This document shows positions 1 to 64,000 of a DNA stretch of 64,000 bases, one piece after another. The notes under the pieces were generated by a model. The model had not been told where the DNA came from and did not search any database. It saw only the letters and a program-made list of their open reading frames with translations. The DNA comes from Mycobacterium sp. Lineage in GTDB: Bacteria > Actinomycetota > Actinomycetes > Mycobacteriales > Mycobacteriaceae. Within the stretch, counting starts at the first letter, position 1, and every line of letters starts with the position of its first letter. The stretch is from NCBI GenBank assembly GCA_020438865.1, contig JAGQTU010000009.1, positions 1-64,000 on the forward strand. The letters are read 5' to 3'. The position numbers and the translations under genes are program-made.

Positions 1-67
1 ATCGGCCGCGCAACCACGCCTTGACAGCTGGCATCGGCTGATTTGCCCCAACGCTTTTGGCTGTCAC

Positions 68-73
68 TAGGCT
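68..73 (+). promoter_or_regulatory. -10 box, leaderless start
   Basis: TAGGCT matches the mycobacterial TAnnnT -10 element and lies six bases before the ATG at 80, so transcription should begin at or next to the start codon. No Shine-Dalgarno sequence is present. No convincing -35 is seen at normal spacing; a TTGACA at 21-26 is too far away. Confidence 0.55.
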
Positions 74-79
74 GGCGAC

Positions 80-433
80 ATGACCGAACCGGTCGATCCC
101 TCCGTACCGCCGAGCGGCGCCGGATGCGTCGAATGCGACGCCGCCGGCGGTTGGTGGGTGTGCCTGCGCCGGTGCGCCGCATGCGGGCACATCGGTTGCT
201 GTGACGACTCCCCCATGCGCCACGCCGCCGCCCACTGGCGCGGCAGCGGCCACCCGATCATCCGCTCGTTCTCGCCGGGCGAGGACTGGTTCTGGGACTA
301 TCGGAGCAACCGCTACTACCAGGGTCCGGAACTCACCCCGCCGGAAAGCCGGCCGCTGGACGAGACCGTTCCCGGCCCACGCGGCCGGGTACCCGCCGAC
401 TGGGCGGAGATCCTGCGCAACCGGGCGGACTGA
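80..433 (+). CDS. UBP-type zinc finger protein
   Basis: Encodes 117 residues forming one UBP (ubiquitin-hydrolase-type) zinc finger. The zinc ligands are visible as Cys16/Cys19, Cys28/Cys32/Cys35, Cys40/Cys41 and the histidines in HAAAHW and SGHP (residues 48-58). In eukaryotes this fold binds ubiquitin C-termini; in actinobacteria such stand-alone proteins have no established function, so no role is assigned. The start is chosen because a -10 box lies six bases upstream, giving a leaderless message. The 3' part overlaps, on the other strand, the end of the gene reading 735 to 316. Confidence 0.85.
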   Translation: MTEPVDPSVPPSGAGCVECDAAGGWWVCLRRCAACGHIGCCDDSPMRHAAAHWRGSGHPIIRSFSPGEDWFWDYRSNRYYQGPELTPPESRPLDETVPGPRGRVPADWAEILRNRAD

Positions 434-735
434 ACCTGCTCCTCGCCGTCCTCGCGGCGCAGACAGACCACGGCGTCGATGCCGTCGCGGCCGCCGAGCG
501 TTCCGAACGCGTCGTCGTCGATCACGACCCGCTTCTTGCGCAGCACCGACGAGCCACATGCGACGAAGGCCACCGGCGCACCCTCGTGATCCCGGGAGAC
601 CCGCACCGAGTCGCTGAAGTGCAAGCCGATCTCACACTGGTCGAAGACGACGAGGTAGCGAATGGTGAACAGCCAGCTGGCATCCGATCGCTGCTCACCG
701 CGGACGATCAACGTGTCGTCAGCGAACCGCGCCAT
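316..735 (-). CDS. hypothetical protein
   Basis: About 139 residues, not assigned to a family. Roughly the first 100 residues look like a folded protein of alternating strands (RYLVVFDQCEIGLHF, PVAFVACGS) with an acidic segment after it. The last 35 residues are antisense to the zinc-finger gene and are Arg/Ser/Gly-rich, so the true end may be nearer 434 if there is a frameshift. Start chosen at ATG 735 with a GGAGG about 11 bases upstream; a GTG at 777 is the alternative. The gene converges on its left neighbour. Confidence 0.5.
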   Translation of the reverse strand: MARFADDTLIVRGEQRSDASWLFTIRYLVVFDQCEIGLHFSDSVRVSRDHEGAPVAFVACGSSVLRKKRVVIDDDAFGTLGGRDGIDAVVCLRREDGEEQVQSARLRRISAQSAGTRPRGPGTVSSSGRLSGGVSSGPW

Positions 736-786
736 CCATCGATGGTCCTCCGACCGACCGGCGATGCGTGGGAGCACACGCCGTGC

Positions 787-1182
787 TCAGCCCGAAAGTC
801 CGGCTCGCTCCATCTCTTTGCCGAATTCGACGGCCATTTTCTCGGCGAAGGCGGTGACGGCCCGCAGTGGGCGCAGCATGACGGTGAACTCGTCGATGAG
901 GCCGTCCTCGTCGACGTGGAGGAAGTCGCAGCCGTTGATGTCCAGGTCGCCGACCTTGGCGGTGAACACCAACGCATGGTCGGCGGCGCCCGGCGCGCCG
1001 ATCTCCCGCACATAGGTCAGATCTTCGAAAACCCGGGAGACCGCCCGCAGGATGATCGCCACGGTGTCACGGCCGCGGTAGGGCTTGTGGGCGATGGGGC
1101 TGCGGAACACCACGTCCTCGGCGAACAGCGCGGGCAGAGCGTCGAAGTCACGGGCCTCGACGGCGGCGCGAAAGGCATGCAT
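787..1182 (-). CDS. NTF2-like (SnoaL-type) protein
   Basis: 131 residues with the pattern of the NTF2-like cone fold: an N-terminal helix (AFRAAVEARDFDALPALFAEDVVF), a 'SPIAHKPYRGRD' loop, and beta strands ending in GDLDINGCDFLHVDEDGLIDEFTVMLRP. Members include steroid isomerases, polyketide cyclases and many uncharacterised proteins; no catalytic set can be assigned here. It lies 35 bases downstream of the TetR gene on the same strand and may be co-transcribed with it. Confidence 0.75.
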   Translation of the reverse strand: MHAFRAAVEARDFDALPALFAEDVVFRSPIAHKPYRGRDTVAIILRAVSRVFEDLTYVREIGAPGAADHALVFTAKVGDLDINGCDFLHVDEDGLIDEFTVMLRPLRAVTAFAEKMAVEFGKEMERAGLSG

Positions 1183-1217
1183 GTGGTCAGCATGCCACGG
1201 GCGCTCCGCCGGAATTG

Positions 1218-1817
1218 CTAGTCCGCGGCGACACCCTCACGCAGCGACCGCAGGGCGGTGCTGCACAGCCGGGTCAGTTCGTCGAGCGAACGGTCCGTCC
1301 CGACCATCCACATCTCCATCGCCCCGAAGACGGCCGCGGCGATGCAGCGCGCGGTGACGATGGTGTGCAGCCGCTCGTCTCCCGCCGCGCTGTCCGCACC
1401 GCGGGAGAGCTGTTCGACGATGGCGTCGGCGAAGTCCGCCTCCAGTTGCCGGGTGTGCCGGACGATGCGCCCCGGGTCGAGTTCCCGGGCCCGCAGGGCG
1501 GCGATCTGGGTGACCGCCTCGGTGTCGTAGGGGAACGCGAAGATCGCCGATTGCACCGACTCGAGGATCGACTCCTGCGGTGAGCGCTCCAGCAGCGCGG
1601 TACGGAACCACTGGAGGCCGGCGTCGTAGTCCGCGAACAGCAGGTCGTGCTTGGACGCGAAGTGGCGATAGAAGGTGCGCAGCGACACCCCGGCGTCGGC
1701 GGCGATCTGCTCGGCCGAGGTGTCTTCGACGCCCTGCGCCAGGAACCGGACGAGCGCGGCGCGACGCAGGGCGTCGCGGGTGCGCTCGCTGCGCGCGGTG
1801 TGGGCGGGCCGGACCAT
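1218..1817 (-). CDS. TetR-family transcriptional regulator
   Basis: 199 residues. The N-terminal helix-turn-helix is clear (residues about 12-58: RDALRRAALVRFLAQG..TSAEQIAADAGVSLRTFYRHFASKHDLLF), followed by a helical ligand-binding domain of usual TetR size. It is divergent from the small membrane protein at 1891, and a near-perfect 20-bp dyad lies between them, so it probably represses that gene and itself. Ligand unknown. Confidence 0.9.
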   Translation of the reverse strand: MVRPAHTARSERTRDALRRAALVRFLAQGVEDTSAEQIAADAGVSLRTFYRHFASKHDLLFADYDAGLQWFRTALLERSPQESILESVQSAIFAFPYDTEAVTQIAALRARELDPGRIVRHTRQLEADFADAIVEQLSRGADSAAGDERLHTIVTARCIAAAVFGAMEMWMVGTDRSLDELTRLCSTALRSLREGVAAD

Positions 1818-1839
1818 GCGGAGGAACCTACCCCAGTAC

Positions 1840-1859
1840 TTTCGTCAAAATTGACGAAA
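1840..1859. promoter_or_regulatory. dyad operator, likely TetR site
   Basis: TTTCGTCAA-AA-TTGACGAAA: two 9-bp arms that pair perfectly around a two-base centre. It sits between the divergent TetR gene and the membrane-protein gene, just upstream of the -10 box of the latter. Sequence is unlike the TACTGTAA dyads further right, so this is a separate circuit. Confidence 0.75.
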
Positions 1860-1876
1860 CTGCGCCGAGATGTCCC

Positions 1877-1882
1877 TAGACT
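1877..1882 (+). promoter_or_regulatory. -10 box, leaderless start
   Basis: TAGACT, eight bases before ATG 1891. A TTGACG at 1851-1856, inside the TetR dyad, could be the -35 although the 20-bp spacing is long. The placement favours ATG 1891 over an in-frame start at 1870, which lies upstream of this box. Confidence 0.5.
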
Positions 1883-1890
1883 CGTCGTCC

Positions 1891-2370
1891 ATGACGCTAA
1901 TCGTTCACGCAGTGCTGGCAGTCATCGTCATCGGCCTGATCATCTGGTCGAACCCCGCTATCTTCCGGCGCCCGGCCAGTGGCCCGGCGTTCAGCGGGCT
2001 CGAGATCATCTACTACCTGGTCGGCATCGCGTCGGTGGTGTTGGGCTGGTACTTCAACATCAAGTTCGTCCAGCAGTACGCCGACGGAACGGGCAACGTC
2101 TTCACCGGCAGCGGAAGCTGGTGGCAGTTCATCTCACTCGGCTATGCCAATCCGGCGGCGGGTTCGGCCAGCCAGGACTACACCATTGGCAACGTGATCC
2201 TGCTGCCGCTGTTCACCATCGTCGACGGGTACCGCCGTGGGGTGCGCCGGCCCTGGCTGTACTTCGTGTCGAGCCTGTTCACCAGTTTCGCCTTCGCGTG
2301 GGCGTTCTATCTCGCCACCGTCGAACGGCAGCGGCTGCACGAGAAGTCGCGACAGGCGGTGGCCGCCTAA
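1891..2370 (+). CDS. DUF2834-like integral membrane protein
   Basis: 159 residues with about four hydrophobic segments: residues 3-20 (IVHAVLAVIVIGLIIW), a central segment (EIIYYLVGIASVVLGWYF), one around NVILLPLFTIVDGYRRG, and the last (WLYFVSSLFTSFAFAWAFYLA). The layout resembles DUF2834 membrane proteins of unknown function; the family call is tentative. The start at 1891 is preferred because the -10 box lies eight bases before it. Likely repressed by the divergent TetR protein. Confidence 0.75.
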   Translation: MTLIVHAVLAVIVIGLIIWSNPAIFRRPASGPAFSGLEIIYYLVGIASVVLGWYFNIKFVQQYADGTGNVFTGSGSWWQFISLGYANPAAGSASQDYTIGNVILLPLFTIVDGYRRGVRRPWLYFVSSLFTSFAFAWAFYLATVERQRLHEKSRQAVAA

Positions 2371-2379
2371 CTCACGCGG

Positions 2380-3411
2380 TCAGGCGCCGCTGCGCACCTC
2401 ATCGAGGAAGGCGCGAACGGTCGCCTCCGGCGTCCCGGCGGGCAACCCCACCATCACCCGGTCGATGATGCCGTCGCAGCGCGCCGTCAACGCGGCGGCC
2501 AATTCGTCGACGGGCGCGACGACGGCGAAGGTCTCGAGGATCTCGTCGTTGATCAGGTCGGCCATCGCGTCCCACCGGCCGTCGAGCGAGAGCCGGTGCA
2601 GTTCGGTCTGCAGCTCACCCCAGCCGTGCAGTTCGAGCACCTTGCGGTAGGCCGGCGTCGAGGCGTAGAACGCGATCTGCTTGCGGGTGCCCGCCGCGGC
2701 CGCCGCCATCTCCGCCTCGTCGACACCGGTGACCACGAACACCGGGCAGAACATCTGGACGTCCTCGCGGCTGCGGCCCGACTTGGCCAGGCCGCGCTGC
2801 AACGCCGGGATGGTCACCTCGTCGAAGTACCGCTTGGTGGTGAAGGCGTGCGCGACCATCCCGTCGGTCACCTCACCGCACAACTCCGTCATGAGTTCTC
2901 CGACGGCGGCCACCAGGATCTTCGGCGTGCCGTACGGCTGCGGCTCGGGGACGAACATCGGCGTCATGAGCCGATGGGTGTAGAAGTCGCCCTCGAAGCT
3001 CAGCTTGGTGCCGTTGTGCCAGCAGTCCCAGATCGCCTGCAGCGCAAGGACGAACTCGCGCATCCGCTTGACCGGCTGGCTCCACGGCATGCTGAACCGC
3101 TTCTCGATGTGCGGCTTGATCTGCGTGCCCAGCCCCAGCAACAACCGACCCCGCGAGTACTCCTGCAGATCCCAGCCGACGTTGGCCACCGTCATCGGGT
3201 TGCGCGCGAACGCGACCGCAATGCTGGTGCCCAACTCCACCCGCGCGGTGTGCTCGGCGGCCAGGGTGAGCGGCAGGAACGGGTCGTGGCTGATCTCGGC
3301 GGTCCAGCAGCCGTCGTAGCCGAGATGCTCGACGTCGCGGGCCGCCGCGGCGACGTCGGCCAGTCGGGTCATCACCCCGCGGTCGACCTTGAGACCGCCG
3401 CCCGCGCCCAT
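2380..3411 (-). CDS. LLM-class F420-dependent oxidoreductase
   Basis: About 343 residues of a luciferase-like TIM barrel, resembling the TIGR03617 group of F420-linked mycobacterial oxidoreductases. Family landmarks include the N-terminal 'DVEHLGYDGCWTAEISHDPFLPL', 'VELGTSIAVAFARNPMTVAN' and 'RLLLGLGTQIKPHIE'. Such proteins transfer hydride between F420 and organic substrates; the substrate here is unknown. ATG 3411 is preferred, as the 3435 start would run into the dyad at 3424-3442. Divergent from the acyl-CoA carboxylase gene. Confidence 0.85.
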   Translation of the reverse strand: MGAGGGLKVDRGVMTRLADVAAAARDVEHLGYDGCWTAEISHDPFLPLTLAAEHTARVELGTSIAVAFARNPMTVANVGWDLQEYSRGRLLLGLGTQIKPHIEKRFSMPWSQPVKRMREFVLALQAIWDCWHNGTKLSFEGDFYTHRLMTPMFVPEPQPYGTPKILVAAVGELMTELCGEVTDGMVAHAFTTKRYFDEVTIPALQRGLAKSGRSREDVQMFCPVFVVTGVDEAEMAAAAAGTRKQIAFYASTPAYRKVLELHGWGELQTELHRLSLDGRWDAMADLINDEILETFAVVAPVDELAAALTARCDGIIDRVMVGLPAGTPEATVRAFLDEVRSGA

Positions 3412-3423
3412 GTCGGCAGACGC

Positions 3424-3442
3424 TACAGTAAGCAATTCAGTA
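3424..3442. promoter_or_regulatory. regulon dyad site 1
   Basis: TACAGTAA-GCA-ATTCAGTA, matching TACTGTAA-N3-TTACAGTA at 13 of 16 arm positions. It lies between the divergent LLM oxidoreductase (start 3411) and carboxylase (start 3471) genes. Confidence 0.6.
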
Positions 3443-3470
3443 TGGTCAACGCCGCCGTGAGGACGTACCG

Positions 3471-4967
3471 ATGAGCAACGCGCAGGACTGGCAGGAGACG
3501 CTGCACGACCTGAGTCGCCGGCGGCAGCACGCGCACGAGATGGGTGGCGACGAGCGACTGGCCAAGCATCACGCGAAGGGAAAGCTGGACGCCCGCGCCC
3601 GCATCGACCATCTGCTCGACCCGGGGACCTTCCAGGAGTTCGGCACCCTGGTCGGTGGTGAGATCGCCGCCGACGGCATCGTCACCGGCGCCGGACGTAT
3701 CGACGGGACGCCGGTGATGGTGGGCGCCGAGGACTTCACCACCCTCGCCGGTTCGATCGGCCCGGGCGGCAACGCCAAACGCTTCCGCCTCGCGGAACTG
3801 GCTCTGCGCCAGAAGATTCCGCTGATCATGCTGCTCGAAGGCGCTGGCTTTCGGCCCCGCGGCGAGCACTACGGCCGCAGCCCCACCGACCTGATCGCCC
3901 AGGCGCAGTGTTCCGGCAAGGTGCCCACCATCTCGGCGGTGCTGGGTCCCTCGGCCGGTCACGGGGCGCTGGTCGCCCCGGTGTGCGACTTCACCATCAT
4001 GAGCGCTCAGGGCGCGATCTTCACCGCCGGTCCCCCGGTGGTCAAAGAGTCCACCGGAGAGGAGATCTCGAAAGAGGATCTCGGTGGACCCGATATCGCA
4101 CTGCGCAGCGGTGTGATCCACAACTTCGCCGAGACCGACGAGGCGGCGCTCGACGAGATCCGGCGCTACCTGTCCTACTTCCCCTCCAGCGCATGGTCTT
4201 ACCCGCCGACGCGGCTCCACGACGCGTCCGGCGAGCTGCGACCCACCCCGCAACTGCTCGACATCATCTCCCGGGAGAACCGGCGGGTCTATGACATGCG
4301 CGCGGTCCTCGACGTGGTCTTCGACGACGCCGACTGGATGGAGGTCCAGCCGCGGTTCGGGCCGGCGATCATCTGTGCGCTGGCACATCTCGGCGGCTAC
4401 CCGGTCGCGGTGGTCGCCAATCAGCCGACCAAGCTGGCCGGGTCGATCGACGCCGACGCCGCCGACAAGGCCGCGCATTTCATCATGGTCGCCGACTCCT
4501 TCCACCTACCCATCGTGTTCCTGGCCGACAACCCCGGCATGCTGCCCGGCGGCCGCTCCGAACGCAGTGGCGTACTGCGCAGTGGCGCAAGGATGTTCGC
4601 CGCCCAGACCGCGGCCACCACGCTGAAGCTCCACCTGACCCTGCGCAAGGCGTTCGGGTTCGGGTCGATGGTGATGTCGCTGCTGGGATTCGACAACCAG
4701 GTGGCGACGTTCGCCTATCCGGGCGCGACGATGGGCGCGATGAGCGCGGCCGCGCTGAGCAAGGCCACCGACGCCGACGAGAACGTCACCGAGTTACTGA
4801 AGCAGATGGAGCTCGACGCGTCGTTCCGCTCGGCGAGCACCCTGGGCTTCGACGAACTGATCTCGCCCGAGGAGACCCGCAACGCCCTGCTGCTCGCCCT
4901 TCAGCGCGGCGTCCACGCCCGGCAGGAGGCCGCACAGCCGGTGGCGCGCACCGTGATCACACCGTAG
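3471..4967 (+). CDS. acyl-CoA carboxylase beta (carboxyltransferase) subunit
   Basis: 498 residues with both halves of the biotin-dependent carboxyltransferase fold. The N half contains LEGAGFRPRGEHYGRSPTD and the acyl-CoA-site stretch VLGPSAGHGALVAPVCDF; the C half contains VVANQPTKLAGSIDADAADKAAHF and FLADNPGMLPG. It transfers carboxyl from carboxybiotin to an acyl-CoA, as in propionyl-, methylcrotonyl- or geranyl-CoA carboxylases. No biotin-carboxylase/BCCP alpha subunit is in the window, so it must borrow one. GAGGA upstream supports ATG 3471. Its end overlaps the convergent LLM gene by 11 bases. Confidence 0.9.
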   Translation: MSNAQDWQETLHDLSRRRQHAHEMGGDERLAKHHAKGKLDARARIDHLLDPGTFQEFGTLVGGEIAADGIVTGAGRIDGTPVMVGAEDFTTLAGSIGPGGNAKRFRLAELALRQKIPLIMLLEGAGFRPRGEHYGRSPTDLIAQAQCSGKVPTISAVLGPSAGHGALVAPVCDFTIMSAQGAIFTAGPPVVKESTGEEISKEDLGGPDIALRSGVIHNFAETDEAALDEIRRYLSYFPSSAWSYPPTRLHDASGELRPTPQLLDIISRENRRVYDMRAVLDVVFDDADWMEVQPRFGPAIICALAHLGGYPVAVVANQPTKLAGSIDADAADKAAHFIMVADSFHLPIVFLADNPGMLPGGRSERSGVLRSGARMFAAQTAATTLKLHLTLRKAFGFGSMVMSLLGFDNQVATFAYPGATMGAMSAAALSKATDADENVTELLKQMELDASFRSASTLGFDELISPEETRNALLLALQRGVHARQEAAQPVARTVITP

Positions 4968-6000
4968 CGCGGTAGGCGGCGACGATCGGCTCGAGTTCGT
5001 CGGGCGAGGCGCCGTGCATGATCAGGGCATCAGCGCCGTAGTCGAACTCCTTGCGGATCCTCTCGACGCACTGCTGCGCCGACCCGGTCGCGGAGGGCTC
5101 CAGCCATTCGTCGGGGATGAGCGTGGCGATGTGCTCGATCTGCTCGGCGGTGGCCTTGTGGTCGATGCCGCCACCGATCGACTGCACGACGGAGTCGGCC
5201 CGGAACCGTTCCAGCACAGCGGGATCCCAGTCGTTGGTCTTCACCATCAGATCGCCGTAGCCCTGCAGGTAGGTGGCCAGCCGGGCCACGGTCTTCTTCA
5301 GCCGCAACTCCTCGGGTAGATGGTCGCCGACGGTGGCGAAGCACGACCACACCCGCACACTGTCGGGGTCACGGCCGGCCTGCTCGGCGGCATCCTTGAC
5401 CGTCTTCACGCACCGCTGCAGGGTCTCCGGGGTGAAGTAGGTGTGCAGGATGACATCGTCGAACACCCGCCCGCCGAGCTTGAGGGTGTTCGGCCCGAAC
5501 GCCACCAGGGCCAGCCGGATGTCCTCGCGGAAGTCCGGATCGAGGAACAGGATCTGGTACTTCCCGATCGGGCCGTCGTGGTTGAAGATCATCTCGCCTC
5601 GCCACAGCCGGCGCATCACGTGCGCGAAGTCCTCCATCTGTGCGGTGGTCACCGCGGGGATGCCGAACGCCGAGTAGATGGCGCCGATTCCGCGGCCGAT
5701 CCCCAACGTGAACCGGCCACCGGAGAGCCGGTGCATCGTGGTGGCCCACGATCCGGTGATCAGCGGATGACGGGTGTTGTGATTGGTTGCGGCCGTGGCG
5801 ATCTGCATCCGGCTGGTGACGGCGCAGGCGGCGCCGGTCAGTGACGACGCCTCCTTGACGTTCCAGCGCTCGGAGATGAACCCGGTGCCGAAGCCGAGTT
5901 CCTCGCCGCGGCGGGCCTCGTCCATCAGCGTCGCGGGGCCCTCCCCGCCGGCGCCGGCCAGCAGGTAGTAGCCGAGCTCGTCCAGCACGCGTTCAGTCAC
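4957..6000 (-). CDS. LLM-class F420-dependent oxidoreductase
   Basis: 347 residues of a luciferase-like TIM barrel, resembling the TIGR03857 group. Landmarks: 'RRGEELGFGTGFISERWNVKEA', 'ATAATNHNTRHPLITGSWATTMHRLSGGR' and 'FTLGIGRGIGAIY'. The GTG start at 6000 is chosen because it overlaps the TGA of the preceding gene (GTGA), the pattern of translational coupling. It is the last gene of the six-gene minus-strand operon that begins at 10596. Substrate unknown. Confidence 0.88.
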   Translation of the reverse strand: MTERVLDELGYYLLAGAGGEGPATLMDEARRGEELGFGTGFISERWNVKEASSLTGAACAVTSRMQIATAATNHNTRHPLITGSWATTMHRLSGGRFTLGIGRGIGAIYSAFGIPAVTTAQMEDFAHVMRRLWRGEMIFNHDGPIGKYQILFLDPDFREDIRLALVAFGPNTLKLGGRVFDDVILHTYFTPETLQRCVKTVKDAAEQAGRDPDSVRVWSCFATVGDHLPEELRLKKTVARLATYLQGYGDLMVKTNDWDPAVLERFRADSVVQSIGGGIDHKATAEQIEHIATLIPDEWLEPSATGSAQQCVERIRKEFDYGADALIMHGASPDELEPIVAAYRATV

Positions 6001-6371
6001 TGCCACACTCCTTGCTTGTAGCCACAGTTCCACACCTCGGTGATCCGGCCGTCGACCACCCGGAAGATCTCCATACTGCCGATGGTGATCTCGGTGCCGT
6101 CCTTGAGCCGCATCGGCGACTGGTAGACCAGGCCGACGTGCTCACCGTCGTCGCCGACGACGATCAGGTTCAGGTCGAAGCGGATGTCGTCGAACATCTC
6201 CCACGTGTCGACAACGCGGCGGACCGCCTCCTCGTGGGTGAGCACGTGCACCTCGCCCACCTCGTGGCGGGTCACGGTGTCGCCCAGCAGTTCCTCGGCG
6301 AGCGCGAAGTCCTTGGTGTTCCACACCACGAGGTTGTACAGCTCGACCACCTCGCGGGCCGTCCGGGTCAT
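5997..6371 (-). CDS. NTF2-like (SnoaL-type) protein
   Basis: 124 residues of the NTF2-like fold: REVVELYNLVVWNTKDFALAEELLGDTVTRHEVG at the N-terminus and 'TIGSMEIFRVVDGRITEVWNCGYKQG' at the end. Start at ATG 6371 overlaps the stop of the kinase gene (ATGA), and its own stop overlaps the GTG of the LLM gene. Coupling to both neighbours points to a shared pathway, perhaps as an isomerase, dehydratase or binding protein; the exact role is not visible. Confidence 0.85.
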   Translation of the reverse strand: MTRTAREVVELYNLVVWNTKDFALAEELLGDTVTRHEVGEVHVLTHEEAVRRVVDTWEMFDDIRFDLNLIVVGDDGEHVGLVYQSPMRLKDGTEITIGSMEIFRVVDGRITEVWNCGYKQGVWQ

Positions 6372-7417
6372 CCGAACTCCTCGAGGGCGTCGATGTCGTC
6401 GATGGCTGCCACCGCCCGGTCGGTCAGCGTCAGGCACAGGGCCCGGGACCGCTGCGGCAGCGCGTCCCAGCCGATCAGGGTGATCACCGGCAGCACGATC
6501 AGGTAGGCGACGGCGAGACGGTAGTGCCGCCAGGCCTCGTCGAACGAATAGCCGACGACCCCAAGCTGTTCCAGGTAGCGCCGAACCAGCTCCTCGTCAT
6601 GGCCGCGCCGGACGTCGACGGGCAGGCCCTGGCTGACCAGATAGGCGATATCATTGGCGCCGGCCCCGACACAGGTGAACTGGAAGTCCACCACCTTGAG
6701 CCGGTCACCGTCGAAGAACATGTTGTCGGCGCGGATGTCGCCATGCAGCAGCATCGAGCGCTCGGTCAACGCGGCCAGGGCTCTCGGCGCGTGCTCGACA
6801 AAGTGCTCGGCGAAACGGGCGACGGCGGGCGGCACCGAGGCCGTGGTGTGCTCGCGGTAGATCTCCCAGCCGGGCGCGAACGCCGGCACCAGAAGATCCC
6901 GGACAGCCGGCATGTCGAGCGCGGGGAACGACTGCAGCACAGCGCTGTTCGACGGCTCCAGCGACCAGGAGTGCAGACCGGCCAGGGCCGAGATGGCCAG
7001 CTGCGCCCGCTGCATGGACAGGCCGGCCAGGTGGTCGGCGTTGTCCCAGTCCCCCAGGTCCTCCAGCAGCAGCACGAAGTCGACAGAGTTCTCCGCCATC
7101 CGCGCGACATAGACCCGCGGCGTGCCCATCGGCGCCCGACCGGCGACCTGCGAATAGAAGGCGAGTTCGCGACGGTAACCGCCGAGCAGTTCCATGGCAC
7201 CGCGCGCCTCGGACTGCGCGGGCAGCTTGGCGATCAACGTGGGGGGCACCCCCTCGCCGCCGGACAGATGGAGTCGGTACAGCAGGGCCGAGAAGCCGCT
7301 GTCCTCCGCGATGCGTTCGGCCACCACGTCGGTGACCTGCACACCCAGCGCCTCGGTGAGCCAGTCCCGGTCGACGGCCTCGATCCCGGACGGTACCGAC
7401 ACGGGAGCAGACGCCAT
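6368..7417 (-). CDS. APH-fold phosphotransferase
   Basis: 349 residues of an aminoglycoside-phosphotransferase-like kinase, close to the ecdysteroid-kinase-like branch common in actinobacterial sterol and lipid loci. The catalytic loop is MLLHGDIRADNMFFDG and the metal-binding motif is VVDFQF; the adenine-side lysine is in TLIAKLPAQ. It probably phosphorylates a hydroxyl of a small hydrophobic substrate rather than an antibiotic. ATG 7417 gives the normal length and leaves 11 bases to the hydrolase gene upstream. It is translationally coupled to the NTF2-like gene. Confidence 0.85.
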   Translation of the reverse strand: MASAPVSVPSGIEAVDRDWLTEALGVQVTDVVAERIAEDSGFSALLYRLHLSGGEGVPPTLIAKLPAQSEARGAMELLGGYRRELAFYSQVAGRAPMGTPRVYVARMAENSVDFVLLLEDLGDWDNADHLAGLSMQRAQLAISALAGLHSWSLEPSNSAVLQSFPALDMPAVRDLLVPAFAPGWEIYREHTTASVPPAVARFAEHFVEHAPRALAALTERSMLLHGDIRADNMFFDGDRLKVVDFQFTCVGAGANDIAYLVSQGLPVDVRRGHDEELVRRYLEQLGVVGYSFDEAWRHYRLAVAYLIVLPVITLIGWDALPQRSRALCLTLTDRAVAAIDDIDALEEFG

Positions 7418-7428
7418 GGGCGGCAACC

Positions 7429-8529
7429 CTACAACTCGCGCAGGAAACGTTCGGTCTCCGCTTCCACCGAGCGAGACAGCAGATGCCCGACATGACCGCC
7501 GTCGTGCCAGTGCAGCCGGCCGCCCCACCGCTCGTGCAGCGCGAGTGCGCTCTGCCGGTAGGCCATCTGGTCGTGCCAGGCCCCGACGATCAGCCGTCGC
7601 TCGGGCGGCGCAGCGGGCTCGATCGCCAGCGGGTCGATCACCGAGGTCAGATCGGCCACGACATCGGATGCCAGGGCCGCACCGACGACGTCGGCCGCCG
7701 ACCCCCAGCGATGCAAGTGGCGGGCGATCATGCCGTTCAGGCCCAGTATCGGCGTGTAGAGGGCGACCGCATCGACGCGGTCGTCGAGACCCGCGGCCAG
7801 TGCCGCGACCGCGCTGCCCAGCGACAGCCCGGACAGCGCGATCACCGACGCCTGCGGCTCGATCCACCCGATCACCGCCCGCACCTCCGACACCGCCCGG
7901 ATCATCCCGGCGACGTTGGCCATCGGGTCGGTGCCGGGGTAGGACGGCCAACGGCTCCGGCGTGGGCCGTGCCCGGGCTGGACGGGCATCGCCACATTGA
8001 ATCCGAGGTCGCGGTGGATGCGGCCGACCCTGGCGACCAGGATGTCCGACATCCCGCCCTGACCCGCGCCGTGCACCCACACCAGCCATGGGCGCGGTTC
8101 GTCGTCGTGCCGGAAGAGCACCACCTCGGCCTGCGCCGGTCCGCCATGCCCCTCGGACGCCAGCGGCTCCACCAGCCGCGGATCGTGCTCGTAGCTCATC
8201 CGCTCGTAGGACAGCACCCCGGCGTTCACCGGGCGAATCCGACTGACCTGCAACGGTTCCGGATCGCGGTGGGCACCGCGAACCCCCAGCGCCGCCAGCT
8301 CCCGTGCGGCCGCCGCGTAGTCGTCGACGGCCCGGTCCATCGTCGGCGGCGTGGACAGCAGCGTCATACCGGTGACCACCAGCTCGTCGAGGGCGACCTC
8401 GGCAGCCTGCCGTAACCCGTTGACCGACAGGGCGTTCCAGTCCGCCGACTGGCGCAGGGCGGCCACCGACCGGGGCAGCACCCCGCCGAGTTGGGTGGTC
8501 AGCCGGTGAGCATGGGCGGTCAGTCGCAT
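7429..8529 (-). CDS. alpha/beta hydrolase
   Basis: 366 residues. After an N-terminal helical region of about 140 residues comes an alpha/beta hydrolase core: WLVWVHGAGQGG (oxyanion-loop HG), nucleophile elbow GLSLGS (serine), acid region PPERRLIVGAWHD and a late histidine in HDGGHVGHLL. It hydrolyses an ester or thioester. It starts four bases after the flavin monooxygenase stop, so it may cleave an ester made by that enzyme; this is inference. Confidence 0.85.
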   Translation of the reverse strand: MRLTAHAHRLTTQLGGVLPRSVAALRQSADWNALSVNGLRQAAEVALDELVVTGMTLLSTPPTMDRAVDDYAAAARELAALGVRGAHRDPEPLQVSRIRPVNAGVLSYERMSYEHDPRLVEPLASEGHGGPAQAEVVLFRHDDEPRPWLVWVHGAGQGGMSDILVARVGRIHRDLGFNVAMPVQPGHGPRRSRWPSYPGTDPMANVAGMIRAVSEVRAVIGWIEPQASVIALSGLSLGSAVAALAAGLDDRVDAVALYTPILGLNGMIARHLHRWGSAADVVGAALASDVVADLTSVIDPLAIEPAAPPERRLIVGAWHDQMAYRQSALALHERWGGRLHWHDGGHVGHLLSRSVEAETERFLREL

Positions 8530-8533
8530 CGGA

Positions 8534-10150
8534 TCACCTCAGCACGAATCCGGCGTAGCCGTCGGCCGCCACCTCGTCGCACCGGCGGCGGTACTCCGGA
8601 ATACCGGCGGTATAGCCCATATACATCCGCTTCTTGCCTGGAACGTTGGCGCCGTTGTACCAGGAGTTGCAGGTCGGGTGAACCAGAACCGTCGGTGCCA
8701 CGAGCGACGTCGTGTGCTCGATCCACTCCCGCTGCGCGTCCGGCAGCGCCTCGATGGTGCGGTAGCCACCGTCGCGCAGATAGGTGATGCAGTCCCCGAT
8801 CCACTCCACATGCTGCTCCATCGCGGCGACGAAGTTCGTTGCCGCCGAGGGGCTGCCCGGCGCCTGGACGATGAACAGGTTCGGGAAGCCCGCCACCGCC
8901 AGCCCCAGATAGGCCACCGGCCCCTCGTCAGCCCACACGTCGCGCAGCAGTGCGCCGCCGCGACCGTGGATGTCGATGCGGGTGAGCGCACCGGTCATCG
9001 CGTCGAAACCGGTGGCATAGATGATCACGTCGAGGTCGTGATGGCCGTGCTCGGTGTCGATACCGTTGGGTGTCACCGACTTCAGCGGATCCGCGCGCAG
9101 GTCGACCAGCGTGACGTTGTCCCGGTTGAACGTCTCGTAGTAGCCCTGGTCGATGATCGGACGCTTGCAGCCGAACGGGTGGCTGGGCACCAGGGCCGCG
9201 GCGGTCTGCGGGTCGGAGACGATCCGCGCGATCGCCTCGCCGTAGAGGTCGGTGGCCATCCGGTTGGCCTCGATGTCGAAGAAGATGTCGCCCCAACTCA
9301 GCGCTCCGACGATGCCGCCTTCCTCGACCGCCCGCCGCCGCTCCTCGGGGCTGGCTGACGTGATCGGCGGGCAGCTCAGCATGTCGATCAGCACCGAGAA
9401 CGCCGAAAGCCGCGCGGCCCCCACCGGATGCTCCCGCTGCGCCGCCCGGATCTCGCCGTAACGCGCCTTCATCTCGTCGAGCTCGCCGTCGTCCAGCGCC
9501 CGCACCGGCCAGGGCAGGGTGTAGGCCGGCGAGCGCTGGAACACCACGAGTTCCGCGACGTCGGGGGCGATCACCGGGATCAGCTGCACGCCGGTGGATC
9601 CGGTGCCGATGACCCCGACGCGCTTGTCCGTGAGGTCGACGTCGTCGCGCGGCCATCTGCTGGTGAACAGTGACATCCCGGTGAAGCTGTCCATGCCGGG
9701 GATGTCCGGCTCCAGAGGCACCGATAGGATGCCGGCGGCGGCGACCACGAACGGGGCGAGGTAGCGCTGCCCGGCCGCAGTGTCCAGCACCCATTCGGCG
9801 GCGGTCTCGTCGAACGTCATCGCCACCACGTCGGCCCCGAAGCTGATGTCACGGCGCAGGTCGAGCTTGTCGGCCACGTAGTTCAGGTAGGCCTCGATCT
9901 CGGGCTGGGCCGGCATGGTCTCGGTCCACACCCACTCCTGCTGGATCTCCTCGGAGAAGCTGTAGGAGTACTCGATGCTCTCGATGTCACAGCGCGCACC
10001 CGGGTAGCGGTTGAACAGCCATGTGCCACCGACGTTTTCGGCTTTCTCCAGGACCCGGGCACGCAGGCCGAGCTCACGCAGCCGGTGCAGCATGTACAGG
10101 CCGGAGAAGCCCGCCCCGACCACGATCGCGTCGAAACGTTCCCCGGTCAC
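8534..10150 (-). CDS. flavin-containing (Baeyer-Villiger-like) monooxygenase
   Basis: 538 residues. An FAD-binding Rossmann motif (IVVGAGFSGLYMLHRL) is at the N-terminus and an NADPH-binding motif (VGVIGTGSTGVQLIP) around residue 180. The Baeyer-Villiger fingerprint FxGxxxHxxxWP is present as FTGMSLFTSRWP, with Phe162 where histidine is usual. The enzyme should oxygenate a ketone or similar substrate using NADPH and O2, but the altered fingerprint makes the reaction type uncertain. GTG 10150 overlaps the TGA of the SnoaL-like gene, fixing the start. Second gene of the operon. Confidence 0.88.
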   Translation of the reverse strand: MTGERFDAIVVGAGFSGLYMLHRLRELGLRARVLEKAENVGGTWLFNRYPGARCDIESIEYSYSFSEEIQQEWVWTETMPAQPEIEAYLNYVADKLDLRRDISFGADVVAMTFDETAAEWVLDTAAGQRYLAPFVVAAAGILSVPLEPDIPGMDSFTGMSLFTSRWPRDDVDLTDKRVGVIGTGSTGVQLIPVIAPDVAELVVFQRSPAYTLPWPVRALDDGELDEMKARYGEIRAAQREHPVGAARLSAFSVLIDMLSCPPITSASPEERRRAVEEGGIVGALSWGDIFFDIEANRMATDLYGEAIARIVSDPQTAAALVPSHPFGCKRPIIDQGYYETFNRDNVTLVDLRADPLKSVTPNGIDTEHGHHDLDVIIYATGFDAMTGALTRIDIHGRGGALLRDVWADEGPVAYLGLAVAGFPNLFIVQAPGSPSAATNFVAAMEQHVEWIGDCITYLRDGGYRTIEALPDAQREWIEHTTSLVAPTVLVHPTCNSWYNGANVPGKKRMYMGYTAGIPEYRRRCDEVAADGYAGFVLR

Positions 10151-10596
10151 TCGGCGGCGCCCGAGAACCGCAGCAGGGTTCTGGTCAGATGCAGGGTCTT
10201 GATCCGCCACTGCCCGTCGTGCTTCTCGTAGGTCTCGTGGTAGTGGCCGGCGCCGTGCAGCCGGTTGCCATCCGGGAAGAACAGCATGTCCTCCATCGCC
10301 CAGATCCCGGTCGCGGTGGTGGGCGAGGTCAGCGTGATCTCAGGGGTGTGACAGTGATGCACCGTCGCAACATCCTCCAGGGTGCCGAGCACCATCGGCA
10401 CGAAGTTGTCGACGCCCTCGATCGGCGGGCCGGTCTGCGGGTCCGCGCCGCCGGTGCATACCGCGCCGTCGAGCAGAACGGTCAGGTCGGGCGCGAAGAG
10501 CCCCCGCCAGCCGTCGGCGTCGCGGGTGTCGAGGTAGCGGCAGTAACGCGCCTTCAGCTGCCGGATGGCCTCGAGCTCGTCCGCCGTCGATGTCAC
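10147..10596 (-). CDS. SnoaL-like nuclear transport factor 2 family protein
   Basis: 149 residues. The family opening ADELEAIRQLKARYCRYLDTRDADGWRGLFAPDLTV is typical of SnoaL_4-type NTF2-like proteins, and the rest carries PMVLGTLEDVATVHHCHTPEITL and HYHETYEKHDGQWRIKTLHLTRT. Start set at GTG 10596 from the family N-terminus. It is the first gene of the minus-strand operon and is divergent from the isochorismatase-fold gene with a regulon dyad between them. Function unknown; possibly hydration, dehydration or isomerisation. Confidence 0.85.
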   Translation of the reverse strand: MTSTADELEAIRQLKARYCRYLDTRDADGWRGLFAPDLTVLLDGAVCTGGADPQTGPPIEGVDNFVPMVLGTLEDVATVHHCHTPEITLTSPTTATGIWAMEDMLFFPDGNRLHGAGHYHETYEKHDGQWRIKTLHLTRTLLRFSGAAE

Positions 10597-10629
10597 CGTG
10601 CACCTTCCGCTCGCCGTACCGGAAACATA

Positions 10630-10648
10630 TACCGTAATACTCTTAGTA
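10630..10648. promoter_or_regulatory. regulon dyad site 2
   Basis: TACCGTAA-TAC-TCTTAGTA; 12 of 16 arm positions match the consensus. Lies between the divergent SnoaL-like operon and the isochorismatase-fold gene, close to both starts. Confidence 0.5.
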
Positions 10649-10661
10649 TGAGGAGGCCCGC

Positions 10662-11276
10662 GTGAAGATTCCGCTCGCTGCACTGGCCGCACCCGGGCAC
10701 ACCGCGGTCGTCACCCAGGAATGCCAAGGCGCGGTGGTCGGGCCGGACGCCGGGCTGCGACTGCTGGCCGACGAGGCACGTCGGGAGGCGATCCCCAACA
10801 TCGCCAGGCTTCTGCCGGCGGCCCGCACCGCAGGCGTCCACGTCGTGCACTGCCTGGTGCAGCGGCGTCCCGACGGGCTGGGTTCCAACCACAACGCCAA
10901 GATCTTCCGGATCGGCAGCGACGACGTGGCGATCGCGCCGGGCGGTCCGGGCGCCGAGCTGCTGCCCGAACTCGGGCCGGAGCCAACCGATCTGGTGCTG
11001 CGGCGCTGGCACGGCATCGGCCCGATGGGCGGCACCGACCTCGACGCCGTCCTGCGCAACCTCGGCGTGTCCACCATCGTCGCCGTCGGGGTGTCGGTGA
11101 ACGTGGCGATCACCAACCTGGTGATGGACGCCGTCAACGCCGGCTACAACGTCGTCCTCCCACGCGACGCCGTCGCCGGGATTCCCGCCGACTACGCCGA
11201 CGCCGTCATCGACAACACCCTGTCGCTGCTGGCCACCCTCACCACCACAGATGACCTGATCGAGGCATGGCAGTAG
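10662..11276 (+). CDS. isochorismatase-fold protein lacking the catalytic Cys
   Basis: 204 residues of the cysteine-hydrolase/isochorismatase fold. Fold markers include AGVHVVHCLVQ, LRRWHGIGPMGGTDLDAVLRNLGVSTIVAVGV and the helix after VNVAITNLVMDAVNAGY. The family nucleophile position is Ala149 (GVSVNVAI) and the N-terminal Asp motif reads VVTQECQ, so the canonical Asp-Lys-Cys triad is incomplete. It is unlikely to be a normal amidase. GTG 10662 has a perfect AGGAGG five bases upstream. Next gene is the P450, about 80 bases on. Confidence 0.85.
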   Translation: MKIPLAALAAPGHTAVVTQECQGAVVGPDAGLRLLADEARREAIPNIARLLPAARTAGVHVVHCLVQRRPDGLGSNHNAKIFRIGSDDVAIAPGGPGAELLPELGPEPTDLVLRRWHGIGPMGGTDLDAVLRNLGVSTIVAVGVSVNVAITNLVMDAVNAGYNVVLPRDAVAGIPADYADAVIDNTLSLLATLTTTDDLIEAWQ

Positions 11277-11300
11277 TCGTGCTGTTCTGCTGAGGTTGTC

Positions 11301-11319
11301 TACTGTAATCTTTACAGTA
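11301..11319. promoter_or_regulatory. regulon dyad site 3 (perfect)
   Basis: TACTGTAATCTTTACAGTA, two perfect 8-bp arms and a 3-base centre. It lies between a possible -35 (TTGTCT, 11296-11301) and -10 (TACATA, 11318-11323) of the P450 gene, where a bound repressor would block polymerase. Confidence 0.8.
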
Positions 11320-11355
11320 CATACCGCAGGAAGCCGACGACGTGGAGGTCCGCCC

Positions 11356-12564
11356 GTGGAGAGTCCGGTCCGGGACACCCCGGTCGACGAGCCGTTCGAC
11401 CTGCTGCGCAACCCCTATCCGCTGTTCGCCGAGAAGCGCCGCGAGTCGCCGGGGATCTTCCAGGGCTCGGTGATGGACTGGTCCAAGGCGGCCGACATGC
11501 GGCCCAAGGACATGTACGCGGCGGTGTCCTTCGATGCCGTCAACCGGGTTTTCCGGGACAGCCAGGCCTTCAACTCGCGGATCTACGACTCCACGATCGG
11601 GCTGTTCATCGGTCCCACGCTGCTGGCGATGGAAGGCAAGAAGCACTGGCAGCACCGCAATCTGGTCTCGGCGGCCTTCAAGTCCAAGTCGTTGCAGCGC
11701 TGGGAACCGCAGATCGTGCGTCCGGTCGTCAACGCACTGATCGACGAGTTCATCGACGACGGGCGGGCCGACCTGGTCAAGCAGTTCACCTTCGAGTTCC
11801 CCACCCGCGTCATCACCAAGCTGCTCGGCCTGCCCGAGGAGGACCTGCCGTGGTTCCGTCAGCGTGCCATCGAGCTGATCAGCTACCACATCCGCTACCA
11901 GCGCGCGTTCGAGGCGTCGGCGGCGCTGAAAGACTATTTCCTGCAACAGATCGAGCTGCGCCGGTCGGCCCCCACCGAGGACATCATCGGTGATCTGGTG
12001 ACCGCCGAGATCGACGGCGAGAAGCTGACCGACGAGGCGATCTACTCCTTCCTGCGGCTGCTGCTGCCCGCCGGTCTGGAGACCACCTACCGGTCGTCGG
12101 GCAACCTGATCTACCTGTTGCTCACCCACCCCGAGCAATTCCGGGCGGTCCAGGCCAACCGCGAACTGGTGGCGCCGGCCATCGAGGAGGGCCTGCGCTA
12201 CGAGACCCCGCTGACGACGGTGCAGCGTTCGGCCAACATCGACACCGAGGTCGAGGGGGTGGCGATCCCGAAGGGTGCGGTGATCGACGTCTGCATCGGC
12301 TCGGCCAACCGCGACGAGAAGCGCTGGGAGCGGTCCGAAGACTTCGACATCTTCCGGAAACGCCTGCCGCACATCTCGTTTGCCGCCGGCGAGCACACCT
12401 GCATGGGCCTGCACCTGGCCCGCATGGAGACCCGGGTGGCGTTCGAGACGCTGCTCGACCGCGTCACCGACATCGAGCTGCTCACCGACGACAACCCGCA
12501 TATCTGGGGGCAGCCGTTCCGCTCGCCGACCGCGATCCCGGTGACGTTCAACACCGTCGGCTAA
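11356..12564 (+). CDS. cytochrome P450
   Basis: 402 residues, normal for a bacterial P450. The heme loop is FAAGEHTCMG with Cys349 as iron ligand; the K-helix ExxR is in EEGLRYETPL; the oxygen-activation helix is LLLPAGLETTYR, with Glu where Asp is common. It should hydroxylate a hydrophobic substrate using an external ferredoxin, which is not encoded nearby. GTG 11356 is chosen with GGAGG upstream; an ATG at 11296 lies upstream of the operator and the proposed -10. It converges with and overlaps the aldehyde dehydrogenase end by 4 bases. Confidence 0.93.
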   Translation: MESPVRDTPVDEPFDLLRNPYPLFAEKRRESPGIFQGSVMDWSKAADMRPKDMYAAVSFDAVNRVFRDSQAFNSRIYDSTIGLFIGPTLLAMEGKKHWQHRNLVSAAFKSKSLQRWEPQIVRPVVNALIDEFIDDGRADLVKQFTFEFPTRVITKLLGLPEEDLPWFRQRAIELISYHIRYQRAFEASAALKDYFLQQIELRRSAPTEDIIGDLVTAEIDGEKLTDEAIYSFLRLLLPAGLETTYRSSGNLIYLLLTHPEQFRAVQANRELVAPAIEEGLRYETPLTTVQRSANIDTEVEGVAIPKGAVIDVCIGSANRDEKRWERSEDFDIFRKRLPHISFAAGEHTCMGLHLARMETRVAFETLLDRVTDIELLTDDNPHIWGQPFRSPTAIPVTFNTVG

Positions 12565-14078
12565 CGCTGGCGCGGCATCCGGCAGCCGATGGTCTTGGTC
12601 TCGGTGTACTGCTGGAAGCCTTCGAGGCCGCACTGCCGTCCGACGCCGCTGTTCTTGTAGCCGCCGAACGGCGCGTCGGCGCCGTAGAACATGCCGCCGT
12701 TGACGCCGAAGGAGCCGGTGCGGATGCGGTGCGCGATCGCCATACCGCGCTCCGTGGAGCGCGACATCACCGCGCCGGCCAGACCGTAGGGACTGTCGTT
12801 GGCGATGCGGACCGCGTCGTCGTCGTCGTCGAACGGGATGACGGTCAGCACCGGGCCGAACACCTCGCGCTGGGCGATGGCCGCACTGTTGTCCACCCCG
12901 ACGACCACCGTCGGCGCCACGAAATGCCCACCGGCGAGGTCGTCGGGCAGGTTCTCGACGGGTCCTCCCCCGGTGGTGATCTCGGCGCCCGCCGCGCGGG
13001 CCTCGTCGATGGCACCCAGCACCCGCCCCTTCTGGGCGGCACTGATGACCGGGCCGACCAGGACGTCGTCTCGCACCGGATCACCCACCGGCACAAGCGA
13101 GTACGCCGCGGTGATATCGGCGACGGCCTGGTCGTAGAGCGAGCGGTGGACCAGCATCCGGGTGGTGGCCGCGCAGGCCTGCCCGGCATGCACGCAGACC
13201 CCGACGGCGCTGGGAACGATCACCGCCGGGTTGGCGTCGTCGAGCACGATGGCCACCGACTTGCCGCCGAGTTCGAGGAACATCCGCTTCATGCTGTCCG
13301 CGCCCCGGCGCATCAGGAGCTTGCCCACCTCGGTCGAACCGGTGAACGAGATCAGGTCCACCCGCGGGTCGGTGCCCAGCATGCCGGCGACCTCGTTGGA
13401 CGGCGTCGCGACGACGTTGACCACACCGGGCGGGATGTCGGTGTGCTCGGCGATCAGCCGGCCCAACCGGGTGGTGGACCACGGTGTGTGCGGATCGGGC
13501 TTGAGCACCACAGTGTTGCCCGCGGCCAGCGCCGGTCCGAGCTTGTTGAGGACGACCTCGATCGGGAAGTTCGACGGAGTGATGGCAGCGACGACGCCGA
13601 CGGGCTCCTTGACGACGGTGCGCACGTTGCGCTCGCCGAAGAGCCCGCCACCGTCCAGGGTGCGTTCCCACTCGAAGTCGTCGATCAGCCCGGCCGGGTA
13701 GCGCAACGCGTCGGCCAGCGGCCAGTCCAGCTGGGCTGACCGGGTGGTCATCGCCGGGCAGCCGGTCTCGGCGATCAACTCCTCACGCAGGTCTTCCTTT
13801 TCGGCCTCGATGGCGGTCTGCAACTGGTCGAGCGCCCGCTTGCGCAGGGCACGGTTGGTCGACCAGTCCGAGTCGTCGAAAGCGCGCCGGGCGGCGGCGA
13901 TCGCGCGATCCATGTCCTCGGCGCCGGCCGCGGCGACGGATCCCAGCAGCTGCCCGGTGGCCGGACTGTGGTTGTCGAACTCGTTGCCGGACAGCGCCGC
14001 GACCAGGTCACCGTCGATGAGCAGGCGGGACTCGGCTCGCCCGGAGACCCTGCGGCCCAGCTCGACGCTCGAATCCAC
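12561..14078 (-). CDS. aldehyde dehydrogenase
   Basis: 505 residues of the NAD(P)-dependent ALDH superfamily. Cofactor residues are in TPSNFPIEVVLNKLGPALAAGNTVVLKP and FTGSTEVGKLL; the general base Glu is in LELGGKS and the nucleophile Cys in HAGQACAATTR. It oxidises an aldehyde to an acid, a logical step between P450 oxidation and CoA activation. GTG 14078 has GGGAGG upstream. Divergent from the CoA-transferase gene with a regulon dyad between. Confidence 0.93.
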   Translation of the reverse strand: MDSSVELGRRVSGRAESRLLIDGDLVAALSGNEFDNHSPATGQLLGSVAAAGAEDMDRAIAAARRAFDDSDWSTNRALRKRALDQLQTAIEAEKEDLREELIAETGCPAMTTRSAQLDWPLADALRYPAGLIDDFEWERTLDGGGLFGERNVRTVVKEPVGVVAAITPSNFPIEVVLNKLGPALAAGNTVVLKPDPHTPWSTTRLGRLIAEHTDIPPGVVNVVATPSNEVAGMLGTDPRVDLISFTGSTEVGKLLMRRGADSMKRMFLELGGKSVAIVLDDANPAVIVPSAVGVCVHAGQACAATTRMLVHRSLYDQAVADITAAYSLVPVGDPVRDDVLVGPVISAAQKGRVLGAIDEARAAGAEITTGGGPVENLPDDLAGGHFVAPTVVVGVDNSAAIAQREVFGPVLTVIPFDDDDDAVRIANDSPYGLAGAVMSRSTERGMAIAHRIRTGSFGVNGGMFYGADAPFGGYKNSGVGRQCGLEGFQQYTETKTIGCRMPRQR

Positions 14079-14096
14079 GGCACCTCCCGGTCAATC

Positions 14097-14115
14097 AACT
14101 GTAATTGTTACAGTA
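14097..14115. promoter_or_regulatory. regulon dyad site 4
   Basis: AACTGTAATTGTTACAGTA, one base away from a perfect dyad with the same 8-3-8 layout as site 3. Placed between the divergent aldehyde dehydrogenase and CoA-transferase genes. Confidence 0.78.
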
Positions 14116-14141
14116 GTTTATTCGTCTGTAGAGGGGTTGAG

Positions 14142-15368
14142 TTGATCAAGGTCATGGAGGGCGTCCGCGTCCTGGAGGTCGCCCAGTTCACCTTCGTCCC
14201 GGCGGCGGGCGGGATCCTCGCCGACTGGGGCGCCGATGTCATCAAGATCGAGCACCCGGTGCGCGGCGACACCCAGCGCGGCTTCATCAACATGGGCGGC
14301 TTCCAACTGAACCCGGACCGCCACCCGCTGATGGAGCATCCCAACCGGGGCAAGCGCAGCGTCGGGGTCGACATCTCGACACCGGAGGGCCAGGAGGTGC
14401 TCTACGAGATCGCCAAGACCTCCGACGTGTTCTTGACCAACTACCTTCCCGCCGTGCGGCAGAAGAACAAGTTCGACGTCGAGCACATCCGCGCCGCGAA
14501 CCCGAACATCATCTACGCCCGCGGTAGCGCGTACGGCGACAAGGGACCCGAACGCGACGTCGGCGGCTTCGACGGCACCGCGTTCTGGACCCGCAGCGGG
14601 GTGGGCTGGGCACTGACCCCCGCGGAACTGGGCGGCGCATTGTCCCAGGGCATTCCGGCGTTCGGCGACTCGATAGGCGGCATGAACATCGCCGGCGGCA
14701 TCTCGGCCGCGCTGTTCCACCGGGAACGCACCGGGGAGGCCGTCGAGATCGATGTGTCACTGCTGAGCACCGCGTGGTGGGCGGCCGGCGCCAGCGTCAC
14801 CCAGGGCATGGAGACCGGCGAGACCATGCGCTCGCTGATGCCCGACTCGATGTCGCCGAGCGTCAACCCGTTCATGGGCAACTACACGACCTCGGACGGC
14901 GGAACGCTCAACCTCTGCATCGTCAGCCCGACCGGCTACATCCGCGACACGTTCGAGCACCTCGGGCTCGGTGAGCTCGCCGATGACCCACGCTTCAGCG
15001 AGGTGCTGCCGTTGATCGAGAATGCCTCGGCGGCAGCCGAACTCATCGCAGCGTCGATCCGCAGCAAGCCGTTCGAGTACTGGCGCCAGCACCTCAAGAC
15101 CATGCGGGGTCAGTGGGCGCCGTTCCAGAGCCTCATCGACCTGACCACCGATGAGCAGGCCATCGCCAACGACATGATCGTCGAGGTCGAAGCCGGCGAC
15201 GGCGGGGCGCCGTTCAAGGTGGTCCGCGGTCCGGTCCAGTTCAACCACGAACCGCTCGAGACGACACGGGCACCGCAGGCCTCCGAGCACACCGAGATCG
15301 TGCTGATGGAGATCGGATTGGACTGGGACCGCATCGAGGCTCTCAAGGACTCCGGTGCCATCGCCTGA
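14142..15368 (+). CDS. CaiB/BaiF-type CoA-transferase
   Basis: 408 residues of the class III CoA-transferase family. Recognisable parts: VMEGVRVLEVAQFTFVPAAG, LADWGADVIKIEHPVRGD, NRGKRSVGVDI and the catalytic-Asp region GGFDGTAFW. It moves CoA between acids or acts as an acyl-CoA racemase. The TTG start at 14142 is preferred: GAGGGG lies five bases upstream and family members often begin M-I-K-V-M-E-G; ATG 14154 is the alternative. The thiolase starts inside its 3' end, so the two are coupled. Confidence 0.9.
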   Translation: MIKVMEGVRVLEVAQFTFVPAAGGILADWGADVIKIEHPVRGDTQRGFINMGGFQLNPDRHPLMEHPNRGKRSVGVDISTPEGQEVLYEIAKTSDVFLTNYLPAVRQKNKFDVEHIRAANPNIIYARGSAYGDKGPERDVGGFDGTAFWTRSGVGWALTPAELGGALSQGIPAFGDSIGGMNIAGGISAALFHRERTGEAVEIDVSLLSTAWWAAGASVTQGMETGETMRSLMPDSMSPSVNPFMGNYTTSDGGTLNLCIVSPTGYIRDTFEHLGLGELADDPRFSEVLPLIENASAAAELIAASIRSKPFEYWRQHLKTMRGQWAPFQSLIDLTTDEQAIANDMIVEVEAGDGGAPFKVVRGPVQFNHEPLETTRAPQASEHTEIVLMEIGLDWDRIEALKDSGAIA

Positions 15369-16506
15369 GGTCGCCATCATCGGGGTCGGCCTGCACCCGT
15401 TCGGCCGGTTCGAGGGCAAGTCCGCGATGCAGATGGGCGTCGACGCCATCGTCGCCGCGGTCGCCGACGCGGGCCTGGAGTGGAAGGACATCCAGTTCGC
15501 CACCGGCGGCAGCTGGACCGTCGCCAACCCCGACGCGATCGTCGCGATGGTGGGGCTGACCGGTATCCCGTTCACCAACGTATTCAACGCCTGTGCCACC
15601 GCCGCCAGCGCGGCCAAGGCGTGCGCGGACGGAATCCGGTTGGGCGACTACGACATCGGCATCGCGATCGGCCTGGACAAGCACCCGCGGGGAGCGTTCA
15701 CCGAGGATCCCGCCCTGGTGGGCATGCCCCGCTGGTACGCCGAGAACGGCCAGTACCTCACCACCAAGTTCTTCGGCATGAAGGCCAACCGCTATCTGCA
15801 CGACCACGGCATCTCGCACGCCACGCTGGCCAAGGTCGCGGCCAAGAACTTCCGCAACGGCGCGCTGAACCCGAACGCGTTCCGGCGCAAGCCGATCCCC
15901 GAGGACGAGATCCTCAACTCGCCGATGCTGAACTACCCGCTGACCCAGTACATGTTCTGCGCACCCGACGAGGGAGCCGCCGCGGTCGTCATGTGCCGTG
16001 CCGACATCGCCCACCGGTACACGGACAAACCCGTGTACCTGCGCGCGGTCGAGGTCCGCACCCGGCGCTACGGCGCCTACGAGGTGAACACCACGTTCGC
16101 GCCCGTCGCCGAAGACGTGGCCCCCACGGTGTATGCCGCGCGGGCGGCGTTCGACAGGGCCGGTGTGGCACCGCAGGACGTTGACGTCATCCAGCTGCAG
16201 GACACCGACGCCGGGGCGGAGATCATCCACATGGCCGAGTGCGGGTTCTGCGCCGACGGCGACCAGGAGCGGCTGTTGGCCGACGGCGAGACCGAGATCA
16301 CCGGCTCGATGCCGGTCAACACCGACGGCGGCCTGATCGCCAACGGCGAGCCTATCGGCGCCTCCGGGCTGCGGCAGATCCACGAACTGGTGCGCCAGTT
16401 GCGCGGTGAGGCCGGTGCCCGCCAGGTTCCCGGTGACCCGCGGGTGGGCTTCGCCCAGCTCTACGGTGCCCCCGGAACTGCCGCCGCGACGATCCTGACC
16501 CGCTAG
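15355..16506 (+). CDS. SCP2-type thiolase / lipid-transfer-like protein
   Basis: 383 residues of the thiolase superfamily in the SCP2/lipid-transfer branch, whose actinobacterial members (Ltp2-like) act as thiolases or aldolases on steroid CoA side chains. The reactive Cys is in NACATAASA. The motif that normally reads GHPxGASG is GEPIGASG, with Glu332 replacing His. No DUF35 partner protein is next to it. The GTG at 15355 overlaps the CoA-transferase end by 14 bases. Confidence 0.85.
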   Translation: MPSPEVAIIGVGLHPFGRFEGKSAMQMGVDAIVAAVADAGLEWKDIQFATGGSWTVANPDAIVAMVGLTGIPFTNVFNACATAASAAKACADGIRLGDYDIGIAIGLDKHPRGAFTEDPALVGMPRWYAENGQYLTTKFFGMKANRYLHDHGISHATLAKVAAKNFRNGALNPNAFRRKPIPEDEILNSPMLNYPLTQYMFCAPDEGAAAVVMCRADIAHRYTDKPVYLRAVEVRTRRYGAYEVNTTFAPVAEDVAPTVYAARAAFDRAGVAPQDVDVIQLQDTDAGAEIIHMAECGFCADGDQERLLADGETEITGSMPVNTDGGLIANGEPIGASGLRQIHELVRQLRGEAGARQVPGDPRVGFAQLYGAPGTAAATILTR

Positions 16507-17702
16507 ACCCAGGAGACCTTCTTCGCCGGCGGGGCGTAGGCCGGCTTGCCCAGGTCGAGGACGTACTGGGCGATCATGTTGCGGAACACCTCCAGCGTCC
16601 CGCCGTAAATGCCCGACAGCGGGGCGAACCGGTAGATGTACTCCGAGGCGCCGTCGTCCGGCGCGCCGTCGGTGCCCACCGGCAGCGTCGACGCGGTGCC
16701 GAGCAGGTCCATCAGATCCGGGGCGATGTCGCGCATCGTCTGGGACAGCGCCACCCGGCCGTAGATGCTCGGCGCACTGAGCGCCGCCTCCAGTCGCGCG
16801 GCACTGCGGCCCAGCCGGTAGGCCACCGCACCGTCGTCGACCGCACGGTGTCCGTTCGGGCCTTTCCGGCCCACCGTCGCGGCCGCCTTGTCGACGGCGG
16901 TGGCCATGAAGCCGCCCTGGTGCATCATGATCGACACGTCGGCCAGGCCGTCGGCGGACGCCTCCACCGCGCCGTGCTCGGCGTTCAACGGTTCGCGCAG
17001 CACCGTCCAGCCGCCGTTGACCTCACCGAGGCGGTAGCGGTCGTCGACACGGACGTCGCTGTAGTAGACGATGTTGGTGCGGTCGCCGTCGACGGTCCGG
17101 ATGCCCTGGATCTCGATGCCCGGCGAGTCCAGCGGCACCAGGAACATGGTGAGGCTCTGGTGTTTCGGCGCATCCGGGTCGGTGTTGGTGATCAGGAAGA
17201 CGTACTGGCAGTTATGCGCGCCGGTGGTGAACATCTTCGAACCGTTGACGATCCAGCCCTCGCCGTCACGCACGGCGCGGGTCTTGCAGGTGGCGATGTC
17301 CGAGCCACCCTCGGGTTCGGTGTAGCCCAGGCACAGGCGGATGTGGCCGGTGAACACCCCGGGCAGCACTTCCTCTTTCAATTCCGGCGACCCGAAGCTC
17401 GCCACCGACCGGGCGACCATCGCGGTGGTCCCCCACGTCACCCAGGGCACGTGGGCGCGGCGCTTCTCCAGTTCCCAGATACGCCGCCGAACACGGGTGA
17501 ACCCGCCGTCGGCGGTGGGCTTCCACTCCTTCTCCAGGAAGCCCCGGGCGCCCAGTGCCAGATGCACGCCCTCGTGGAAGTTGTCCCCGGTCTCGCGGTC
17601 GTGGCGGATGACGTCCTCGGTGACCTGGGACCCTAGGAAGTCGCGCACCTCGTGCAGAAAGGCCTGGTCGTCGTCGGACAGTTCGACGCGTGAAAAGTCC
17701 AT
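16503..17702 (-). CDS. acyl-CoA dehydrogenase
   Basis: 399 residues. FAD and acyl-CoA contacts are in LCLGYTEPEGGSDIATCKTRA and WIVNGSKMFTTGAHNCQY. At the place where a catalytic Glu often sits (YEGT) the sequence is YGGTLEVFRN, as in mycobacterial FadE proteins that form heteromers. It is the last gene of the operon starting at 23267 and lies 12 bases after a second, divergent-sequence dehydrogenase, so the two probably form an alpha2beta2 enzyme. Its end overlaps the convergent thiolase stop. Confidence 0.9.
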   Translation of the reverse strand: MDFSRVELSDDDQAFLHEVRDFLGSQVTEDVIRHDRETGDNFHEGVHLALGARGFLEKEWKPTADGGFTRVRRRIWELEKRRAHVPWVTWGTTAMVARSVASFGSPELKEEVLPGVFTGHIRLCLGYTEPEGGSDIATCKTRAVRDGEGWIVNGSKMFTTGAHNCQYVFLITNTDPDAPKHQSLTMFLVPLDSPGIEIQGIRTVDGDRTNIVYYSDVRVDDRYRLGEVNGGWTVLREPLNAEHGAVEASADGLADVSIMMHQGGFMATAVDKAAATVGRKGPNGHRAVDDGAVAYRLGRSAARLEAALSAPSIYGRVALSQTMRDIAPDLMDLLGTASTLPVGTDGAPDDGASEYIYRFAPLSGIYGGTLEVFRNMIAQYVLDLGKPAYAPPAKKVSWV

Positions 17703-17714
17703 ACCCGTTGTCTC

Positions 17715-18767
17715 CTAGGCTGTTTGGCTGGCTGATTCGCGGTCGGCGAGGATGTGGGCGATCCGTCTGGCGCTGGCCGCGGGGTCGCCGCCGGCCAGCG
17801 CCCAGCCACGGGCCCGCACCAGGTAGGCGGTCGCGGCGGCTTCGGCCGACACTCCGAGGCCACCCTGGATGTGCACCGCCATCGTCGCCGCCTTGGACGC
17901 CTCCTCGGCCATGAACACGAACACCGACGGCGCCAACTCGGGTCGCTCGTCGGGTTCGTTGTCGAGAAACCAGGCGGCCCGCCGGGCGAGGTTGCGGCCA
18001 CCCTCGATGGTGATCACCATGTTGGCCAGCGGATGGGAGATGGCCTGCAACGTCGAGATCGGCACCCCCAGCGTGTAACGGGTCCTGGCGAACTCGGCGG
18101 CGATGGTCATGGTCTCCTCGACCAACCCGACCAGTGCGGACGCGGTCAGCAGCCGCCACTCGTCCAGCGCACGTTGGTATTCCGCGAGCGCGGCCGCTCC
18201 GGAGGCGAGGACGGTCCGGCTGTCCGCGGCGCCCGGGTCGACCCACGCCATCGGGAGCTTGCCGATGTTGTCGACCTTGACCGGCCGGGTGCCGAAGGTC
18301 AGCCGCACCACATCGTCACCGTCGCGGACCACGATGTGATCGGCGATCGACCCGGTGGGGATCAGCCGCTGACCGGTGACGGCATCCTCCTGCGGGTCCA
18401 AGGCCACCAGGCTCTTGCCCTCCACGATGTCGACGGAGTCCAGGGTGCCGAGCCGGGCGAGCAGCCGCGCCGCGCAGACGTGGTCGATCCACGGCACCGG
18501 GGCCAGCGAGCGTCCGATCTCCTCGGCCACCAGGGTGAGATCCACCAGGGTGGCGCCGTCGCCGCCGACCGACTCCGGCAGCGCCATCGTCGTCGCGCCC
18601 ATGGCGCACAGGCGTTCCCAGAGGCTCTTGTCGAACCCGGACGGTTCGGCGGCGCGGACCGTCTCGATCGGGCAGTACGACTTGAAGAACTGCCGGTAGG
18701 CGTTCTGCAGGTCGGTGTGGTCGGCGGTCAGGCTGTAGTCCAGCCGCCGCAGTTCGTAGCGGTCCAT
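17715..18767 (-). CDS. acyl-CoA dehydrogenase, probable partner subunit
   Basis: 350 residues, shorter than a full acyl-CoA dehydrogenase and with weaker FAD-site motifs in the middle domain (GTRPVKVDNIGKLPMAWVD). The C-terminal helical domain is recognisable (YTLGVPISTLQAISHPLANMVI, AVHIQGGLGVSAEAAA). This matches the smaller, partly degenerate partners of mycobacterial heteromeric FadE enzymes. Its ATG directly abuts the TGA of the amidohydrolase gene. Confidence 0.87.
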   Translation of the reverse strand: MDRYELRRLDYSLTADHTDLQNAYRQFFKSYCPIETVRAAEPSGFDKSLWERLCAMGATTMALPESVGGDGATLVDLTLVAEEIGRSLAPVPWIDHVCAARLLARLGTLDSVDIVEGKSLVALDPQEDAVTGQRLIPTGSIADHIVVRDGDDVVRLTFGTRPVKVDNIGKLPMAWVDPGAADSRTVLASGAAALAEYQRALDEWRLLTASALVGLVEETMTIAAEFARTRYTLGVPISTLQAISHPLANMVITIEGGRNLARRAAWFLDNEPDERPELAPSVFVFMAEEASKAATMAVHIQGGLGVSAEAAATAYLVRARGWALAGGDPAASARRIAHILADRESASQTA

Positions 18768-19595
18768 TCAGCGCTCCTTGAAGAAGAAGTCGTGGGCGTT
18801 GTTGTAGAGGTAGTTCTCCAGCACGTCGGGCGGCAGGTCGAGGGCCAGCGCCTCGGGGACCAGCCGGCTCATCTTCAGTACCGGCCAGTCCGAGGCGAAC
18901 ATCACCTTGTTGCGGCCGCGGGTGCGCATGTAGTGCAGAAGGCTCTCCGGCAGCCGTTTCGGCGACCACGCCGATGTCATCAGGCGCAGGTTCTCGTACT
19001 TGATCAGCAGCCGGATCGCGATGTCCCACCACGGGTCCGCACCGTGGATCATGCACAGCCGCAACTCGGGAAACCGCACGCACACCCGGTCGAGGTGGAT
19101 CGGGTTCTGCACCTCACCGGGGATCGGGGGTCCGGGCAGGCCGGTGTTGAGGCACAGCGGCAGGCCGATCTCGGCGCACTTGGTGTACAGCGGGTAGTAG
19201 ACGGCATCGCTCGGCGGGTACTGGGCGTCGCCCCAAAAGCTCGGTCCGACAGCGGCGTACACCACCGGCAGGTCGGCGACGACGGCGGTGAGCTCACGCA
19301 GCGTGGGCATCGGCCGCAGCAGGTTGAGCCCTCCCATGGCCAGTGCGAACCGGTCGGGTCGGGCCTGAGCGAAGCTGCGCGCGGTGACGTGCGGCTTGGT
19401 GATGTTGTCCATCAGGATCGCCTTCTGCACGCCGTGGGCGTCCATCTCGTCGAGCAACTGGTGCAGGTCCACCGGCGCGAACATCGACTCCGGGCCCTTG
19501 AAGTAGTCGTCGCGCACCTTCAACATCCAGGTGGGCTGTTGCTCCGTCTCACCGAAGTGCACATTGACCAAGCCGTCGATCACCTTCGGGCTCAT
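18768..19595 (-). CDS. amidohydrolase-2 family protein
   Basis: 275 residues of the ACMSD/resorcylate-decarboxylase-like amidohydrolase fold. The N-terminal metal motif, usually HxH, reads DGLVNVHFGE, so one histidine is Asn. Later ligands are kept: CMIHGADPWW and the Asp of MFASDWP. Family members hydrolyse or decarboxylate and some act on CoA esters or ring acids. The start overlaps the stop of the CoA ligase gene (ATGA). Substrate unknown. Confidence 0.83.
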   Translation of the reverse strand: MSPKVIDGLVNVHFGETEQQPTWMLKVRDDYFKGPESMFAPVDLHQLLDEMDAHGVQKAILMDNITKPHVTARSFAQARPDRFALAMGGLNLLRPMPTLRELTAVVADLPVVYAAVGPSFWGDAQYPPSDAVYYPLYTKCAEIGLPLCLNTGLPGPPIPGEVQNPIHLDRVCVRFPELRLCMIHGADPWWDIAIRLLIKYENLRLMTSAWSPKRLPESLLHYMRTRGRNKVMFASDWPVLKMSRLVPEALALDLPPDVLENYLYNNAHDFFFKER

Positions 19596-21211
19596 GACAG
19601 TGCGGCTCCCTGCTGTTGGGTGGCAACGGTTTTCGCCCAGCGGTAGTCGGCCTTGCCGTTGCCCAGCCGCTTGACCTGGTCGACGGTGATGAACTGCTTG
19701 GGGGCCTTGTAGCGGGCCAGTTCCGTGGTGCAGTGCGCGTGCAGTTCGTCATGCGTCACGTCGGCGCCGTGGAACGCCACCACCGCGACCAGTTCCTCAC
19801 CCCACCGCTCACTGGGCCGCCCGACCACCAGCGCGTCGGCGACCCCCGGATGGGCCCGCAGCACCTCTTCGACCTCCTCGACGAAGACCTTCTCGCCGCC
19901 GGTGTTGACCACCAGGGAGTCTCGGCCGAACAGCCGCAGCGTGCCGTCGGCGGCCAGCGACCCGCGGTCACCGGAGATCACCACGCGCTGCCCGTCGACC
20001 TCGGGGAATGTCACGCGGGTGGCCTCGGCGTCGTCGAAGTAGCCCAACGGAATTCGCCCGGCCCTCGCCACCCAGCCGACCTGCTCCTCACCGGGGCCGA
20101 GGAACCGGCTGTAGTCGTCGGCCAAAACCAGTGCTCCCTCGCGCAGTTCGAAGGTGTCCTTGTGGTCGTCACGCATGCTGCGGCCGAATCCGACGTTGCC
20201 GGTCTCCGAGGACCCGTAGCCGTTGATCAGGATGATGTTGGGCAGCATCTCCAGCAGTGCGCGCTGGTGTCTGGGATTGGTCGCCGCTCCCCCGGTCGCC
20301 AGGGCGTACAGCGAGGACAGGTCGTAGCTGCCATCCCGAAGCGCCGCGACCAGCGGTGCGGCGTAGGCGTCACCGACCATCGTCATCATGCCGACCTTGT
20401 GACGCTGCGCCGTGGACAGCACCCGGTCGGGATCGAACTTCGTCGAGTCGTAGAGCACGACGGTCTGCCCGTTGAGCACCCCGGCGAAGGCGGTCCACAT
20501 GCCGGCGGCGTGCATGAGCGGTGACACCGCGAACCATGGCGGTCCCGGGGTGCCCAGCTTGGCGTGGATCTCGGCGGCGGACTGGTGGTCGGCGCCGTTC
20601 ATCGAGATCGTGTAGGTGTCGGCCTGCCGCCACATCACGCCCTTGGGTCGTCCGGTGGTGCCGCCGGTGCAGATCATCAGGACGTCGTCCGGTGACGGGG
20701 TGATGTCCTGGTCGGTATCGCCCTGTGCCAGAGCGTCATCCAGGCTGACCGCACCGGGCAGGTCGGGTCCGTCGGCACCGTCGTCGATCGAGATCATCAG
20801 GGTGGCGCTGGCCGGCGGGAGCACGTCGGCGAACTTCGGGGCCAGTGAACGGTGACAGATCACCGCGGTCGGTCTGACGTAGTCGAGTAGCTCGGCGACC
20901 TCGCGCGGGGTGTAGTGATAGTTGACGTTGACCGGAACGGTGCGGGCCTTCAGGCAGCCGATGACCATGTCGGGGTACAGGTCGTTGTGCATGATCAGCG
21001 CGACGCGGTCCTGGCCGCACTCCCAGTTCTGGAGCTCGTCCCGCTCGCGGTGCGCCCCGAGACCCTGCGCGGCAAGAAAGTTGGCCAACCGACGGGTGCG
21101 GTCGGCGGACTCGGCGTAGGTGCTGACACGTTCCCCGCACACCGTCATCGGACGGTCGGGGATCACCTCGGCGATGGCGTCGAGGACTTCGCCGATCGTC
21201 CACTGCGCCAT
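19592..21211 (-). CDS. fatty-acyl/steroid-type CoA ligase
   Basis: 539 residues of the adenylate-forming superfamily, resembling FadD3/FadD19-like ligases. Core motifs: ICTGGTTGRPKGVMWRQ (P-loop-like), GYGSSETG, ISGDRGSL and the catalytic Lys in LGNGKADYRW. It activates an acid to acyl-AMP then acyl-CoA. It sits in the middle of the six-gene operon, two bases after the upstream amidohydrolase, so its product probably feeds the dehydrogenases and crotonase encoded with it. Confidence 0.92.
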   Translation of the reverse strand: MAQWTIGEVLDAIAEVIPDRPMTVCGERVSTYAESADRTRRLANFLAAQGLGAHRERDELQNWECGQDRVALIMHNDLYPDMVIGCLKARTVPVNVNYHYTPREVAELLDYVRPTAVICHRSLAPKFADVLPPASATLMISIDDGADGPDLPGAVSLDDALAQGDTDQDITPSPDDVLMICTGGTTGRPKGVMWRQADTYTISMNGADHQSAAEIHAKLGTPGPPWFAVSPLMHAAGMWTAFAGVLNGQTVVLYDSTKFDPDRVLSTAQRHKVGMMTMVGDAYAAPLVAALRDGSYDLSSLYALATGGAATNPRHQRALLEMLPNIILINGYGSSETGNVGFGRSMRDDHKDTFELREGALVLADDYSRFLGPGEEQVGWVARAGRIPLGYFDDAEATRVTFPEVDGQRVVISGDRGSLAADGTLRLFGRDSLVVNTGGEKVFVEEVEEVLRAHPGVADALVVGRPSERWGEELVAVVAFHGADVTHDELHAHCTTELARYKAPKQFITVDQVKRLGNGKADYRWAKTVATQQQGAALS

Positions 21212-21213
21212 GG

Positions 21214-22407
21214 TCAGGCCGTCACCTTGACACCCAGCAGATCCAAGGCATTGTCGCGCATGATCTTTCGGACATCCGAGTCGCTGAACGCGGTCAGCTC
21301 CTTCGCGTAGTCGATGGGCGACTCGAGGCCTTCGCCGTGCGGCCAGTCCGACCCGAACAGAATCTTCTCGACTCCGATGATGCCGGCCAGCTCGGAGAGA
21401 CCGTCCTCGTAATAGGGCGCGATCCAGACGTTGGTGATCAACTGCTCGACCGGATCCACGGTGTAGTGGCGCGGATGGTTGTTGGCTGACTTCTTCAGGC
21501 GCTTGATCAGCCGGTGGACGAAGTACGAGCCGTTCTCGATGCTGACCGCCTTGAGCTTGGGGTGGCGGGTGAACACGCCGTGCACGATCATCGAGGCCAT
21601 GGTGTCGTGGATCGCACGGTCGTCCATGAGTACCTGATCCAGCGGGTCACGGGCGCCGAACCCCTCGAATGTCGAGTTGCCGCCCCACCATCCGCGGATC
21701 TGCAGATAGCCGCTGTCGCTGAGGTGGAAGCCCACCGGCACGCCGGCCTCGGCCAGTCGCGCCCACACCGGATCGTGCAGTGGGTCCCCCAGCGAGCGCG
21801 GCTTGACCACCCCGGGCACCGGAGCCGGCCGCACCAGCACGATCCGCGCTCCCCGGGCAAGCACGAAGTCCACCTCTTCGACGGCCTGCTGCGGATCGGC
21901 GAGCGAGATGATCGGCGCGGCGATGACGCGATGGTCGGGCCGGTCGAATCCCCAGTCCTCGTCGAGCCACAGGTTGAACGCGTGCACCGACGCCATGGTC
22001 GCCTCGACGTCGTGTTTGAGCGCCTCCTCCACGCCGCAGGCGAAAGTGGGCAGCATGAACACGGTTTCGAGGCCCTGGGCGTCCATCACGGCAACCCGGG
22101 CGTCCCGATTCTGGTACTCCGGGTGGTCGGCGAGACGCTCCACCTTCATCAAGGACGACGGGTCGACGCCGTCGGGAACGGTGCCACGGAAGAGCAGGTC
22201 CAGACAGCCGGGCACGATGATCGGGTCGAACGTCGGATTGGGGATGAAGTGGTTGACGCGGCCACCGATGACGACCTGGGTGTGTTTACCGTCCTGGAAG
22301 ACCTGTACCCCACGGCGTTTGAACTTCTTGTCGAGGTGACGGGTGAACGAGTCCAGCGGCTCGTAGTAGTGGTTGTCGACGTCGATGACTTTGTAGTCCA
22401 GTGCCAT
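21214..22407 (-). CDS. amidohydrolase-2 family protein
   Basis: 397 residues of the same fold as the 18768-19595 protein but longer. The start reads YKVIDVDNHYYEP, the form common in actinobacterial members where HxH is replaced by D-x-D-N-H. The C-terminal part keeps LFGSDWPHGEG, while the mid-domain HxG site reads SIENGSYF. ATG 22407 has a GAGGACACC ribosome site. Role likely hydrolysis or C-C cleavage of a ring-derived CoA ester; not certain. Confidence 0.85.
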   Translation of the reverse strand: MALDYKVIDVDNHYYEPLDSFTRHLDKKFKRRGVQVFQDGKHTQVVIGGRVNHFIPNPTFDPIIVPGCLDLLFRGTVPDGVDPSSLMKVERLADHPEYQNRDARVAVMDAQGLETVFMLPTFACGVEEALKHDVEATMASVHAFNLWLDEDWGFDRPDHRVIAAPIISLADPQQAVEEVDFVLARGARIVLVRPAPVPGVVKPRSLGDPLHDPVWARLAEAGVPVGFHLSDSGYLQIRGWWGGNSTFEGFGARDPLDQVLMDDRAIHDTMASMIVHGVFTRHPKLKAVSIENGSYFVHRLIKRLKKSANNHPRHYTVDPVEQLITNVWIAPYYEDGLSELAGIIGVEKILFGSDWPHGEGLESPIDYAKELTAFSDSDVRKIMRDNALDLLGVKVTA

Positions 22408-22424
22408 GATGGTGTCCTCTCGGC

Positions 22425-23267
22425 TCAGCTGAGCGGCGGAAAGCTCGGCGGGCGCTTCTCGAAGAAGGCGGTGATGCCCTCGATGAAGTCCGGGCGGCGC
22501 ATTGACTCGTGCATGAGCGTCTCGGCAAGGCCGCTGCTCTCGGCGATCTCCCGCAGTGCGTCGCCGTACACCTGTCGCTTGATCACCGCCAGCGAGCTCG
22601 GCGCGCAGTTGGCCGCGATGTCCTCGGCGTAGGCGATGGCGCGGGGCAGCAGGTCCTCGGGGGCGAGGACCTCCTTGACCATGCCGAGTTCGGCGGCCTC
22701 CTCGGCGAGGAAGACCCGGCCGCTCAGCAGCAGGTCCAGCGCCGCGCCCCAGCCGATGACGCGGGGCAGGATCCAGGAGATGCCGTACTCGGCGATCAGC
22801 CCGCGGCGGGCGAAGGACGTCGTGAACTTGGCTCCGGCGGCGGCGAATCGGACGTCGCACATCAGCGCCTGGGTCAGGCCGATGCCGGCGCAGGCGCCGT
22901 TGATCGCGGCGATGACGGGCTTGCGCAGGGTGGTCAGGAAGAACGCGTGCCGCTCCCCGACCATCGCGGACAGGTCGGCGTCCCCGGCGCTCTCGACGGT
23001 GGCCGACCCGATGCTGTTCAGGTCGCCCATGTCGGCTCCGGCGCAGAAGGCGCGGCCGTTGCCGGTGATGACGATCGCCCGGACCGCCGGATCGGCCTCG
23101 GCCCGGTCCAGGCCGGCGTAGAAGCCCGCGGCCAGCCCGCCGCCCCAGCCGTTCATCCGCTCCGGCCGGTTGAGGGTCAGGATCGCCACCCCGCTCTCGC
23201 GCGCCTCGTACAGAACGGCTTGGGCCGCACCGGAATCCGCCGCGAGGTCAGCCTGGCCAGTCGTCAC
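22425..23267 (-). CDS. enoyl-CoA hydratase/isomerase (crotonase)
   Basis: 280 residues. The oxyanion-hole segments are GRAFCAGADMGDLN and NGACAGIGLTQALMCDVRFAA; the region RRGLIAEYGISWILPRVIG carries a conserved Glu used by hydratases. It is the first gene of the operon running to 16503, with a regulon dyad 34-52 bases upstream of the start codon. Likely hydrates or isomerises an enoyl-CoA made by the downstream dehydrogenase pair. Confidence 0.92.
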   Translation of the reverse strand: MTTGQADLAADSGAAQAVLYEARESGVAILTLNRPERMNGWGGGLAAGFYAGLDRAEADPAVRAIVITGNGRAFCAGADMGDLNSIGSATVESAGDADLSAMVGERHAFFLTTLRKPVIAAINGACAGIGLTQALMCDVRFAAAGAKFTTSFARRGLIAEYGISWILPRVIGWGAALDLLLSGRVFLAEEAAELGMVKEVLAPEDLLPRAIAYAEDIAANCAPSSLAVIKRQVYGDALREIAESSGLAETLMHESMRRPDFIEGITAFFEKRPPSFPPLS

Positions 23268-23300
23268 CTACGCGCACCCTCCCACCTCGGCATTTGTCTA

Positions 23301-23319
23301 TACTGTACACCTATCGGTA
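23301..23319. promoter_or_regulatory. regulon dyad site 5
   Basis: TACTGTAC-ACC-TATCGGTA; 12 of 16 arm positions match. Located upstream of the enoyl-CoA hydratase operon (start 23267, minus) and just past the stop of the SDR gene. Confidence 0.5.
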
Positions 23320-23345
23320 TAGCCTTCCGCAATGGTGTTCCGGGC

Positions 23346-24143
23346 TCAGGTGAAATCGCTGCCGCCGTCGACGTTGATGTTGGCGCCGGTCATGTAGGAG
23401 TTGCGCCGGGACGCCAGAAACGCGACGACGGGACCGATCTCGTCGGGCAGGCCGGCGCGGGGCAGGTGCGCGGGATGCCCGAAGTGCTTGTCGATGGCGG
23501 TCATCAGGGCGTAGGGGTCGGAGCCGTCGACGCCGACCGAGTCCGCCCAGCCGACGAGCGCCTCGGAGGCGATGCTGCCGGGTGAGACGACGTTCACCAT
23601 GATCTCGTCGGGCGCGAGCAGTTGCGAGAGGTTCTTGGAGATGCTGGTGACCATCGCCTTCGCCGCGGTGTAGGCCGCCAGGTTGGGGCTCTGCCGCTGG
23701 GTGGACTGCGCGGAGAAGTTGACGATGCGCGCCCACTGCGCCCGGCGCAGCAGTGGCAGGGCCGATCGCACGCAGTGCACCATGCCCATCACGCCACCGT
23801 CGACCGCCTTGTGCCACTGCGCGTCGCTGAGTTGCTCGACGCTGCCCTGCACGGCGGGGCCGACGGTGTTGATGAGGATGTTCAGCTCGCCACCCCACCG
23901 CTCGGCGATCTCGTCGAACATCTGCTGAACCTGATCGGCGTCCTCGACGTCGGCGACCATCGCGACGGCGTCGGGGCTGCCCCGGGCGCTCAGATCGGCT
24001 GTGGCACTGTCGAGTACGGCCTTCGTGCGGCCGACCAGGGCCACTCGGGCGCCGTCGTCGGCCAGGCACCGCGCGGCGGCCAGGCCCATCCCGCGTCCAC
24101 CGCCGACCACGACGGCGGTGGCGTCCCTCAGTCCGAGGTCCAC
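23346..24143 (-). CDS. short-chain dehydrogenase/reductase
   Basis: 265 residues of the classical SDR fold. The cofactor loop is VVGGGRGMG, the NNAG-type site reads NTVG, and the catalytic Tyr/Lys pair is in AAYTAAKAM with Ser in NFSAQS. It should interconvert a hydroxyacyl and ketoacyl group with NAD(P)H. Divergent from the TetR gene with a regulon dyad between them. Confidence 0.9.
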   Translation of the reverse strand: MDLGLRDATAVVVGGGRGMGLAAARCLADDGARVALVGRTKAVLDSATADLSARGSPDAVAMVADVEDADQVQQMFDEIAERWGGELNILINTVGPAVQGSVEQLSDAQWHKAVDGGVMGMVHCVRSALPLLRRAQWARIVNFSAQSTQRQSPNLAAYTAAKAMVTSISKNLSQLLAPDEIMVNVVSPGSIASEALVGWADSVGVDGSDPYALMTAIDKHFGHPAHLPRAGLPDEIGPVVAFLASRRNSYMTGANINVDGGSDFT

Positions 24144-24201
24144 GACCCTGCGTCCGACACCAGGCAGCCTCCACGTCGTGTTCGCTGGTATCGGTAAAAC
24201 C

Positions 24202-24220
24202 TACTATAGGGTTTACAGTA
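24202..24220. promoter_or_regulatory. regulon dyad site 6, TetR autoregulation
   Basis: TACTATAG-GGT-TTACAGTA; the right arm is perfect and the left has two changes. It lies 15 bases before the TetR start and between that gene and the SDR, as expected for an autoregulated repressor. Confidence 0.65.
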
Positions 24221-24234
24221 ACTGGAAGAGATCG

Positions 24235-24936
24235 ATGGAAGGTGGACCTGCAGTGGCCAAGCCAGCGACCGCGGCGAAGCGCCCTCGGCGCGAGCGTGGG
24301 TCGATCAACCCCGACGACATCATCGCCGGCGCATTCGAACTCGCCGAGCAGGTGTCGATCGACAACCTGAGCATGCCACTGCTCGGCAAGCACCTCGGGG
24401 TGGGTGTCACGAGCATCTACTGGTACTTCCGCAAGAAGGACGACCTGCTCAACGCGATGACGGACCGGGCGCTGCGCCAGTACGTGTTCGCCACCCCGTA
24501 CGTCGAGGCCGACGACTGGCGCCAGACCCTGGCCAACCACGCGCGCTCGATGCGAAAAACGTTCATGGGCAACCCGATCCTGTGCGACCTGATCCTGATC
24601 CGCTCGGCGCTGAGCCCACGGGCGGCCAAGGTCGGCGAGCAGGAGGTGGAGAAGGCGATCGCCAGTCTGGTCGAGGCCGGCCTGTCCCCCGAGGATGCGT
24701 TCGACGTCTACTCGGCGGTGTCGCTGCACGTACGGGGTTCAGTTGTGCTGCACCGGCTTCACGAGAAGAACCAGGACGCCGACCGCGACTCGCACGCGCT
24801 GGAGGACACCATCCGGGTCGGCGCCGCCGACGACCACAACTTCGAGTACGGGCTGCAGTGCATCCTCGAGCACGCCGAGCGTCTGATCGAGGACGGCAGG
24901 AAGTCCTCTCCCGCGAGCAGACGCAAACGTCCCTGA
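24235..24936 (+). CDS. TetR-family regulator, candidate master repressor of the island
   Basis: 233 residues. A basic N-terminal arm (AAKRPRRERG) precedes the helix-turn-helix (residues about 22-67: INPDDIIAGAFELAEQVSIDNLSMPLLGKHLGVGVTSIYWYFRKKDDLL). The C-terminal helical domain would bind the inducer. ATG 24235 has GGAAGAG four bases upstream; GTG 24253 is the alternative. It is the regulator lying inside the TACTGTAA-dyad cluster and carries such a dyad in its own promoter, so it is the best candidate to bind all of them, possibly with an acyl-CoA ligand. Confidence 0.88.
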   Translation: MEGGPAVAKPATAAKRPRRERGSINPDDIIAGAFELAEQVSIDNLSMPLLGKHLGVGVTSIYWYFRKKDDLLNAMTDRALRQYVFATPYVEADDWRQTLANHARSMRKTFMGNPILCDLILIRSALSPRAAKVGEQEVEKAIASLVEAGLSPEDAFDVYSAVSLHVRGSVVLHRLHEKNQDADRDSHALEDTIRVGAADDHNFEYGLQCILEHAERLIEDGRKSSPASRRKRP

Positions 24937-24967
24937 AACGGCGGCGTGTCGGGCGCCTTTGCGTCTG
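24918..24967. terminator. possible bidirectional terminator hairpin
   Basis: Two 10-bp arms, CAGACGCAAA (24918-24927) and TTTGCGTCTG (24958-24967), can pair around a 30-base GC-rich loop. They sit between the convergent TetR and thiolase genes. There is no U-tract, so termination is inferred from placement only. Confidence 0.35.
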
Positions 24968-24980
24968 TTCGCCGGTAGGC

Positions 24981-26156
24981 CTAGACCTCGATGACGACCG
25001 CGCCGCCCTGACCGCCGCCGGCGCACATCGCGGCCACACCGATCCCGCCACCGCGCCGACGCAGTTCGTAGACCAGCGTGGTGACCATCCGCGCGCCGGA
25101 GGCTGCGATCGGATGGCCCAGGCTGCAGCCGCTGCCGGAGAAGTTCACCAGTTCCTCGTCAAGGCCGTACTTGCGGCAGGCCGCGATCGGCACCGACGCG
25201 AACGCCTCGTTGATCTCCCACAGCGCCACGTCGGATGGCGTGAGCCCGGCGCGGTCGAGCACCTTGCCGATCACCTCGACACCGCCCAGTCCGGTGTCGC
25301 GCGGCGGGACGCCGACCGCGGCCCATGCCTTGACCGTCGCCATGACGTCGAGATCCTTGTCCAGCGCGTACGCCCGGTCGACGAGAGCCACCGCCGCACA
25401 GGCGTCGTTGGTGCCGCTGCTGTTCCCCGCGGTGATCGAGAAGCCCTCGATCTCCGGGTGCAGCACCTTGAGCTGGGCCAGCTTCTCGGCGGTGGTGTCG
25501 CGGCGCGGATGCTCGTCGACGCTGAAGTCGACCACCGAGCCGTCCAGCTGCTGGATCTTCAGCGGCAGGATCTCGTCGAGGAACTTGCCGGCGTCGATCG
25601 CGGCGATGGCCCGCTGGTGGGACCGCGCGGCCCAGGCGTCCATGTCCGCACGGCTGATGCCGGCCGCCTGCGCGGTGTTCCAGCCCACCGTGATCGACAT
25701 GTCTTTGGTCGGGGCGTCCGGCGTCTCGACGTGGGTGGGCGGCATCCACCGCTCCTCGAACTTCAGCTCCGGGCCGATGATGCGCTGGCTCATCAGCGGG
25801 GTCATCGACAGCGACTGCACGCCGCCGGCGATCAGAACGCGCTCCATGCCCGAGCCGATCTGCGCCGAGGCGTTGCCGATCGCGGTCAGGCTGCCCGCGC
25901 AGTGCCGGTTGACCGACTGACCGGGAACGTGCTCGAGCCCGGTCGCATCTGCGGCATAACGGGCGAGATCTCCTCCACCGTAATGTGATTCGGCGAAGAT
26001 CATGTCGTCGATATCGGCGGGATCGATGCCGGCGCGACGAATGACCTCGGGCACGATCGCGGTGATCAGCGTCTCGGGCGGAGTGTTGACCAGCGTCCCC
26101 TTGAACGACCGGCCGATCGGGGTCCGGACTGCGCCGACGATGACTGGTTCGGGCAT
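24981..26156 (-). CDS. acetyl-CoA acetyltransferase (thiolase)
   Basis: 391 residues of a degradative thiolase. The reactive Cys is in SVNRHCAGS, the His in GHPIAASG, and the second Cys in AAMCAGGGQG; all catalytic residues are present. It cleaves a 3-ketoacyl-CoA with CoA. It is on the same strand as the crotonase at 26230-27096 but has 73 bases of its own upstream sequence with a weak dyad. Confidence 0.93.
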   Translation of the reverse strand: MPEPVIVGAVRTPIGRSFKGTLVNTPPETLITAIVPEVIRRAGIDPADIDDMIFAESHYGGGDLARYAADATGLEHVPGQSVNRHCAGSLTAIGNASAQIGSGMERVLIAGGVQSLSMTPLMSQRIIGPELKFEERWMPPTHVETPDAPTKDMSITVGWNTAQAAGISRADMDAWAARSHQRAIAAIDAGKFLDEILPLKIQQLDGSVVDFSVDEHPRRDTTAEKLAQLKVLHPEIEGFSITAGNSSGTNDACAAVALVDRAYALDKDLDVMATVKAWAAVGVPPRDTGLGGVEVIGKVLDRAGLTPSDVALWEINEAFASVPIAACRKYGLDEELVNFSGSGCSLGHPIAASGARMVTTLVYELRRRGGGIGVAAMCAGGGQGGAVVIEV

Positions 26157-26202
26157 GGTTCTCCTGTGGTCGACGCGTCAACAGCGTTACAAAACTAGCA
26201 GA

Positions 26203-26221
26203 TACTGTATCGGTCCCGGCA
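26203..26221. promoter_or_regulatory. regulon dyad site 7 (weak, half-site)
   Basis: TACTGTAT-CGG-TCCCGGCA; a good left arm and a poor right arm, upstream of the thiolase. It may be a half-site only. Confidence 0.3.
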
Positions 26222-26229
26222 GGGGGTGC

Positions 26230-27096
26230 TCAGCCCGGTTCGGGAACGTGGAAATGCTCGTCACGCAGCCGGAACGCTTCTTTGGTGCCGTGCTGGGCAC
26301 GGGCCTTGACGAAGTTGAACTCCCCCGGCGCGAACTGCAGGTTGGTGCCGTAGGCGTGGAACAGGTAGCTGGCGACTTCCTCGCCCTGGTAGGCCTGGCT
26401 CTGCTCGACGAGCCGGAACGCCTCCTTGGCGATGACGACGCCGTCGGCCGGCATCTTCGCCGCCTTCTCGGCCCAGTACCGGGCGCGGGCGGTCACGGCC
26501 GTGGCCTCGCAGGTGTCGGTGAAGACACCGAGCTGCTCGACCTCGGCGGCGGTGATGATGTCGCCGGTGAGCAGCAGGCGCCGCGCCAGCACCGGGCCCA
26601 GTCGGTGGAAGAACAGGTGCAGGCTGCCCAGTGCGGGGCCGAGGAACCGGGTGGCCGGCATCCCGATCTTGGTGTCGCGGGCGATGACGGAGATGTCGGT
26701 CATCAGCGCCATCTCGAAGCCGCCGCCCAGGGCGTAGCCGCTGATCTCGCCGACGGTGACCTTCGGGAAGCCCATCAGGTTGTGGTAGAAGCCGAACGTC
26801 TTGCGGTCCACCGTCAGCCGGCGACGCTGACTCGGCCGGCTTCGGGGCTCCTTGTCCGCCTTGCCGTACCAGCCGTAGGCGTTGTTCATGTCCGCCCCGG
26901 TGGAGAACACCCCCTCGGCTCCGCGCAGCAGCACGACGGTGATGTCGTCGTCCTCGGCGGCGGTGTCGAGATGACGGGCGAGCGTCTCGCGCATCGCGGC
27001 GTCATAGGAGTTGCGCTGGGCGGGGTTGTTGAGCGTGATGGTGGCGATGCGGCGGTCGGCGTCGACCTCGAACAGCACCCGATCGTCGGCGGTCAT
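26230..27096 (-). CDS. enoyl-CoA hydratase/isomerase family protein
   Basis: 288 residues of the crotonase fold: VLLRGAEGVFSTGADMNNAYGW and GEISGYALGGGFEMALMTDISVIA provide the oxyanion hole. Between them is a basic insertion (KADKEPRSRPSQRRRLTVD). The start codon overlaps the stop of the GntR gene (ATGA), so the two are coupled. The exact reaction (hydratase, isomerase or hydrolase) is not determined by the sequence. Confidence 0.88.
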   Translation of the reverse strand: MTADDRVLFEVDADRRIATITLNNPAQRNSYDAAMRETLARHLDTAAEDDDITVVLLRGAEGVFSTGADMNNAYGWYGKADKEPRSRPSQRRRLTVDRKTFGFYHNLMGFPKVTVGEISGYALGGGFEMALMTDISVIARDTKIGMPATRFLGPALGSLHLFFHRLGPVLARRLLLTGDIITAAEVEQLGVFTDTCEATAVTARARYWAEKAAKMPADGVVIAKEAFRLVEQSQAYQGEEVASYLFHAYGTNLQFAPGEFNFVKARAQHGTKEAFRLRDEHFHVPEPG

Positions 27097-27860
27097 GGCA
27101 TGCTCCTCGAAATCAGCTTGGCCTCAATGGTTCTGTCCCGGCCGAACGCCAGGGTGTTGCGTCGGGCCGCGGCCAGGTGGTCCTGCGCCAGCCGCACCGC
27201 CCGATCGGCGTTGCCGTCCCGGATCGCGTCGACCAGCCGCTGATGGTCGCGCAGTGCGGCCCGCATGGTCTTGTGCGCCATCGGGTCGCCCTCGTCGCCC
27301 CACACCGAGGACTCGTGCGCCGACCAGATCAGCTCCAAGGAGCCGATCAGCAGGATCATCGGCTCGTTGCCGCACCGCGACACCAGCGCCTCGTGAAACC
27401 GGCGCGCGTTGCGGACGTACTGCGAGGCGTCGCCGAACTGCTCTTCCTGCCGGTCGATTTCGACCTGCAGGTAGGGCACCACCTCGGTGAGGCGGTCTTC
27501 GCGGGCGGCGCACATGCCCGCGCAGATCGGTTCGAGGTGGATGAGCGCGCCGCTGACGTCGGCCGGCGTCGAGGACCGCGACTGCAGCACCATGCTGATC
27601 ATGTGCGCGGTGCGTTCGGCCGACGGCAGGTGCACCACGGCGCCGCCCACGTTGCCGCGGCGCACCGAGACCAGGCCGTCGACCTCCAGGATGTGGATCG
27701 CCTCGCGCAACGCGGGCGGGCTCACGCCGAACTCGGTGAACAGGCTCTCCTGCGAGGGCAGGATGTCGCCCTCCTTGAGCCGGCCGGACAGGATGTCGTC
27801 ACGCAGGCGCGCGGCCACGATGTCGGCGACCCGGGGCTGACGGATGCGGGGTGCGGCCAC
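27093..27860 (-). CDS. GntR-family regulator (FadR/FCD type)
   Basis: 255 residues. An N-terminal winged helix-turn-helix (residues about 9-75: ADIVAARLRDDILSGRLKEGDILPSQESLFTEFGVSPPALREAIHILEVDGLV) is followed by an FCD helical ligand domain with histidines in RRFHEAL and DHQRLVDA that commonly bind metal or acid ligands. GTG 27860 start. It lies within an operon thioesterase-GntR-crotonase whose promoter carries a perfect 22-bp palindrome, the probable binding site. Confidence 0.88.
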   Translation of the reverse strand: MAAPRIRQPRVADIVAARLRDDILSGRLKEGDILPSQESLFTEFGVSPPALREAIHILEVDGLVSVRRGNVGGAVVHLPSAERTAHMISMVLQSRSSTPADVSGALIHLEPICAGMCAAREDRLTEVVPYLQVEIDRQEEQFGDASQYVRNARRFHEALVSRCGNEPMILLIGSLELIWSAHESSVWGDEGDPMAHKTMRAALRDHQRLVDAIRDGNADRAVRLAQDHLAAARRNTLAFGRDRTIEAKLISRSMP

Positions 27861-27863
27861 CGG

Positions 27864-28514
27864 TCAGGCCTCGCGCCGTCGGCCGAATCGGCTGGCGGAC
27901 AGCCGTTCCGGGGGCAGGGCGGCGGTGTCGGCGGTCCCGGTGCATAGCACCTCGCCGTTGAGGGTGAGCCGGGCCGTGGCGGTGATACCGCGTGCGTCGT
28001 GGACCCGTTGGATGTCGAAGTGCAGTTCGGTGTCCAGCGGTGTCGGTCTGCGATAGGTGACCGTCAGCGTGCGGGTCTTGCCCGCGGCGCCGACCGTACA
28101 GCTCTGGTGCTGGATCACGCAGTCGAAGAACACCCCGAGGAAGCCGCCGTGTACCAGTCCCGGCGGGCCCTCGAAGACGAGCGGGAACGTCGCTGTCCCA
28201 CTGGCCGTTTCGGGGCTGATCTCGTTGAAGTGATACTCGGGGAAGCACGGGTTGTACGCACCGAGATCGAACGCGTGCTGTAGATAGACGCGCCTGTCCT
28301 CGGTGTCGTCGACCATCCGCGGCCGCGGGTCCGACGGCAGCGCGGGGGCCAGCTCGTCTTCCCACTGCGCGAACTGGCCGAGCATCTCCTCCACCACCGG
28401 GTGTGGTTGCTCGAGTGAGAGCAGCATGCCGGTGAGCCTGCGGATAGCCGCAGCCGCGGCGACGGTCTGGGCGTGCGGCAGTTCACCGAACCGCCGATCC
28501 TCGCCGTCCGCCAT
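27864..28514 (-). CDS. hotdog-fold (PaaI-like) thioesterase
   Basis: 216 residues. The C-terminal two thirds form a hotdog domain: FEGPPGLVHGGFLGVFFDCVIQHQS contains the typical HGG loop and the following helix, and TRTLTVTYRRPTPLDTELHFD the beta sheet. The first 90 residues are helical and unusual in length for this family. It should hydrolyse acyl-CoA, releasing CoA from dead-end intermediates. ATG 28514 has GAGGGG upstream. First gene of its operon. Confidence 0.82.
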   Translation of the reverse strand: MADGEDRRFGELPHAQTVAAAAAIRRLTGMLLSLEQPHPVVEEMLGQFAQWEDELAPALPSDPRPRMVDDTEDRRVYLQHAFDLGAYNPCFPEYHFNEISPETASGTATFPLVFEGPPGLVHGGFLGVFFDCVIQHQSCTVGAAGKTRTLTVTYRRPTPLDTELHFDIQRVHDARGITATARLTLNGEVLCTGTADTAALPPERLSASRFGRRREA

Positions 28515-28537
28515 GCGTCCCCTCACCGGGCTATCCT

Positions 28538-28559
28538 TGCTATCTTGTACAAGATAGCA
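28538..28559. promoter_or_regulatory. perfect 22-bp palindrome, probable GntR operator
   Basis: Arms TGCTATCTTGT and ACAAGATAGCA pair over all 22 positions with no spacer. It lies between the divergent thioesterase-GntR operon and the crotonase operon. A TTGTACAA core fits the general style of FadR-type GntR sites. A TACTGTAA-type dyad follows two bases later. Confidence 0.75.
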
Positions 28560-28560
28560 C

Positions 28561-28579
28561 TACTGTAGGTCCATCCGTA
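28561..28579. promoter_or_regulatory. regulon dyad site 8 (degenerate)
   Basis: TACTGTAG-GTC-CATCCGTA; strong left arm, right arm 4 of 8. It lies immediately after the 22-bp palindrome and 14 bases before the crotonase GTG at 28593. Confidence 0.4.
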
Positions 28580-28592
28580 TAGCGGCGAAAGG

Positions 28593-29429
28593 GTGGATTC
28601 CGCGGTGGGTGACCACAGGCCGGCAGGCGAGTACCAGACCATCACCTACGAGGTCGACGGTCACACGGCCACGATCACCCTGAACCGCCCCGACGCGCTC
28701 AACGCCTTGAGCCCCTTCATGATCACCGAACTGCGGGCGGCCTATGACGCCGCCGAGAACGATGACGACGTGTGGTTGCTGATCGTCACAGCCACCGGCC
28801 GCGCCTTCTGCACCGGGGCCGACGTCAAGGAGATCCCCGAAGACGGCAAGGTGATCAACGAACGGCCCTACCTGTCCAGCTACGACCAGTGGGAGGCGCC
28901 GCAGGAGGGCACTCCCCCGTTCCGGCGGATGGCCAAGCCGGTGATCGTCGCGGTCAATGGGATCTGCTGCGGGGCAGGTCTGGACTGGGTGACCACCGGC
29001 GACATCGTGATCGCCTCCGACCAGGCGACATTCTTCGATCCGCACGTCTCGATCGGGCTGGTCGCCGGCCGGGAGATGGTGCGACTGGCGCGGGTGCTGC
29101 CGCGCTCGGTGGCACTGCGGATGGCGATCATGGGCAAGCATGAACGGATGAGCGCCGAACGCGCCTACGAACTGGGTCTGATCACCGAGATCGTCCCGCA
29201 CGACCGGCTTCTCGCCCGGGCTCGCGAGATCGCCGACACCGTCAACCGCAATGCCCCACTGGCTGTGCGCGGCACCCGCCTGGCCGTCATCAAGGGCCGC
29301 GAGATCCCGATGCACGAGGCCGAGATGCTGGCCGAGGCATTCCGGGAACGCAACCTGCACACCGAGGACTCACTCGAGGGTCCGAAGGCGTTCGTCGAGA
29401 AGCGCGAACCGAACTGGCGGTGCCGATGA
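28593..29429 (+). CDS. enoyl-CoA hydratase/isomerase family protein
   Basis: 278 residues of the crotonase fold with GRAFCTGADVKEIP and VNGICCGAGLDWVTTGDIVIA as oxyanion-hole segments. Start is uncertain: GTG 28593 or GTG 28605, the latter better spaced from GAAAGGG. It begins a plus-strand operon of two crotonases and three CoA ligases, all overlapping or nearly so, ending at 34625. Confidence 0.88.
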   Translation: MDSAVGDHRPAGEYQTITYEVDGHTATITLNRPDALNALSPFMITELRAAYDAAENDDDVWLLIVTATGRAFCTGADVKEIPEDGKVINERPYLSSYDQWEAPQEGTPPFRRMAKPVIVAVNGICCGAGLDWVTTGDIVIASDQATFFDPHVSIGLVAGREMVRLARVLPRSVALRMAIMGKHERMSAERAYELGLITEIVPHDRLLARAREIADTVNRNAPLAVRGTRLAVIKGREIPMHEAEMLAEAFRERNLHTEDSLEGPKAFVEKREPNWRCR

Positions 29430-30217
29430 CCGCGGCGTTCGAGACCATCCTGCTCGACTTCGACCGGACCGACCACGTCGCGACCATCACACTGAACCGG
29501 CCGGACCGGCTCAATGCCTTCAACCGCACGATGTGTGAGGAGATGGCGGCGGCGTGGCGGATCGTCAAGCACGACACCGCGATCCACGCGGTGGTGCTGC
29601 GGGCCGCCGGCGACCGCGCGTTCAGCGCGGGTCTGGACGTCACCACCCCCTACGGTCAGCCGCACAACGTGTGGAACCACGAGGACCCCGGTGAGCTGCT
29701 CAGCCCGAAGTGGCAGAAGATGTGGAAGCCAGTGGTGTGCGCGGTCCACGGGATGTGCACCGCCGGGGCGTTCTACTTCGTCAACGAGGCCGACGTGGTG
29801 ATCTGCTCGTCGGATGCCACGTTCTTCGACTCCCATGTCAGCGCCGGACTGGTCTGCGCGCTGGAGCCGGTGGGGTTGATGCGCAAGATCGGATTGGGTG
29901 AGACGTTGCGCATGGCGCTGATGGGCAACGACGAACGGGTCAGCGCCGAGACCGCGATGCGGATCGGCCTGGTGTCGGAGGTCGTCGCGCCCGACGACCT
30001 GTGGAGCCGGGCACACGAGATCGCGGCCACCATCGCCGCCAAGCCGCCGTCGGCGACGCAGGGCACGGTCAAGGCGATCTGGGAGTCACTGGACAAGCCA
30101 TACCGGGCCGCGATGGAGCAGAACCTGATCTACACCCGGTTGGGAAACCCGTTGGGGCAGGCCGAGCTTGCCGAGCAGGAGGACGACGGGACTCGGGCCG
30201 CTCCGAAGGTCCGGTAG
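29426..30217 (+). CDS. enoyl-CoA hydratase/isomerase family protein
   Basis: 263 residues, crotonase fold: DRAFSAGLDVTTPYG and VHGMCTAGAFYFVNEADVVIC. It is clearly related to the crotonase just upstream, suggesting duplication, but the second oxyanion segment differs (AGAF instead of GAGL). ATG 29426 overlaps the previous stop (ATGA); its own TAG overlaps the next GTG. Confidence 0.88.
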   Translation: MTAAFETILLDFDRTDHVATITLNRPDRLNAFNRTMCEEMAAAWRIVKHDTAIHAVVLRAAGDRAFSAGLDVTTPYGQPHNVWNHEDPGELLSPKWQKMWKPVVCAVHGMCTAGAFYFVNEADVVICSSDATFFDSHVSAGLVCALEPVGLMRKIGLGETLRMALMGNDERVSAETAMRIGLVSEVVAPDDLWSRAHEIAATIAAKPPSATQGTVKAIWESLDKPYRAAMEQNLIYTRLGNPLGQAELAEQEDDGTRAAPKVR

Positions 30218-31668
30218 TGGACCACCCGCTGAGCCGGCGCATCTCGATCGCGCTCGAGCTGGACACCGACGGACCGGCGATCGAGTGCGAAGGCCGCTGG
30301 TCGTCCTGGCGGCAGCTCGGAATGCTGAGCCGGGCGGTCGCCGATGTCGTGACCCCCGGTGCCGAGGTGGGCATCCTGCTGCGCAACACCCCGGCGCACG
30401 TGGCGGCACTACTGGGTGTCCTGTTGGCCGGGGGATGCGTCGTCGTCGTCAACCCCTCCCGCGGGGATGATCGCACCAGGACCGACATCGCAGCGCTGAA
30501 CCTGCCCGTGATCGTCGGCACCGCCGAGGACATCGCCGCGCTGGTCGACCCGTCGCCAGCGACGAGGGTGGTGACGATCGCGGACCTCGACACCGCACCG
30601 ACGGTGGCGGGGGTGCCGACGCCGGTCGGCTCCCCGGGAGTAGCGGTGCGCATGCTGACCAGTGGCACCACCGGCCCGCCCAAGCGAGTCGATCTCAGCT
30701 ACGACATGCTGGCCGTGTCGGTCATGGGCGCCGACTTCGCGGATTCGGTTGCGCCGGCGGAGCTCTCCTCGGGGGTCGCGATCGTCAATGCGCCACTGGT
30801 GCACATCGGCGGGGTGTACCGGGTGCTGCAGTGCGTCGCCGAGGCCCGGCCGTTCGTGCTGTTGCCGCGCTTCGACCTGGACACGTGGGCCGATGCGGTA
30901 CGCCGCCACCGTCCGAAGGCCGTCTCGCTGGTGCCCGCCGCACTGCGCGCGGTGCTGCACTCTGATCTGGGGCCCGTGGATCTGACCGGCATTCGCGCCG
31001 TCACCTGCGGCACCGCACCACTGTCCGCCGACGATGCCGAGGCGTTCACCGAGAAGTTCGGCATTCCCGTGCTCACCTCGTATGCGGCCACCGAATTCGG
31101 TGGCGGCGTCGCGGGCTGGACACTGGCCGATCACCACAGGTACTGGAAAGCCAAGCGCGGCAGCGTGGGCCGGGCCAGCCTGGGCGCCCGGCTGCGGGTG
31201 GTGTCCGAGGACGGGACGGTCCTGGGTTCCGATGAGGCCGGCCTGCTGGAGGTCAAGCCGGGCCAGCTGGGGCCGGACGCCGACTGGGTGCGCACCACCG
31301 ACCTGGCCCGCATCGACGCCGACGGGTTCCTGTGGATCCTGGGCCGCGCCGACCAGGCGATCATCCGCGGCGGCTTCAAGGTCCTGCCCGACGACGTGCG
31401 CGCCGCCCTCGAGTCTCACCCCGCCGTCCTGGGTGCGGCCGTGACGGGCCGGCCGGACTCGCGGCTGGGTGAGGTTCCCGTGGCGATGGTCGAACCACGT
31501 GAGCCGGTCACCGCCGCCGAACTCGTGGATTTCCTGCGAAATCGGCTGGCGCCATACGAGATTCCGGTGCAGATCGCGGTGGTGGATACCATCCCCCGCA
31601 CCCCTTCGGGCAAGCCCGACCTGACCGCGGTCCGCGACTACTTCACCGTGGGTGACCGTGCCGTCTGA
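30217..31668 (+). CDS. class I adenylate-forming CoA ligase
   Basis: 483 residues. Motifs: LTSGTTGPPKRVDLS, YAATEFGGG, TTDLARIDADGFLWILGRADQAIIRGG and the catalytic Lys of TPSGKPDLT. It is at the short end for the family but has both domains. GTG 30217 overlaps the stop of the preceding crotonase (TAGTG). First of three ligases in a row; specificity not readable. Confidence 0.88.
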   Translation: MDHPLSRRISIALELDTDGPAIECEGRWSSWRQLGMLSRAVADVVTPGAEVGILLRNTPAHVAALLGVLLAGGCVVVVNPSRGDDRTRTDIAALNLPVIVGTAEDIAALVDPSPATRVVTIADLDTAPTVAGVPTPVGSPGVAVRMLTSGTTGPPKRVDLSYDMLAVSVMGADFADSVAPAELSSGVAIVNAPLVHIGGVYRVLQCVAEARPFVLLPRFDLDTWADAVRRHRPKAVSLVPAALRAVLHSDLGPVDLTGIRAVTCGTAPLSADDAEAFTEKFGIPVLTSYAATEFGGGVAGWTLADHHRYWKAKRGSVGRASLGARLRVVSEDGTVLGSDEAGLLEVKPGQLGPDADWVRTTDLARIDADGFLWILGRADQAIIRGGFKVLPDDVRAALESHPAVLGAAVTGRPDSRLGEVPVAMVEPREPVTAAELVDFLRNRLAPYEIPVQIAVVDTIPRTPSGKPDLTAVRDYFTVGDRAV

Positions 31669-33130
31669 CCACATCGACACCGTGGGGCGACTGCTCGCCG
31701 GGCAGGCGACCGCGCGCGGCGAGCATCCCCTGCTCGTCTGCGACCACGAGCGGCTGAGCTACCGCGACGCCGAGGAGCGCTCCGCCGATCTGGCCCGCGG
31801 ACTGGTCGCCCTCGGCGCCGGCAAGGGCACCCATGTCGGTGTGCTTCACCCCAACGGCGCGGCGTTCGTCCTCGCCGCGCTGGCCGCGGCCCGCATCGGC
31901 GCCGTCGTCGTCCCGTTCTCGACGTTCGCCACCGACCCGGAACTGCGAGACCAACTGGTGCACAGCGACACCGAGATCCTGCTGACGGCAGAAGCGTTCC
32001 GCGGTCACGACTACGCGGCGCGACTGGCGGACATCTCCGCACCCTCGCTGCGGCACGTGGTCGTCGACAACCGGATCACCGACAGCGCCGACGCGGCACT
32101 GGTGTCGGCACTGGAGCGCGACGTCGACGGCTGCGACCCGTTGGCCATCATCTACACCTCCGGGTCTACCGGGGTGCCGAAGGGCGCGGTGCACACGCAC
32201 GAGTCGCTGCTCGGACATCAGCGCAACCTCAACGAGATTCGCGGGCTGACCGCGCAGGACCGGTTGTTCTGCAACTCGCCGTTCTTCTGGATCGGCGGGT
32301 TCGCGTTCGCCCTGCTGGCCGCGCTGACCGCCGGTAGCACCCTGGTGTGCTCCAACGCCACCGACCCCGCCGACACCCTCGACCTGCTCGAGGCCGTCCG
32401 CCCGACCGTGACGAACGGATTCACCGCCGGCGTAGCGCATCTCGCGCGGCACCACAGCTTCGCCGGGCGCGACCTGTCGTCGATGCGACGGGGCAATCTC
32501 TACCCCATCATGGCTCCCGAGACGCGGCCGGCCGACCCCGAGCTGCGGCACGCCATGCTGGGCATGACCGAAGGGGGCAGCGTCGTGCTGCTCAGCGGTG
32601 ACGACGGCGACCAACCCGAACACCGGCGCGGGTCGTTCGGCAAACCCGCCCCCGGATTCCAGACCCGCGTCGTCGACGGCGAGCTGTGGTTACGTGGGCC
32701 GTTCCTGATGCAGCACTACCACAAGCGCAGCCGTGAAGAGAGTTTCGACGCCGACGGCTGGTTTCACACCGGCGATCTTGTCCGCGTGGACGAGGACGGC
32801 TTCGTCTACTTCCTCGGCCGGTTGGGATCGATGATCAAGACCGCCGGGGCCAACGTCTCCCCTGGCGAGGTGGAGAAGGCGATCGCCAACGTGGCCGGAT
32901 TGGTCGCGCACGTCGTCGGTGTCCCGGATGCCGAGCGGGGACAGGTGGTCGCGGCGGCGGTGCTGGCGGACGAGGGACAGGAGTTCGACGAGGCCGACTT
33001 GCGGGAGCGGCTTCGGACCGAGCTGTCGGCCTATAAGATTCCGCGACGCTTCATCGTGCTGACGGAGCTGCCGTTGATGTCGAGCGGCAAAGTCGACGTG
33101 CGCCGGCTGGTGGGGCTGTTTGATGCCTGA
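31652..33130 (+). CDS. class I adenylate-forming CoA ligase
   Basis: 492 residues. Motifs: IIYTSGSTGVPKGAVHTH, LLGMTEG-like MLGMTEGGSV, GWFHTGDLVRVDEDGFVYFLGRLGSMIKTAG and catalytic Lys in MSSGKVDVRRL. GTG 31652 overlaps the upstream gene by 17 bases; GTG 31658 is possible. It is similar in architecture to the next ligase (both have an SPFFWIGG/MPFFWVGG segment in the acid-binding pocket region), suggesting local duplication. Confidence 0.9.
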   Translation: MTVPSDHIDTVGRLLAGQATARGEHPLLVCDHERLSYRDAEERSADLARGLVALGAGKGTHVGVLHPNGAAFVLAALAAARIGAVVVPFSTFATDPELRDQLVHSDTEILLTAEAFRGHDYAARLADISAPSLRHVVVDNRITDSADAALVSALERDVDGCDPLAIIYTSGSTGVPKGAVHTHESLLGHQRNLNEIRGLTAQDRLFCNSPFFWIGGFAFALLAALTAGSTLVCSNATDPADTLDLLEAVRPTVTNGFTAGVAHLARHHSFAGRDLSSMRRGNLYPIMAPETRPADPELRHAMLGMTEGGSVVLLSGDDGDQPEHRRGSFGKPAPGFQTRVVDGELWLRGPFLMQHYHKRSREESFDADGWFHTGDLVRVDEDGFVYFLGRLGSMIKTAGANVSPGEVEKAIANVAGLVAHVVGVPDAERGQVVAAAVLADEGQEFDEADLRERLRTELSAYKIPRRFIVLTELPLMSSGKVDVRRLVGLFDA

Positions 33131-34625
33131 CACGATCGACGCACTGCTGCGCGCCCGGGCAGGCTTGGGCGACAAGCCTTTCCTGATCGACGCCACCGCA
33201 CGCATCGGCTATGCGGAGCTGGATGAGACGAGCCGTGAACTGGCGGCGGGCTTGGTGTCGGCGGGTGTGACGAAGGGCAGCCGGGTCGGACTGATCATGC
33301 CGAACGGCGTGCGGTGGGCGCAGCTCGCGTTCGCGGTGACCCGGATCGGGGCGGTGCTGGTGCCGTTGAGCACGCTGCTGAGCGGACCGGAGCTCGTCGC
33401 GCAGCTCGACGCGGCCTCGGTGCGCTTCCTGATCTCGGTGGCGGAGTTCCGCGGTCATCGCTATCTCGACGACCTGCAGGCGCAGAACGCGAATCTGCCT
33501 GCATTGCGGCGAGTCTGGCTTGACGATGAGCTGCCGTCGGGAGGCAGCGGCGCCACGGTGGACGCGCTGGCCGACACGGTCGTCGCGGCCGACCCGCTGC
33601 TGGTGATGTTCACCTCGGGTAGCAGTGGACCGCCCAAGGGCGTGATTCATTCGCACGGCAGCGCCTTAGCGGCGGTGCGCGCGGGGTTGTCGGCGCGACG
33701 CATCGACACCGAGACCCGGCTGTACGTGCCGATGCCGTTCTTCTGGGTGGGCGGATTCGGTACCGGATTGCTGAGCGTGCTGATCGCGGGCGCGACGCTG
33801 GTGACCGAGGCGATCCCCGAGCCGGTGAGCACGCTGCGGTTGATGGAACGCGAGCGGGTGACGTCGTTTCGCGGCTGGCCCGCCCAGGCCGAGGCGCTCG
33901 CCCGTCACGCCGCCGAACTCGGGGCCGACCTGTCCGCCCTGCAACCCAGCAGCCTTCAGGCTCTGCTGCCGCCGGACCAGCGCGCCGCGCCGGGCGCGCG
34001 GGCGAACCTGCTGGGCATGACGGAGTCGTTCGGGCCGTACTGCGGTTACCCGATGGACACCGACATGCCGCACTCGGCGTGGGGGTCGTGCGGAAAGCCG
34101 TTCGAGGGGGTGGATGTCCGGATCGTCGACCCGGCTTCGGGTGAGCCGGTGCCGGCCGGTTCGGTCGGGGTGATCCAGATCCGCGGGCCGCAGACCCTGC
34201 GCGGTATCTGCCGGCGTAGCCGTGAGGACCTGTTCACCGTCGACGGCTACTACCCCACCGGCGACCTCGGCCGGCTCGACGACGACGGGTTCCTGTTCTA
34301 CCACGGCCGATCCGACGACATGTTCAAGGTCAGCGGGGCTTCGGTCTACCCGTCCGAGGTGGAGTCCGCGCTGCGCGAGATCGACGGGGTGCGCTCGGCA
34401 TTCGTCACCGAGGTGAACGGCACGGTCGGCGCGGCGGTGGTGGGCATCGTCGACCGCGAGGCCCTACGTGCCGAGGCGCGCACCCGGCTCAGCGCATTCA
34501 AGGTTCCGACGGTGTGGCTGTTGCTCGACTCCGTCGACGACGTGCCGCGCGGCGCCACCGGCAAGGTCGACGTTCGGCGGCTGCGCGAGATGCTGGCCGG
34601 CGACGACGAGCGGCGCAGTTCATGA
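33123..34625 (+). CDS. class I adenylate-forming CoA ligase
   Basis: 500 residues. Motifs: VMFTSGSSGPPKGVIHSHG, NLLGMTESFG, YYPTGDLGRLDDDGFLFYHGRSDDMFKVSG and catalytic Lys in GATGKVDVRRL. ATG 33123 lies inside the end of the previous ligase, an 8-base overlap. Last gene of the plus-strand operon; the vapC stop follows convergently after six bases. Confidence 0.9.
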   Translation: MPDTIDALLRARAGLGDKPFLIDATARIGYAELDETSRELAAGLVSAGVTKGSRVGLIMPNGVRWAQLAFAVTRIGAVLVPLSTLLSGPELVAQLDAASVRFLISVAEFRGHRYLDDLQAQNANLPALRRVWLDDELPSGGSGATVDALADTVVAADPLLVMFTSGSSGPPKGVIHSHGSALAAVRAGLSARRIDTETRLYVPMPFFWVGGFGTGLLSVLIAGATLVTEAIPEPVSTLRLMERERVTSFRGWPAQAEALARHAAELGADLSALQPSSLQALLPPDQRAAPGARANLLGMTESFGPYCGYPMDTDMPHSAWGSCGKPFEGVDVRIVDPASGEPVPAGSVGVIQIRGPQTLRGICRRSREDLFTVDGYYPTGDLGRLDDDGFLFYHGRSDDMFKVSGASVYPSEVESALREIDGVRSAFVTEVNGTVGAAVVGIVDREALRAEARTRLSAFKVPTVWLLLDSVDDVPRGATGKVDVRRLREMLAGDDERRSS

Positions 34626-34630
34626 ACTTG

Positions 34631-35023
34631 TCAGCTGATGACCTCGACCGGACACCGTATTCCCGGCGAACGGGCAAGACGGCGGTCTGCGGTCAGCAGA
34701 GGGACTTTCAAGGCCTCAGCCAGCGCCACGTATGCCGCGTCATACGCCGTCACCGACGCTCGCAATTCCCAACACCGGGCGAGTAGGGGGCGGTGTGTGG
34801 CGCGCTTCATCGGCAGATCGGCCAGATCCACGAGAGCAAGCTCGGCGCGCCGGGGGGTCATAGCGCGGGCCCGCACCTGCCGGCGCAACACGGTTAGCAC
34901 TTCGAGGTCGATCAGTTCCGGAGCGGCGAGCGCCTGCCCACTGAGCACTGTTCGTACTCTGACGCCGTCGGAACCGTCGTCGATCAGGGCAACCGTGACG
35001 ACACTGGCATCAACGACGATCAC
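34631..35023 (-). CDS. vapC: VapC-type PIN-domain toxin
   Basis: 130 residues of the PIN ribonuclease fold. The acidic active site is visible as Asp5 (IVVDAS), Glu41 (IDLEVLTVLR), Asp95 (TAYDAAYVALAE) and Asp113 (LLTADRRLA). VapC toxins cleave tRNA or rRNA when free of antitoxin. GTG 35023 start overlaps the end of the antitoxin gene by 14 bases, the usual coupling. Confidence 0.88.
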   Translation of the reverse strand: MIVVDASVVTVALIDDGSDGVRVRTVLSGQALAAPELIDLEVLTVLRRQVRARAMTPRRAELALVDLADLPMKRATHRPLLARCWELRASVTAYDAAYVALAEALKVPLLTADRRLARSPGIRCPVEVIS

Positions 35024-35240
35024 GGTCGTCTCGGATAGCCTCGACGGCCGCCGATAGGGACAACGACCCACCCGTTCTGTGGCCGGCCCGCTCCAATACC
35101 TCCTCCAGGGTGGGCATTGCCGCTTCTTCGATCAACTTGCTGCGCAGATACTCCTGGAGCGACTGGTGTGCACGGGCGGCTCGCTCACGCAATACCGCAT
35201 GGGTCTCCTCGGGCACGTCTTTGATCTGCACACTGGGCAT
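35010..35240 (-). CDS. vapB: VapB-type antitoxin
   Basis: 76 residues. It begins with a ribbon-helix-helix-like segment (SVQIKDVPEETHAVLRERAARAHQSLQEYLRSKL), which binds DNA as a dimer, followed by a flexible acidic tail that would wrap VapC. ATG 35240 is preferred because GGGAG lies just upstream; an in-frame ATG at 35249 is possible. A dyad lies directly upstream for autoregulation. Confidence 0.85.
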   Translation of the reverse strand: MPSVQIKDVPEETHAVLRERAARAHQSLQEYLRSKLIEEAAMPTLEEVLERAGHRTGGSLSLSAAVEAIRDDRDRR

Positions 35241-35251
35241 GACTCCCATTT

Positions 35252-35268
35252 TGGCGCTAACAGCGCCA
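35252..35268. promoter_or_regulatory. dyad upstream of vapB
   Basis: TGGCGCT-AAC-AGCGCCA, 7-bp perfect arms around three bases, directly upstream of vapB. Likely the autoregulatory operator of the VapBC complex. Confidence 0.6.
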
Positions 35269-35333
35269 TACTGCAATGCCCTCACCGGACTGGCCCGTTG
35301 CGCCACGACGAGCGATCGGGTGCAATCGGTCTC

Positions 35334-35951
35334 ATGGGTGCAAGCGGTCTCGACGACGAGGTGGCGGTCTACCGCCAGGCCGGTGACCACGTGATCGGGC
35401 TGATCGCCGGCATCACGGATGCCCAGTGGACCTCGCCCGCATTGGGCCCGTGGACCGTTCGGACGCTGGTCGGCCACATCGGCCGAGCATTCACCACCGT
35501 CACCGAATACCTGGCCAGGCCGGCGAACACCCGCGATGTCCACAGCGCGGCCGACTACTACCTCGTCGCGCTGACGATGACCGACCCGGTGTCGATTCAG
35601 GCTCGCGCCGAGAAGGCCGCCCGCGATCTCGGCGAGGACCCGCTGGCGGCGATCCGCGCGTTCCGGGATGCGGCGCTCGACGCCCTGGCGAGCGAAGGTG
35701 ATCCGCTGATCACCACCGTCGCCGGTGGCATGCTCCTGTCGGACTATCTGCCCACCCGGATCGTCGAGTTGGCCGTGCACAGCGTCGACCTGGCCCGGGC
35801 CACCGGCCAGGCAACGGAACTGCCGGCCGCGGTCTGCGACAGCGCACTGCAGGTGGCGGTCGCCGCGGCCGGACGGCGTGGCCAGGGACAGTCCGTACTG
35901 CTCGCCCTCACCGGACGCAAACCACTGCCGGACGGCTTCTCGGTGGTGTGA
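35334..35951 (+). CDS. maleylpyruvate-isomerase-like (mycothiol-dependent, DinB-fold) protein
   Basis: 205 residues. The N-terminal helical bundle has the family signature DAQWTSPALGPWTVRTLVGHIGRAF, where the His would bind metal; the second part VAGGMLLSDYLPTRIVELAVHSVDLARA carries two more likely ligands. Such proteins use mycothiol or bacillithiol as thiol cofactor, but the reaction here is unknown. ATG 35334 chosen from the family start; no good ribosome site is visible. Converges on the GntR gene three bases later. Confidence 0.82.
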   Translation: MGASGLDDEVAVYRQAGDHVIGLIAGITDAQWTSPALGPWTVRTLVGHIGRAFTTVTEYLARPANTRDVHSAADYYLVALTMTDPVSIQARAEKAARDLGEDPLAAIRAFRDAALDALASEGDPLITTVAGGMLLSDYLPTRIVELAVHSVDLARATGQATELPAAVCDSALQVAVAAAGRRGQGQSVLLALTGRKPLPDGFSVV

Positions 35952-35954
35952 GCG

Positions 35955-36635
35955 CTATCGCCTGACCTGTTGGGCGACACCCTGTTTCACGAGGTGGTCG
36001 ATCAACGGCGTCGCCCCGGCTGCCAGGTGCTCGGACATCGCCGCCCGGGCGGCGTCCGCGTCGTGGGCCCGCAAGGCGGCGAGGATGCGCCCGTGGTCGG
36101 CCACCGACTGTGCCGGCCAGCCCTCGATCGTCGGGAACACCGACTCCGGTGCGTACCGGGTGATCTGGGACATCAGCTGAGCCAGCTTCGCCGAGTCCGC
36201 GGCCACATTGATGGCGCGGTGGAACTCGTGGTTGAGCCGCACCGCCCGGTCGCCGTCGTCGGCGGCGTACGCCTCGGTGAGCTCGTCGTGGATCGCCGAA
36301 AGATCCTGCAGCTGTTCGTCGGTGATGCTGGCCGCGGCCCGGGCGGCCAGTTCGCCGCCGACGTGTGCCTGCAGGTTGGAGACGTCGGTGATGTCGCGGT
36401 CGGTGAACGGCAGCACGACGAAGCCGCGCCGCGGCAGCTGGTCGAGCAGCCCTTCGCCGCGCAGTTCGAACAGCGCTTCGCGCACGGGCGTCACGCTGAT
36501 CCCGAGCTCGGCCGCCAGCTGGTCGAGCCTGATGTACTCCCCGGCGGGATAGGTGCCGTTGAAGATGCGGCGACGCACGAAGCGTGCGACGTCCTCGGCC
36601 AGCTGCGGTCTGGGCGCGAAATCCGGTGCGCTCAT
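35955..36635 (-). CDS. GntR-family regulator (FCD type)
   Basis: 226 residues. Winged helix-turn-helix at residues about 12-77 (AEDVARFVRRRIFNGTYPAGEYIRLDQLAAELGISVTPVREALFELRGEGLL) and an FCD domain with His residues in LNHEFHRAIN and ADHGRILAALRAHD. It is the last gene of the operon SDR-thiolase-acyl-CoA dehydrogenase-GntR and probably controls it through the 33-bp dyad at 39815-39847. Confidence 0.9.
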   Translation of the reverse strand: MSAPDFAPRPQLAEDVARFVRRRIFNGTYPAGEYIRLDQLAAELGISVTPVREALFELRGEGLLDQLPRRGFVVLPFTDRDITDVSNLQAHVGGELAARAAASITDEQLQDLSAIHDELTEAYAADDGDRAVRLNHEFHRAINVAADSAKLAQLMSQITRYAPESVFPTIEGWPAQSVADHGRILAALRAHDADAARAAMSEHLAAGATPLIDHLVKQGVAQQVRR

Positions 36636-36636
36636 G

Positions 36637-37830
36637 TCAGATCCGGTAGTCGGCGAGAAGCCGCTTGCTGATGATGTTCTTCTGAATCTCGCTGGTGCCT
36701 TCCCCGATGAGCAGGAACGGGGCGTCGCGCATCAGCCGTTCGATCTCGTACTCCTTGGAGTAGCCGTATCCACCGTGGATGCGGAAGCTCTGCTGGGTGA
36801 CCTCCGAGCAGAACTCGCTGGCCAGGTATTTGGCCATGCCCGCGGCGACGTCGTTGCGCTCACCGGAGTCCTTCAGCCGGGCTGCGTTGACCATCATCAG
36901 ATGTGCCGCTTCGACTTTGGTGGCCATCTCGGCGAGCTGGAAGGCAATGGCCTGGTGTTCGGCGATCGGCTTGCCGAAGGTGCTGCGCTGCTGGGCGTAG
37001 CGGACCGCCAGCTCGAACGCCCGGATACCGACGCCGCAGGCGCGGGCGGCGACGTTGACGCGGCCGACCTCCACGCCGTCCATCATCTGGAAGAAGCCCT
37101 GGCCCGGCTTGGCGCCGAGGATGTCGTCGGCGCCGGCGACGTAGCCGTCGAAGATCAGCTCGGTGGTGTCGATGCCCTTGTAGCCGAGTTTGTCGATCTT
37201 GCCGGGGATGGTCAGGCCGGGCGCGACTTCGCCGAAGCCGGTGGGCTTTTCGACGAGGAAGGCGGTCAGGTTGCGGTGCGGCTTGTCCGCGCCCTCGTCG
37301 GTGCGCACCAGCGCGGCCACCAGGGTGGAGCTGCCGCCGTTGGTCAGCCACATCTTCTGGCCGTCGATGGTGTAGGTGCCGTCGCCGTTGTCGCGGGCCC
37401 GGGTGCGGATCGCGGCGACGTCCGAGCCGAGTTCGGGCTCCGACATGGAGAACGCGCCGCGGGTCTCCCCGGTCGCCATCCGCGGCAGGAAGCGCTGCTT
37501 CTGGTCGTCGGTGCCGTGCTGGCGGATCATGTAGGCGACGATGAAGTGGGTGTTGATCACCCCGGACACGCTCATCCACCCGCGAGCCAGTTCCTCGACA
37601 CACAGCGCGTAGGTCAGCAGCGACTCACCGAGCCCGCCGTACTCCTCGGGCACCATCAGGCCGAACAGTCCCATCTCGCGCATCTGGTCGACGATGGCCT
37701 GCGGATAGGTGTCGGAGTGCTCGAGCTCCTGGGCGTTGGGGATGATCTCCTTGTCGACGAATTGCCGCACGGTGGAGATGATTTCGGTCTGGAACTCCGT
37801 CAGTCCGAGCGTCTGCGCGAGTCTGGTCAT
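36637..37830 (-). CDS. acyl-CoA dehydrogenase
   Basis: 397 residues with full family motifs: AFSMSEPELGSDVAAIRTRA, KMWLTNGGSS, RIHGGYGYSKEYEIERLMRDA and LIGEGTSEIQKN, where the Glu is the likely catalytic base. It introduces a 2,3-double bond into an acyl-CoA with FAD. ATG 37830 overlaps the thiolase stop (ATGA), and its stop lies next to the GntR start. Confidence 0.95.
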   Translation of the reverse strand: MTRLAQTLGLTEFQTEIISTVRQFVDKEIIPNAQELEHSDTYPQAIVDQMREMGLFGLMVPEEYGGLGESLLTYALCVEELARGWMSVSGVINTHFIVAYMIRQHGTDDQKQRFLPRMATGETRGAFSMSEPELGSDVAAIRTRARDNGDGTYTIDGQKMWLTNGGSSTLVAALVRTDEGADKPHRNLTAFLVEKPTGFGEVAPGLTIPGKIDKLGYKGIDTTELIFDGYVAGADDILGAKPGQGFFQMMDGVEVGRVNVAARACGVGIRAFELAVRYAQQRSTFGKPIAEHQAIAFQLAEMATKVEAAHLMMVNAARLKDSGERNDVAAGMAKYLASEFCSEVTQQSFRIHGGYGYSKEYEIERLMRDAPFLLIGEGTSEIQKNIISKRLLADYRI

Positions 37831-39041
37831 AGTGTCACCCTTTCGAACACGGCGGCCAGGCCCTGCCCGCCGCCGATGCACATGGTCTCCAGCCCGTAGC
37901 GGGCGTCGCGGCGGTGCAGTTCGCGCGCCAGCGTGGCCAGCATCCGTCCCCCGGTGGCACCCACCGGGTGACCCAGGGAGATACCGGAGCCGTGCACGTT
38001 GGTGCGCGCCAGGTCGGCCTCGGTGAAGTTCCACTCCCGCATGACGGCCAGGGCCTGCGCGGCGAACGCCTCGTTGAGTTCGATGAGGTCGATGTCTGTC
38101 AAACTCAGCCCCGCCTTGCGCAACGCGGCCTCGGTGGCCGGGACCGGGCCGATGCCCATCACCTCCGGGCCCACCCCGGCCGAACCCCAGGACACCAACC
38201 GCACGAGTGGCGTCAGGCCGAGTTCGGCGGCCCTTTCCGGCGTCGTCACCAGGCACATCGAGGCGGCGTCGTTCTGGCCCGAGGAGTTTCCGGCCGTCAC
38301 GGTGGCCTCCGGATCCTGCTTGAGGAGAACCGGTTTCAGCTTGGCCAGTGACTCGGTGGAGGTGTCGGCGCGGGGGTGCTCGTCGGTGTCGATCACCTGC
38401 TCGCCCTGGCGAGTGGACACGGTGACGGGAATGATCTCCTCGGCCAGGATTCCGCGTTGCTGGGCCGAGACGGCCCGCTGGTGGGAGGCGACGGCCAGTT
38501 CGTCCTGTTCGTGCCGCGAGATGCCGTACTCGCGGCGCAGGTTCTCGGCGGTCTCCAGCATTCCGCCGGGCACGGGATGGAACTTTCCGCCCGCGGTGGT
38601 GCGGCCGCGAGCCAGCCCGTCGTGCACCCGCACTCCGTGCCGGGCCGCACCCCAGCGCATATCGGTGGAGTAGAACGCGACGTTGCTCATGCTCTCCGCA
38701 CCGCCGGCGACCACGAGATCGTTGTCGCCCGAGGCTACTTGGAGGCAGGCCTGGATGACGGCCTGCAGTCCCGACCCGCAGCGCCGGTCGACCTGCATAC
38801 CGGGCACGGTCACCGGCAGGCCGGCGTCGAGGGCCACGACCCGCCCGATCGCCGGCGCCTCACTGTTGGGGTAGCAGTGTCCGAGGATGACATCGTCGAC
38901 CGCCTCCGCGGCCACCCCGGTGCGCTCGAGCAGTCCCGTCAGCGCGGCGACGCCGAGGTCGACGGCCGTCAGTGAACCGAACATCCCGCCGTAGCGGCCG
39001 ATCGGCGTGCGGACCGGCTCACAGATGACGGCGGTTCGCAT
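37827..39041 (-). CDS. acetyl-CoA acetyltransferase (thiolase)
   Basis: 404 residues. Reactive Cys in QVDRRCGSGLQA, His in SLGHPVGATGGRM and second Cys in ETMCIGGGQG; all catalytic residues are present. Degradative thiolase of the FadA type. Its ATG shares a base with the SDR stop at 39041, so SDR, thiolase and dehydrogenase are a coupled beta-oxidation set. Confidence 0.95.
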   Translation of the reverse strand: MRTAVICEPVRTPIGRYGGMFGSLTAVDLGVAALTGLLERTGVAAEAVDDVILGHCYPNSEAPAIGRVVALDAGLPVTVPGMQVDRRCGSGLQAVIQACLQVASGDNDLVVAGGAESMSNVAFYSTDMRWGAARHGVRVHDGLARGRTTAGGKFHPVPGGMLETAENLRREYGISRHEQDELAVASHQRAVSAQQRGILAEEIIPVTVSTRQGEQVIDTDEHPRADTSTESLAKLKPVLLKQDPEATVTAGNSSGQNDAASMCLVTTPERAAELGLTPLVRLVSWGSAGVGPEVMGIGPVPATEAALRKAGLSLTDIDLIELNEAFAAQALAVMREWNFTEADLARTNVHGSGISLGHPVGATGGRMLATLARELHRRDARYGLETMCIGGGQGLAAVFERVTL

Positions 39042-39790
39042 CAGAGGTGCCGCCCGCCGGTGACCTCCAGCACCGTGCCGGTCATGTACGACGAGAGGTC
39101 CGAGGCCAGGAACAATGCCACGTTGGCGACCTCGTAGGGCTCACCGGCGCGACCCAGCGGAACCTCGGCGACCTTCGAGTCCCAGATGCGTTGCGGCATG
39201 GCCTCGGTCATCGCCGACCGGATCAGGCCGGGCTGGATGGCGTTCACGCGCACCCCGAGGTGGGCGAGTTCCTTGGAGGCGGCCTTGGTCATGCCGACGA
39301 TGCCGGCCTTGGCCGCCGAGTAGTTGGTCTGGCCGATCATGCCGACCTTGCCGGAGATCGACGACATGTTCACGATCGCGCCGCTCTTCTGCTCACGCAT
39401 GATCGATGCGGCCTTCTTCAATCCGTTCCAGGTGCCCTTCAGGTGTACCGAGATGACCTGATCGAACTCGTCCTCGGTCATCTTGCGCAGGGTTGCGTCC
39501 CGGGTGATGCCGGCGTTGTTGACCATGATGTCGAAACGGCCGAACTCCCCGACCGCGGCGTCCACCAGCGCATCGACGTCCGCGTAGGAGGTGACGTCGC
39601 ACGTCACCGCCCGCGCGACGTCCGTGCCGCCGAGTTTCTCGACGGCCTCCCTGGTGGCCTCGAGGTTGAGGTCACCGAGGACCACCCGGGCGCCCTCGGC
39701 GACGAACCGCTCCGCGATCGCGAAACCCAGTCCTTGCGCGCCCCCGGTGATCACCGCCACCCGGCCGTCCAACAACGCCATCTGTTCCAC
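39041..39790 (-). CDS. FabG-like short-chain dehydrogenase
   Basis: 249 residues. Cofactor loop [12 protein letters not shown] motif, catalytic Ser in NMSSISG and Tyr-Lys in NYSAAKAG. It resembles FabG-like 3-ketoacyl/3-hydroxyacyl-CoA reductases or dehydrogenases. First gene of its operon and divergent from the acyl-CoA dehydrogenase at 39873. Confidence 0.93.
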
Positions 39791-39814
39791 CTCTCAGCTC
39801 GTACCCGCCACGTC

Positions 39815-39847
39815 GGAGGCGATCATATTTCATATATGATCGCCTCC
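39815..39847. promoter_or_regulatory. 33-bp dyad between divergent operons
   Basis: Arms GGAGGCGATCATAT (39815-39828) and ATATGATCGCCTCC (39834-39847) pair at all 14 positions around the five bases TTCAT. AT-rich core in GC-rich DNA. Probably the operator of the FCD-type GntR protein encoded at 35955-36635. Confidence 0.75.
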
Positions 39848-39872
39848 ATCCGTCGCCCCGGAGAGGACCCCG

Positions 39873-41047
<1,175 letters not shown>

Positions 41048-41051
<4 letters not shown>

Positions 41052-41869
41052 GCGGCCGGCTCACAGGCAAGGTCGCGTTCATCACCGGGGCCGCGCGCGG
41101 CCAGGGCCGGGCGCACGCCGTCAAGATGGCGGCCGAGGGCGCCGACATCATCGCCGTGGACATCGCGGGCAAGCTACCGGACTGCGTGCCCTATGACCCG
41201 GCCACTCCCGAGGATCTGGCCGAAACCGTCGCGCTGGTCGAGACAACCGGGCGCCGCATCGTTCCGGCCGTCGTCGACATCCGCGACCTCGACGGCCTGA
41301 AAGCGGCTGTCGTGCAGGGTGTTACGCAGCTGGGCCGGTTGGACGTCATCGTCGCCAACGCCGGGATCTCGCCGCCCGCGGCATGGGACGCCATCACACC
41401 GGAGGCGTTCCGGGACGTGCTGGACATCAACGTCACCGGGACCTGGAACACGGTGATGGCCGGCGCACCGACGATCATCGAGGGTGGCCGCGGCGGTTCG
41501 ATCATCCTGATCAGCTCGGCGGCCGGTATCAAGATGCAGCCGTTCATGGTGCACTACACCACGAGCAAGCACGCCGTCACCGGGATGGCGCGGGCGTTCG
41601 CGGCCGAGCTGGGCAAGCACGACATCCGGGTCAATAGTGTGCATCCGGGACCGGTCAACACCGCTATGGGAACCGGTGACATGGTGGCCGAGCTGAACAA
41701 GGCGATGGAAAGCAACCCGCAGCTGCATCACATGCTGACCCCGTTCCTGCCGACCTGGGTCGCCGAGCCGGAGGACATCGCCGACACCGTGTGCTGGCTG
41801 GCCAGCGACGAGGCGAAGTTGATTACCGCTGAGGCGATTTCCGTCGATCAGGGCTCGACGAAGTACTGA
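41048..41869 (+). CDS. mycofactocin-type short-chain dehydrogenase
   Basis: 273 residues of an SDR subfamily (TIGR03971-like) that carries a non-exchangeable NAD and passes electrons to mycofactocin. Features: VAFITGAARGQGRAHAVKMAAEGADIIAVDI with the longer insert after it (PYDPATPEDLAETV), and Tyr-Lys in HYTTSKHA. It oxidises an alcohol. GTG 41048 overlaps the upstream stop (GTGA). Its last 47 bases are antisense to the end of the hydrolase gene. Confidence 0.9.
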
Positions 41870-42755
41870 GCACGCGGCCCAGGAACGCGACCTGGTGGTC
41901 GGCGGCCTTGTCGAACCATCCGTTGCCCGGCCAGACGTCGAAATGATCACACGGATAGTGGTGTACCACGCCCCGGGCCAGCACCGCGGTCTTGGCCACC
42001 GAGTCGGCGGGCACGTAACGGTCGAAGTCGGCGATTTGGAACAGCGCCGGGCAGCGCACTCGCCTGGCGGCGTCGGCGGTTCGGATGCCGGCGATCTGCA
42101 GGCCCACCGCTGAGTCGACCTCGTTGCGCCAGGTCGGGCCGGCCAGTGCGGTGTAGCTCTCGTAGGCGCCGTCCAGGGTCAGCCCACCGGGCTCGCCGGG
42201 ATGGGCGACCAGTGGCATCATCGTGGGACGCCCACCGCGGGCGACGTCGACGCGGCTCTTCAGCCCGATCGCCGTCCACTTCAACGCCGTCCCGACGTCG
42301 CGGTGGGCGACGGCGGCGCGGCTCACGGCCGCACCACTGGTGAGCGGTGTCATCGCGATGACGGCGGCGATGTCGTCGCGACCCGAGGCCACCCGCAGCA
42401 CGTGCCCACCCGACATCGATGAACCCCACAGCACGATCCGGTTCGGGTCGACACCGGGCAGTTGTTTGGCGGCGGCGACCGCGGATTCGAAGTCGTGGAT
42501 CTGCCCGACCACCGAAACCGTCTGCCGCGGTTCGCCTTCCGAGGCACCGAAGCCGCGGTAGTCGAAGGCCAGCACGTCAAGGCCTGCTTGGCTGAGTCGC
42601 TGCGCGAACGGTTCGAGACCGGAGTCCTTGGTGCCCCCGAAGCCGTGGCCCATCACCACGACGGGCCGCTGCTCATAGCCGTCGCCCTCGCCGGGGAAGT
42701 GCCAGCCGCTGCAGGTTACTCCTGCCGAATCGAAGGCGATGTCGTAGCGCGTCAT
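41823..42755 (-). CDS. alpha/beta hydrolase
   Basis: 310 residues. Oxyanion loop VVMGHGFGGTKDSGLEPFAQ, nucleophile elbow WGSSMSGGH (Ser), acid region FQIADFDRYVP and late His in YPCDHFDVWPG. Similar proteins are acetylxylan-esterase-like or dienelactone-type hydrolases; the substrate is unknown. Its ATG overlaps the monooxygenase stop (ATGA). The last 15 residues overlap the SDR gene on the other strand. Confidence 0.88.
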   Translation of the reverse strand: MTRYDIAFDSAGVTCSGWHFPGEGDGYEQRPVVVMGHGFGGTKDSGLEPFAQRLSQAGLDVLAFDYRGFGASEGEPRQTVSVVGQIHDFESAVAAAKQLPGVDPNRIVLWGSSMSGGHVLRVASGRDDIAAVIAMTPLTSGAAVSRAAVAHRDVGTALKWTAIGLKSRVDVARGGRPTMMPLVAHPGEPGGLTLDGAYESYTALAGPTWRNEVDSAVGLQIAGIRTADAARRVRCPALFQIADFDRYVPADSVAKTAVLARGVVHHYPCDHFDVWPGNGWFDKAADHQVAFLGRVLSTSSSPDRRKSPQR

Positions 42756-44101
42756 ACGGTTTCCTCAACGCGGCGGCGGCGCAACTCGGCCCGCTTGACA
42801 CCGGCCGGGAGCTCCCGGGTCCGGATGTCGTGCTCGTAGTGGAAGTAGTCGACCTGTTGGGTGTGCCGCGGCCGGTCCACACAGTGCCCGACGTACTTCT
42901 GTTGGTCGGCGTCGATGACCCGTTCCATCTCGGCGACCGGTGGCAGGGCATAGCGGCCGATCGCGTAGGCGGCCATCAGCTTGGCCTGACACTCGATGAA
43001 GGGGAACAGAGTCGGGATGGCCTGGGCGAAGCCGATGAACACCAGATTGTCGATGCCGGGGGAGAACATCCGCTTGTAGAGCCGGATGTCGTTGCCGGGG
43101 GCGCTGACGAAATCGGGGTCGAAGAACGGGAAGGTGATGTTGTAGCCGGTGGCGTAGACGATGGCGTCGAACTCGGCGCTGGTGCCGTCCTCGAAATGAA
43201 CGGTGTTGCCGTCCAGTCGGGCGACGTTGGGCTTGGGGATGACGTCGCCGGAGCCCAGGCGCAGCGGCAGCTCCACCGACTGCGTCGGATGTGCCTCGAA
43301 CAGCTTGTGATTGGGTTCCGGCAACCCGTAGAGAGTGGGATCGACTCCCATGTACGGGGCCATCAGCTGAATGGCCTTGCGCTGCCAGGACAGCGGGAGG
43401 TACGGCGATGTCTTCCACACGGTGTCGCCGGGCCGGCCGGCGATGTACTTGGGCACGATCCAGGCGCTCGACCGGGTCGACAGGGTGACGGTGTTCTGCA
43501 GGGTCTTGGAGGACAGTTCGACGGTGATGTCGGCTGCACTGTTGCCGATGCCGACGACCAGGATGCGTTTGCCGGTCAGGTCCAGCGGGGTCTGCGGGTC
43601 GATGTAGTGGTGTGAGTGGATGGTCTCGCCGGTGAATTCGCCCGGAAAATCCGGATACCGGGCATCCCAGTGGTGCCCGTTGCCGACGACGAGCAGGTCG
43701 AACTCGCGGGTCTCACCGCGCTGGTCGGTGATCTCCCAGCCGCCGTCGGGACGCCGCGCGGCATGCTGCACGCCGTTGTTGAACTCGATGTCGTCCAGCA
43801 GGCCGAAGGCGTCGGCGTAGGAGTCGAGGTAGGCCTTGATCTCGCTGTGGTGCGGGAACGACGGAAAGTGCTCCGGGATCGGAAAGTCCTTGAACGACAA
43901 CCGTTCTTTCGAGGTGTCGATGTGCAGTGAGCGGTACGCGCTGGACAGGCCGTTCGGGTTGCCGAACGCCCAGTTGCCGCCGATGCGGTCGGAGAGCTCG
44001 AACGTGGTGTACCCGACGCCGTAGTCCTTGAGCATCTTGCCGGACGTCAGCCCGCTGATTCCGGCGCCGATGATCGCTGTGCGGGGCGGGTTCTCGGCCA
44101 T
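42752..44101 (-). CDS. flavin-containing monooxygenase (FMO type)
   Basis: 449 residues. FAD motif IIGAGISGLTSGKML, FMO fingerprint FxGxxxHxxxY intact as FTGETIHSHHY, and NADPH motif VVGIGNSAADI. It differs from the 8534-10150 enzyme, which has an altered Baeyer-Villiger fingerprint. It oxygenates a soft nucleophile or ketone with NADPH and O2. Middle gene of a three-gene operon with a kinase upstream and a hydrolase downstream, the same trio of families as in the 6.4-10.2 kb operon. Confidence 0.92.
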   Translation of the reverse strand: MAENPPRTAIIGAGISGLTSGKMLKDYGVGYTTFELSDRIGGNWAFGNPNGLSSAYRSLHIDTSKERLSFKDFPIPEHFPSFPHHSEIKAYLDSYADAFGLLDDIEFNNGVQHAARRPDGGWEITDQRGETREFDLLVVGNGHHWDARYPDFPGEFTGETIHSHHYIDPQTPLDLTGKRILVVGIGNSAADITVELSSKTLQNTVTLSTRSSAWIVPKYIAGRPGDTVWKTSPYLPLSWQRKAIQLMAPYMGVDPTLYGLPEPNHKLFEAHPTQSVELPLRLGSGDVIPKPNVARLDGNTVHFEDGTSAEFDAIVYATGYNITFPFFDPDFVSAPGNDIRLYKRMFSPGIDNLVFIGFAQAIPTLFPFIECQAKLMAAYAIGRYALPPVAEMERVIDADQQKYVGHCVDRPRHTQQVDYFHYEHDIRTRELPAGVKRAELRRRRVEETV

Positions 44102-44110
44102 GGGATGCCC

Positions 44111-45187
44111 CTATTCGGATGCGACGAGGTCGAGGGTGCCCAGGTCGCGGATCGCCCGACAGCCCCGGCGCAGCATCGCGGCCATCATGTCGTCGCCGCG
44201 TTCGGTTTCCACGGAGAACGCGCATCCGAGCGCGGAGATCAGCGGGACCTGGATCATGCCGAGGCGGTAGTCGTGCCAGCAGGTGGACTGGTCGTAGCCG
44301 GTGACGCCCTGTTCGCACAGTGCCCGGTGGTAGTCGCTGACGAGTTCTGGTTCCACCTCGGCGCGCAGTTCGGGTTCCAGACTGGTGCCGGTGAAATAGG
44401 CGAGGTCGCGGCCGGCCAGCCCGACGCCGAGGGTCTGCCAGTCGACGACGGTGACCCGGTCACCATCGAACAGCAGGTTGTCCAGGCGATAGTCGCCGTG
44501 CAGCAGGGCATACCGGTCAGGTGCCTGGAGCAGCCAGGGCGTCACCAAACCCATTGATGCGACGAGGGTTTCGGCATCGACGTCGGTCAACTTGCCCTCG
44601 AGCTTCTCCACGGTGATATCGGCCGCCATCTTGGCGACCTCGCCCATACCGCGGACGGCGTCCTCGCCGGTGACGCTCATCGCCAGGCCCTCGAAGGTCT
44701 GCCAGTGTGGATCACACCAGGTGGGTCCGTGCAGTCCGGCGAGTGCACGCACCGCCAGGCGGGCCTCGTCGAGGCCGCAGCCGGCGATCTGGTCGCCCTG
44801 CACCGCGGGGGCCTGATCGGCCAGTAGCAGCGCGTAGCTGGCGCCCTCGTCGGTGATCTCGCAGCTGAAGCACTCCGGGATAGGGATGGTCACCCGGTCG
44901 GCGACCGAGGAGTAGAAGGCGCACTCGCTGCGATAGCCCAGCGACACCCGGTCACGAACGGCGTCGTCACCGGACGGCAGCTTGAGGATGAAGCTGTCCG
45001 GCAGTCCGTGCGGATTGCTTGCGTAGCCGGCTGTCACCCGGAAGGTGGCTCCGGTCTGCCCGGTGCCCACGGGGCGGACGTCGATGGCGACGACATCGGC
45101 CGCCGTCCCCCGGCGGCCGAGGACATCGGCGAGCCACGCGGCGGTGACATCGGAGGGATACCGGGGTATGGCGGACACGGCGCTCAT
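44111..45187 (-). CDS. APH-fold phosphotransferase
   Basis: 358 residues. Catalytic loop LLHGDYRLDNLLFDG, metal motif VVDWQT and Lys in SFILKLPSG identify an aminoglycoside-phosphotransferase-like kinase of the ecdysteroid-kinase-like branch. First gene of the operon; a degenerate regulon dyad lies 74-92 bases upstream. Substrate unknown. Confidence 0.88.
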   Translation of the reverse strand: MSAVSAIPRYPSDVTAAWLADVLGRRGTAADVVAIDVRPVGTGQTGATFRVTAGYASNPHGLPDSFILKLPSGDDAVRDRVSLGYRSECAFYSSVADRVTIPIPECFSCEITDEGASYALLLADQAPAVQGDQIAGCGLDEARLAVRALAGLHGPTWCDPHWQTFEGLAMSVTGEDAVRGMGEVAKMAADITVEKLEGKLTDVDAETLVASMGLVTPWLLQAPDRYALLHGDYRLDNLLFDGDRVTVVDWQTLGVGLAGRDLAYFTGTSLEPELRAEVEPELVSDYHRALCEQGVTGYDQSTCWHDYRLGMIQVPLISALGCAFSVETERGDDMMAAMLRRGCRAIRDLGTLDLVASE

Positions 45188-45260
45188 CGTGTCACCGACC
45201 TTGCCTCGACGGAATGTTGGTCACCGGCGAACGCCACCGTAGCCTCCTTAGCGAAAATTC

Positions 45261-45279
45261 AACTGTAAGGCATACGGCA
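45261..45279. promoter_or_regulatory. regulon dyad site 9 (degenerate)
   Basis: AACTGTAA-GGC-ATACGGCA; left arm 7 of 8, right arm 5 of 8. Upstream of the kinase-monooxygenase-hydrolase operon, which would tie that operon to the island to the left. Confidence 0.4.
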
Positions 45280-45338
45280 ACCGCCGAGACGGGTGCCGGA
45301 GCACGGTGAGAGGAGTCGACGACGAATCGGAATCGTGG

Positions 45339-45412
45339 TGGCCAGGGCCGGGATCGAACCGGCGACCTTCCGCTTTTCAGGCGGACGCTCGTACCAACTG
45401 AGCTACCTGGCC
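45339..45412 (-). tRNA. tRNA-Phe (GAA)
   Basis: Acceptor stem GGCCAGG/CCTGGCC, D-arm AGCTCAGTTGGTA, anticodon loop CTGAAAA and T-loop GGTTCGATCC give a complete cloverleaf with discriminator A. No CCA is encoded. Confidence 0.95.
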
Positions 45413-45454
45413 GGAAGGCACTGTTGCCACCGAGTGCCTCACCGCAAGAAATGG

Positions 45455-45528
45455 CGACCCTGACGGGACTCGAACCCGCGACCTCCGCCGTGACAGGGCG
45501 GCGCGCTAACCAACTGCGCCACAGGGCC
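45455..45528 (-). tRNA. tRNA-Asp (GTC)
   Basis: Acceptor GGCCCTG pairs with CAGGGTC (one G-U), D-arm GGCGCAGTTGGTTAGCGC, anticodon loop CTGTCAC, T-loop GGTTCGAGTCC, discriminator G. Follows tRNA-Glu and precedes tRNA-Phe in the transcript direction. Confidence 0.95.
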
Positions 45529-45574
45529 TTGCTCTACTGCGCTGTACTGCCCGCTCCGCGTGCCGCGGTGCGTG

Positions 45575-45647
45575 TACCCCCTACGGGATTCGAACCCGCG
45601 CTACCGCCTTGAAAGGGCGGCGTCCTAGGCCGCTAGACGAAGGGGGC
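45575..45647 (-). tRNA. tRNA-Glu (TTC)
   Basis: Acceptor GCCCCCT pairs with AGGGGGT, D-arm CGTCTAGCGGCCTAGGAC, anticodon loop CTTTCAA, T-loop GGTTCGAATCC, discriminator A. First gene of the minus-strand tRNA cluster Glu-Asp-Phe. Confidence 0.95.
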
Positions 45648-45771
45648 CAGAGCCGAATCTCTCCGGGGTACTCGCAACTCAACCACGTTGGGAGCCTCGA
45701 TAGCTTAGGCCACGGCCACCCGAATCCTCAAACGAGCCCCACTCGGCCACCCAGTATCCTGATCGCTGCCG

Positions 45772-45844
45772 GCCCCTATAGCTCAGTTGGTAGAGCTACG
45801 GACTTTTAATCCGCAGGTCCTAGGTTCGAGTCCTAGTGGGGGCA
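45772..45844 (+). tRNA. tRNA-Lys (TTT)
   Basis: Acceptor GCCCCTA pairs with TGGGGGC, D-arm AGCTCAGTTGGTAGAGC, anticodon loop CTTTTAA, T-loop GGTTCGAGTCC, discriminator A. A TATCCT -10-like box lies at 45755-45760. Divergent from the other three tRNAs. Confidence 0.95.
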
Positions 45845-45904
45845 CCGACAACCCACAACGACCCGATCGCCGGGGACGAGTGGCGTATCCGCCATGGTCA
45901 GGCA

Positions 45905-45910
45905 TAGTCT
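45905..45910 (+). promoter_or_regulatory. -10 box, leaderless start
   Basis: TAGTCT, six bases before GTG 45917 of the GAF protein. No ribosome-binding site precedes the gene, which fits leaderless translation. Confidence 0.5.
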
Positions 45911-45916
45911 TTGCGC

Positions 45917-46600
45917 GTGATCGAACCGACGCCGACCGACGCCGGCGCCGGGGACGGCGCGCCGGCGAGCAGCGACGCCGATTCCCCAGGGGGGCGAAGC
46001 TCCGTCGAGCCGGCCGCCGCCCAGCGGTTGGTCGCCACCTTCATCCACGCCGACGACCCCGCGGTCGGCGCCGTCGTCGACCAGTTGTCGGCCGAGGACG
46101 ACCAGCGGGTGGCGACGCTGATGGACGTCGTGCTGTCCGATCCGGATCGGTTGCAGGCGCTGCACGACTCCGGCCTGATGGACGGTCTGCCCAACATCGC
46201 ACTCGACCAGATCGCCAGGATGACCACGGACGCCCTGGGAACCTCGCTGGCGTCGGTGACCCTGGTCGGTCAGGACCGGCAGTTCCTCGCCGGGTGCAAC
46301 GTGCCGGAGACCGGCTTCCCCAGGTCGCGCCCGTTGACGCTGTCGTTCTCCAAATTCGTGGTCGCCAGCGGTCGCACGCTGATCGTTCACGACGCCACCA
46401 GGCACCGGTTGTTCGCCCAGCATCCGGCGGTGCAGGGCGGTGTGGTGGTCGCCTTCGTCGGTGTCCCGCTCATCGACAGCCGGGGCCACACCATCGGCAC
46501 GTTGTCGACCTGGGATGACCATCCCCGGCACTGGACGACCGGCCAGATCCAGATCCTCACCGACCTCGCCCAGGTCGCCGCCACGAAGGTGTTCCGATGA
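45917..46600 (+). CDS. GAF-domain protein
   Basis: 227 residues. A disordered Ala/Pro/Asp-rich N-terminus (about 35 residues) and a short helical region precede one GAF domain (residues about 90-227), with IARMTTDALGTSLASVTLVGQDRQFLAG at its start and VVAFVGVPLIDSRGHTIGTLSTWD near its end. No kinase, cyclase or DNA-binding domain follows, so it is a stand-alone sensor domain; ligand unknown. GTG 45917 is chosen because the -10 box is six bases upstream. Confidence 0.85.
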   Translation: MIEPTPTDAGAGDGAPASSDADSPGGRSSVEPAAAQRLVATFIHADDPAVGAVVDQLSAEDDQRVATLMDVVLSDPDRLQALHDSGLMDGLPNIALDQIARMTTDALGTSLASVTLVGQDRQFLAGCNVPETGFPRSRPLTLSFSKFVVASGRTLIVHDATRHRLFAQHPAVQGGVVVAFVGVPLIDSRGHTIGTLSTWDDHPRHWTTGQIQILTDLAQVAATKVFR

Positions 46601-46732
46601 GGTTTTCGCAAACCGCCTTGTGGGGAGTTGTACCCCCGCATTTCCAGGGAAAAAGTACAGATAAATCCCGGATGGCAACCTTGTGTTCCGGTAACCTGCG
46701 GTCTGTGTTTGTGCGGGGGTGAATCGAGACTG

Positions 46733-48226
46733 ATGGCGACGAAGACGCTCCGCCTGGACGAGCCGACGGACGCTCGGCTGCCGGTGTCGCCGTCGCGCGC
46801 GTCTTCTGGGAGCAGGTTCGCCCGCCTGATCCGTCTGGATCCGCTGAGCACAATCGTCACGATCGCCATCGACGTGCTGTCGGCGTCGGTGGCAACGTTC
46901 TTGGCCTACTGGTGGGTGTCGAAGTCGCACGAGGCCACCCCACCGCTGTGGATGATCCTGCTATACGTCCCCACCGTCATCGGGATGCTCGCGGCCCGAC
47001 GGGTGTACCGGCGCCGGCTCAACCGCAAGTTCCTCGACGAGATCGGACCGATCGAGGCGACCGTCGCCCTGGCGAGCATGTTCCTGCTCACCCTGATGAC
47101 CCTTGGCCGCGTTCCCGGACAGACCGAGCAGACGGTACTGCGGGTGTGGATCTGCGCCGCAGTGCTGATGCCGACCGGCCGGCTGATCCGCGCGGCCATC
47201 CAGCGCAGCCTGCGCCGCCACCACCACCTGATGTCGCCCACCCTGATCGTCGGCAACGGACGGATCGCCACCCGCATCGTCGAGCGCCTCAAGTCGATGC
47301 CCGAACTCGGCCTGGACCCGGTCGGCCTGATCGACGCCGAGGCCCCCTGGGCCGGCCCGGACGGCAGCACGATGCCCGCCCTACCCAACCTGGGCACCCC
47401 GGAGACCATCGAGCAGGCCATTCTGCAGACCGGCGCCGAGGGTGTCGTCGTAGCGTTCTCGCGCACGGAGGACGAGCTGCTCACCCACGTGGTGCGGGTT
47501 GCCCACCACCACGAGGCCCGGGTCTGGGTGGTGCCCCGGATGTTCGACGTGATCGGCTCGCACGCACGCTTCGAACACGTCGGTGGCCTGCCGCTGATCG
47601 CGCTCGCCCACACCAACCCGCGGGGCTGGCAGTTCGCGATCAAGCACTTCATCGACCGGGTGTGCTCGTCGCTCGGCCTGCTGTTGATTTCGCCGCTGTT
47701 CCTGACCCTGATGCTGCTGGTCCGGCTGAGTTCGCCGGGTCCGATCTTCTTCCGGCAGCCGCGCGTCGGGCGCGACGGGAAGGTCTTCGACTGTCTGAAG
47801 TTCCGCACCATGCGCCCGCCCCGGCCGTCCGATGCCGACTTCGAACTGAAGTCGGGCGCGGCGCCGGGCGGCGTCGAGGGGGTCGACCGGCGCACGGCGA
47901 TCGGCAAGATCATGCGGGCGACGTCGATGGACGAACTGCCACAGCTGATCAACGTGATCAAGGGCGAGATGAGCCTGGTCGGCCCGCGGCCCGAGCGTCC
48001 GGAGTTCGTCGAGCTCTTCGAGATGCAGATCCGCCGGTACGGCGAACGGCATCGGGTGAAGGCCGGCATGACCGGTTGGGCGCAGGTGCACGGCCTGCGC
48101 GGGCAGACCTCGATCGCCGACCGCGCGGAGTGGGACAACTACTACATCGAGAACTGGTCGTTGACCCTGGACTTCAAGATCCTGTTGCTGACGGTGCTGG
48201 CCGTCCTGCGCCGCGCCCCCGAGTAG
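46733..48226 (+). CDS. polyprenyl glycosylphosphotransferase (WbaP/WcaJ type)
   Basis: 497 residues. Several membrane helices in the N-terminal half (DPLSTIVTIAIDVLSASVATFLAYWW and following), a central Rossmann-like CoA-binding domain (TLIVGNGRIATRIVERL), one re-entrant helix (GLLLISPLFLTLMLLV), then the catalytic sugar-transferase domain with PIFFRQPRVGRDGKVFDCLKFRTM, DELPQLINVIKGEMSLVGPRPE and VKAGMTGWAQVHGLRG. It transfers a hexose-1-phosphate to undecaprenyl/decaprenyl phosphate to start glycan synthesis. The 132-base gap upstream holds small hairpins (46601-46614, 46622-46636) but nothing assignable. Confidence 0.92.
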   Translation: MATKTLRLDEPTDARLPVSPSRASSGSRFARLIRLDPLSTIVTIAIDVLSASVATFLAYWWVSKSHEATPPLWMILLYVPTVIGMLAARRVYRRRLNRKFLDEIGPIEATVALASMFLLTLMTLGRVPGQTEQTVLRVWICAAVLMPTGRLIRAAIQRSLRRHHHLMSPTLIVGNGRIATRIVERLKSMPELGLDPVGLIDAEAPWAGPDGSTMPALPNLGTPETIEQAILQTGAEGVVVAFSRTEDELLTHVVRVAHHHEARVWVVPRMFDVIGSHARFEHVGGLPLIALAHTNPRGWQFAIKHFIDRVCSSLGLLLISPLFLTLMLLVRLSSPGPIFFRQPRVGRDGKVFDCLKFRTMRPPRPSDADFELKSGAAPGGVEGVDRRTAIGKIMRATSMDELPQLINVIKGEMSLVGPRPERPEFVELFEMQIRRYGERHRVKAGMTGWAQVHGLRGQTSIADRAEWDNYYIENWSLTLDFKILLLTVLAVLRRAPE

Positions 48227-48234
48227 GGCGAACG

Positions 48235-49254
48235 TTACCGCGGCGAGCCCGCCGCACCCACGTAGTGAATCCCCTTGTCCCGCTCGGTGATCGGCGGCAG
48301 GTTGCGCGCCGGGGTGTGCACCAGCGGGGCATCGGCCGGGATCCGGCCCTCGGCGCGATCCCAACCCGCCCGGGCCCGCGGGTGCATGCGCCTGCGGCGC
48401 GGCAACAACTTGAAGGCCAGGTTGACCCCCTGCCCGAACCTACGGTGCAGCCAGGCGTCGCGCGCCGACCAGGTGTAGCCCATCAACTCGCGCACCGGCT
48501 CGTCATACAGCCCGACCGTCACCCACACCGCGAACGGTTCCATCACCCTGAGGTAGGCCGACCACAAGCAATCCGGAATCCATTGCCCATCAAGCGGTTT
48601 GGGCATCGACTTCAGGTTGAGCACCTCACGCGCCGCCCAGGTGTTCTCCAGCTCCTCGCGGCACATCCGGTTCCAGTAAACCCGAAAGTCCTCCCACGTC
48701 TGGGGAACCGGCCGCATGCTCATGCCGTACATCCGGTACCAGGTGACGTGCTCGTCGAACAGCTGGCGCTTCTGCGCCTCGGTGAGGCCGTCACCGAAGT
48801 GCTCGGCCGTCAGGATCGTGCCCATGAAGAAGGTCGCGTGCGCCCAGTAGAAGACGTCCGGGTTCAGCGCGCTGTAGTGCCGGCCCTGCTCGTCGACCCC
48901 CTTGATCGGGATGTGGTAGTCGCGTACCTCGGCGCCCGTGGCCGGGGCGCGCTCACCGTCGAACACCACGCCCCCGATCGGGTATAGCGAACGGAACAGC
49001 CGCGGGAGCCGCTCGGTGAAGAAGATCGAGTGATCCTTGACCGCGGCGCCGAGCTGCGGGTGCATGTTCTGCATCGACCCCGCCCACGGTCCCTGCAGCA
49101 GGCCGCGCCAGTCACCGAAGATCCTCCAGGTCAGTGAATCCGGTCCGAGGGGTCGGGCCGGGGCCCGGTAGCCGCCGCCCGTCACCGGGCAGCCGGCCTC
49201 CGCCGAGGCGCCGTCGCTGGTGGGCGGGTGCGTCTCGGAAGTATGTTGGCTCAA
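48235..49254 (-). CDS. oxygenase MpaB-family (DUF2236) protein
   Basis: 339 residues of the DUF2236 family, related to rubber oxygenase (latex clearing protein) and fungal MpaB. The family core is visible as VVFDGERAPATGAEVRDYHIPIKG, DVFYWAHATFFMGTI and EHVTWYRMYGMSMRPVPQTWEDFRVYW, with His residues that in relatives bind heme. A TTG start at 49254 is supported by GAGGAAAGG upstream. It is divergent from a TetR regulator 71 bases away, which probably controls it. Confidence 0.85.
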   Translation of the reverse strand: MSQHTSETHPPTSDGASAEAGCPVTGGGYRAPARPLGPDSLTWRIFGDWRGLLQGPWAGSMQNMHPQLGAAVKDHSIFFTERLPRLFRSLYPIGGVVFDGERAPATGAEVRDYHIPIKGVDEQGRHYSALNPDVFYWAHATFFMGTILTAEHFGDGLTEAQKRQLFDEHVTWYRMYGMSMRPVPQTWEDFRVYWNRMCREELENTWAAREVLNLKSMPKPLDGQWIPDCLWSAYLRVMEPFAVWVTVGLYDEPVRELMGYTWSARDAWLHRRFGQGVNLAFKLLPRRRRMHPRARAGWDRAEGRIPADAPLVHTPARNLPPITERDKGIHYVGAAGSPR

Positions 49255-49324
49255 CTGGTGACCTTTCCTCGGCGGCGGCCGACGACTTGACTACGCACGT
49301 TGTCACCTCGAGCCTAGGAGGGTT

Positions 49325-49906
49325 GTGACCTCGGGTCAACGACGGGGCCGCTGGTCGGGTGTTCCCCTCCGGGACCGCCAGGTGCGTCGCCGCGACGAAT
49401 TGATCCTCGCGGGGGTCACGCTGCTCGGCGGAGCGGGCGGCCCCGCATTGACCGTTCGGGCGGTGTGCCGCGAAGCCGGCCTGACCGAGCGCTACTTCTA
49501 CGAAAGCTTCAGCGACCGTGACGAATTCGTCCGGGCCGTATATGACGACGTCTGCAGCCGCGCGATGTCCGCACTGATGTCGGCGAGCACCCCGCGCGAG
49601 GCGGTGGAACAGTTCGTCGAGTTGATGGTCGACGATCCGGTGCGCGGCCGCGTCCTGCTGCTGGCCCCCGAGGTGGAGCCGGTGCTGGTGCGCTCCGGTG
49701 CGGAATGGATGCCGACGTTCATCGGCCTGCTGCAGCGCAAACTGACCACCATCGGCGATCCGACGGTGCAGAACATGGTGGCCACCGGGCTGGTGGGGGC
49801 GTTGACGGCGCTGTTCACCGCCTACCTGAACGGCCGACTTACGGCCTCCCGCGAGCAGTTCATCGACTACTGCGTGGATCTGTTGCTCAGCCGGGCGACG
49901 CGCTAG
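49325..49906 (+). CDS. TetR-family transcriptional regulator
   Basis: 193 residues. Helix-turn-helix at residues about 22-67 (RRDELILAGVTLLGGAGGPALTVRAVCREAGLTERYFYESFSDRDEFV) followed by a helical ligand domain. GTG 49325 lies just after AGGAGGG, slightly too close, so a start further in is possible. Likely local regulator of the divergent MpaB-family gene. The stop overlaps the end of the convergent secreted-protein gene by four bases. Confidence 0.87.
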   Translation: MTSGQRRGRWSGVPLRDRQVRRRDELILAGVTLLGGAGGPALTVRAVCREAGLTERYFYESFSDRDEFVRAVYDDVCSRAMSALMSASTPREAVEQFVELMVDDPVRGRVLLLAPEVEPVLVRSGAEWMPTFIGLLQRKLTTIGDPTVQNMVATGLVGALTALFTAYLNGRLTASREQFIDYCVDLLLSRATR

Positions 49907-50340
49907 CCCTGCTCGCCCACGGCGGCCGCCTCGGCCTCGGCCTGCTCCTGCTCTTCGGCCGCCTTCGCGTCGGCGTCGGCCTTGGCCGCCCGACCCTCGG
50001 GGCTGCCCAGCGAGTTGCCCGGAATGCCGGCCTTGGCGTAGGTGTCGTTGCAGTTCAGGTAGAGCAGTACCCGGCCACCGCCGTTGATGCCGCTGGAGTC
50101 CAGGAAATTGGCCGATCGCGAGCCGGTGACCCAGCACTCGTCGGTGGGCAGGAAGCTACCCACCCGCGTCGCGATGACGGCCGACTGCCCCGCGTCGCTG
50201 ATCGCCTGAGTCGCGTCGGCGTAGGTCTGGCCGGCGTACTCGTTGATGGCGGCCGCGGTCCCGGTGCCGAAAGTCATCAGTGCCACCGCCGCGGTGCTCA
50301 GGGCACCGGCGCCGACGATCATGATCCTGTTCAATGCCAC
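49903..50340 (-). CDS. small secreted protein, PASTA-like
   Basis: 145 residues. A signal peptide is evident: short basic start (VALNRIM), hydrophobic core (IVGAGALSTAAVALMTFG) and an AAA-type cleavage site near residue 31. The mature domain (EYAGQTYADATQAISDAGQSAVIATRVG, then two Cys in DECWVTGS and YLNCND) resembles one PASTA-like repeat; this is tentative. The C-terminus is a low-complexity Ala/Glu/Lys tail. GTG 50340 has GGAGG upstream. Confidence 0.78.
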   Translation of the reverse strand: MALNRIMIVGAGALSTAAVALMTFGTGTAAAINEYAGQTYADATQAISDAGQSAVIATRVGSFLPTDECWVTGSRSANFLDSSGINGGGRVLLYLNCNDTYAKAGIPGNSLGSPEGRAAKADADAKAAEEQEQAEAEAAAVGEQG

Positions 50341-50496
50341 CGACCTCCGGGTTTGCTGGGTAGTGGCTGCAGAATACCTCCGAACCGGGTACTCCGCAGA
50401 GGTCGGCGACATGCCGCCCGGAACGATGAACTTGAATGTCACCGGGATACACAGATATATTGGTGCAACTACTAGGCACAGATAACTGGAGGGTCC

Positions 50497-51489
50497 ATGT
50501 CGAAAGACCTGACCGACCTACAACTACTGCGCGAACTTGAACCCGTCGCGGAGGCTCTGACCAATCGACACATGTCGATGATGAAGGAGTGGAACCCGCA
50601 CGACTACATCCCGTGGTCGGACGGCAAGAACTACTACGCCCTGGGCGGCCAGGACTGGGATCCCGACCAGGCCAAGCTTTCCGAGGTCGCCCGGGTGGCC
50701 ATGGTGCAGAACCTTCTCACCGAGGACAACCTGCCCGCGTACCACCGCGAGATCGCGATGAACTTCAGCCTTGACGGTCCCTGGGGCTACTGGGTGAACC
50801 GTTGGACCGCCGAGGAGAACCGGCACGGCATCTCCATCCGGGACTACCTGGTGGTCACCCGCAACTGTGATCCCGTCGAGCTCGAAGAGCTGCGCATGGA
50901 GCAGATGACCCGCGGCTTCTCGCCCGGCCAGAACCAGCAGGGTGACCTGTTCGCCGAGAGCCTGTTCGACTCGGTGATGTACGTCAGCTTCCAGGAACTG
51001 GCCACCCGCGTCTCGCACCGCAACACCGGCAAGGAGTGCAACGAGCCGGTCGCCGAGCAGCTGCTGGCACGGATCTCCAATGACGAGAACCTGCACATGA
51101 TCTTCTACCGCGACGTCAGCGCCGCCGGCCTGGACATCGCCCCCAACCAGGCGATCAAGTCGGTGCACCGCATCCTGCACAACTTCAAGATGCCCGGATA
51201 CACCGTTCCGGAGTTCCGCCGCAAGGCCGTCATCATCGCCGTCGGCGGCGTCTACGACCCGCGCATCCACCTGGACGACGTGGTGATGCCGGTGCTCAAG
51301 AAGTGGCGCATCTTCGAGCGCGACGACTTCTCCGGCGAGGGCGCGCGGCTGCGTGACGAGCTGGGCAAGCTGGTCGAGGACCTCGAGGAGACCTGCGTGA
51401 AGTTCGAGGACGCCAAGGCCCGGCGGCTGGAGCGCGAGGCCAAGATGGCCGACAAGAAGAACGCGGTGCTGGCGGGAGCGTCGACGTAG
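50497..51489 (+). CDS. desA1: acyl-[ACP] desaturase DesA1
   Basis: 330 residues. Diiron ligands lie in WTAEENRHG (Glu106/Glu107/His110) and ISNDENLHM (Asp196/Glu197/His200), the two ExxH-type motifs of soluble acyl-ACP desaturases. DesA1 introduces double bonds into fatty acyl-ACP needed for mycolic acid and membrane lipid synthesis and is essential in mycobacteria. ATG 50497 has GGAGGG upstream. It is followed closely by the dus gene, as in M. tuberculosis. Confidence 0.95.
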   Translation: MSKDLTDLQLLRELEPVAEALTNRHMSMMKEWNPHDYIPWSDGKNYYALGGQDWDPDQAKLSEVARVAMVQNLLTEDNLPAYHREIAMNFSLDGPWGYWVNRWTAEENRHGISIRDYLVVTRNCDPVELEELRMEQMTRGFSPGQNQQGDLFAESLFDSVMYVSFQELATRVSHRNTGKECNEPVAEQLLARISNDENLHMIFYRDVSAAGLDIAPNQAIKSVHRILHNFKMPGYTVPEFRRKAVIIAVGGVYDPRIHLDDVVMPVLKKWRIFERDDFSGEGARLRDELGKLVEDLEETCVKFEDAKARRLEREAKMADKKNAVLAGAST

Positions 51490-52688
51490 CCGACACGACC
51501 CAGGCGAGCGTCGATACCCTCGACGACGCACCGGCACAACCGGCCACCACCGGGCTGCGGATCGGGCCTTTCGCCCTACGCAGCCCGGTCGTGTTGGCGC
51601 CCATGGCCGGGGTGACGAACGTCGCGTTCCGCACCCTGTGCCGTGAGCTCGAGGAGGCCCGGGTGGGCACCGTCAGCGGGCTCTACGTCTGCGAGATGGT
51701 GACCGCCCGCGCCCTGGTCGAGCGGCATCCGGTCACCATGCACATGACGGCGTTCGCGCCCCAGGAGTCGCCGCGCTCGCTGCAGCTGTACACCGTCGAC
51801 CCGGCGACCACCTACGACGCGGCGAGGATGATCGTCGAGGAGAACCTCGCCGACCACATCGACATGAACTTCGGCTGCCCGGTGCCGAAGGTCACCCGGC
51901 GCGGCGGCGGGGCCGCGCTGCCGTACAAGCGACGGCTGTTCGGCCAGATCGTCGCCGCCGCGGTCCGCGCCACCGAGGGCACGCCGGTGCCGGTGACGGT
52001 CAAGTTCCGGATCGGCATCGACGAGACCCATCACACCCACATCGACGCGGGCCGCATCGCCGAGCAGGAGGGCGCCGCCGCGGTGGCGCTGCACGCCCGC
52101 ACCGCGGCCCAGCGTTATTCCGGGACCGCCGACTGGGATCAGATCGCCCGGCTGAAGGAGGCGGTCACGACCGTCCCGGTGCTGGGCAACGGCGACATCT
52201 TCGAGGCCAACGATGCGTTGGCGATGATGGCCGCCACCGGGTGTGACGGAGTCGTCATCGGCCGCGGGTGCCTGGGCAGGCCCTGGCTGTTCGCCGAGCT
52301 GTCCGCGGCGTTCACGGGCTCGCCGGCGCCCACCCCGCCGAGTCTGGGCGAGGTGGCCGATATCGTCCGCAGGCACGGCAGCCTGTTGGCCGACCATTTC
52401 GGTGAGGACAAGGGCATGCGGGACATCCGCAAGCACGTCGCCTGGTACCTGCACGGCTTCCCCGCCGGAGCTGACTTACGCCGGGCATTGGCGCTGGTCA
52501 AGACCCTCGACGAGCTCGACCGACTGCTGGGACTCCTCGACCGCGACGTACCCTTTCCGCCGGCGGCGGGCGGGCCGCGGGGCCGTCAGGGCTCGGCCGG
52601 TTCGGTCACCCTGCCCGAGGGGTGGCTCGACGACCCGGACGACTGCACGGTCCCGGCGGGAGCCGACGCCATGGTCTCGGGTGGCTGA
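51486..52688 (+). CDS. tRNA-dihydrouridine synthase (Dus)
   Basis: About 400 residues if the frame is taken back to the desA1 stop. FMN-binding TIM barrel: VLAPMAGVTNVAFRTLC at the start, the signature MNFGCPVPKVTRRGGGAAL with catalytic Cys, then VKFRIGIDETHHTHIDAG and VPVLGNGDIFEA. It reduces tRNA uridines to dihydrouridine. The frame is open from inside desA1 but has no ATG, GTG or TTG before GTG 51591, which would cut off the first barrel strand (LRIGPFALRSPVV). GTA at 51486 (after GGGAG, overlapping the desA1 TAG) or CTG at 51555 may be used; start uncertain. Confidence 0.85.
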   Translation, partial: VADTTQASVDTLDDAPAQPATTGLRIGPFALRSPVVLAPMAGVTNVAFRTLCRELEEARVGTVSGLYVCEMVTARALVERHPVTMHMTAFAPQESPRSLQLYTVDPATTYDAARMIVEENLADHIDMNFGCPVPKVTRRGGGAALPYKRRLFGQIVAAAVRATEGTPVPVTVKFRIGIDETHHTHIDAGRIAEQEGAAAVALHARTAAQRYSGTADWDQIARLKEAVTTVPVLGNGDIFEANDALAMMAATGCDGVVIGRGCLGRPWLFAELSAAFTGSPAPTPPSLGEVADIVRRHGSLLADHFGEDKGMRDIRKHVAWYLHGFPAGADLRRALALVKTLDELDRLLGLLDRDVPFPPAAGGPRGRQGSAGSVTLPEGWLDDPDDCTVPAGADAMVSGG

Positions 52689-52943
52689 ATCGAGACGGTC
52701 CCGAAATCTCCTCGGACTCGCATGCTCTTAGATTGGCTCAGTACGATCTGACGTGGCTGGGAGACCGCTGAAGTGGCGGACCCCCACCGCGTGCTGCTAG
52801 AGACGTAGGAGCAGTTGTGTCGCCGCGAAGCGGCGGCCGGCCCCGGTGCCCAGAAATCCGCACCGCGGCCACGTCGCGCAGAGCCGCGCCAGCACCTCAA
52901 CGAGCGGGTCCACCCGACCCGGACGGACACATGCGGAGGCACC

Positions 52944-55001
52944 ATGAGTGACGGCGACAACGCCACTCCTGGCGACCCCACCACGGCCGGTCCCGGTGAC
53001 CACTATCGGGTCACCCGCACGCCACCGCACGTTTCGCCGGCGGCCCCCTGGGAGCGCGCCGCCACGTCGGCACGGCCCGCAGCCGATCCCGACCGCTCCG
53101 GCAGCCACACCGAGGGCCTGTCCGTCGCCGACCTGATCGCCAAGCTCGGCGGAACCACCCCGACCGTCCCACCGGCACGGCACCACAGTGCGGCCGAACC
53201 GGCGGCCCGCGACAACTCCCAGGACCGCACCGAACCCATTCCCGTCGTGCGCGGCGTCGCCGACGAGATTCCCAATCTGGCGGCCATCACCGGCAGGCGA
53301 GCACCCCTGGTCGCCCGGCGGGACCCAGAGCCCGATGACCGGGTGTCGCCGAAGCGCGTCGGCCGGCCGAAGGCCGGGAAGCCCGCGGAACCGAAACGCA
53401 AGAAGCGGCGGCCGATCATCCTGGCCGGGCGCTCGGCCGCGGTGCTGTTCGCGGTGTCCGCGCTCGCGCTGACCGGCGGGGCCTACCAGTGGCAGGCGTC
53501 CAAGAACGACCTGCTGCGCAACGTCGCGGCGCTCGACCCGAACTCGCGCGACATCCTGGACCCGAACGCGCAGTTCGGTGACGAGAACTTCCTGATCGTC
53601 GGCGTGGACAGCCGTATCGGGGCGAACTCCGAGGTGGGGGCCGGGGACACGACCGACGCCGAAGGATCCCGATCGGACACCGTGATGCTGGTGAACATCC
53701 CGGCGAACCGCAAGCGTGTGGTGGCGGTGTCCTTTCCTCGCGACCTGGCCATCACCCCGATGAGCTGTGAGGCCTGGGATCCCGAGACCGGCGACTACGG
53801 CCCGGTGTACGACAAGCACACCGGCGAGTGGAGCGACCAGTGGCGCTACACCGAGACCAAGCTGAACTCGGCCTACTCGCTCGGCGGGCCCAAGTGCCTG
53901 GTCAAGGCCATTCAGAAGATCTCCGGGCTGTCGATCAACCGGTTCATGGCGGTGGACTTCAATGGCTTCGCCAAGATGGTCGACGCCCTGGGTGGGGTCG
54001 ACGTCTGCAGCACCACCCCGCTGGAGGACTACGAACTCGGAACGGTGCTGGCCACCGCCGGCCATCAGCGGCTGGACGGCCACAGTGCGCTCAACTACGT
54101 GCGGGCCCGGCAGGTCACCACCGAGGGCAACGGCGACTACGGCCGCATCAAGCGCCAGCAGCTGTTCCTGTCCTCGCTGCTGCGCTCGGTGATCTCCACC
54201 GACACCCTGTTCAGCCTCAACAAGCTGAACGATGTGGTGAACATGTTCGTCGGCGACACCTACGTCGACAACGTCAAGACCAAGGACCTCGTCGACCTCG
54301 GACAATCGCTGCAGGGTGTGGCCGCCGGACGCATCACGTTCGTGACCGTGCCGACCACCGGCGTCACCGATGCCGACGGCAACGAGGAGCCGCGCAGCGA
54401 GGACATCCGGGCGCTGTTCGACGCGATCATCAATGACGACCCGCTGCCGGGCGAGAACGACAAGAACGCGACGACCGGGCAGGTCGCCCAGGCCGACAAG
54501 ACCTCGGAGGCCATCGCTGAGGCCGCCACCCCCTCGAGCACCGCCCCGGCGGTCCCCGACTCCCCGGACACCAAGGTGACGGAGCTCATCAACGCGGTGA
54601 CCACCGACCCGAAGGACGTCACGGTCCAGGTCTCCAATTCCACCGCCGACAGCGGTGTGGCCAACACCGCCAGCACCCAACTGGCCGAGCACGGCTTCCA
54701 TGTGCTGAACCCCGACGACTACTCCGACACCGTCACGACCACGACGGTGCTGTTCTCCGCGGGCAACGAGCAGGCGGCGGCGACGGTCGCCGCGGCATTC
54801 CCGAATGCGCAGATCGAGCGGGTCACCGGCCTCGGCGAGGTGGTTCAGGTTGTGCTCGGTCCGGACTTCACGGCCGTCAACGCGCCGCCCGCCAGTGGTT
54901 CAGCGGTCAAGGTTCCGGTCACCCACACCGGAAGCAGCACCCCCACCCAGCTGCCCGAGGATCTCACGGTGACCAACGCGGCTGACGTGACCTGCGAATA
55001 G
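52944..55001 (+). CDS. LytR-CpsA-Psr (LCP) family cell-wall ligase
   Basis: 685 residues, orthologous in position to M. tuberculosis Rv0822c. Order: a long Pro/Arg-rich cytoplasmic N-terminus (1-155), one membrane helix (about 160-178: ILAGRSAAVLFAVSALALTG), the LCP domain (about 215-470; VGVDSR, GSRSDTVMLV, SFPRDL, KLNSAYSLGG, NYVRARQV, YGRIKRQQ) and a LytR_C domain (about 550-640). LCP proteins attach arabinogalactan or similar polymers to peptidoglycan from a lipid-linked donor. ATG 52944 follows CGGAGG. The 255 bases upstream show nothing I can assign. Confidence 0.92.
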   Translation: MSDGDNATPGDPTTAGPGDHYRVTRTPPHVSPAAPWERAATSARPAADPDRSGSHTEGLSVADLIAKLGGTTPTVPPARHHSAAEPAARDNSQDRTEPIPVVRGVADEIPNLAAITGRRAPLVARRDPEPDDRVSPKRVGRPKAGKPAEPKRKKRRPIILAGRSAAVLFAVSALALTGGAYQWQASKNDLLRNVAALDPNSRDILDPNAQFGDENFLIVGVDSRIGANSEVGAGDTTDAEGSRSDTVMLVNIPANRKRVVAVSFPRDLAITPMSCEAWDPETGDYGPVYDKHTGEWSDQWRYTETKLNSAYSLGGPKCLVKAIQKISGLSINRFMAVDFNGFAKMVDALGGVDVCSTTPLEDYELGTVLATAGHQRLDGHSALNYVRARQVTTEGNGDYGRIKRQQLFLSSLLRSVISTDTLFSLNKLNDVVNMFVGDTYVDNVKTKDLVDLGQSLQGVAAGRITFVTVPTTGVTDADGNEEPRSEDIRALFDAIINDDPLPGENDKNATTGQVAQADKTSEAIAEAATPSSTAPAVPDSPDTKVTELINAVTTDPKDVTVQVSNSTADSGVANTASTQLAEHGFHVLNPDDYSDTVTTTTVLFSAGNEQAAATVAAAFPNAQIERVTGLGEVVQVVLGPDFTAVNAPPASGSAVKVPVTHTGSSTPTQLPEDLTVTNAADVTCE

Positions 55002-55032
55002 CGGTTGCCGCCCGCCGACTTGGGTAGGACTC

Positions 55033-55050
55033 ATTCACCTGTCGTTCACC
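55033..55050 (+). promoter_or_regulatory. PHO-box-like direct repeats before phoU
   Basis: ATTCACC at 55033 and GTTCACC at 55044, spaced 11 bases. This is the direct-repeat form bound by PhoP/RegX3-type phosphate regulators in actinobacteria. It lies upstream of the phoU -10 box. Confidence 0.6.
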
Positions 55051-55082
55051 CCGTCGCGGCGCTGAGCCACGGTGTCGGGAAG

Positions 55083-55088
55083 TAGGCT
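55083..55088 (+). promoter_or_regulatory. -10 box, leaderless start of phoU
   Basis: TAGGCT, six bases before ATG 55095; the same arrangement as the leaderless start at 80. Confidence 0.55.
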
Positions 55089-55094
55089 TGGCCA

Positions 55095-55760
55095 ATGCGG
55101 ACCGCGTACCACGACCAACTCGATGCGCTGACCCAGCAACTGGCCGAGATGTGCCGGATGGCGGGGGTCGCCATGGAGCGCGCCACCCAGGCCCTGCTGC
55201 AGGCCGACCTGACGCTGGCCGAGCAGGTGATCAGTGACCACGAGCAGATCAGCGCCTCCAGCGCGCGCGCCGAGGAGGCCGCCTTCGTGCTGCTGGCGCT
55301 GCAGGCGCCCGTCGCCGGTGATCTGCGCGCGATCGTGAGCTCCATCCAGATCGTGGCCGACGTGGACCGGATGGGCGCACTGGCGCTGCATGTGGCCAAG
55401 ATCGCCCGCCGCCGCCACCCCCAGCATGCGCTGCCCGAGGAGGTCAACGGCTACTTCGCCGAAATGGGCCGCGTCGCAGTCGAACTGGGTGAGAGCGCCC
55501 GCGAGGTGTTGATCTCACGCGATCCGGACAAGGCCCGCAGCATCCGCGAAGAAGACGACGCGATGGACGACCTGCACCGCCATCTGTTCACCGTGATGAT
55601 GGATCGGGAGTGGAAGCACGGCGTCGCCGCCGCCGTGGACGTGACGCTGCTGGGCCGGTTCTACGAACGGTTCGCCGACCATGCCGTGGAGATCTCCCGG
55701 CGGGTCATCTTCCAGGTGACCGGCCGGCTGCCGGACGAAGAGGAAATCGCCACCTACTGA
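55095..55760 (+). CDS. phoU: phosphate-signalling protein PhoU (PhoY2)
   Basis: 221 residues forming two three-helix PhoU bundles; repeated motifs are [28 protein letters not shown] and [19 protein letters not shown] with acidic E/DxxxD metal sites. PhoU links the Pst transporter to the SenX3-RegX3 sensor and keeps the phosphate response off when phosphate is plentiful. It converges on pstB with 15 bases between stops. Confidence 0.95.
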
Positions 55761-55775
55761 GGTGGATCCGGCGAC

Positions 55776-56552
55776 CTAGCCGAACCGCCCGGAGATGTAA
55801 TCCTCCGTGGCCCGCTGGGCAGGGTTGGAGAAGATCTTCTCGGTGTCGTCCACCTCGACGAGCTTGCCCGGCTTCCCGGTGGCCTCCAGGTTGAAGAACG
55901 CCGTCTGATCGCTGACGCGGGCCGCCTGCTGCATGTTGTGCGTGACGATGACGATCGTGAAGTCCTGCTTGAGTTCGGCGATCAGATCCTCGATGGCGAG
56001 CGTCGAGATCGGGTCCAGGGCCGAGCACGGCTCGTCCATGAGCAGCACATCGGGCTGCACGGCGATCGCGCGGGCGATGCACAGCCGCTGCTGCTGGCCG
56101 CCGGAGAGCCCACCGCCCGGCTTGTCGAGGCGGTCCTTGACCTCGTTCCACAGGTTTGCGCCCTTGAGGGAGCGCTCCGCGGTCTCGTCGATCACCTTCC
56201 GGTTGCGCACGCCCTGCAGCTTCAGCCCGGCGACCACGTTGTCCTTGATGGACATGGTGGGGAACGGGTTCGGCCGCTGGAAGACCATGCCGATGGTCTT
56301 GCGCACACTCACCGGGTCGACTCCCGAACCGTAGATGTCCTCCCCGTCGAGCAGCACCGAGCCTTCGACTCGGCCGCCCGGGATCACCTCGTGCATCCGG
56401 TTGAGGGCACGGAGCACCGTGGACTTGCCGCAGCCGGACGGTCCGATGAACGCCGTGACGCTGCGCGGCGGCACCGCCAGCGACACGTCGGCCACCGCGT
56501 GGAAGGAGCCGTAGTAGATGTTGACGTCTTTGAGGTCGATCCGCTTTGCCAT
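55776..56552 (-). CDS. pstB: phosphate ABC transporter ATPase PstB (PhoT)
   Basis: 258 residues with all ABC ATPase motifs: Walker [11 protein letters not shown]-loop VFQRPNPFP, signature LSGGQQQRL, Walker [13 protein letters not shown] and switch His in THNM. It powers high-affinity phosphate import with PstA and PstC. Last gene of the pstSCAB operon. Position matches M. tuberculosis phoT, where the S, C and A genes are not adjacent. Confidence 0.97.
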
Positions 56553-56572
56553 GTGTTCTCTCCTCGAGGCCG

Positions 56573-57478
56573 TCAGGTGCGATTTCGGGCCAGGTAGCGG
56601 TTGACGAACGCGGCGGCGATGTACAGGGCCGCAACCAGCAGGATCAGGGTCAGCGCGGCGCCCCAGACCCGCAGCCGGCCCGCCGCCTCCGGATTGGTCA
56701 GTTCGGTGTAGATCAACAGCGGCAGGGAGGCCATGTTGCCGTTGAGCGCGTCGTAGTTGATGGACCGGGCGTAGCCCACCAGCACCAGCACCGGTGCGGT
56801 CTCACCCATCACCCGCGCCAGCGCCAGCAGGATTCCGCTGATCATTCCGGGCAGCGCGGTCGGCACCACCACCCGCAGGATGGTCTTCCACTTGGGAATG
56901 CCCAACGCGTATGAGGCTTCCCGCAATTCGTCGGGAACCAGCTTGAGCATCTCCTCGGTGTTGCGCACCACCACCGGCAGCATCAGCAACACCAGCGCCA
57001 GGGCGACGGCGAATGCGCTCTGCGGAAACCCGAGGGTGGCGATCCACAACGCGAAGATGAAGAGCGCCGCGACGATCGACGGAACACCGGCGAGGATGTC
57101 GACCATGAAGGTGGTGACCTTCGCGAAGCGGCCGCGGCCGTACTCCACCAGGTAGATGGCGGCCATGATGCCGAGCGGAACCGAGAGCACCGCAGCGATA
57201 CCCGCCTGGATCAACGTCCCGTAGATCGCGTGGTAGACGCCGCCGGCGAACTGATCGGGCAGCACACCGGCCAGCGATCGGCTCCACCAACCCGGGCTGA
57301 TGACCGCCTTGAATCCCCGCTCCAGGACGGTGTAGAGCACCCATACGAGCGGCACCATGGCGATCAGGAAAGCGGTGCCGAACAATGTGGTCGCAAGGGC
57401 GTTCTTGAACTTGCGACTGCGGCTGATGGGATGGAACGTCGGACCCTTGACCGGCGCGTCGAGCGTGGCTTGCGTCAT
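56573..57478 (-). CDS. pstA: phosphate ABC transporter permease PstA
   Basis: 301 residues with six predicted membrane helices and the permease EAA loop [23 protein letters not shown] that contacts PstB. The first helix is at about residues 28-48. Its ATG overlaps the pstC stop (ATGA). Confidence 0.95.
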
Positions 57479-58518
57479 CCTCCGCTCACCCTTCCTCCCG
57501 CGGCCGCGCGGGCCAGTGCATTGACGATGAACGTCAAGATGAACAAGACGAAGCCGGCGGCGATGTAGGCGCCGGTTGGCAGCGGCGAGCTGAATTCGGC
57601 TGCGGCGGAGGCGATCTTGGAGGCGAACGTGTAGCCGCCGTCGAACAGCGACCAGTGGCCGGCCTGGGCGGCCGAACGCAGGATGATCAACACGGCGACC
57701 GTCTCACCGAGCGCGCGCCCCAGGCCTAGCATCGAACCGGCGATCATCCCGCTGCGGCCATAGGGGAACACCGTCATGCGGATGACTTCCCATTTGGTGG
57801 CCCCAAGGGCCTGGGCGGCCTCGACATGGCCGCGCGGCGTGAGGCTGAACACCTCCCTGGTCACCGAGGTGATGATCGGCAGAATCATCACGGCCAGAAC
57901 GACTCCGGCGGTGAAGATCGTCCCGCCGCCGGCCAGGGAGACATTGCCCTTGGCGAAGAGGAAGAACCAGCCGAGGTGGTCGTTCAGGAACCGGGCGACC
58001 GGCTCGAGCCAGGGTGCCAGCACGAAGATCCCCCAGAGACCGAACACGATCGAGGGCACCGCGGCCAGCAGGTCGACCAGGATCGCGAACGGCCGGGCCA
58101 GCCGGCGCGGTGCGTAGTTCGTCAGGAACGCCGCGATGCCGATCGCGATCGGTACCGCGATCACGAGGGCGAACAGCGAACTCAGCACGGTGACCTGGAA
58201 CAGTTCGGCGATGCCGAACCGCAGGTTCTCGGCGTCGTTCGTCACGAACTCGGAGCTGGTGAAGAAGTTGGCCTTGTTGACGCGCAGCGATGGCACCGCG
58301 CGAATGATCAGGAACAGGGCCATCAAGGCGATAGCACCGATGATGGTGGCGCCCGCCGCCACCGCGATCGACCCGAAGATCCGATCGCCCCAGCGGTTGC
58401 CGCCGCGCAGGCCGGACTGGGGCGGGAGCTTCGGAGGCACGTTGTCAGTATTCCGCGACCGCTGTGGGCCTGCGGGGGTTCGCGGGCCCACGGCGGTCGG
58501 TTCGGGTTTGATCGTCAC
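57475..58518 (-). CDS. pstC: phosphate ABC transporter permease PstC
   Basis: 347 residues. A polar N-terminus of about 45 residues precedes six membrane helices; the EAA loop is [22 protein letters not shown]. Partner of PstA in the phosphate channel. Starts 10 bases after the pstS stop. Confidence 0.95.
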
Positions 58519-58528
58519 GGGTTACCAC

Positions 58529-59656
58529 TCATGCGATGGCGTCGATGGCGGCGCTTAGCTTGCCCTTGAACGAGTCCGGCACCGGGATGTAGCCGTTGTC
58601 GGTCAGGCCCTCCTGACCCTTGCCGAGCGCGATGGTCAGGAACGCCTTGACGGCCGGCGCGACCTGGCTGTCCGGGTACTTCGAGCAGACGACGGTGTAG
58701 GTGCCGAGCACGATCGGGTAGGCGCCGGGCGTGGTGGGGTTGTAGAACGACGAGGTGTCGAGCACCAGGTCGTTGCCCTGGCCCTTGATCTTCACGCCCT
58801 CGATGGACTTGCCCACCGACTCAACGCTGAGCACCACCGGATCCGGTCCGGCCGAGGTGATGACGTTGGCGATCTGCAGCCCCTGGTTCTTGGCGAACGA
58901 CCACTCGTTGTAGGTGATCGAGCCGGGGGTGCTCTTGATCGCCGCCGAGGTGCCCTCGTTGCCCTTGGCCCCCTCGCCGGTGCCGCCGTTGAAGGTCTTG
59001 CCGGCCCCCTTGCCCCACGCCCCGTTGGACGCGGCGTCGAGGTACTTCTGGAAGTTGTCGGTGGTTCCCGACTCGTCACTGCGGAAGATGACGACGATCG
59101 GGGTCGCCGGCAGGGCCTTGCCCTGGTTCAGCGCCGCGATCTCGGGGGCGTCCCAGCTCTTCACGGTGCCGTTGAAGATCTTGGCCGCCGTCGGACCGTC
59201 GAGCGCGATGCCGTCGACGCCGGGAACGTTGTAGGTGATCGCGATCGGGCCGAACACCATCGGCAGGTTCCACGCGTCGCTACCGCCGCAGCGCGCCTTG
59301 GCCTTCTCCACCTCGCCCTTGTCCGGGTTCAGCGGTGAGTCGGTGCCGCCGAAATCGGTTTGGCCGCCGATGAATTCGGACACGCCTGCGCCGGACCCGC
59401 TGGAGGTGTAGTTGACGGTGAAGCCGGGGCAGGCCGCCTCGTAGGCGGTGACAAAGCGCGTCATGGCGTTCGCCTGCGCCGAGGAGCCGCTGGCCTTGAG
59501 CGACTTCTTACCCGCGCAGTTCGACGACGAACCGCCATCCGAGCCGGACGATGACGTGGCGTTGTTGTCGCTACCGCACGCCGACAGCGACACGGTCGCG
59601 ATCGCCGCGACAGCCACGGTGGTGCCGAACGCCTTGCCAATCCTCTTGAAGCTCAC
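58529..59656 (-). CDS. pstS: phosphate-binding lipoprotein PstS
   Basis: 375 residues. A lipoprotein signal peptide ends at the lipobox LSAC with Cys27 as the acylation site. The phosphate-binding signature regions are [48 protein letters not shown] and [15 protein letters not shown]. It binds phosphate outside the membrane and delivers it to PstCA. GTG 59656 is chosen because it gives a standard signal peptide. PHO-box-like repeats lie upstream. Confidence 0.95.
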
Positions 59657-59732
59657 TGATCCCACTTTCGTTCGTCGGCTTGCAGACTCCCGGGAAACGT
59701 AAGCGGTGGCGGTGCACGGAACGGACATGGCA

Positions 59733-59762
59733 GGTGAACGACGGGTGAACAGGTCGGTGAAC
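59733..59762 (-). promoter_or_regulatory. three PHO-box-like direct repeats before pstS
   Basis: Read on the minus strand, GTTCACC occurs three times, ending at 59756, 59744 and 59733, with spacings of 12 and 11 bases. This is the expected site for the phosphate-starvation regulator (RegX3 in mycobacteria) activating pstSCAB. Confidence 0.7.
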
Positions 59763-59785
59763 GGGGCCTTACCAGCAGCAGGTAG

Positions 59786-61624
<1,839 letters not shown>

Positions 61625-61656
61625 TTAACCCGCGACCTGCTATTTAGCCGATCTCA

Positions 61657-62523
61657 GTGATCCAGTCGGCATTCCCGGAACCCGTGACCGCGCCGTCATC
61701 GGCGCCGGTGGGCCAGAATGTCCGGGTGCGCAAGGTGCTGATCGCCGTGGCCGCCGCGGTCTTCGCGGTGGTGGTCGGGGCGATCGGTGCAGACTTCGGC
61801 GCCACCATCTATGCCGAGTATCGGCTGGCCCGTACCGTCCGCGAGGCCGCCGGTCTGTCGTTCGACCCCTCGGTGGCGATCCTGGGCTTTCCGTTCATCC
61901 AGCAGGCGGTCAACCATCACTACGACGAGATCGAGATCAAGGCCAACGGGGTCGACCACGCGGTGGTCGGCCGGGCCGGCCTGGAGGCCACCCTGCATGC
62001 CGTCGACCTGACCAAAGCCTCGTGGCTGATCAGGCCGGATGCCCCACTGCCCGTCGGCAAGCTGGAGAGCCGGATCATCATCGACTCCGGACACCTCGGC
62101 CGGTTCATGGGGATCAAGGACCTGATGGTCGAGGCCCCCGCGAAGGACACCAACGACGCCACCGGGGGCACCACCGAGTCCGGCATCTCCGGCAACAAGG
62201 GCCTGGTTTTCACCGGCACCCCGCGCAAGGCCGGTTTCGACAAGCCGGTCAGCGTGACCGTCGACCTTGCGGTCGCGGGCCAGGACCAGACGACACTGGT
62301 GTTCACCGCCACCGGTGTGGCGACCGGGCCCGGCACCGCCAACCAGGTCGTGCCGGATGAGAAGAAGGCGGCCGTGCTTGACGCTTTCAGCGTCGACCTA
62401 CCCGGCCAGCGCCTTCCGTTCGGGGTCCGCCCGACCACCGAGGGGGCCCGCGGGTCCGACGTCATCATCGAGGGCATCACCGAGGGAGTAACCATCCGTC
62501 TCGATGCGTTCAGGCAGTCATGA
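61657..62523 (+). CDS. lmeA: LmeA-like lipid-binding protein (DUF2993)
   Basis: 288 residues. A hydrophobic segment (residues about 26-45: KVLIAVAAAVFAVVVGAIGA) anchors or exports the protein; the rest is a DUF2993 domain (SFDPSVAILGFPFIQQAVNHHYDEIEIKANGV onward). LmeA in mycobacteria maintains PimB/MptA-dependent lipomannan elongation. GTG 61657 is taken as start; GTG 61726 would give a shorter N-terminus. Divergent from glnR; its stop overlaps thiX. Confidence 0.87.
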   Translation: MIQSAFPEPVTAPSSAPVGQNVRVRKVLIAVAAAVFAVVVGAIGADFGATIYAEYRLARTVREAAGLSFDPSVAILGFPFIQQAVNHHYDEIEIKANGVDHAVVGRAGLEATLHAVDLTKASWLIRPDAPLPVGKLESRIIIDSGHLGRFMGIKDLMVEAPAKDTNDATGGTTESGISGNKGLVFTGTPRKAGFDKPVSVTVDLAVAGQDQTTLVFTATGVATGPGTANQVVPDEKKAAVLDAFSVDLPGQRLPFGVRPTTEGARGSDVIIEGITEGVTIRLDAFRQS

Positions 62524-62942
62524 CTCCCGCGCTGATCACCGCGATCGCGGCCATCGCCGCCGCGCTGGGCGTGGCCGCCATCGCCGGTGTGCTGCACAAC
62601 CGGCGCTCCGGCGTGCTGCGCGACACCGCCACTCCGACGGCCGTCGACACCAGTGATCTGGGCCTGTCCCGCACCGGGCCGACCATCGTGCACTTCAGCG
62701 CGGTGTGGTGCGGACCCTGCGCCGGGGTGCGGCGGGTGGTGGATCAGGTCTGCGCCGACCTGCCCGAGGTCGCCCACATCGAGATCGACATGGACGCCAA
62801 TCCGGTTGCGGCCCGCAACCTTTCGGTGCTGTCGCTGCCGACCACGTTCATCTTCGACGCCGACGGCAATCAGCGCTACCGGACGTCCGGGGTGCCGAAG
62901 GCCGCCGATCTGCGGTCGGCCCTCGAACCTCTGTTGGCCTGA
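62520..62942 (+). CDS. thiX: membrane-anchored thioredoxin-like protein ThiX
   Basis: 140 residues. An N-terminal helix (about 3-25: PALITAIAAIAAALGVAAIAGVL) is followed by a thioredoxin fold with the active site VWCGPC (Cys64, Cys67) and the cis-Pro loop SLPTTF. It probably acts on thiols at or near the membrane. ATG overlaps the lmeA stop (ATGA). Position matches M. tuberculosis Rv0816c. Confidence 0.92.
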   Translation: MTPALITAIAAIAAALGVAAIAGVLHNRRSGVLRDTATPTAVDTSDLGLSRTGPTIVHFSAVWCGPCAGVRRVVDQVCADLPEVAHIEIDMDANPVAARNLSVLSLPTTFIFDADGNQRYRTSGVPKAADLRSALEPLLA

Positions 62943-62958
62943 GACCGGGTTCATTGGG

Positions 62959-62964
62959 TAGCAT
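62959..62964 (+). promoter_or_regulatory. -10 box for leader peptide
   Basis: TAGCAT, seven bases before GTG 62972, so the message would begin at that GTG and the leader peptide would be leaderless. The ATG at 62963 overlaps this box and is therefore unlikely to be the start. Confidence 0.55.
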
Positions 62965-62971
62965 GTCTGCC

Positions 62972-63064
62972 GTGTCCGCCCGCCTCGAGCTGCTGCTCAC
63001 CAAGCGCCGCGCAGTCGATCTGTGCCGCGTCGCGGGTTGTTGCTGTTGTTGCTGTAGCTGCTGA
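62972..63064 (+). CDS. polycysteine leader peptide (cysteine attenuator)
   Basis: 30-residue leaderless open frame ending in VDLCRVAGCCCCCCSC: eight Cys codons in the last ten, plus one earlier. Polycysteine leader peptides of this kind are known in mycobacteria as cysteine-responsive attenuators: low charged tRNA-Cys stalls the ribosome in the run and exposes downstream translation signals. Here it precedes the DUF4395 protein and cysA2, a sulfurtransferase operon, as expected. Start at GTG 62972 follows from the -10 box. Confidence 0.9.
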   Translation: MSARLELLLTKRRAVDLCRVAGCCCCCCSC

Positions 63065-63163
63065 GTAGCTGCGCGACCTCTTCGTATCCCCTTTTTTCGC
63101 GTAAGCGCTCGGAGTAGCCCGTTGTGGCGTGCCTCCATCAACCCCGGCAACAGGAGTAGACCC
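63065..63163 (+). promoter_or_regulatory. attenuator leader between polycysteine peptide and operon
   Basis: 99 bases between the leader stop and the DUF4395 start. It contains CTCC at 63132-63135 that could pair with the ribosome site GGAG at 63153-63156, and the stretch just after the leader stop (GTAGCTGCGC) can pair with the end of the leader (GTAGCTGC region). These are plausible alternative structures but were not folded. Confidence 0.5.
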
Positions 63164-63637
63164 ATGTCGACCACCAACACCACCCCCGAAGTCGCCGCAC
63201 CGGCCCAGGTGGACGTCCGCGGTCCGCGCTTCGCGGCCTGGATCACCACCGTCGTGCTGCTCGCGGTGCTCGTCCTCTCGGCCATCAGCTCGGCCGGCGC
63301 GACGATCCTGCTGGCCGTGCAGGCCGTCGTGTTCGCGATAGGGGCGCTGCGCGGGCCCCGCCAGCACCCGTACGGCCTGATCTTCGCCAATTTCGTGGCA
63401 CCGCGGCTGAGCCCGGTCACCGAGCGAGAACCCGTGCCGCCCCTGCAGTTCGCCCAGCTGGTCGGGCTGATCTTCGCCGTCGTCGGGGTCGCCGGCTTCG
63501 TCTTCGGCGCGCCACTGCTCGGCGTGGTCGCCACGGCCTTCGCCCTTTTCGCCGCCTTCCTCAACGCGGCGTTCGGCATCTGCCTGGGCTGCCAGCTCTA
63601 CCCGCTGGTGCACCGGGTGCGCCGCATCTCGACCTAG
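63164..63637 (+). CDS. DUF4395 membrane protein
   Basis: 157 residues with about four membrane helices (FAAWITTVVLLAVLVLSAIS, ATILLAVQAVVFAIGAL, QLVGLIFAVVGVAGFVFG, VVATAFALFAAFLNAAFG) and the Cys-containing motif GICLGCQLYPL at the end, typical of DUF4395. The family is often next to sulfurtransferases or thioredoxins and may move sulfur species. ATG 63164 has AGGAG upstream. The operon is under the polycysteine leader. Confidence 0.9.
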   Translation: MSTTNTTPEVAAPAQVDVRGPRFAAWITTVVLLAVLVLSAISSAGATILLAVQAVVFAIGALRGPRQHPYGLIFANFVAPRLSPVTEREPVPPLQFAQLVGLIFAVVGVAGFVFGAPLLGVVATAFALFAAFLNAAFGICLGCQLYPLVHRVRRIST

Positions 63638-63671
63638 AGCCGTCAGACCCGCACTCGAAAGGATCGCCGCC

Positions 63672-64000
63672 ATGGCTCGCTCCGACGTCCTGGTCTCCGC
63701 CGACTGGGCCGAGAGCAATCTCGAGACACCTGACGTCGTCTTCGTCGAAGTCGACGAGGACGCCAGCGCCTACGACGGCGGACACATCGCCGGGGCGGTG
63801 AAACTGGATTGGAAGACCGATCTGCAGGACCCGGTGAAGCGGGACTTCGTCGACGCCCAACAGTTCTCGAAGCTGTTGAGCGACAAGGGCATCGCCAATG
63901 ACGACACCGTGGTGCTCTACGGCGGGAACAACAACTGGTTCGCCGCGTACGCGTACTGGTACTTCAAGCTGTACGGGCACGAGGACGTCAAGCTTCTCGA
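63672..64000 (+). CDS. cysA2: thiosulfate sulfurtransferase CysA2 (partial)
   Basis: First 109 residues of a rhodanese; the gene runs off the window. The opening (MARSDVLVSADWAESNL, then VFVEVDEDASAYDGGHIAGAVKLDW) and the stretch VLYGGNNNWFAAYAYWYFKLYGHEDVKLL match mycobacterial CysA2/CysA3 very closely. The catalytic Cys lies in the second rhodanese half, outside the window. GAAAGGA precedes ATG 63672, 34 bases after the DUF4395 stop. Confidence 0.92.
   Translation, partial: MARSDVLVSADWAESNLETPDVVFVEVDEDASAYDGGHIAGAVKLDWKTDLQDPVKRDFVDAQQFSKLLSDKGIANDDTVVLYGGNNNWFAAYAYWYFKLYGHEDVKLL

What the first reader, a model, noticed from the sequence alone, without database searches (positions are those of the whole stretch)
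3424..45279. A shared 19-bp dyad ties the catabolic island into one candidate regulon
Sites 11301-11319 and 14097-14115 have the same 8-3-8 layout, TACTGTAA-N3-TTACAGTA (perfect and one base off). Weaker matches with the same spacing sit at 3424, 10630, 23301, 24202, 26203, 28561 and 45261, nearly always between divergent genes or just upstream of an operon. The TetR gene at 24235 has one in its own promoter. This motif is unlike the KstR (TnnAACnnGTTnnA) and KstR2 (AnCAAGnnCTTGnT) sites I know. A single repressor controlling about 25 catabolic genes over more than 40 kb is the simplest reading.
Basis: partly seen in the sequence, partly recalled or inferred. Interest (0 to 1): 0.78.

Follow-up and report, generated by a model that had tools for sequence, protein, structure and literature searches.

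The report
TetR operator regulon in Mycobacterium island
A 19-letter mirror-image DNA switch, conserved across the genus Mycobacterium and probably bound by a TetR-type repressor encoded beside it, appears to control much of a large, uncharacterised degradation gene cluster, which also seems to carry two other local switches.

Summary
In the 4.96 Mb genome the dyad TACTGTAA-N3-TTACAGTA (up to 3 mismatches) occurs four times, all in this window. A matrix built only from other species' sites recovers eight of the nine listed sites; 26203 fails. At five sites the letters stay 90-96% identical in relatives while flanks drop to 28-54%. Of 198 Mycobacterium genomes, 124 carry a near-perfect site and 123 of these carry the 24235 TetR. 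The site lies upstream of 78 of 79 tetR orthologs fetched without regard to the motif. Best reading: a TetR repressor with a multi-operon catabolic regulon that includes itself, like KstR but with a different operator.

"One repressor for the whole island" is too broad. Genes 35955-41051 have no site in any of the 14-15 relatives examined; a different conserved dyad (39822) lies there, beside a GntR-type gene. A third dyad (28541) tracks the other GntR gene. In several relatives the dyad also precedes a second P450, far from the island at six places. Binding, repression and ligand are untested. New member of a known kind.

The parts
3424..3442 (.). dyad site between lux1 (-) and accD (+); 12 bases from a possible lux1 ATG at 3411
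   Evidence: score 19.2; site in 13 of 13 relatives for each gene; core identity 0.96 vs flank 0.54
10630..10648 (.). weaker dyad site upstream of the isochorismatase-like gene and 438 bp upstream of fmo1
   Evidence: score 18.0; 0 of 11 relatives at isoch; one near-identical counterpart in G018
11301..11319 (.). perfect dyad site upstream of P450
   Evidence: 0 mismatches; 10 of 11 relatives; core 0.94 vs flank 0.28
14097..14115 (.). dyad site between aldehyde dehydrogenase (-) and CaiB-type CoA transferase (+)
   Evidence: 1 mismatch; aldh 10 of 10, caiB 8 of 11 relatives; core 0.95 vs flank 0.34
23301..23319 (.). dyad site upstream of the ech1 operon (-)
   Evidence: score 11.1; 15 of 16 relatives; core 0.90 vs flank 0.44
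24202..24220 (.). dyad site between sdr1 (-) and tetR (+), the repressor's own promoter
   Evidence: score 26.9; tetR 16 of 17, sdr1 7 of 13 relatives; 78 of 79 named tetR loci
28561..28579 (.). dyad site upstream of hyp1-gntR1-ech2 (-); also just upstream of ech3 (+)
   Evidence: score 11.2; hyp1 5 of 5, gntR1 5 of 8, ech3 0 of 14 relatives; core 0.76 vs flank 0.44
45261..45279 (.). dyad site upstream of aph2-fmo2-hyd (-)
   Evidence: score 15.0; 2 of 6 relatives within 300 bp of aph2, 5 of 6 within 2.6 kb
26203..26221 (.). claimed site upstream of thl2; NOT supported
   Evidence: score 3.8; 2 of 10 relatives
24235..24936 (+). TetR-family regulator P0001, proposed repressor (start ATG 24235 or GTG 24253)
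   Evidence: TetR_N and TetR_C_1; co-occurrence with the motif
2380..3411 (-). lux1, F420-dependent LLM-class oxidoreductase (TIGR03617)
3471..4967 (+). accD, carboxyltransferase
8534..10210 (-). fmo1, Baeyer-Villiger-type monooxygenase; target in some relatives, doubtful in the window
   Evidence: phenylacetone monooxygenase 539 bits; sites at or near its start in G004 and G027
10662..11276 (+). isochorismatase-fold hydrolase
11356..12564 (+). cytochrome P450 (start GTG 11356 likely)
12561..14078 (-). aldehyde dehydrogenase
14154..15368 (+). CaiB-type CoA transferase (start approximate)
15355..16506 (+). thl1, SCP2/BbsB-like thiolase, no own site in the window
   Evidence: own site in 7 of 12 relatives
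16503..23267 (-). putative operon ech1-amh2-fadD1-amh1-acad2-acad1 read from 23301
   Evidence: operon assumed from gene order
23346..24143 (-). sdr1, short-chain dehydrogenase
26230..28526 (-). ech2, gntR1 (GntR-FCD, 27093-27860) and hyp1
28541..28556 (.). second dyad TATCTTGTACAAGATA, candidate GntR1 operator, not part of the TetR regulon
   Evidence: only one in the genome at up to 2 mismatches; its core CTTGTACAAG is in 7 of 9 regions with gntR1 and 0 of 9 without
28593..34625 (+). ech3-ech4-fadD2-fadD3-fadD4, possible targets of 28561, of 28541 or of both
35955..41051 (.). gntR2-acad3-thl3-sdr2 (-) and acad4 (+): outside the TetR regulon
   Evidence: no site upstream in any of the 14 or 15 relatives examined
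39822..39840 (.). third dyad ATCATATTTCATATATGAT, candidate GntR2 operator
   Evidence: only one in the genome at up to 3 mismatches; at up to 3 mismatches in 12 of 15 relatives, not in G011, G027, G034
41823..45187 (-). hyd-fmo2-aph2, read from 45261

Best explanation
The dyad is the operator of the TetR-family protein encoded at 24235. A dimer binds TACTGTAA-N3-TTACAGTA close to the start codons of a series of catabolic transcription units and of its own gene, blocks transcription, and is released by an unknown ligand, most likely a substrate or acyl-CoA intermediate of the pathway. Shown by computation: the sites, their rarity elsewhere in the genome, their conservation and strict spacing, and the co-occurrence with tetR. 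Inferred: binding by this protein, repression, the ligand and the operon structure. In the window the conserved targets are lux1, accD, p450, aldh, caiB-thl1, the six-gene ech1 operon, sdr1, tetR and hyp1-gntR1-ech2 (17 genes, assuming operons). With the less conserved sites 10630 (isoch), 45261 (aph2-fmo2-hyd) and the ech3 side of 28561 (five genes) it is about 26. Genes 35955-41051 are under something else, probably GntR2, and GntR1 probably adds a local layer at 28541.
For: Own genome: 4 of 4 places at up to 3 mismatches lie in the window. A matrix from other species finds 8 of the 9 sites, null mean 0.067. Footprint: core 0.90-0.96 vs flank 0.28-0.54 at five sites. 123 of 124 motif-bearing genomes have this TetR; 1 of 47 TetR-less genomes has a motif; Fisher p 2.8e-24. 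Motif genomes lacking GntR1: 57 of 124; lacking GntR2: 2 of 124. Site upstream of 78 of 79 named tetR orthologs, found with a matrix that left out tetR-proximal sites; at 20 bits 73 of 79 against 0.08% of 3649 control windows. Of the 28 TetR genomes without a near-perfect site, 13 were examined: 12 have a weaker site at the tetR promoter, and the other, G026, keeps one at lux1/accD. The stretch VGVTSIYWYF, the recognition helix by analogy with TetR (recalled), is invariant in 16 aligned proteins, one of them a paralog. 0 of 24 genomes of other genera of the order carry the motif at up to 2 mismatches. A functionally fitting distal target, a second P450, at 6 places.
Against: No binding or expression data. 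tetR lies inside the island, so co-inheritance inflates the co-occurrence, and relatedness is not corrected for. G139 carries one 1-mismatch site without this TetR; at up to 3 mismatches it has 4 places against 5 for the control. 15 of the 28 TetR genomes without a near-perfect site were not examined. GntR2 is missing in only two motif genomes, so this test excludes it only weakly. 13 of the 17 relatives used for the footprint had been chosen because they carry the motif, which favours the counts. Two other off-island places fetched do not fit: G069 (in a reading frame) and G139 (no gene called near).
Confidence: 0.82

Rival explanations
1. The dyad is bound by one of the two GntR-FCD proteins of the island (27093-27860 or 35955-36635), and tetR is only one of the targets.
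For: Both genes lie in the island; GntR2 is present in 122 of 124 motif genomes.
Against: GntR1 is absent in 57 of 124 motif genomes. No dyad upstream of gntR2 in any of 15 relatives, and gntR2 is present in 50 genomes without a near-perfect motif. Each GntR gene has another palindrome close by that fits it better.
Confidence: 0.06
2. The dyad is shared by two TetR paralogs in some species: TetR and a TetR2 encoded after the P450 gene, about 56% identical, so the true network has two readers with different ligands.
For: TetR2 lies about 1.3 kb from a dyad in G034, G011, G020 and G021; its VGVTSIYWYF stretch is identical (G034 copy).
Against: In the window p450 and aldh adjoin, so no such gene lies there, and the G011 copy holds stop codons: at most an addition in some species.
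Confidence: 0.3
3. An unlinked regulator binds the dyad, and TetR follows only because it sits in the same island.
For: Co-occurrence alone cannot separate linked genes. Genomes that kept only part of the island still keep sites at lux1/accD and tetR, which would also fit an outside regulator.
Against: The repressor's own promoter is the most widely kept target (78 of 79), the usual pattern for a TetR regulator. No genome with two or more near-perfect sites lacks tetR among 198.
Confidence: 0.09
4. The sites are chance matches in AT-rich promoter DNA.
For: Three of the nine have 4 mismatches and two have 5.
Confidence: 0.01

Closest known systems
KstR (Rv3574 / MSMEG_6042) regulon, PMC1995591 (passages seen)
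   Same: Mycobacterial TetR repressor, palindromic operator in its own promoter and upstream of many, often divergent, lipid-degradation genes; motif found by aligning the regulator's own promoter
   Different: Operator TnnAACnnGTTnnA (14 bp), 0 matches in the window; KstR binding and de-repression were shown by experiment
KstR2 (Rv3557c) regulon, PMC3068626 (passages seen)
   Same: TetR repressor of a local catabolic cluster, sites in divergent promoters
   Different: Operator AnCAAGnnCTTGnT, 0 matches in the window; 15-gene regulon with three sites
BkaR (MSMEG_4718), PMC3920632 (start of abstract in a search listing only)
   Same: Mycobacterial TetR repressor of nearby catabolic genes
   Different: Branched-chain keto-acid genes; motif not compared here
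Tetracycline repressor TetR (e.g. PDB 5mru, 1qpi)
   Same: Best PDB sequence relatives are tetracycline repressors; TetR_N and TetR_C_1 domains
   Different: Far below the NCBIfam cut-off for the resistance repressor (81.7 of 265 bits); no tetracycline efflux gene among the window proteins scanned

Membership tests
TetR family regulator | N-terminal TetR_N helix-turn-helix domain | tested here: met
   45 bits, cut-off 24
TetR family regulator | helical ligand-binding C-terminal domain | tested here: met
TetR family regulator | dimer binding a palindromic operator | not testable with these tools
   operator inferred from conservation and co-occurrence only
TetR family regulator | operator in its own promoter (common, not universal) | tested here: met
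   24202; 16 of 17 relatives, 78 of 79 named loci
KstR regulon | operator TnnAACnnGTTnnA | tested here: not met
   0 matches in window
KstR2 regulon | operator AnCAAGnnCTTGnT | tested here: not met
   0 matches in window
tetracycline resistance repressor | NCBIfam equivalog cut-off of NF010319 | tested here: not met
   81.7 bits against 265
single-regulator island | all transcription units carry the same operator | tested here: not met
   gntR2, acad3, thl3, sdr2, acad4 have none upstream in any of the 14 or 15 relatives examined

The most novel reading that the evidence does not exclude
This is a third large TetR-type catabolic regulon of mycobacteria, comparable in kind with KstR, whose regulator is present in about three quarters of sampled species (151 of 198). 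It reads a chemically distinct substrate through a P450, Baeyer-Villiger monooxygenase and CoA-ester route, reaches a second P450 elsewhere in the chromosome in some species, and is layered with two GntR-type repressors that have their own operators inside the same island.
Probability: 0.5. Interest if true: 0.65.

Novelty: new member of a known kind. Interest (0 to 1): 0.52.

Why it matters
It gives a precise, testable operator and a named candidate repressor for a large catabolic island whose function was not found described in the papers searched. De-repression of the island in a tetR deletion would expose the pathway and help to find its substrate, as the KstR work did for cholesterol genes. 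It also splits the island into three regulatory blocks, which predicts which enzymes act together.

Tried and rejected
Rejected: 26203 as a site. One regulon for the whole span. The three out-of-window matches as clear regulon members: C7:12228 scores 10.2 between an aldehyde dehydrogenase and a PucR-type gene, C109:19065 scores 4.1 between a Rieske-type oxygenase and a flavin oxidoreductase gene, and C110:34404 scores 0.6 and lies in a reading frame. Led nowhere: identifying the substrate; NCBIfam and PDB matches name enzyme classes only. Paper searches for the locus tags suggested by two NCBIfam names, MSMEG_2249 and MSMEG_2256, and neighbours gave 0 papers. The two half-site letter strings gave 888 papers, of which the 20 listed look unrelated by title. 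Four searches by topic and one by P450 and terpenoid words listed no paper that, by title and start of abstract, describes this regulon. PMC4482099 (passages) tabulates motifs for 30 mycobacterial TetR regulators, but the motif images are not in the held text, so overlap could not be checked. Whether M. tuberculosis has an ortholog was not examined. In one search the last two rows (L136, L137) were read on the wrong strand and are disregarded.
Full report
What was checked. The nine sites are present at the stated coordinates. Only four match TACTGTAA-N3-TTACAGTA with up to 3 mismatches: 3424, 11301, 14097 and 24202; 100 shuffles of the window gave none. In the whole 4.96 Mb assembly (90.9% complete) the same search finds four places, all in this window; the backwards control pattern gives two. 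A looser pattern covering seven of the sites finds ten distinct places, seven of them in the window, which is 1.3% of the genome; its control gives three. That pattern was drawn from the sites, so only the low number outside is informative.

Independent matrix. A matrix was built from 35 distinct sites of 17 relatives, none from the window. Simulated windows of the same size hold 0.067 such scores on average (60 windows, largest score 12.0). Site 26203 scores 3.8 and is not distinguishable from chance. The half-site spacing is fixed: ACTGTA and TACAGT face each other at five bases 27 times in the relatives and twice in the window, and never at any other spacing from 0 to 15.

Conservation. The genus is Mycobacterium, from the names of tetR orthologs. 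The island is largely syntenic in 17 relatives, although some lack parts of it. These 17 are not a neutral sample: 13 had been seen to carry the motif and 4 had not. At a threshold of 8 bits, from 300 bp upstream to 20 bp downstream of the start, sites recur at the same promoters: lux1 13 of 13 relatives, accD 13 of 13, p450 10 of 11, aldh 10 of 10, caiB 8 of 11, ech1 15 of 16, tetR 16 of 17, hyp1 5 of 5, sdr1 7 of 13, thl1 7 of 12, gntR1 5 of 8, est 3 of 12. For aph2 it is 2 of 6, or 5 of 6 within 2.6 kb. Results against the finding: thl2 (26203) 2 of 10, isoch (10630) 0 of 11, ech3 0 of 14, fmo1 1 of 10, and none for gntR2 (15), acad3 (15), thl3 (14), sdr2 (15) or acad4 (15). At fmo1 the range was too narrow: in G004 and G027 a site lies at or just by its start, and in G020 and G028 by an extra gene before it. 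Around 3424, 11301, 14097, 23301 and 24202 the 16 half-site letters are 0.90-0.96 identical to the window across 10 to 17 relatives and the 50 flanking letters 0.28-0.54; at 28561 the figures are 0.76 and 0.44 in 5 relatives. Relatives were aligned on their best-scoring place, which favours the core figure; the recurrence of non-consensus letters, such as TACAGTAAGCAATTCAGTA at 3424, is not explained by that.

Which regulator. In 198 Mycobacterium genomes, 124 carry at least one site with up to 1 mismatch; the control pattern matches in 2. The 24235 TetR ortholog (E up to 1e-75) is in 151, GntR2 in 172, GntR1 in 71. Motif and TetR together: 123; motif without TetR: 1 (G139); TetR without motif: 28; neither: 46. 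GntR1 is missing from 57 of the 124 motif genomes and GntR2 from 2. G139 has a single 1-mismatch site with no called gene near it, and at up to 3 mismatches 4 places against 5 for the control. Of the 28 TetR genomes without a near-perfect site, 13 were looked at: 12 have a weaker site at the tetR promoter, and the thirteenth, G026, has one at lux1/accD; 15 were not looked at. Since tetR is part of the island, co-occurrence is partly plain co-inheritance. As a test not selected on the motif, 80 named loci were fetched by TetR similarity alone; one has no upstream DNA. With a matrix that left out tetR-proximal sites, 78 of 79 have a site of 12 bits or more within 300 bp upstream, against 1.45% of 3649 control windows; the exception is M. 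lepraemurium. At 20 bits it is 73 of 79 against 0.08%. Some of these loci are probably the same species as the training relatives. The stretch VGVTSIYWYF, taken as the recognition helix by analogy with TetR (recalled), is invariant in 16 aligned proteins, one of them a paralog.

Beyond the island. In relatives the dyad also occurs away from the island. Eight such places with up to 2 mismatches were fetched, out of a larger number listed. Six (G020 twice, G034, G021, G073, G209) lie just upstream of a second type of P450, 63-93% identical to each other among the five proteins compared, 71-73% for G209, and 28-29% to the island P450. Two do not fit: G069:186666 lies in a reading frame, and the G139 place has no called gene near it. 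Three off-island places with 3 mismatches (L205, L206, L209) show no such P450. In G132 and G071 the same P450 type with a dyad lies within about 20 kb of tetR. The place fetched in G106, before a CaiB gene, lies about 8 kb from tetR and next to gntR2 and acad3 orthologs. The own genome has a 69% identical P450 on contig C44 with an interrupted frame, and a poor remnant of the site (score -2.5) upstream.

Other switches in the same island. A palindrome TATCTTGTACAAGATA at 28541-28556 is the only one in the genome at up to 2 mismatches. Its core CTTGTACAAG is in 7 of 9 regions that have gntR1 (not G027, G034) and 0 of 9 that lack it. A dyad ATCATATTTCATATATGAT at 39822-39840, between sdr2 and acad4, is also the only one at up to 3 mismatches and is found at up to 3 mismatches in 12 of 15 relatives, not in G011, G027 and G034. 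These are the likely operators of GntR1 and GntR2 (inference). The second would explain why 35955-41051 lacks the TetR dyad.

What the genes do. The island holds a P450, a Baeyer-Villiger-type monooxygenase (539 bits to phenylacetone monooxygenase), an adjacent gene with a weak esterase match below Pfam's cut-off, aldehyde dehydrogenase, short-chain dehydrogenases, a CoA transferase, acyl-CoA ligases, acyl-CoA dehydrogenases, enoyl-CoA hydratases, thiolases and two F420-type oxidoreductases. Inference: oxidation of a hydrophobic, probably cyclic or terpenoid-like compound, ring opening or ester formation, CoA activation and beta-oxidation. The substrate is not identified.

Comparison. It works like KstR and KstR2 (PMC1995591, PMC3068626, passages seen): a TetR repressor with its operator in its own promoter and in divergent catabolic promoters. 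It is neither of them: neither operator occurs in the window. That the regulon is undescribed rests, in open-licence papers only; PMC4482099 (passages) could hold a related motif as an image.

Verdict. New member of a known kind.

Noticed in passing
window 28541-28556: Perfect palindrome TATCTTGTACAAGATA, unique in the genome at up to 2 mismatches; its core follows the presence of gntR1 in relatives (7 of 9 against 0 of 9): candidate GntR1 operator, 4 bp from the TetR-type site.
   Followed up: partly
window 39822-39840: Dyad ATCATATTTCATATATGAT between sdr2 and acad4, unique in the genome, kept at up to 3 mismatches in 12 of 15 relatives: candidate GntR2 operator.
   Followed up: partly
L219:2501-3325 (G034); also G011, G020, G021: A second TetR, 56% identical with the same VGVTSIYWYF stretch, lies after the island P450; the G011 copy holds stop codons.
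   Followed up: partly
window 24235-24936: The window's TetR lacks about 20 residues near its C-terminus that the three orthologs aligned have; its ligand response could differ.
   Followed up: no
G000 contig C44:1339-2382 (L224): Own copy of the distal P450 has an interrupted frame, and the upstream site is decayed.
   Followed up: partly
regions G006, G023, G031 upstream of est; G028 upstream of gntR1: Overlapping dyads in 12 bp steps that share a half-site, a possible cooperative arrangement.
   Followed up: no
upstream of thl2, window about 26170-26215: A different conserved stretch with TTTTGTAACG upstream of thl2 in several relatives.
   Followed up: no
G000 contig C7:12228 (L198): A 10.2-bit match between an aldehyde dehydrogenase and a PucR-type regulator gene.
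   Followed up: partly
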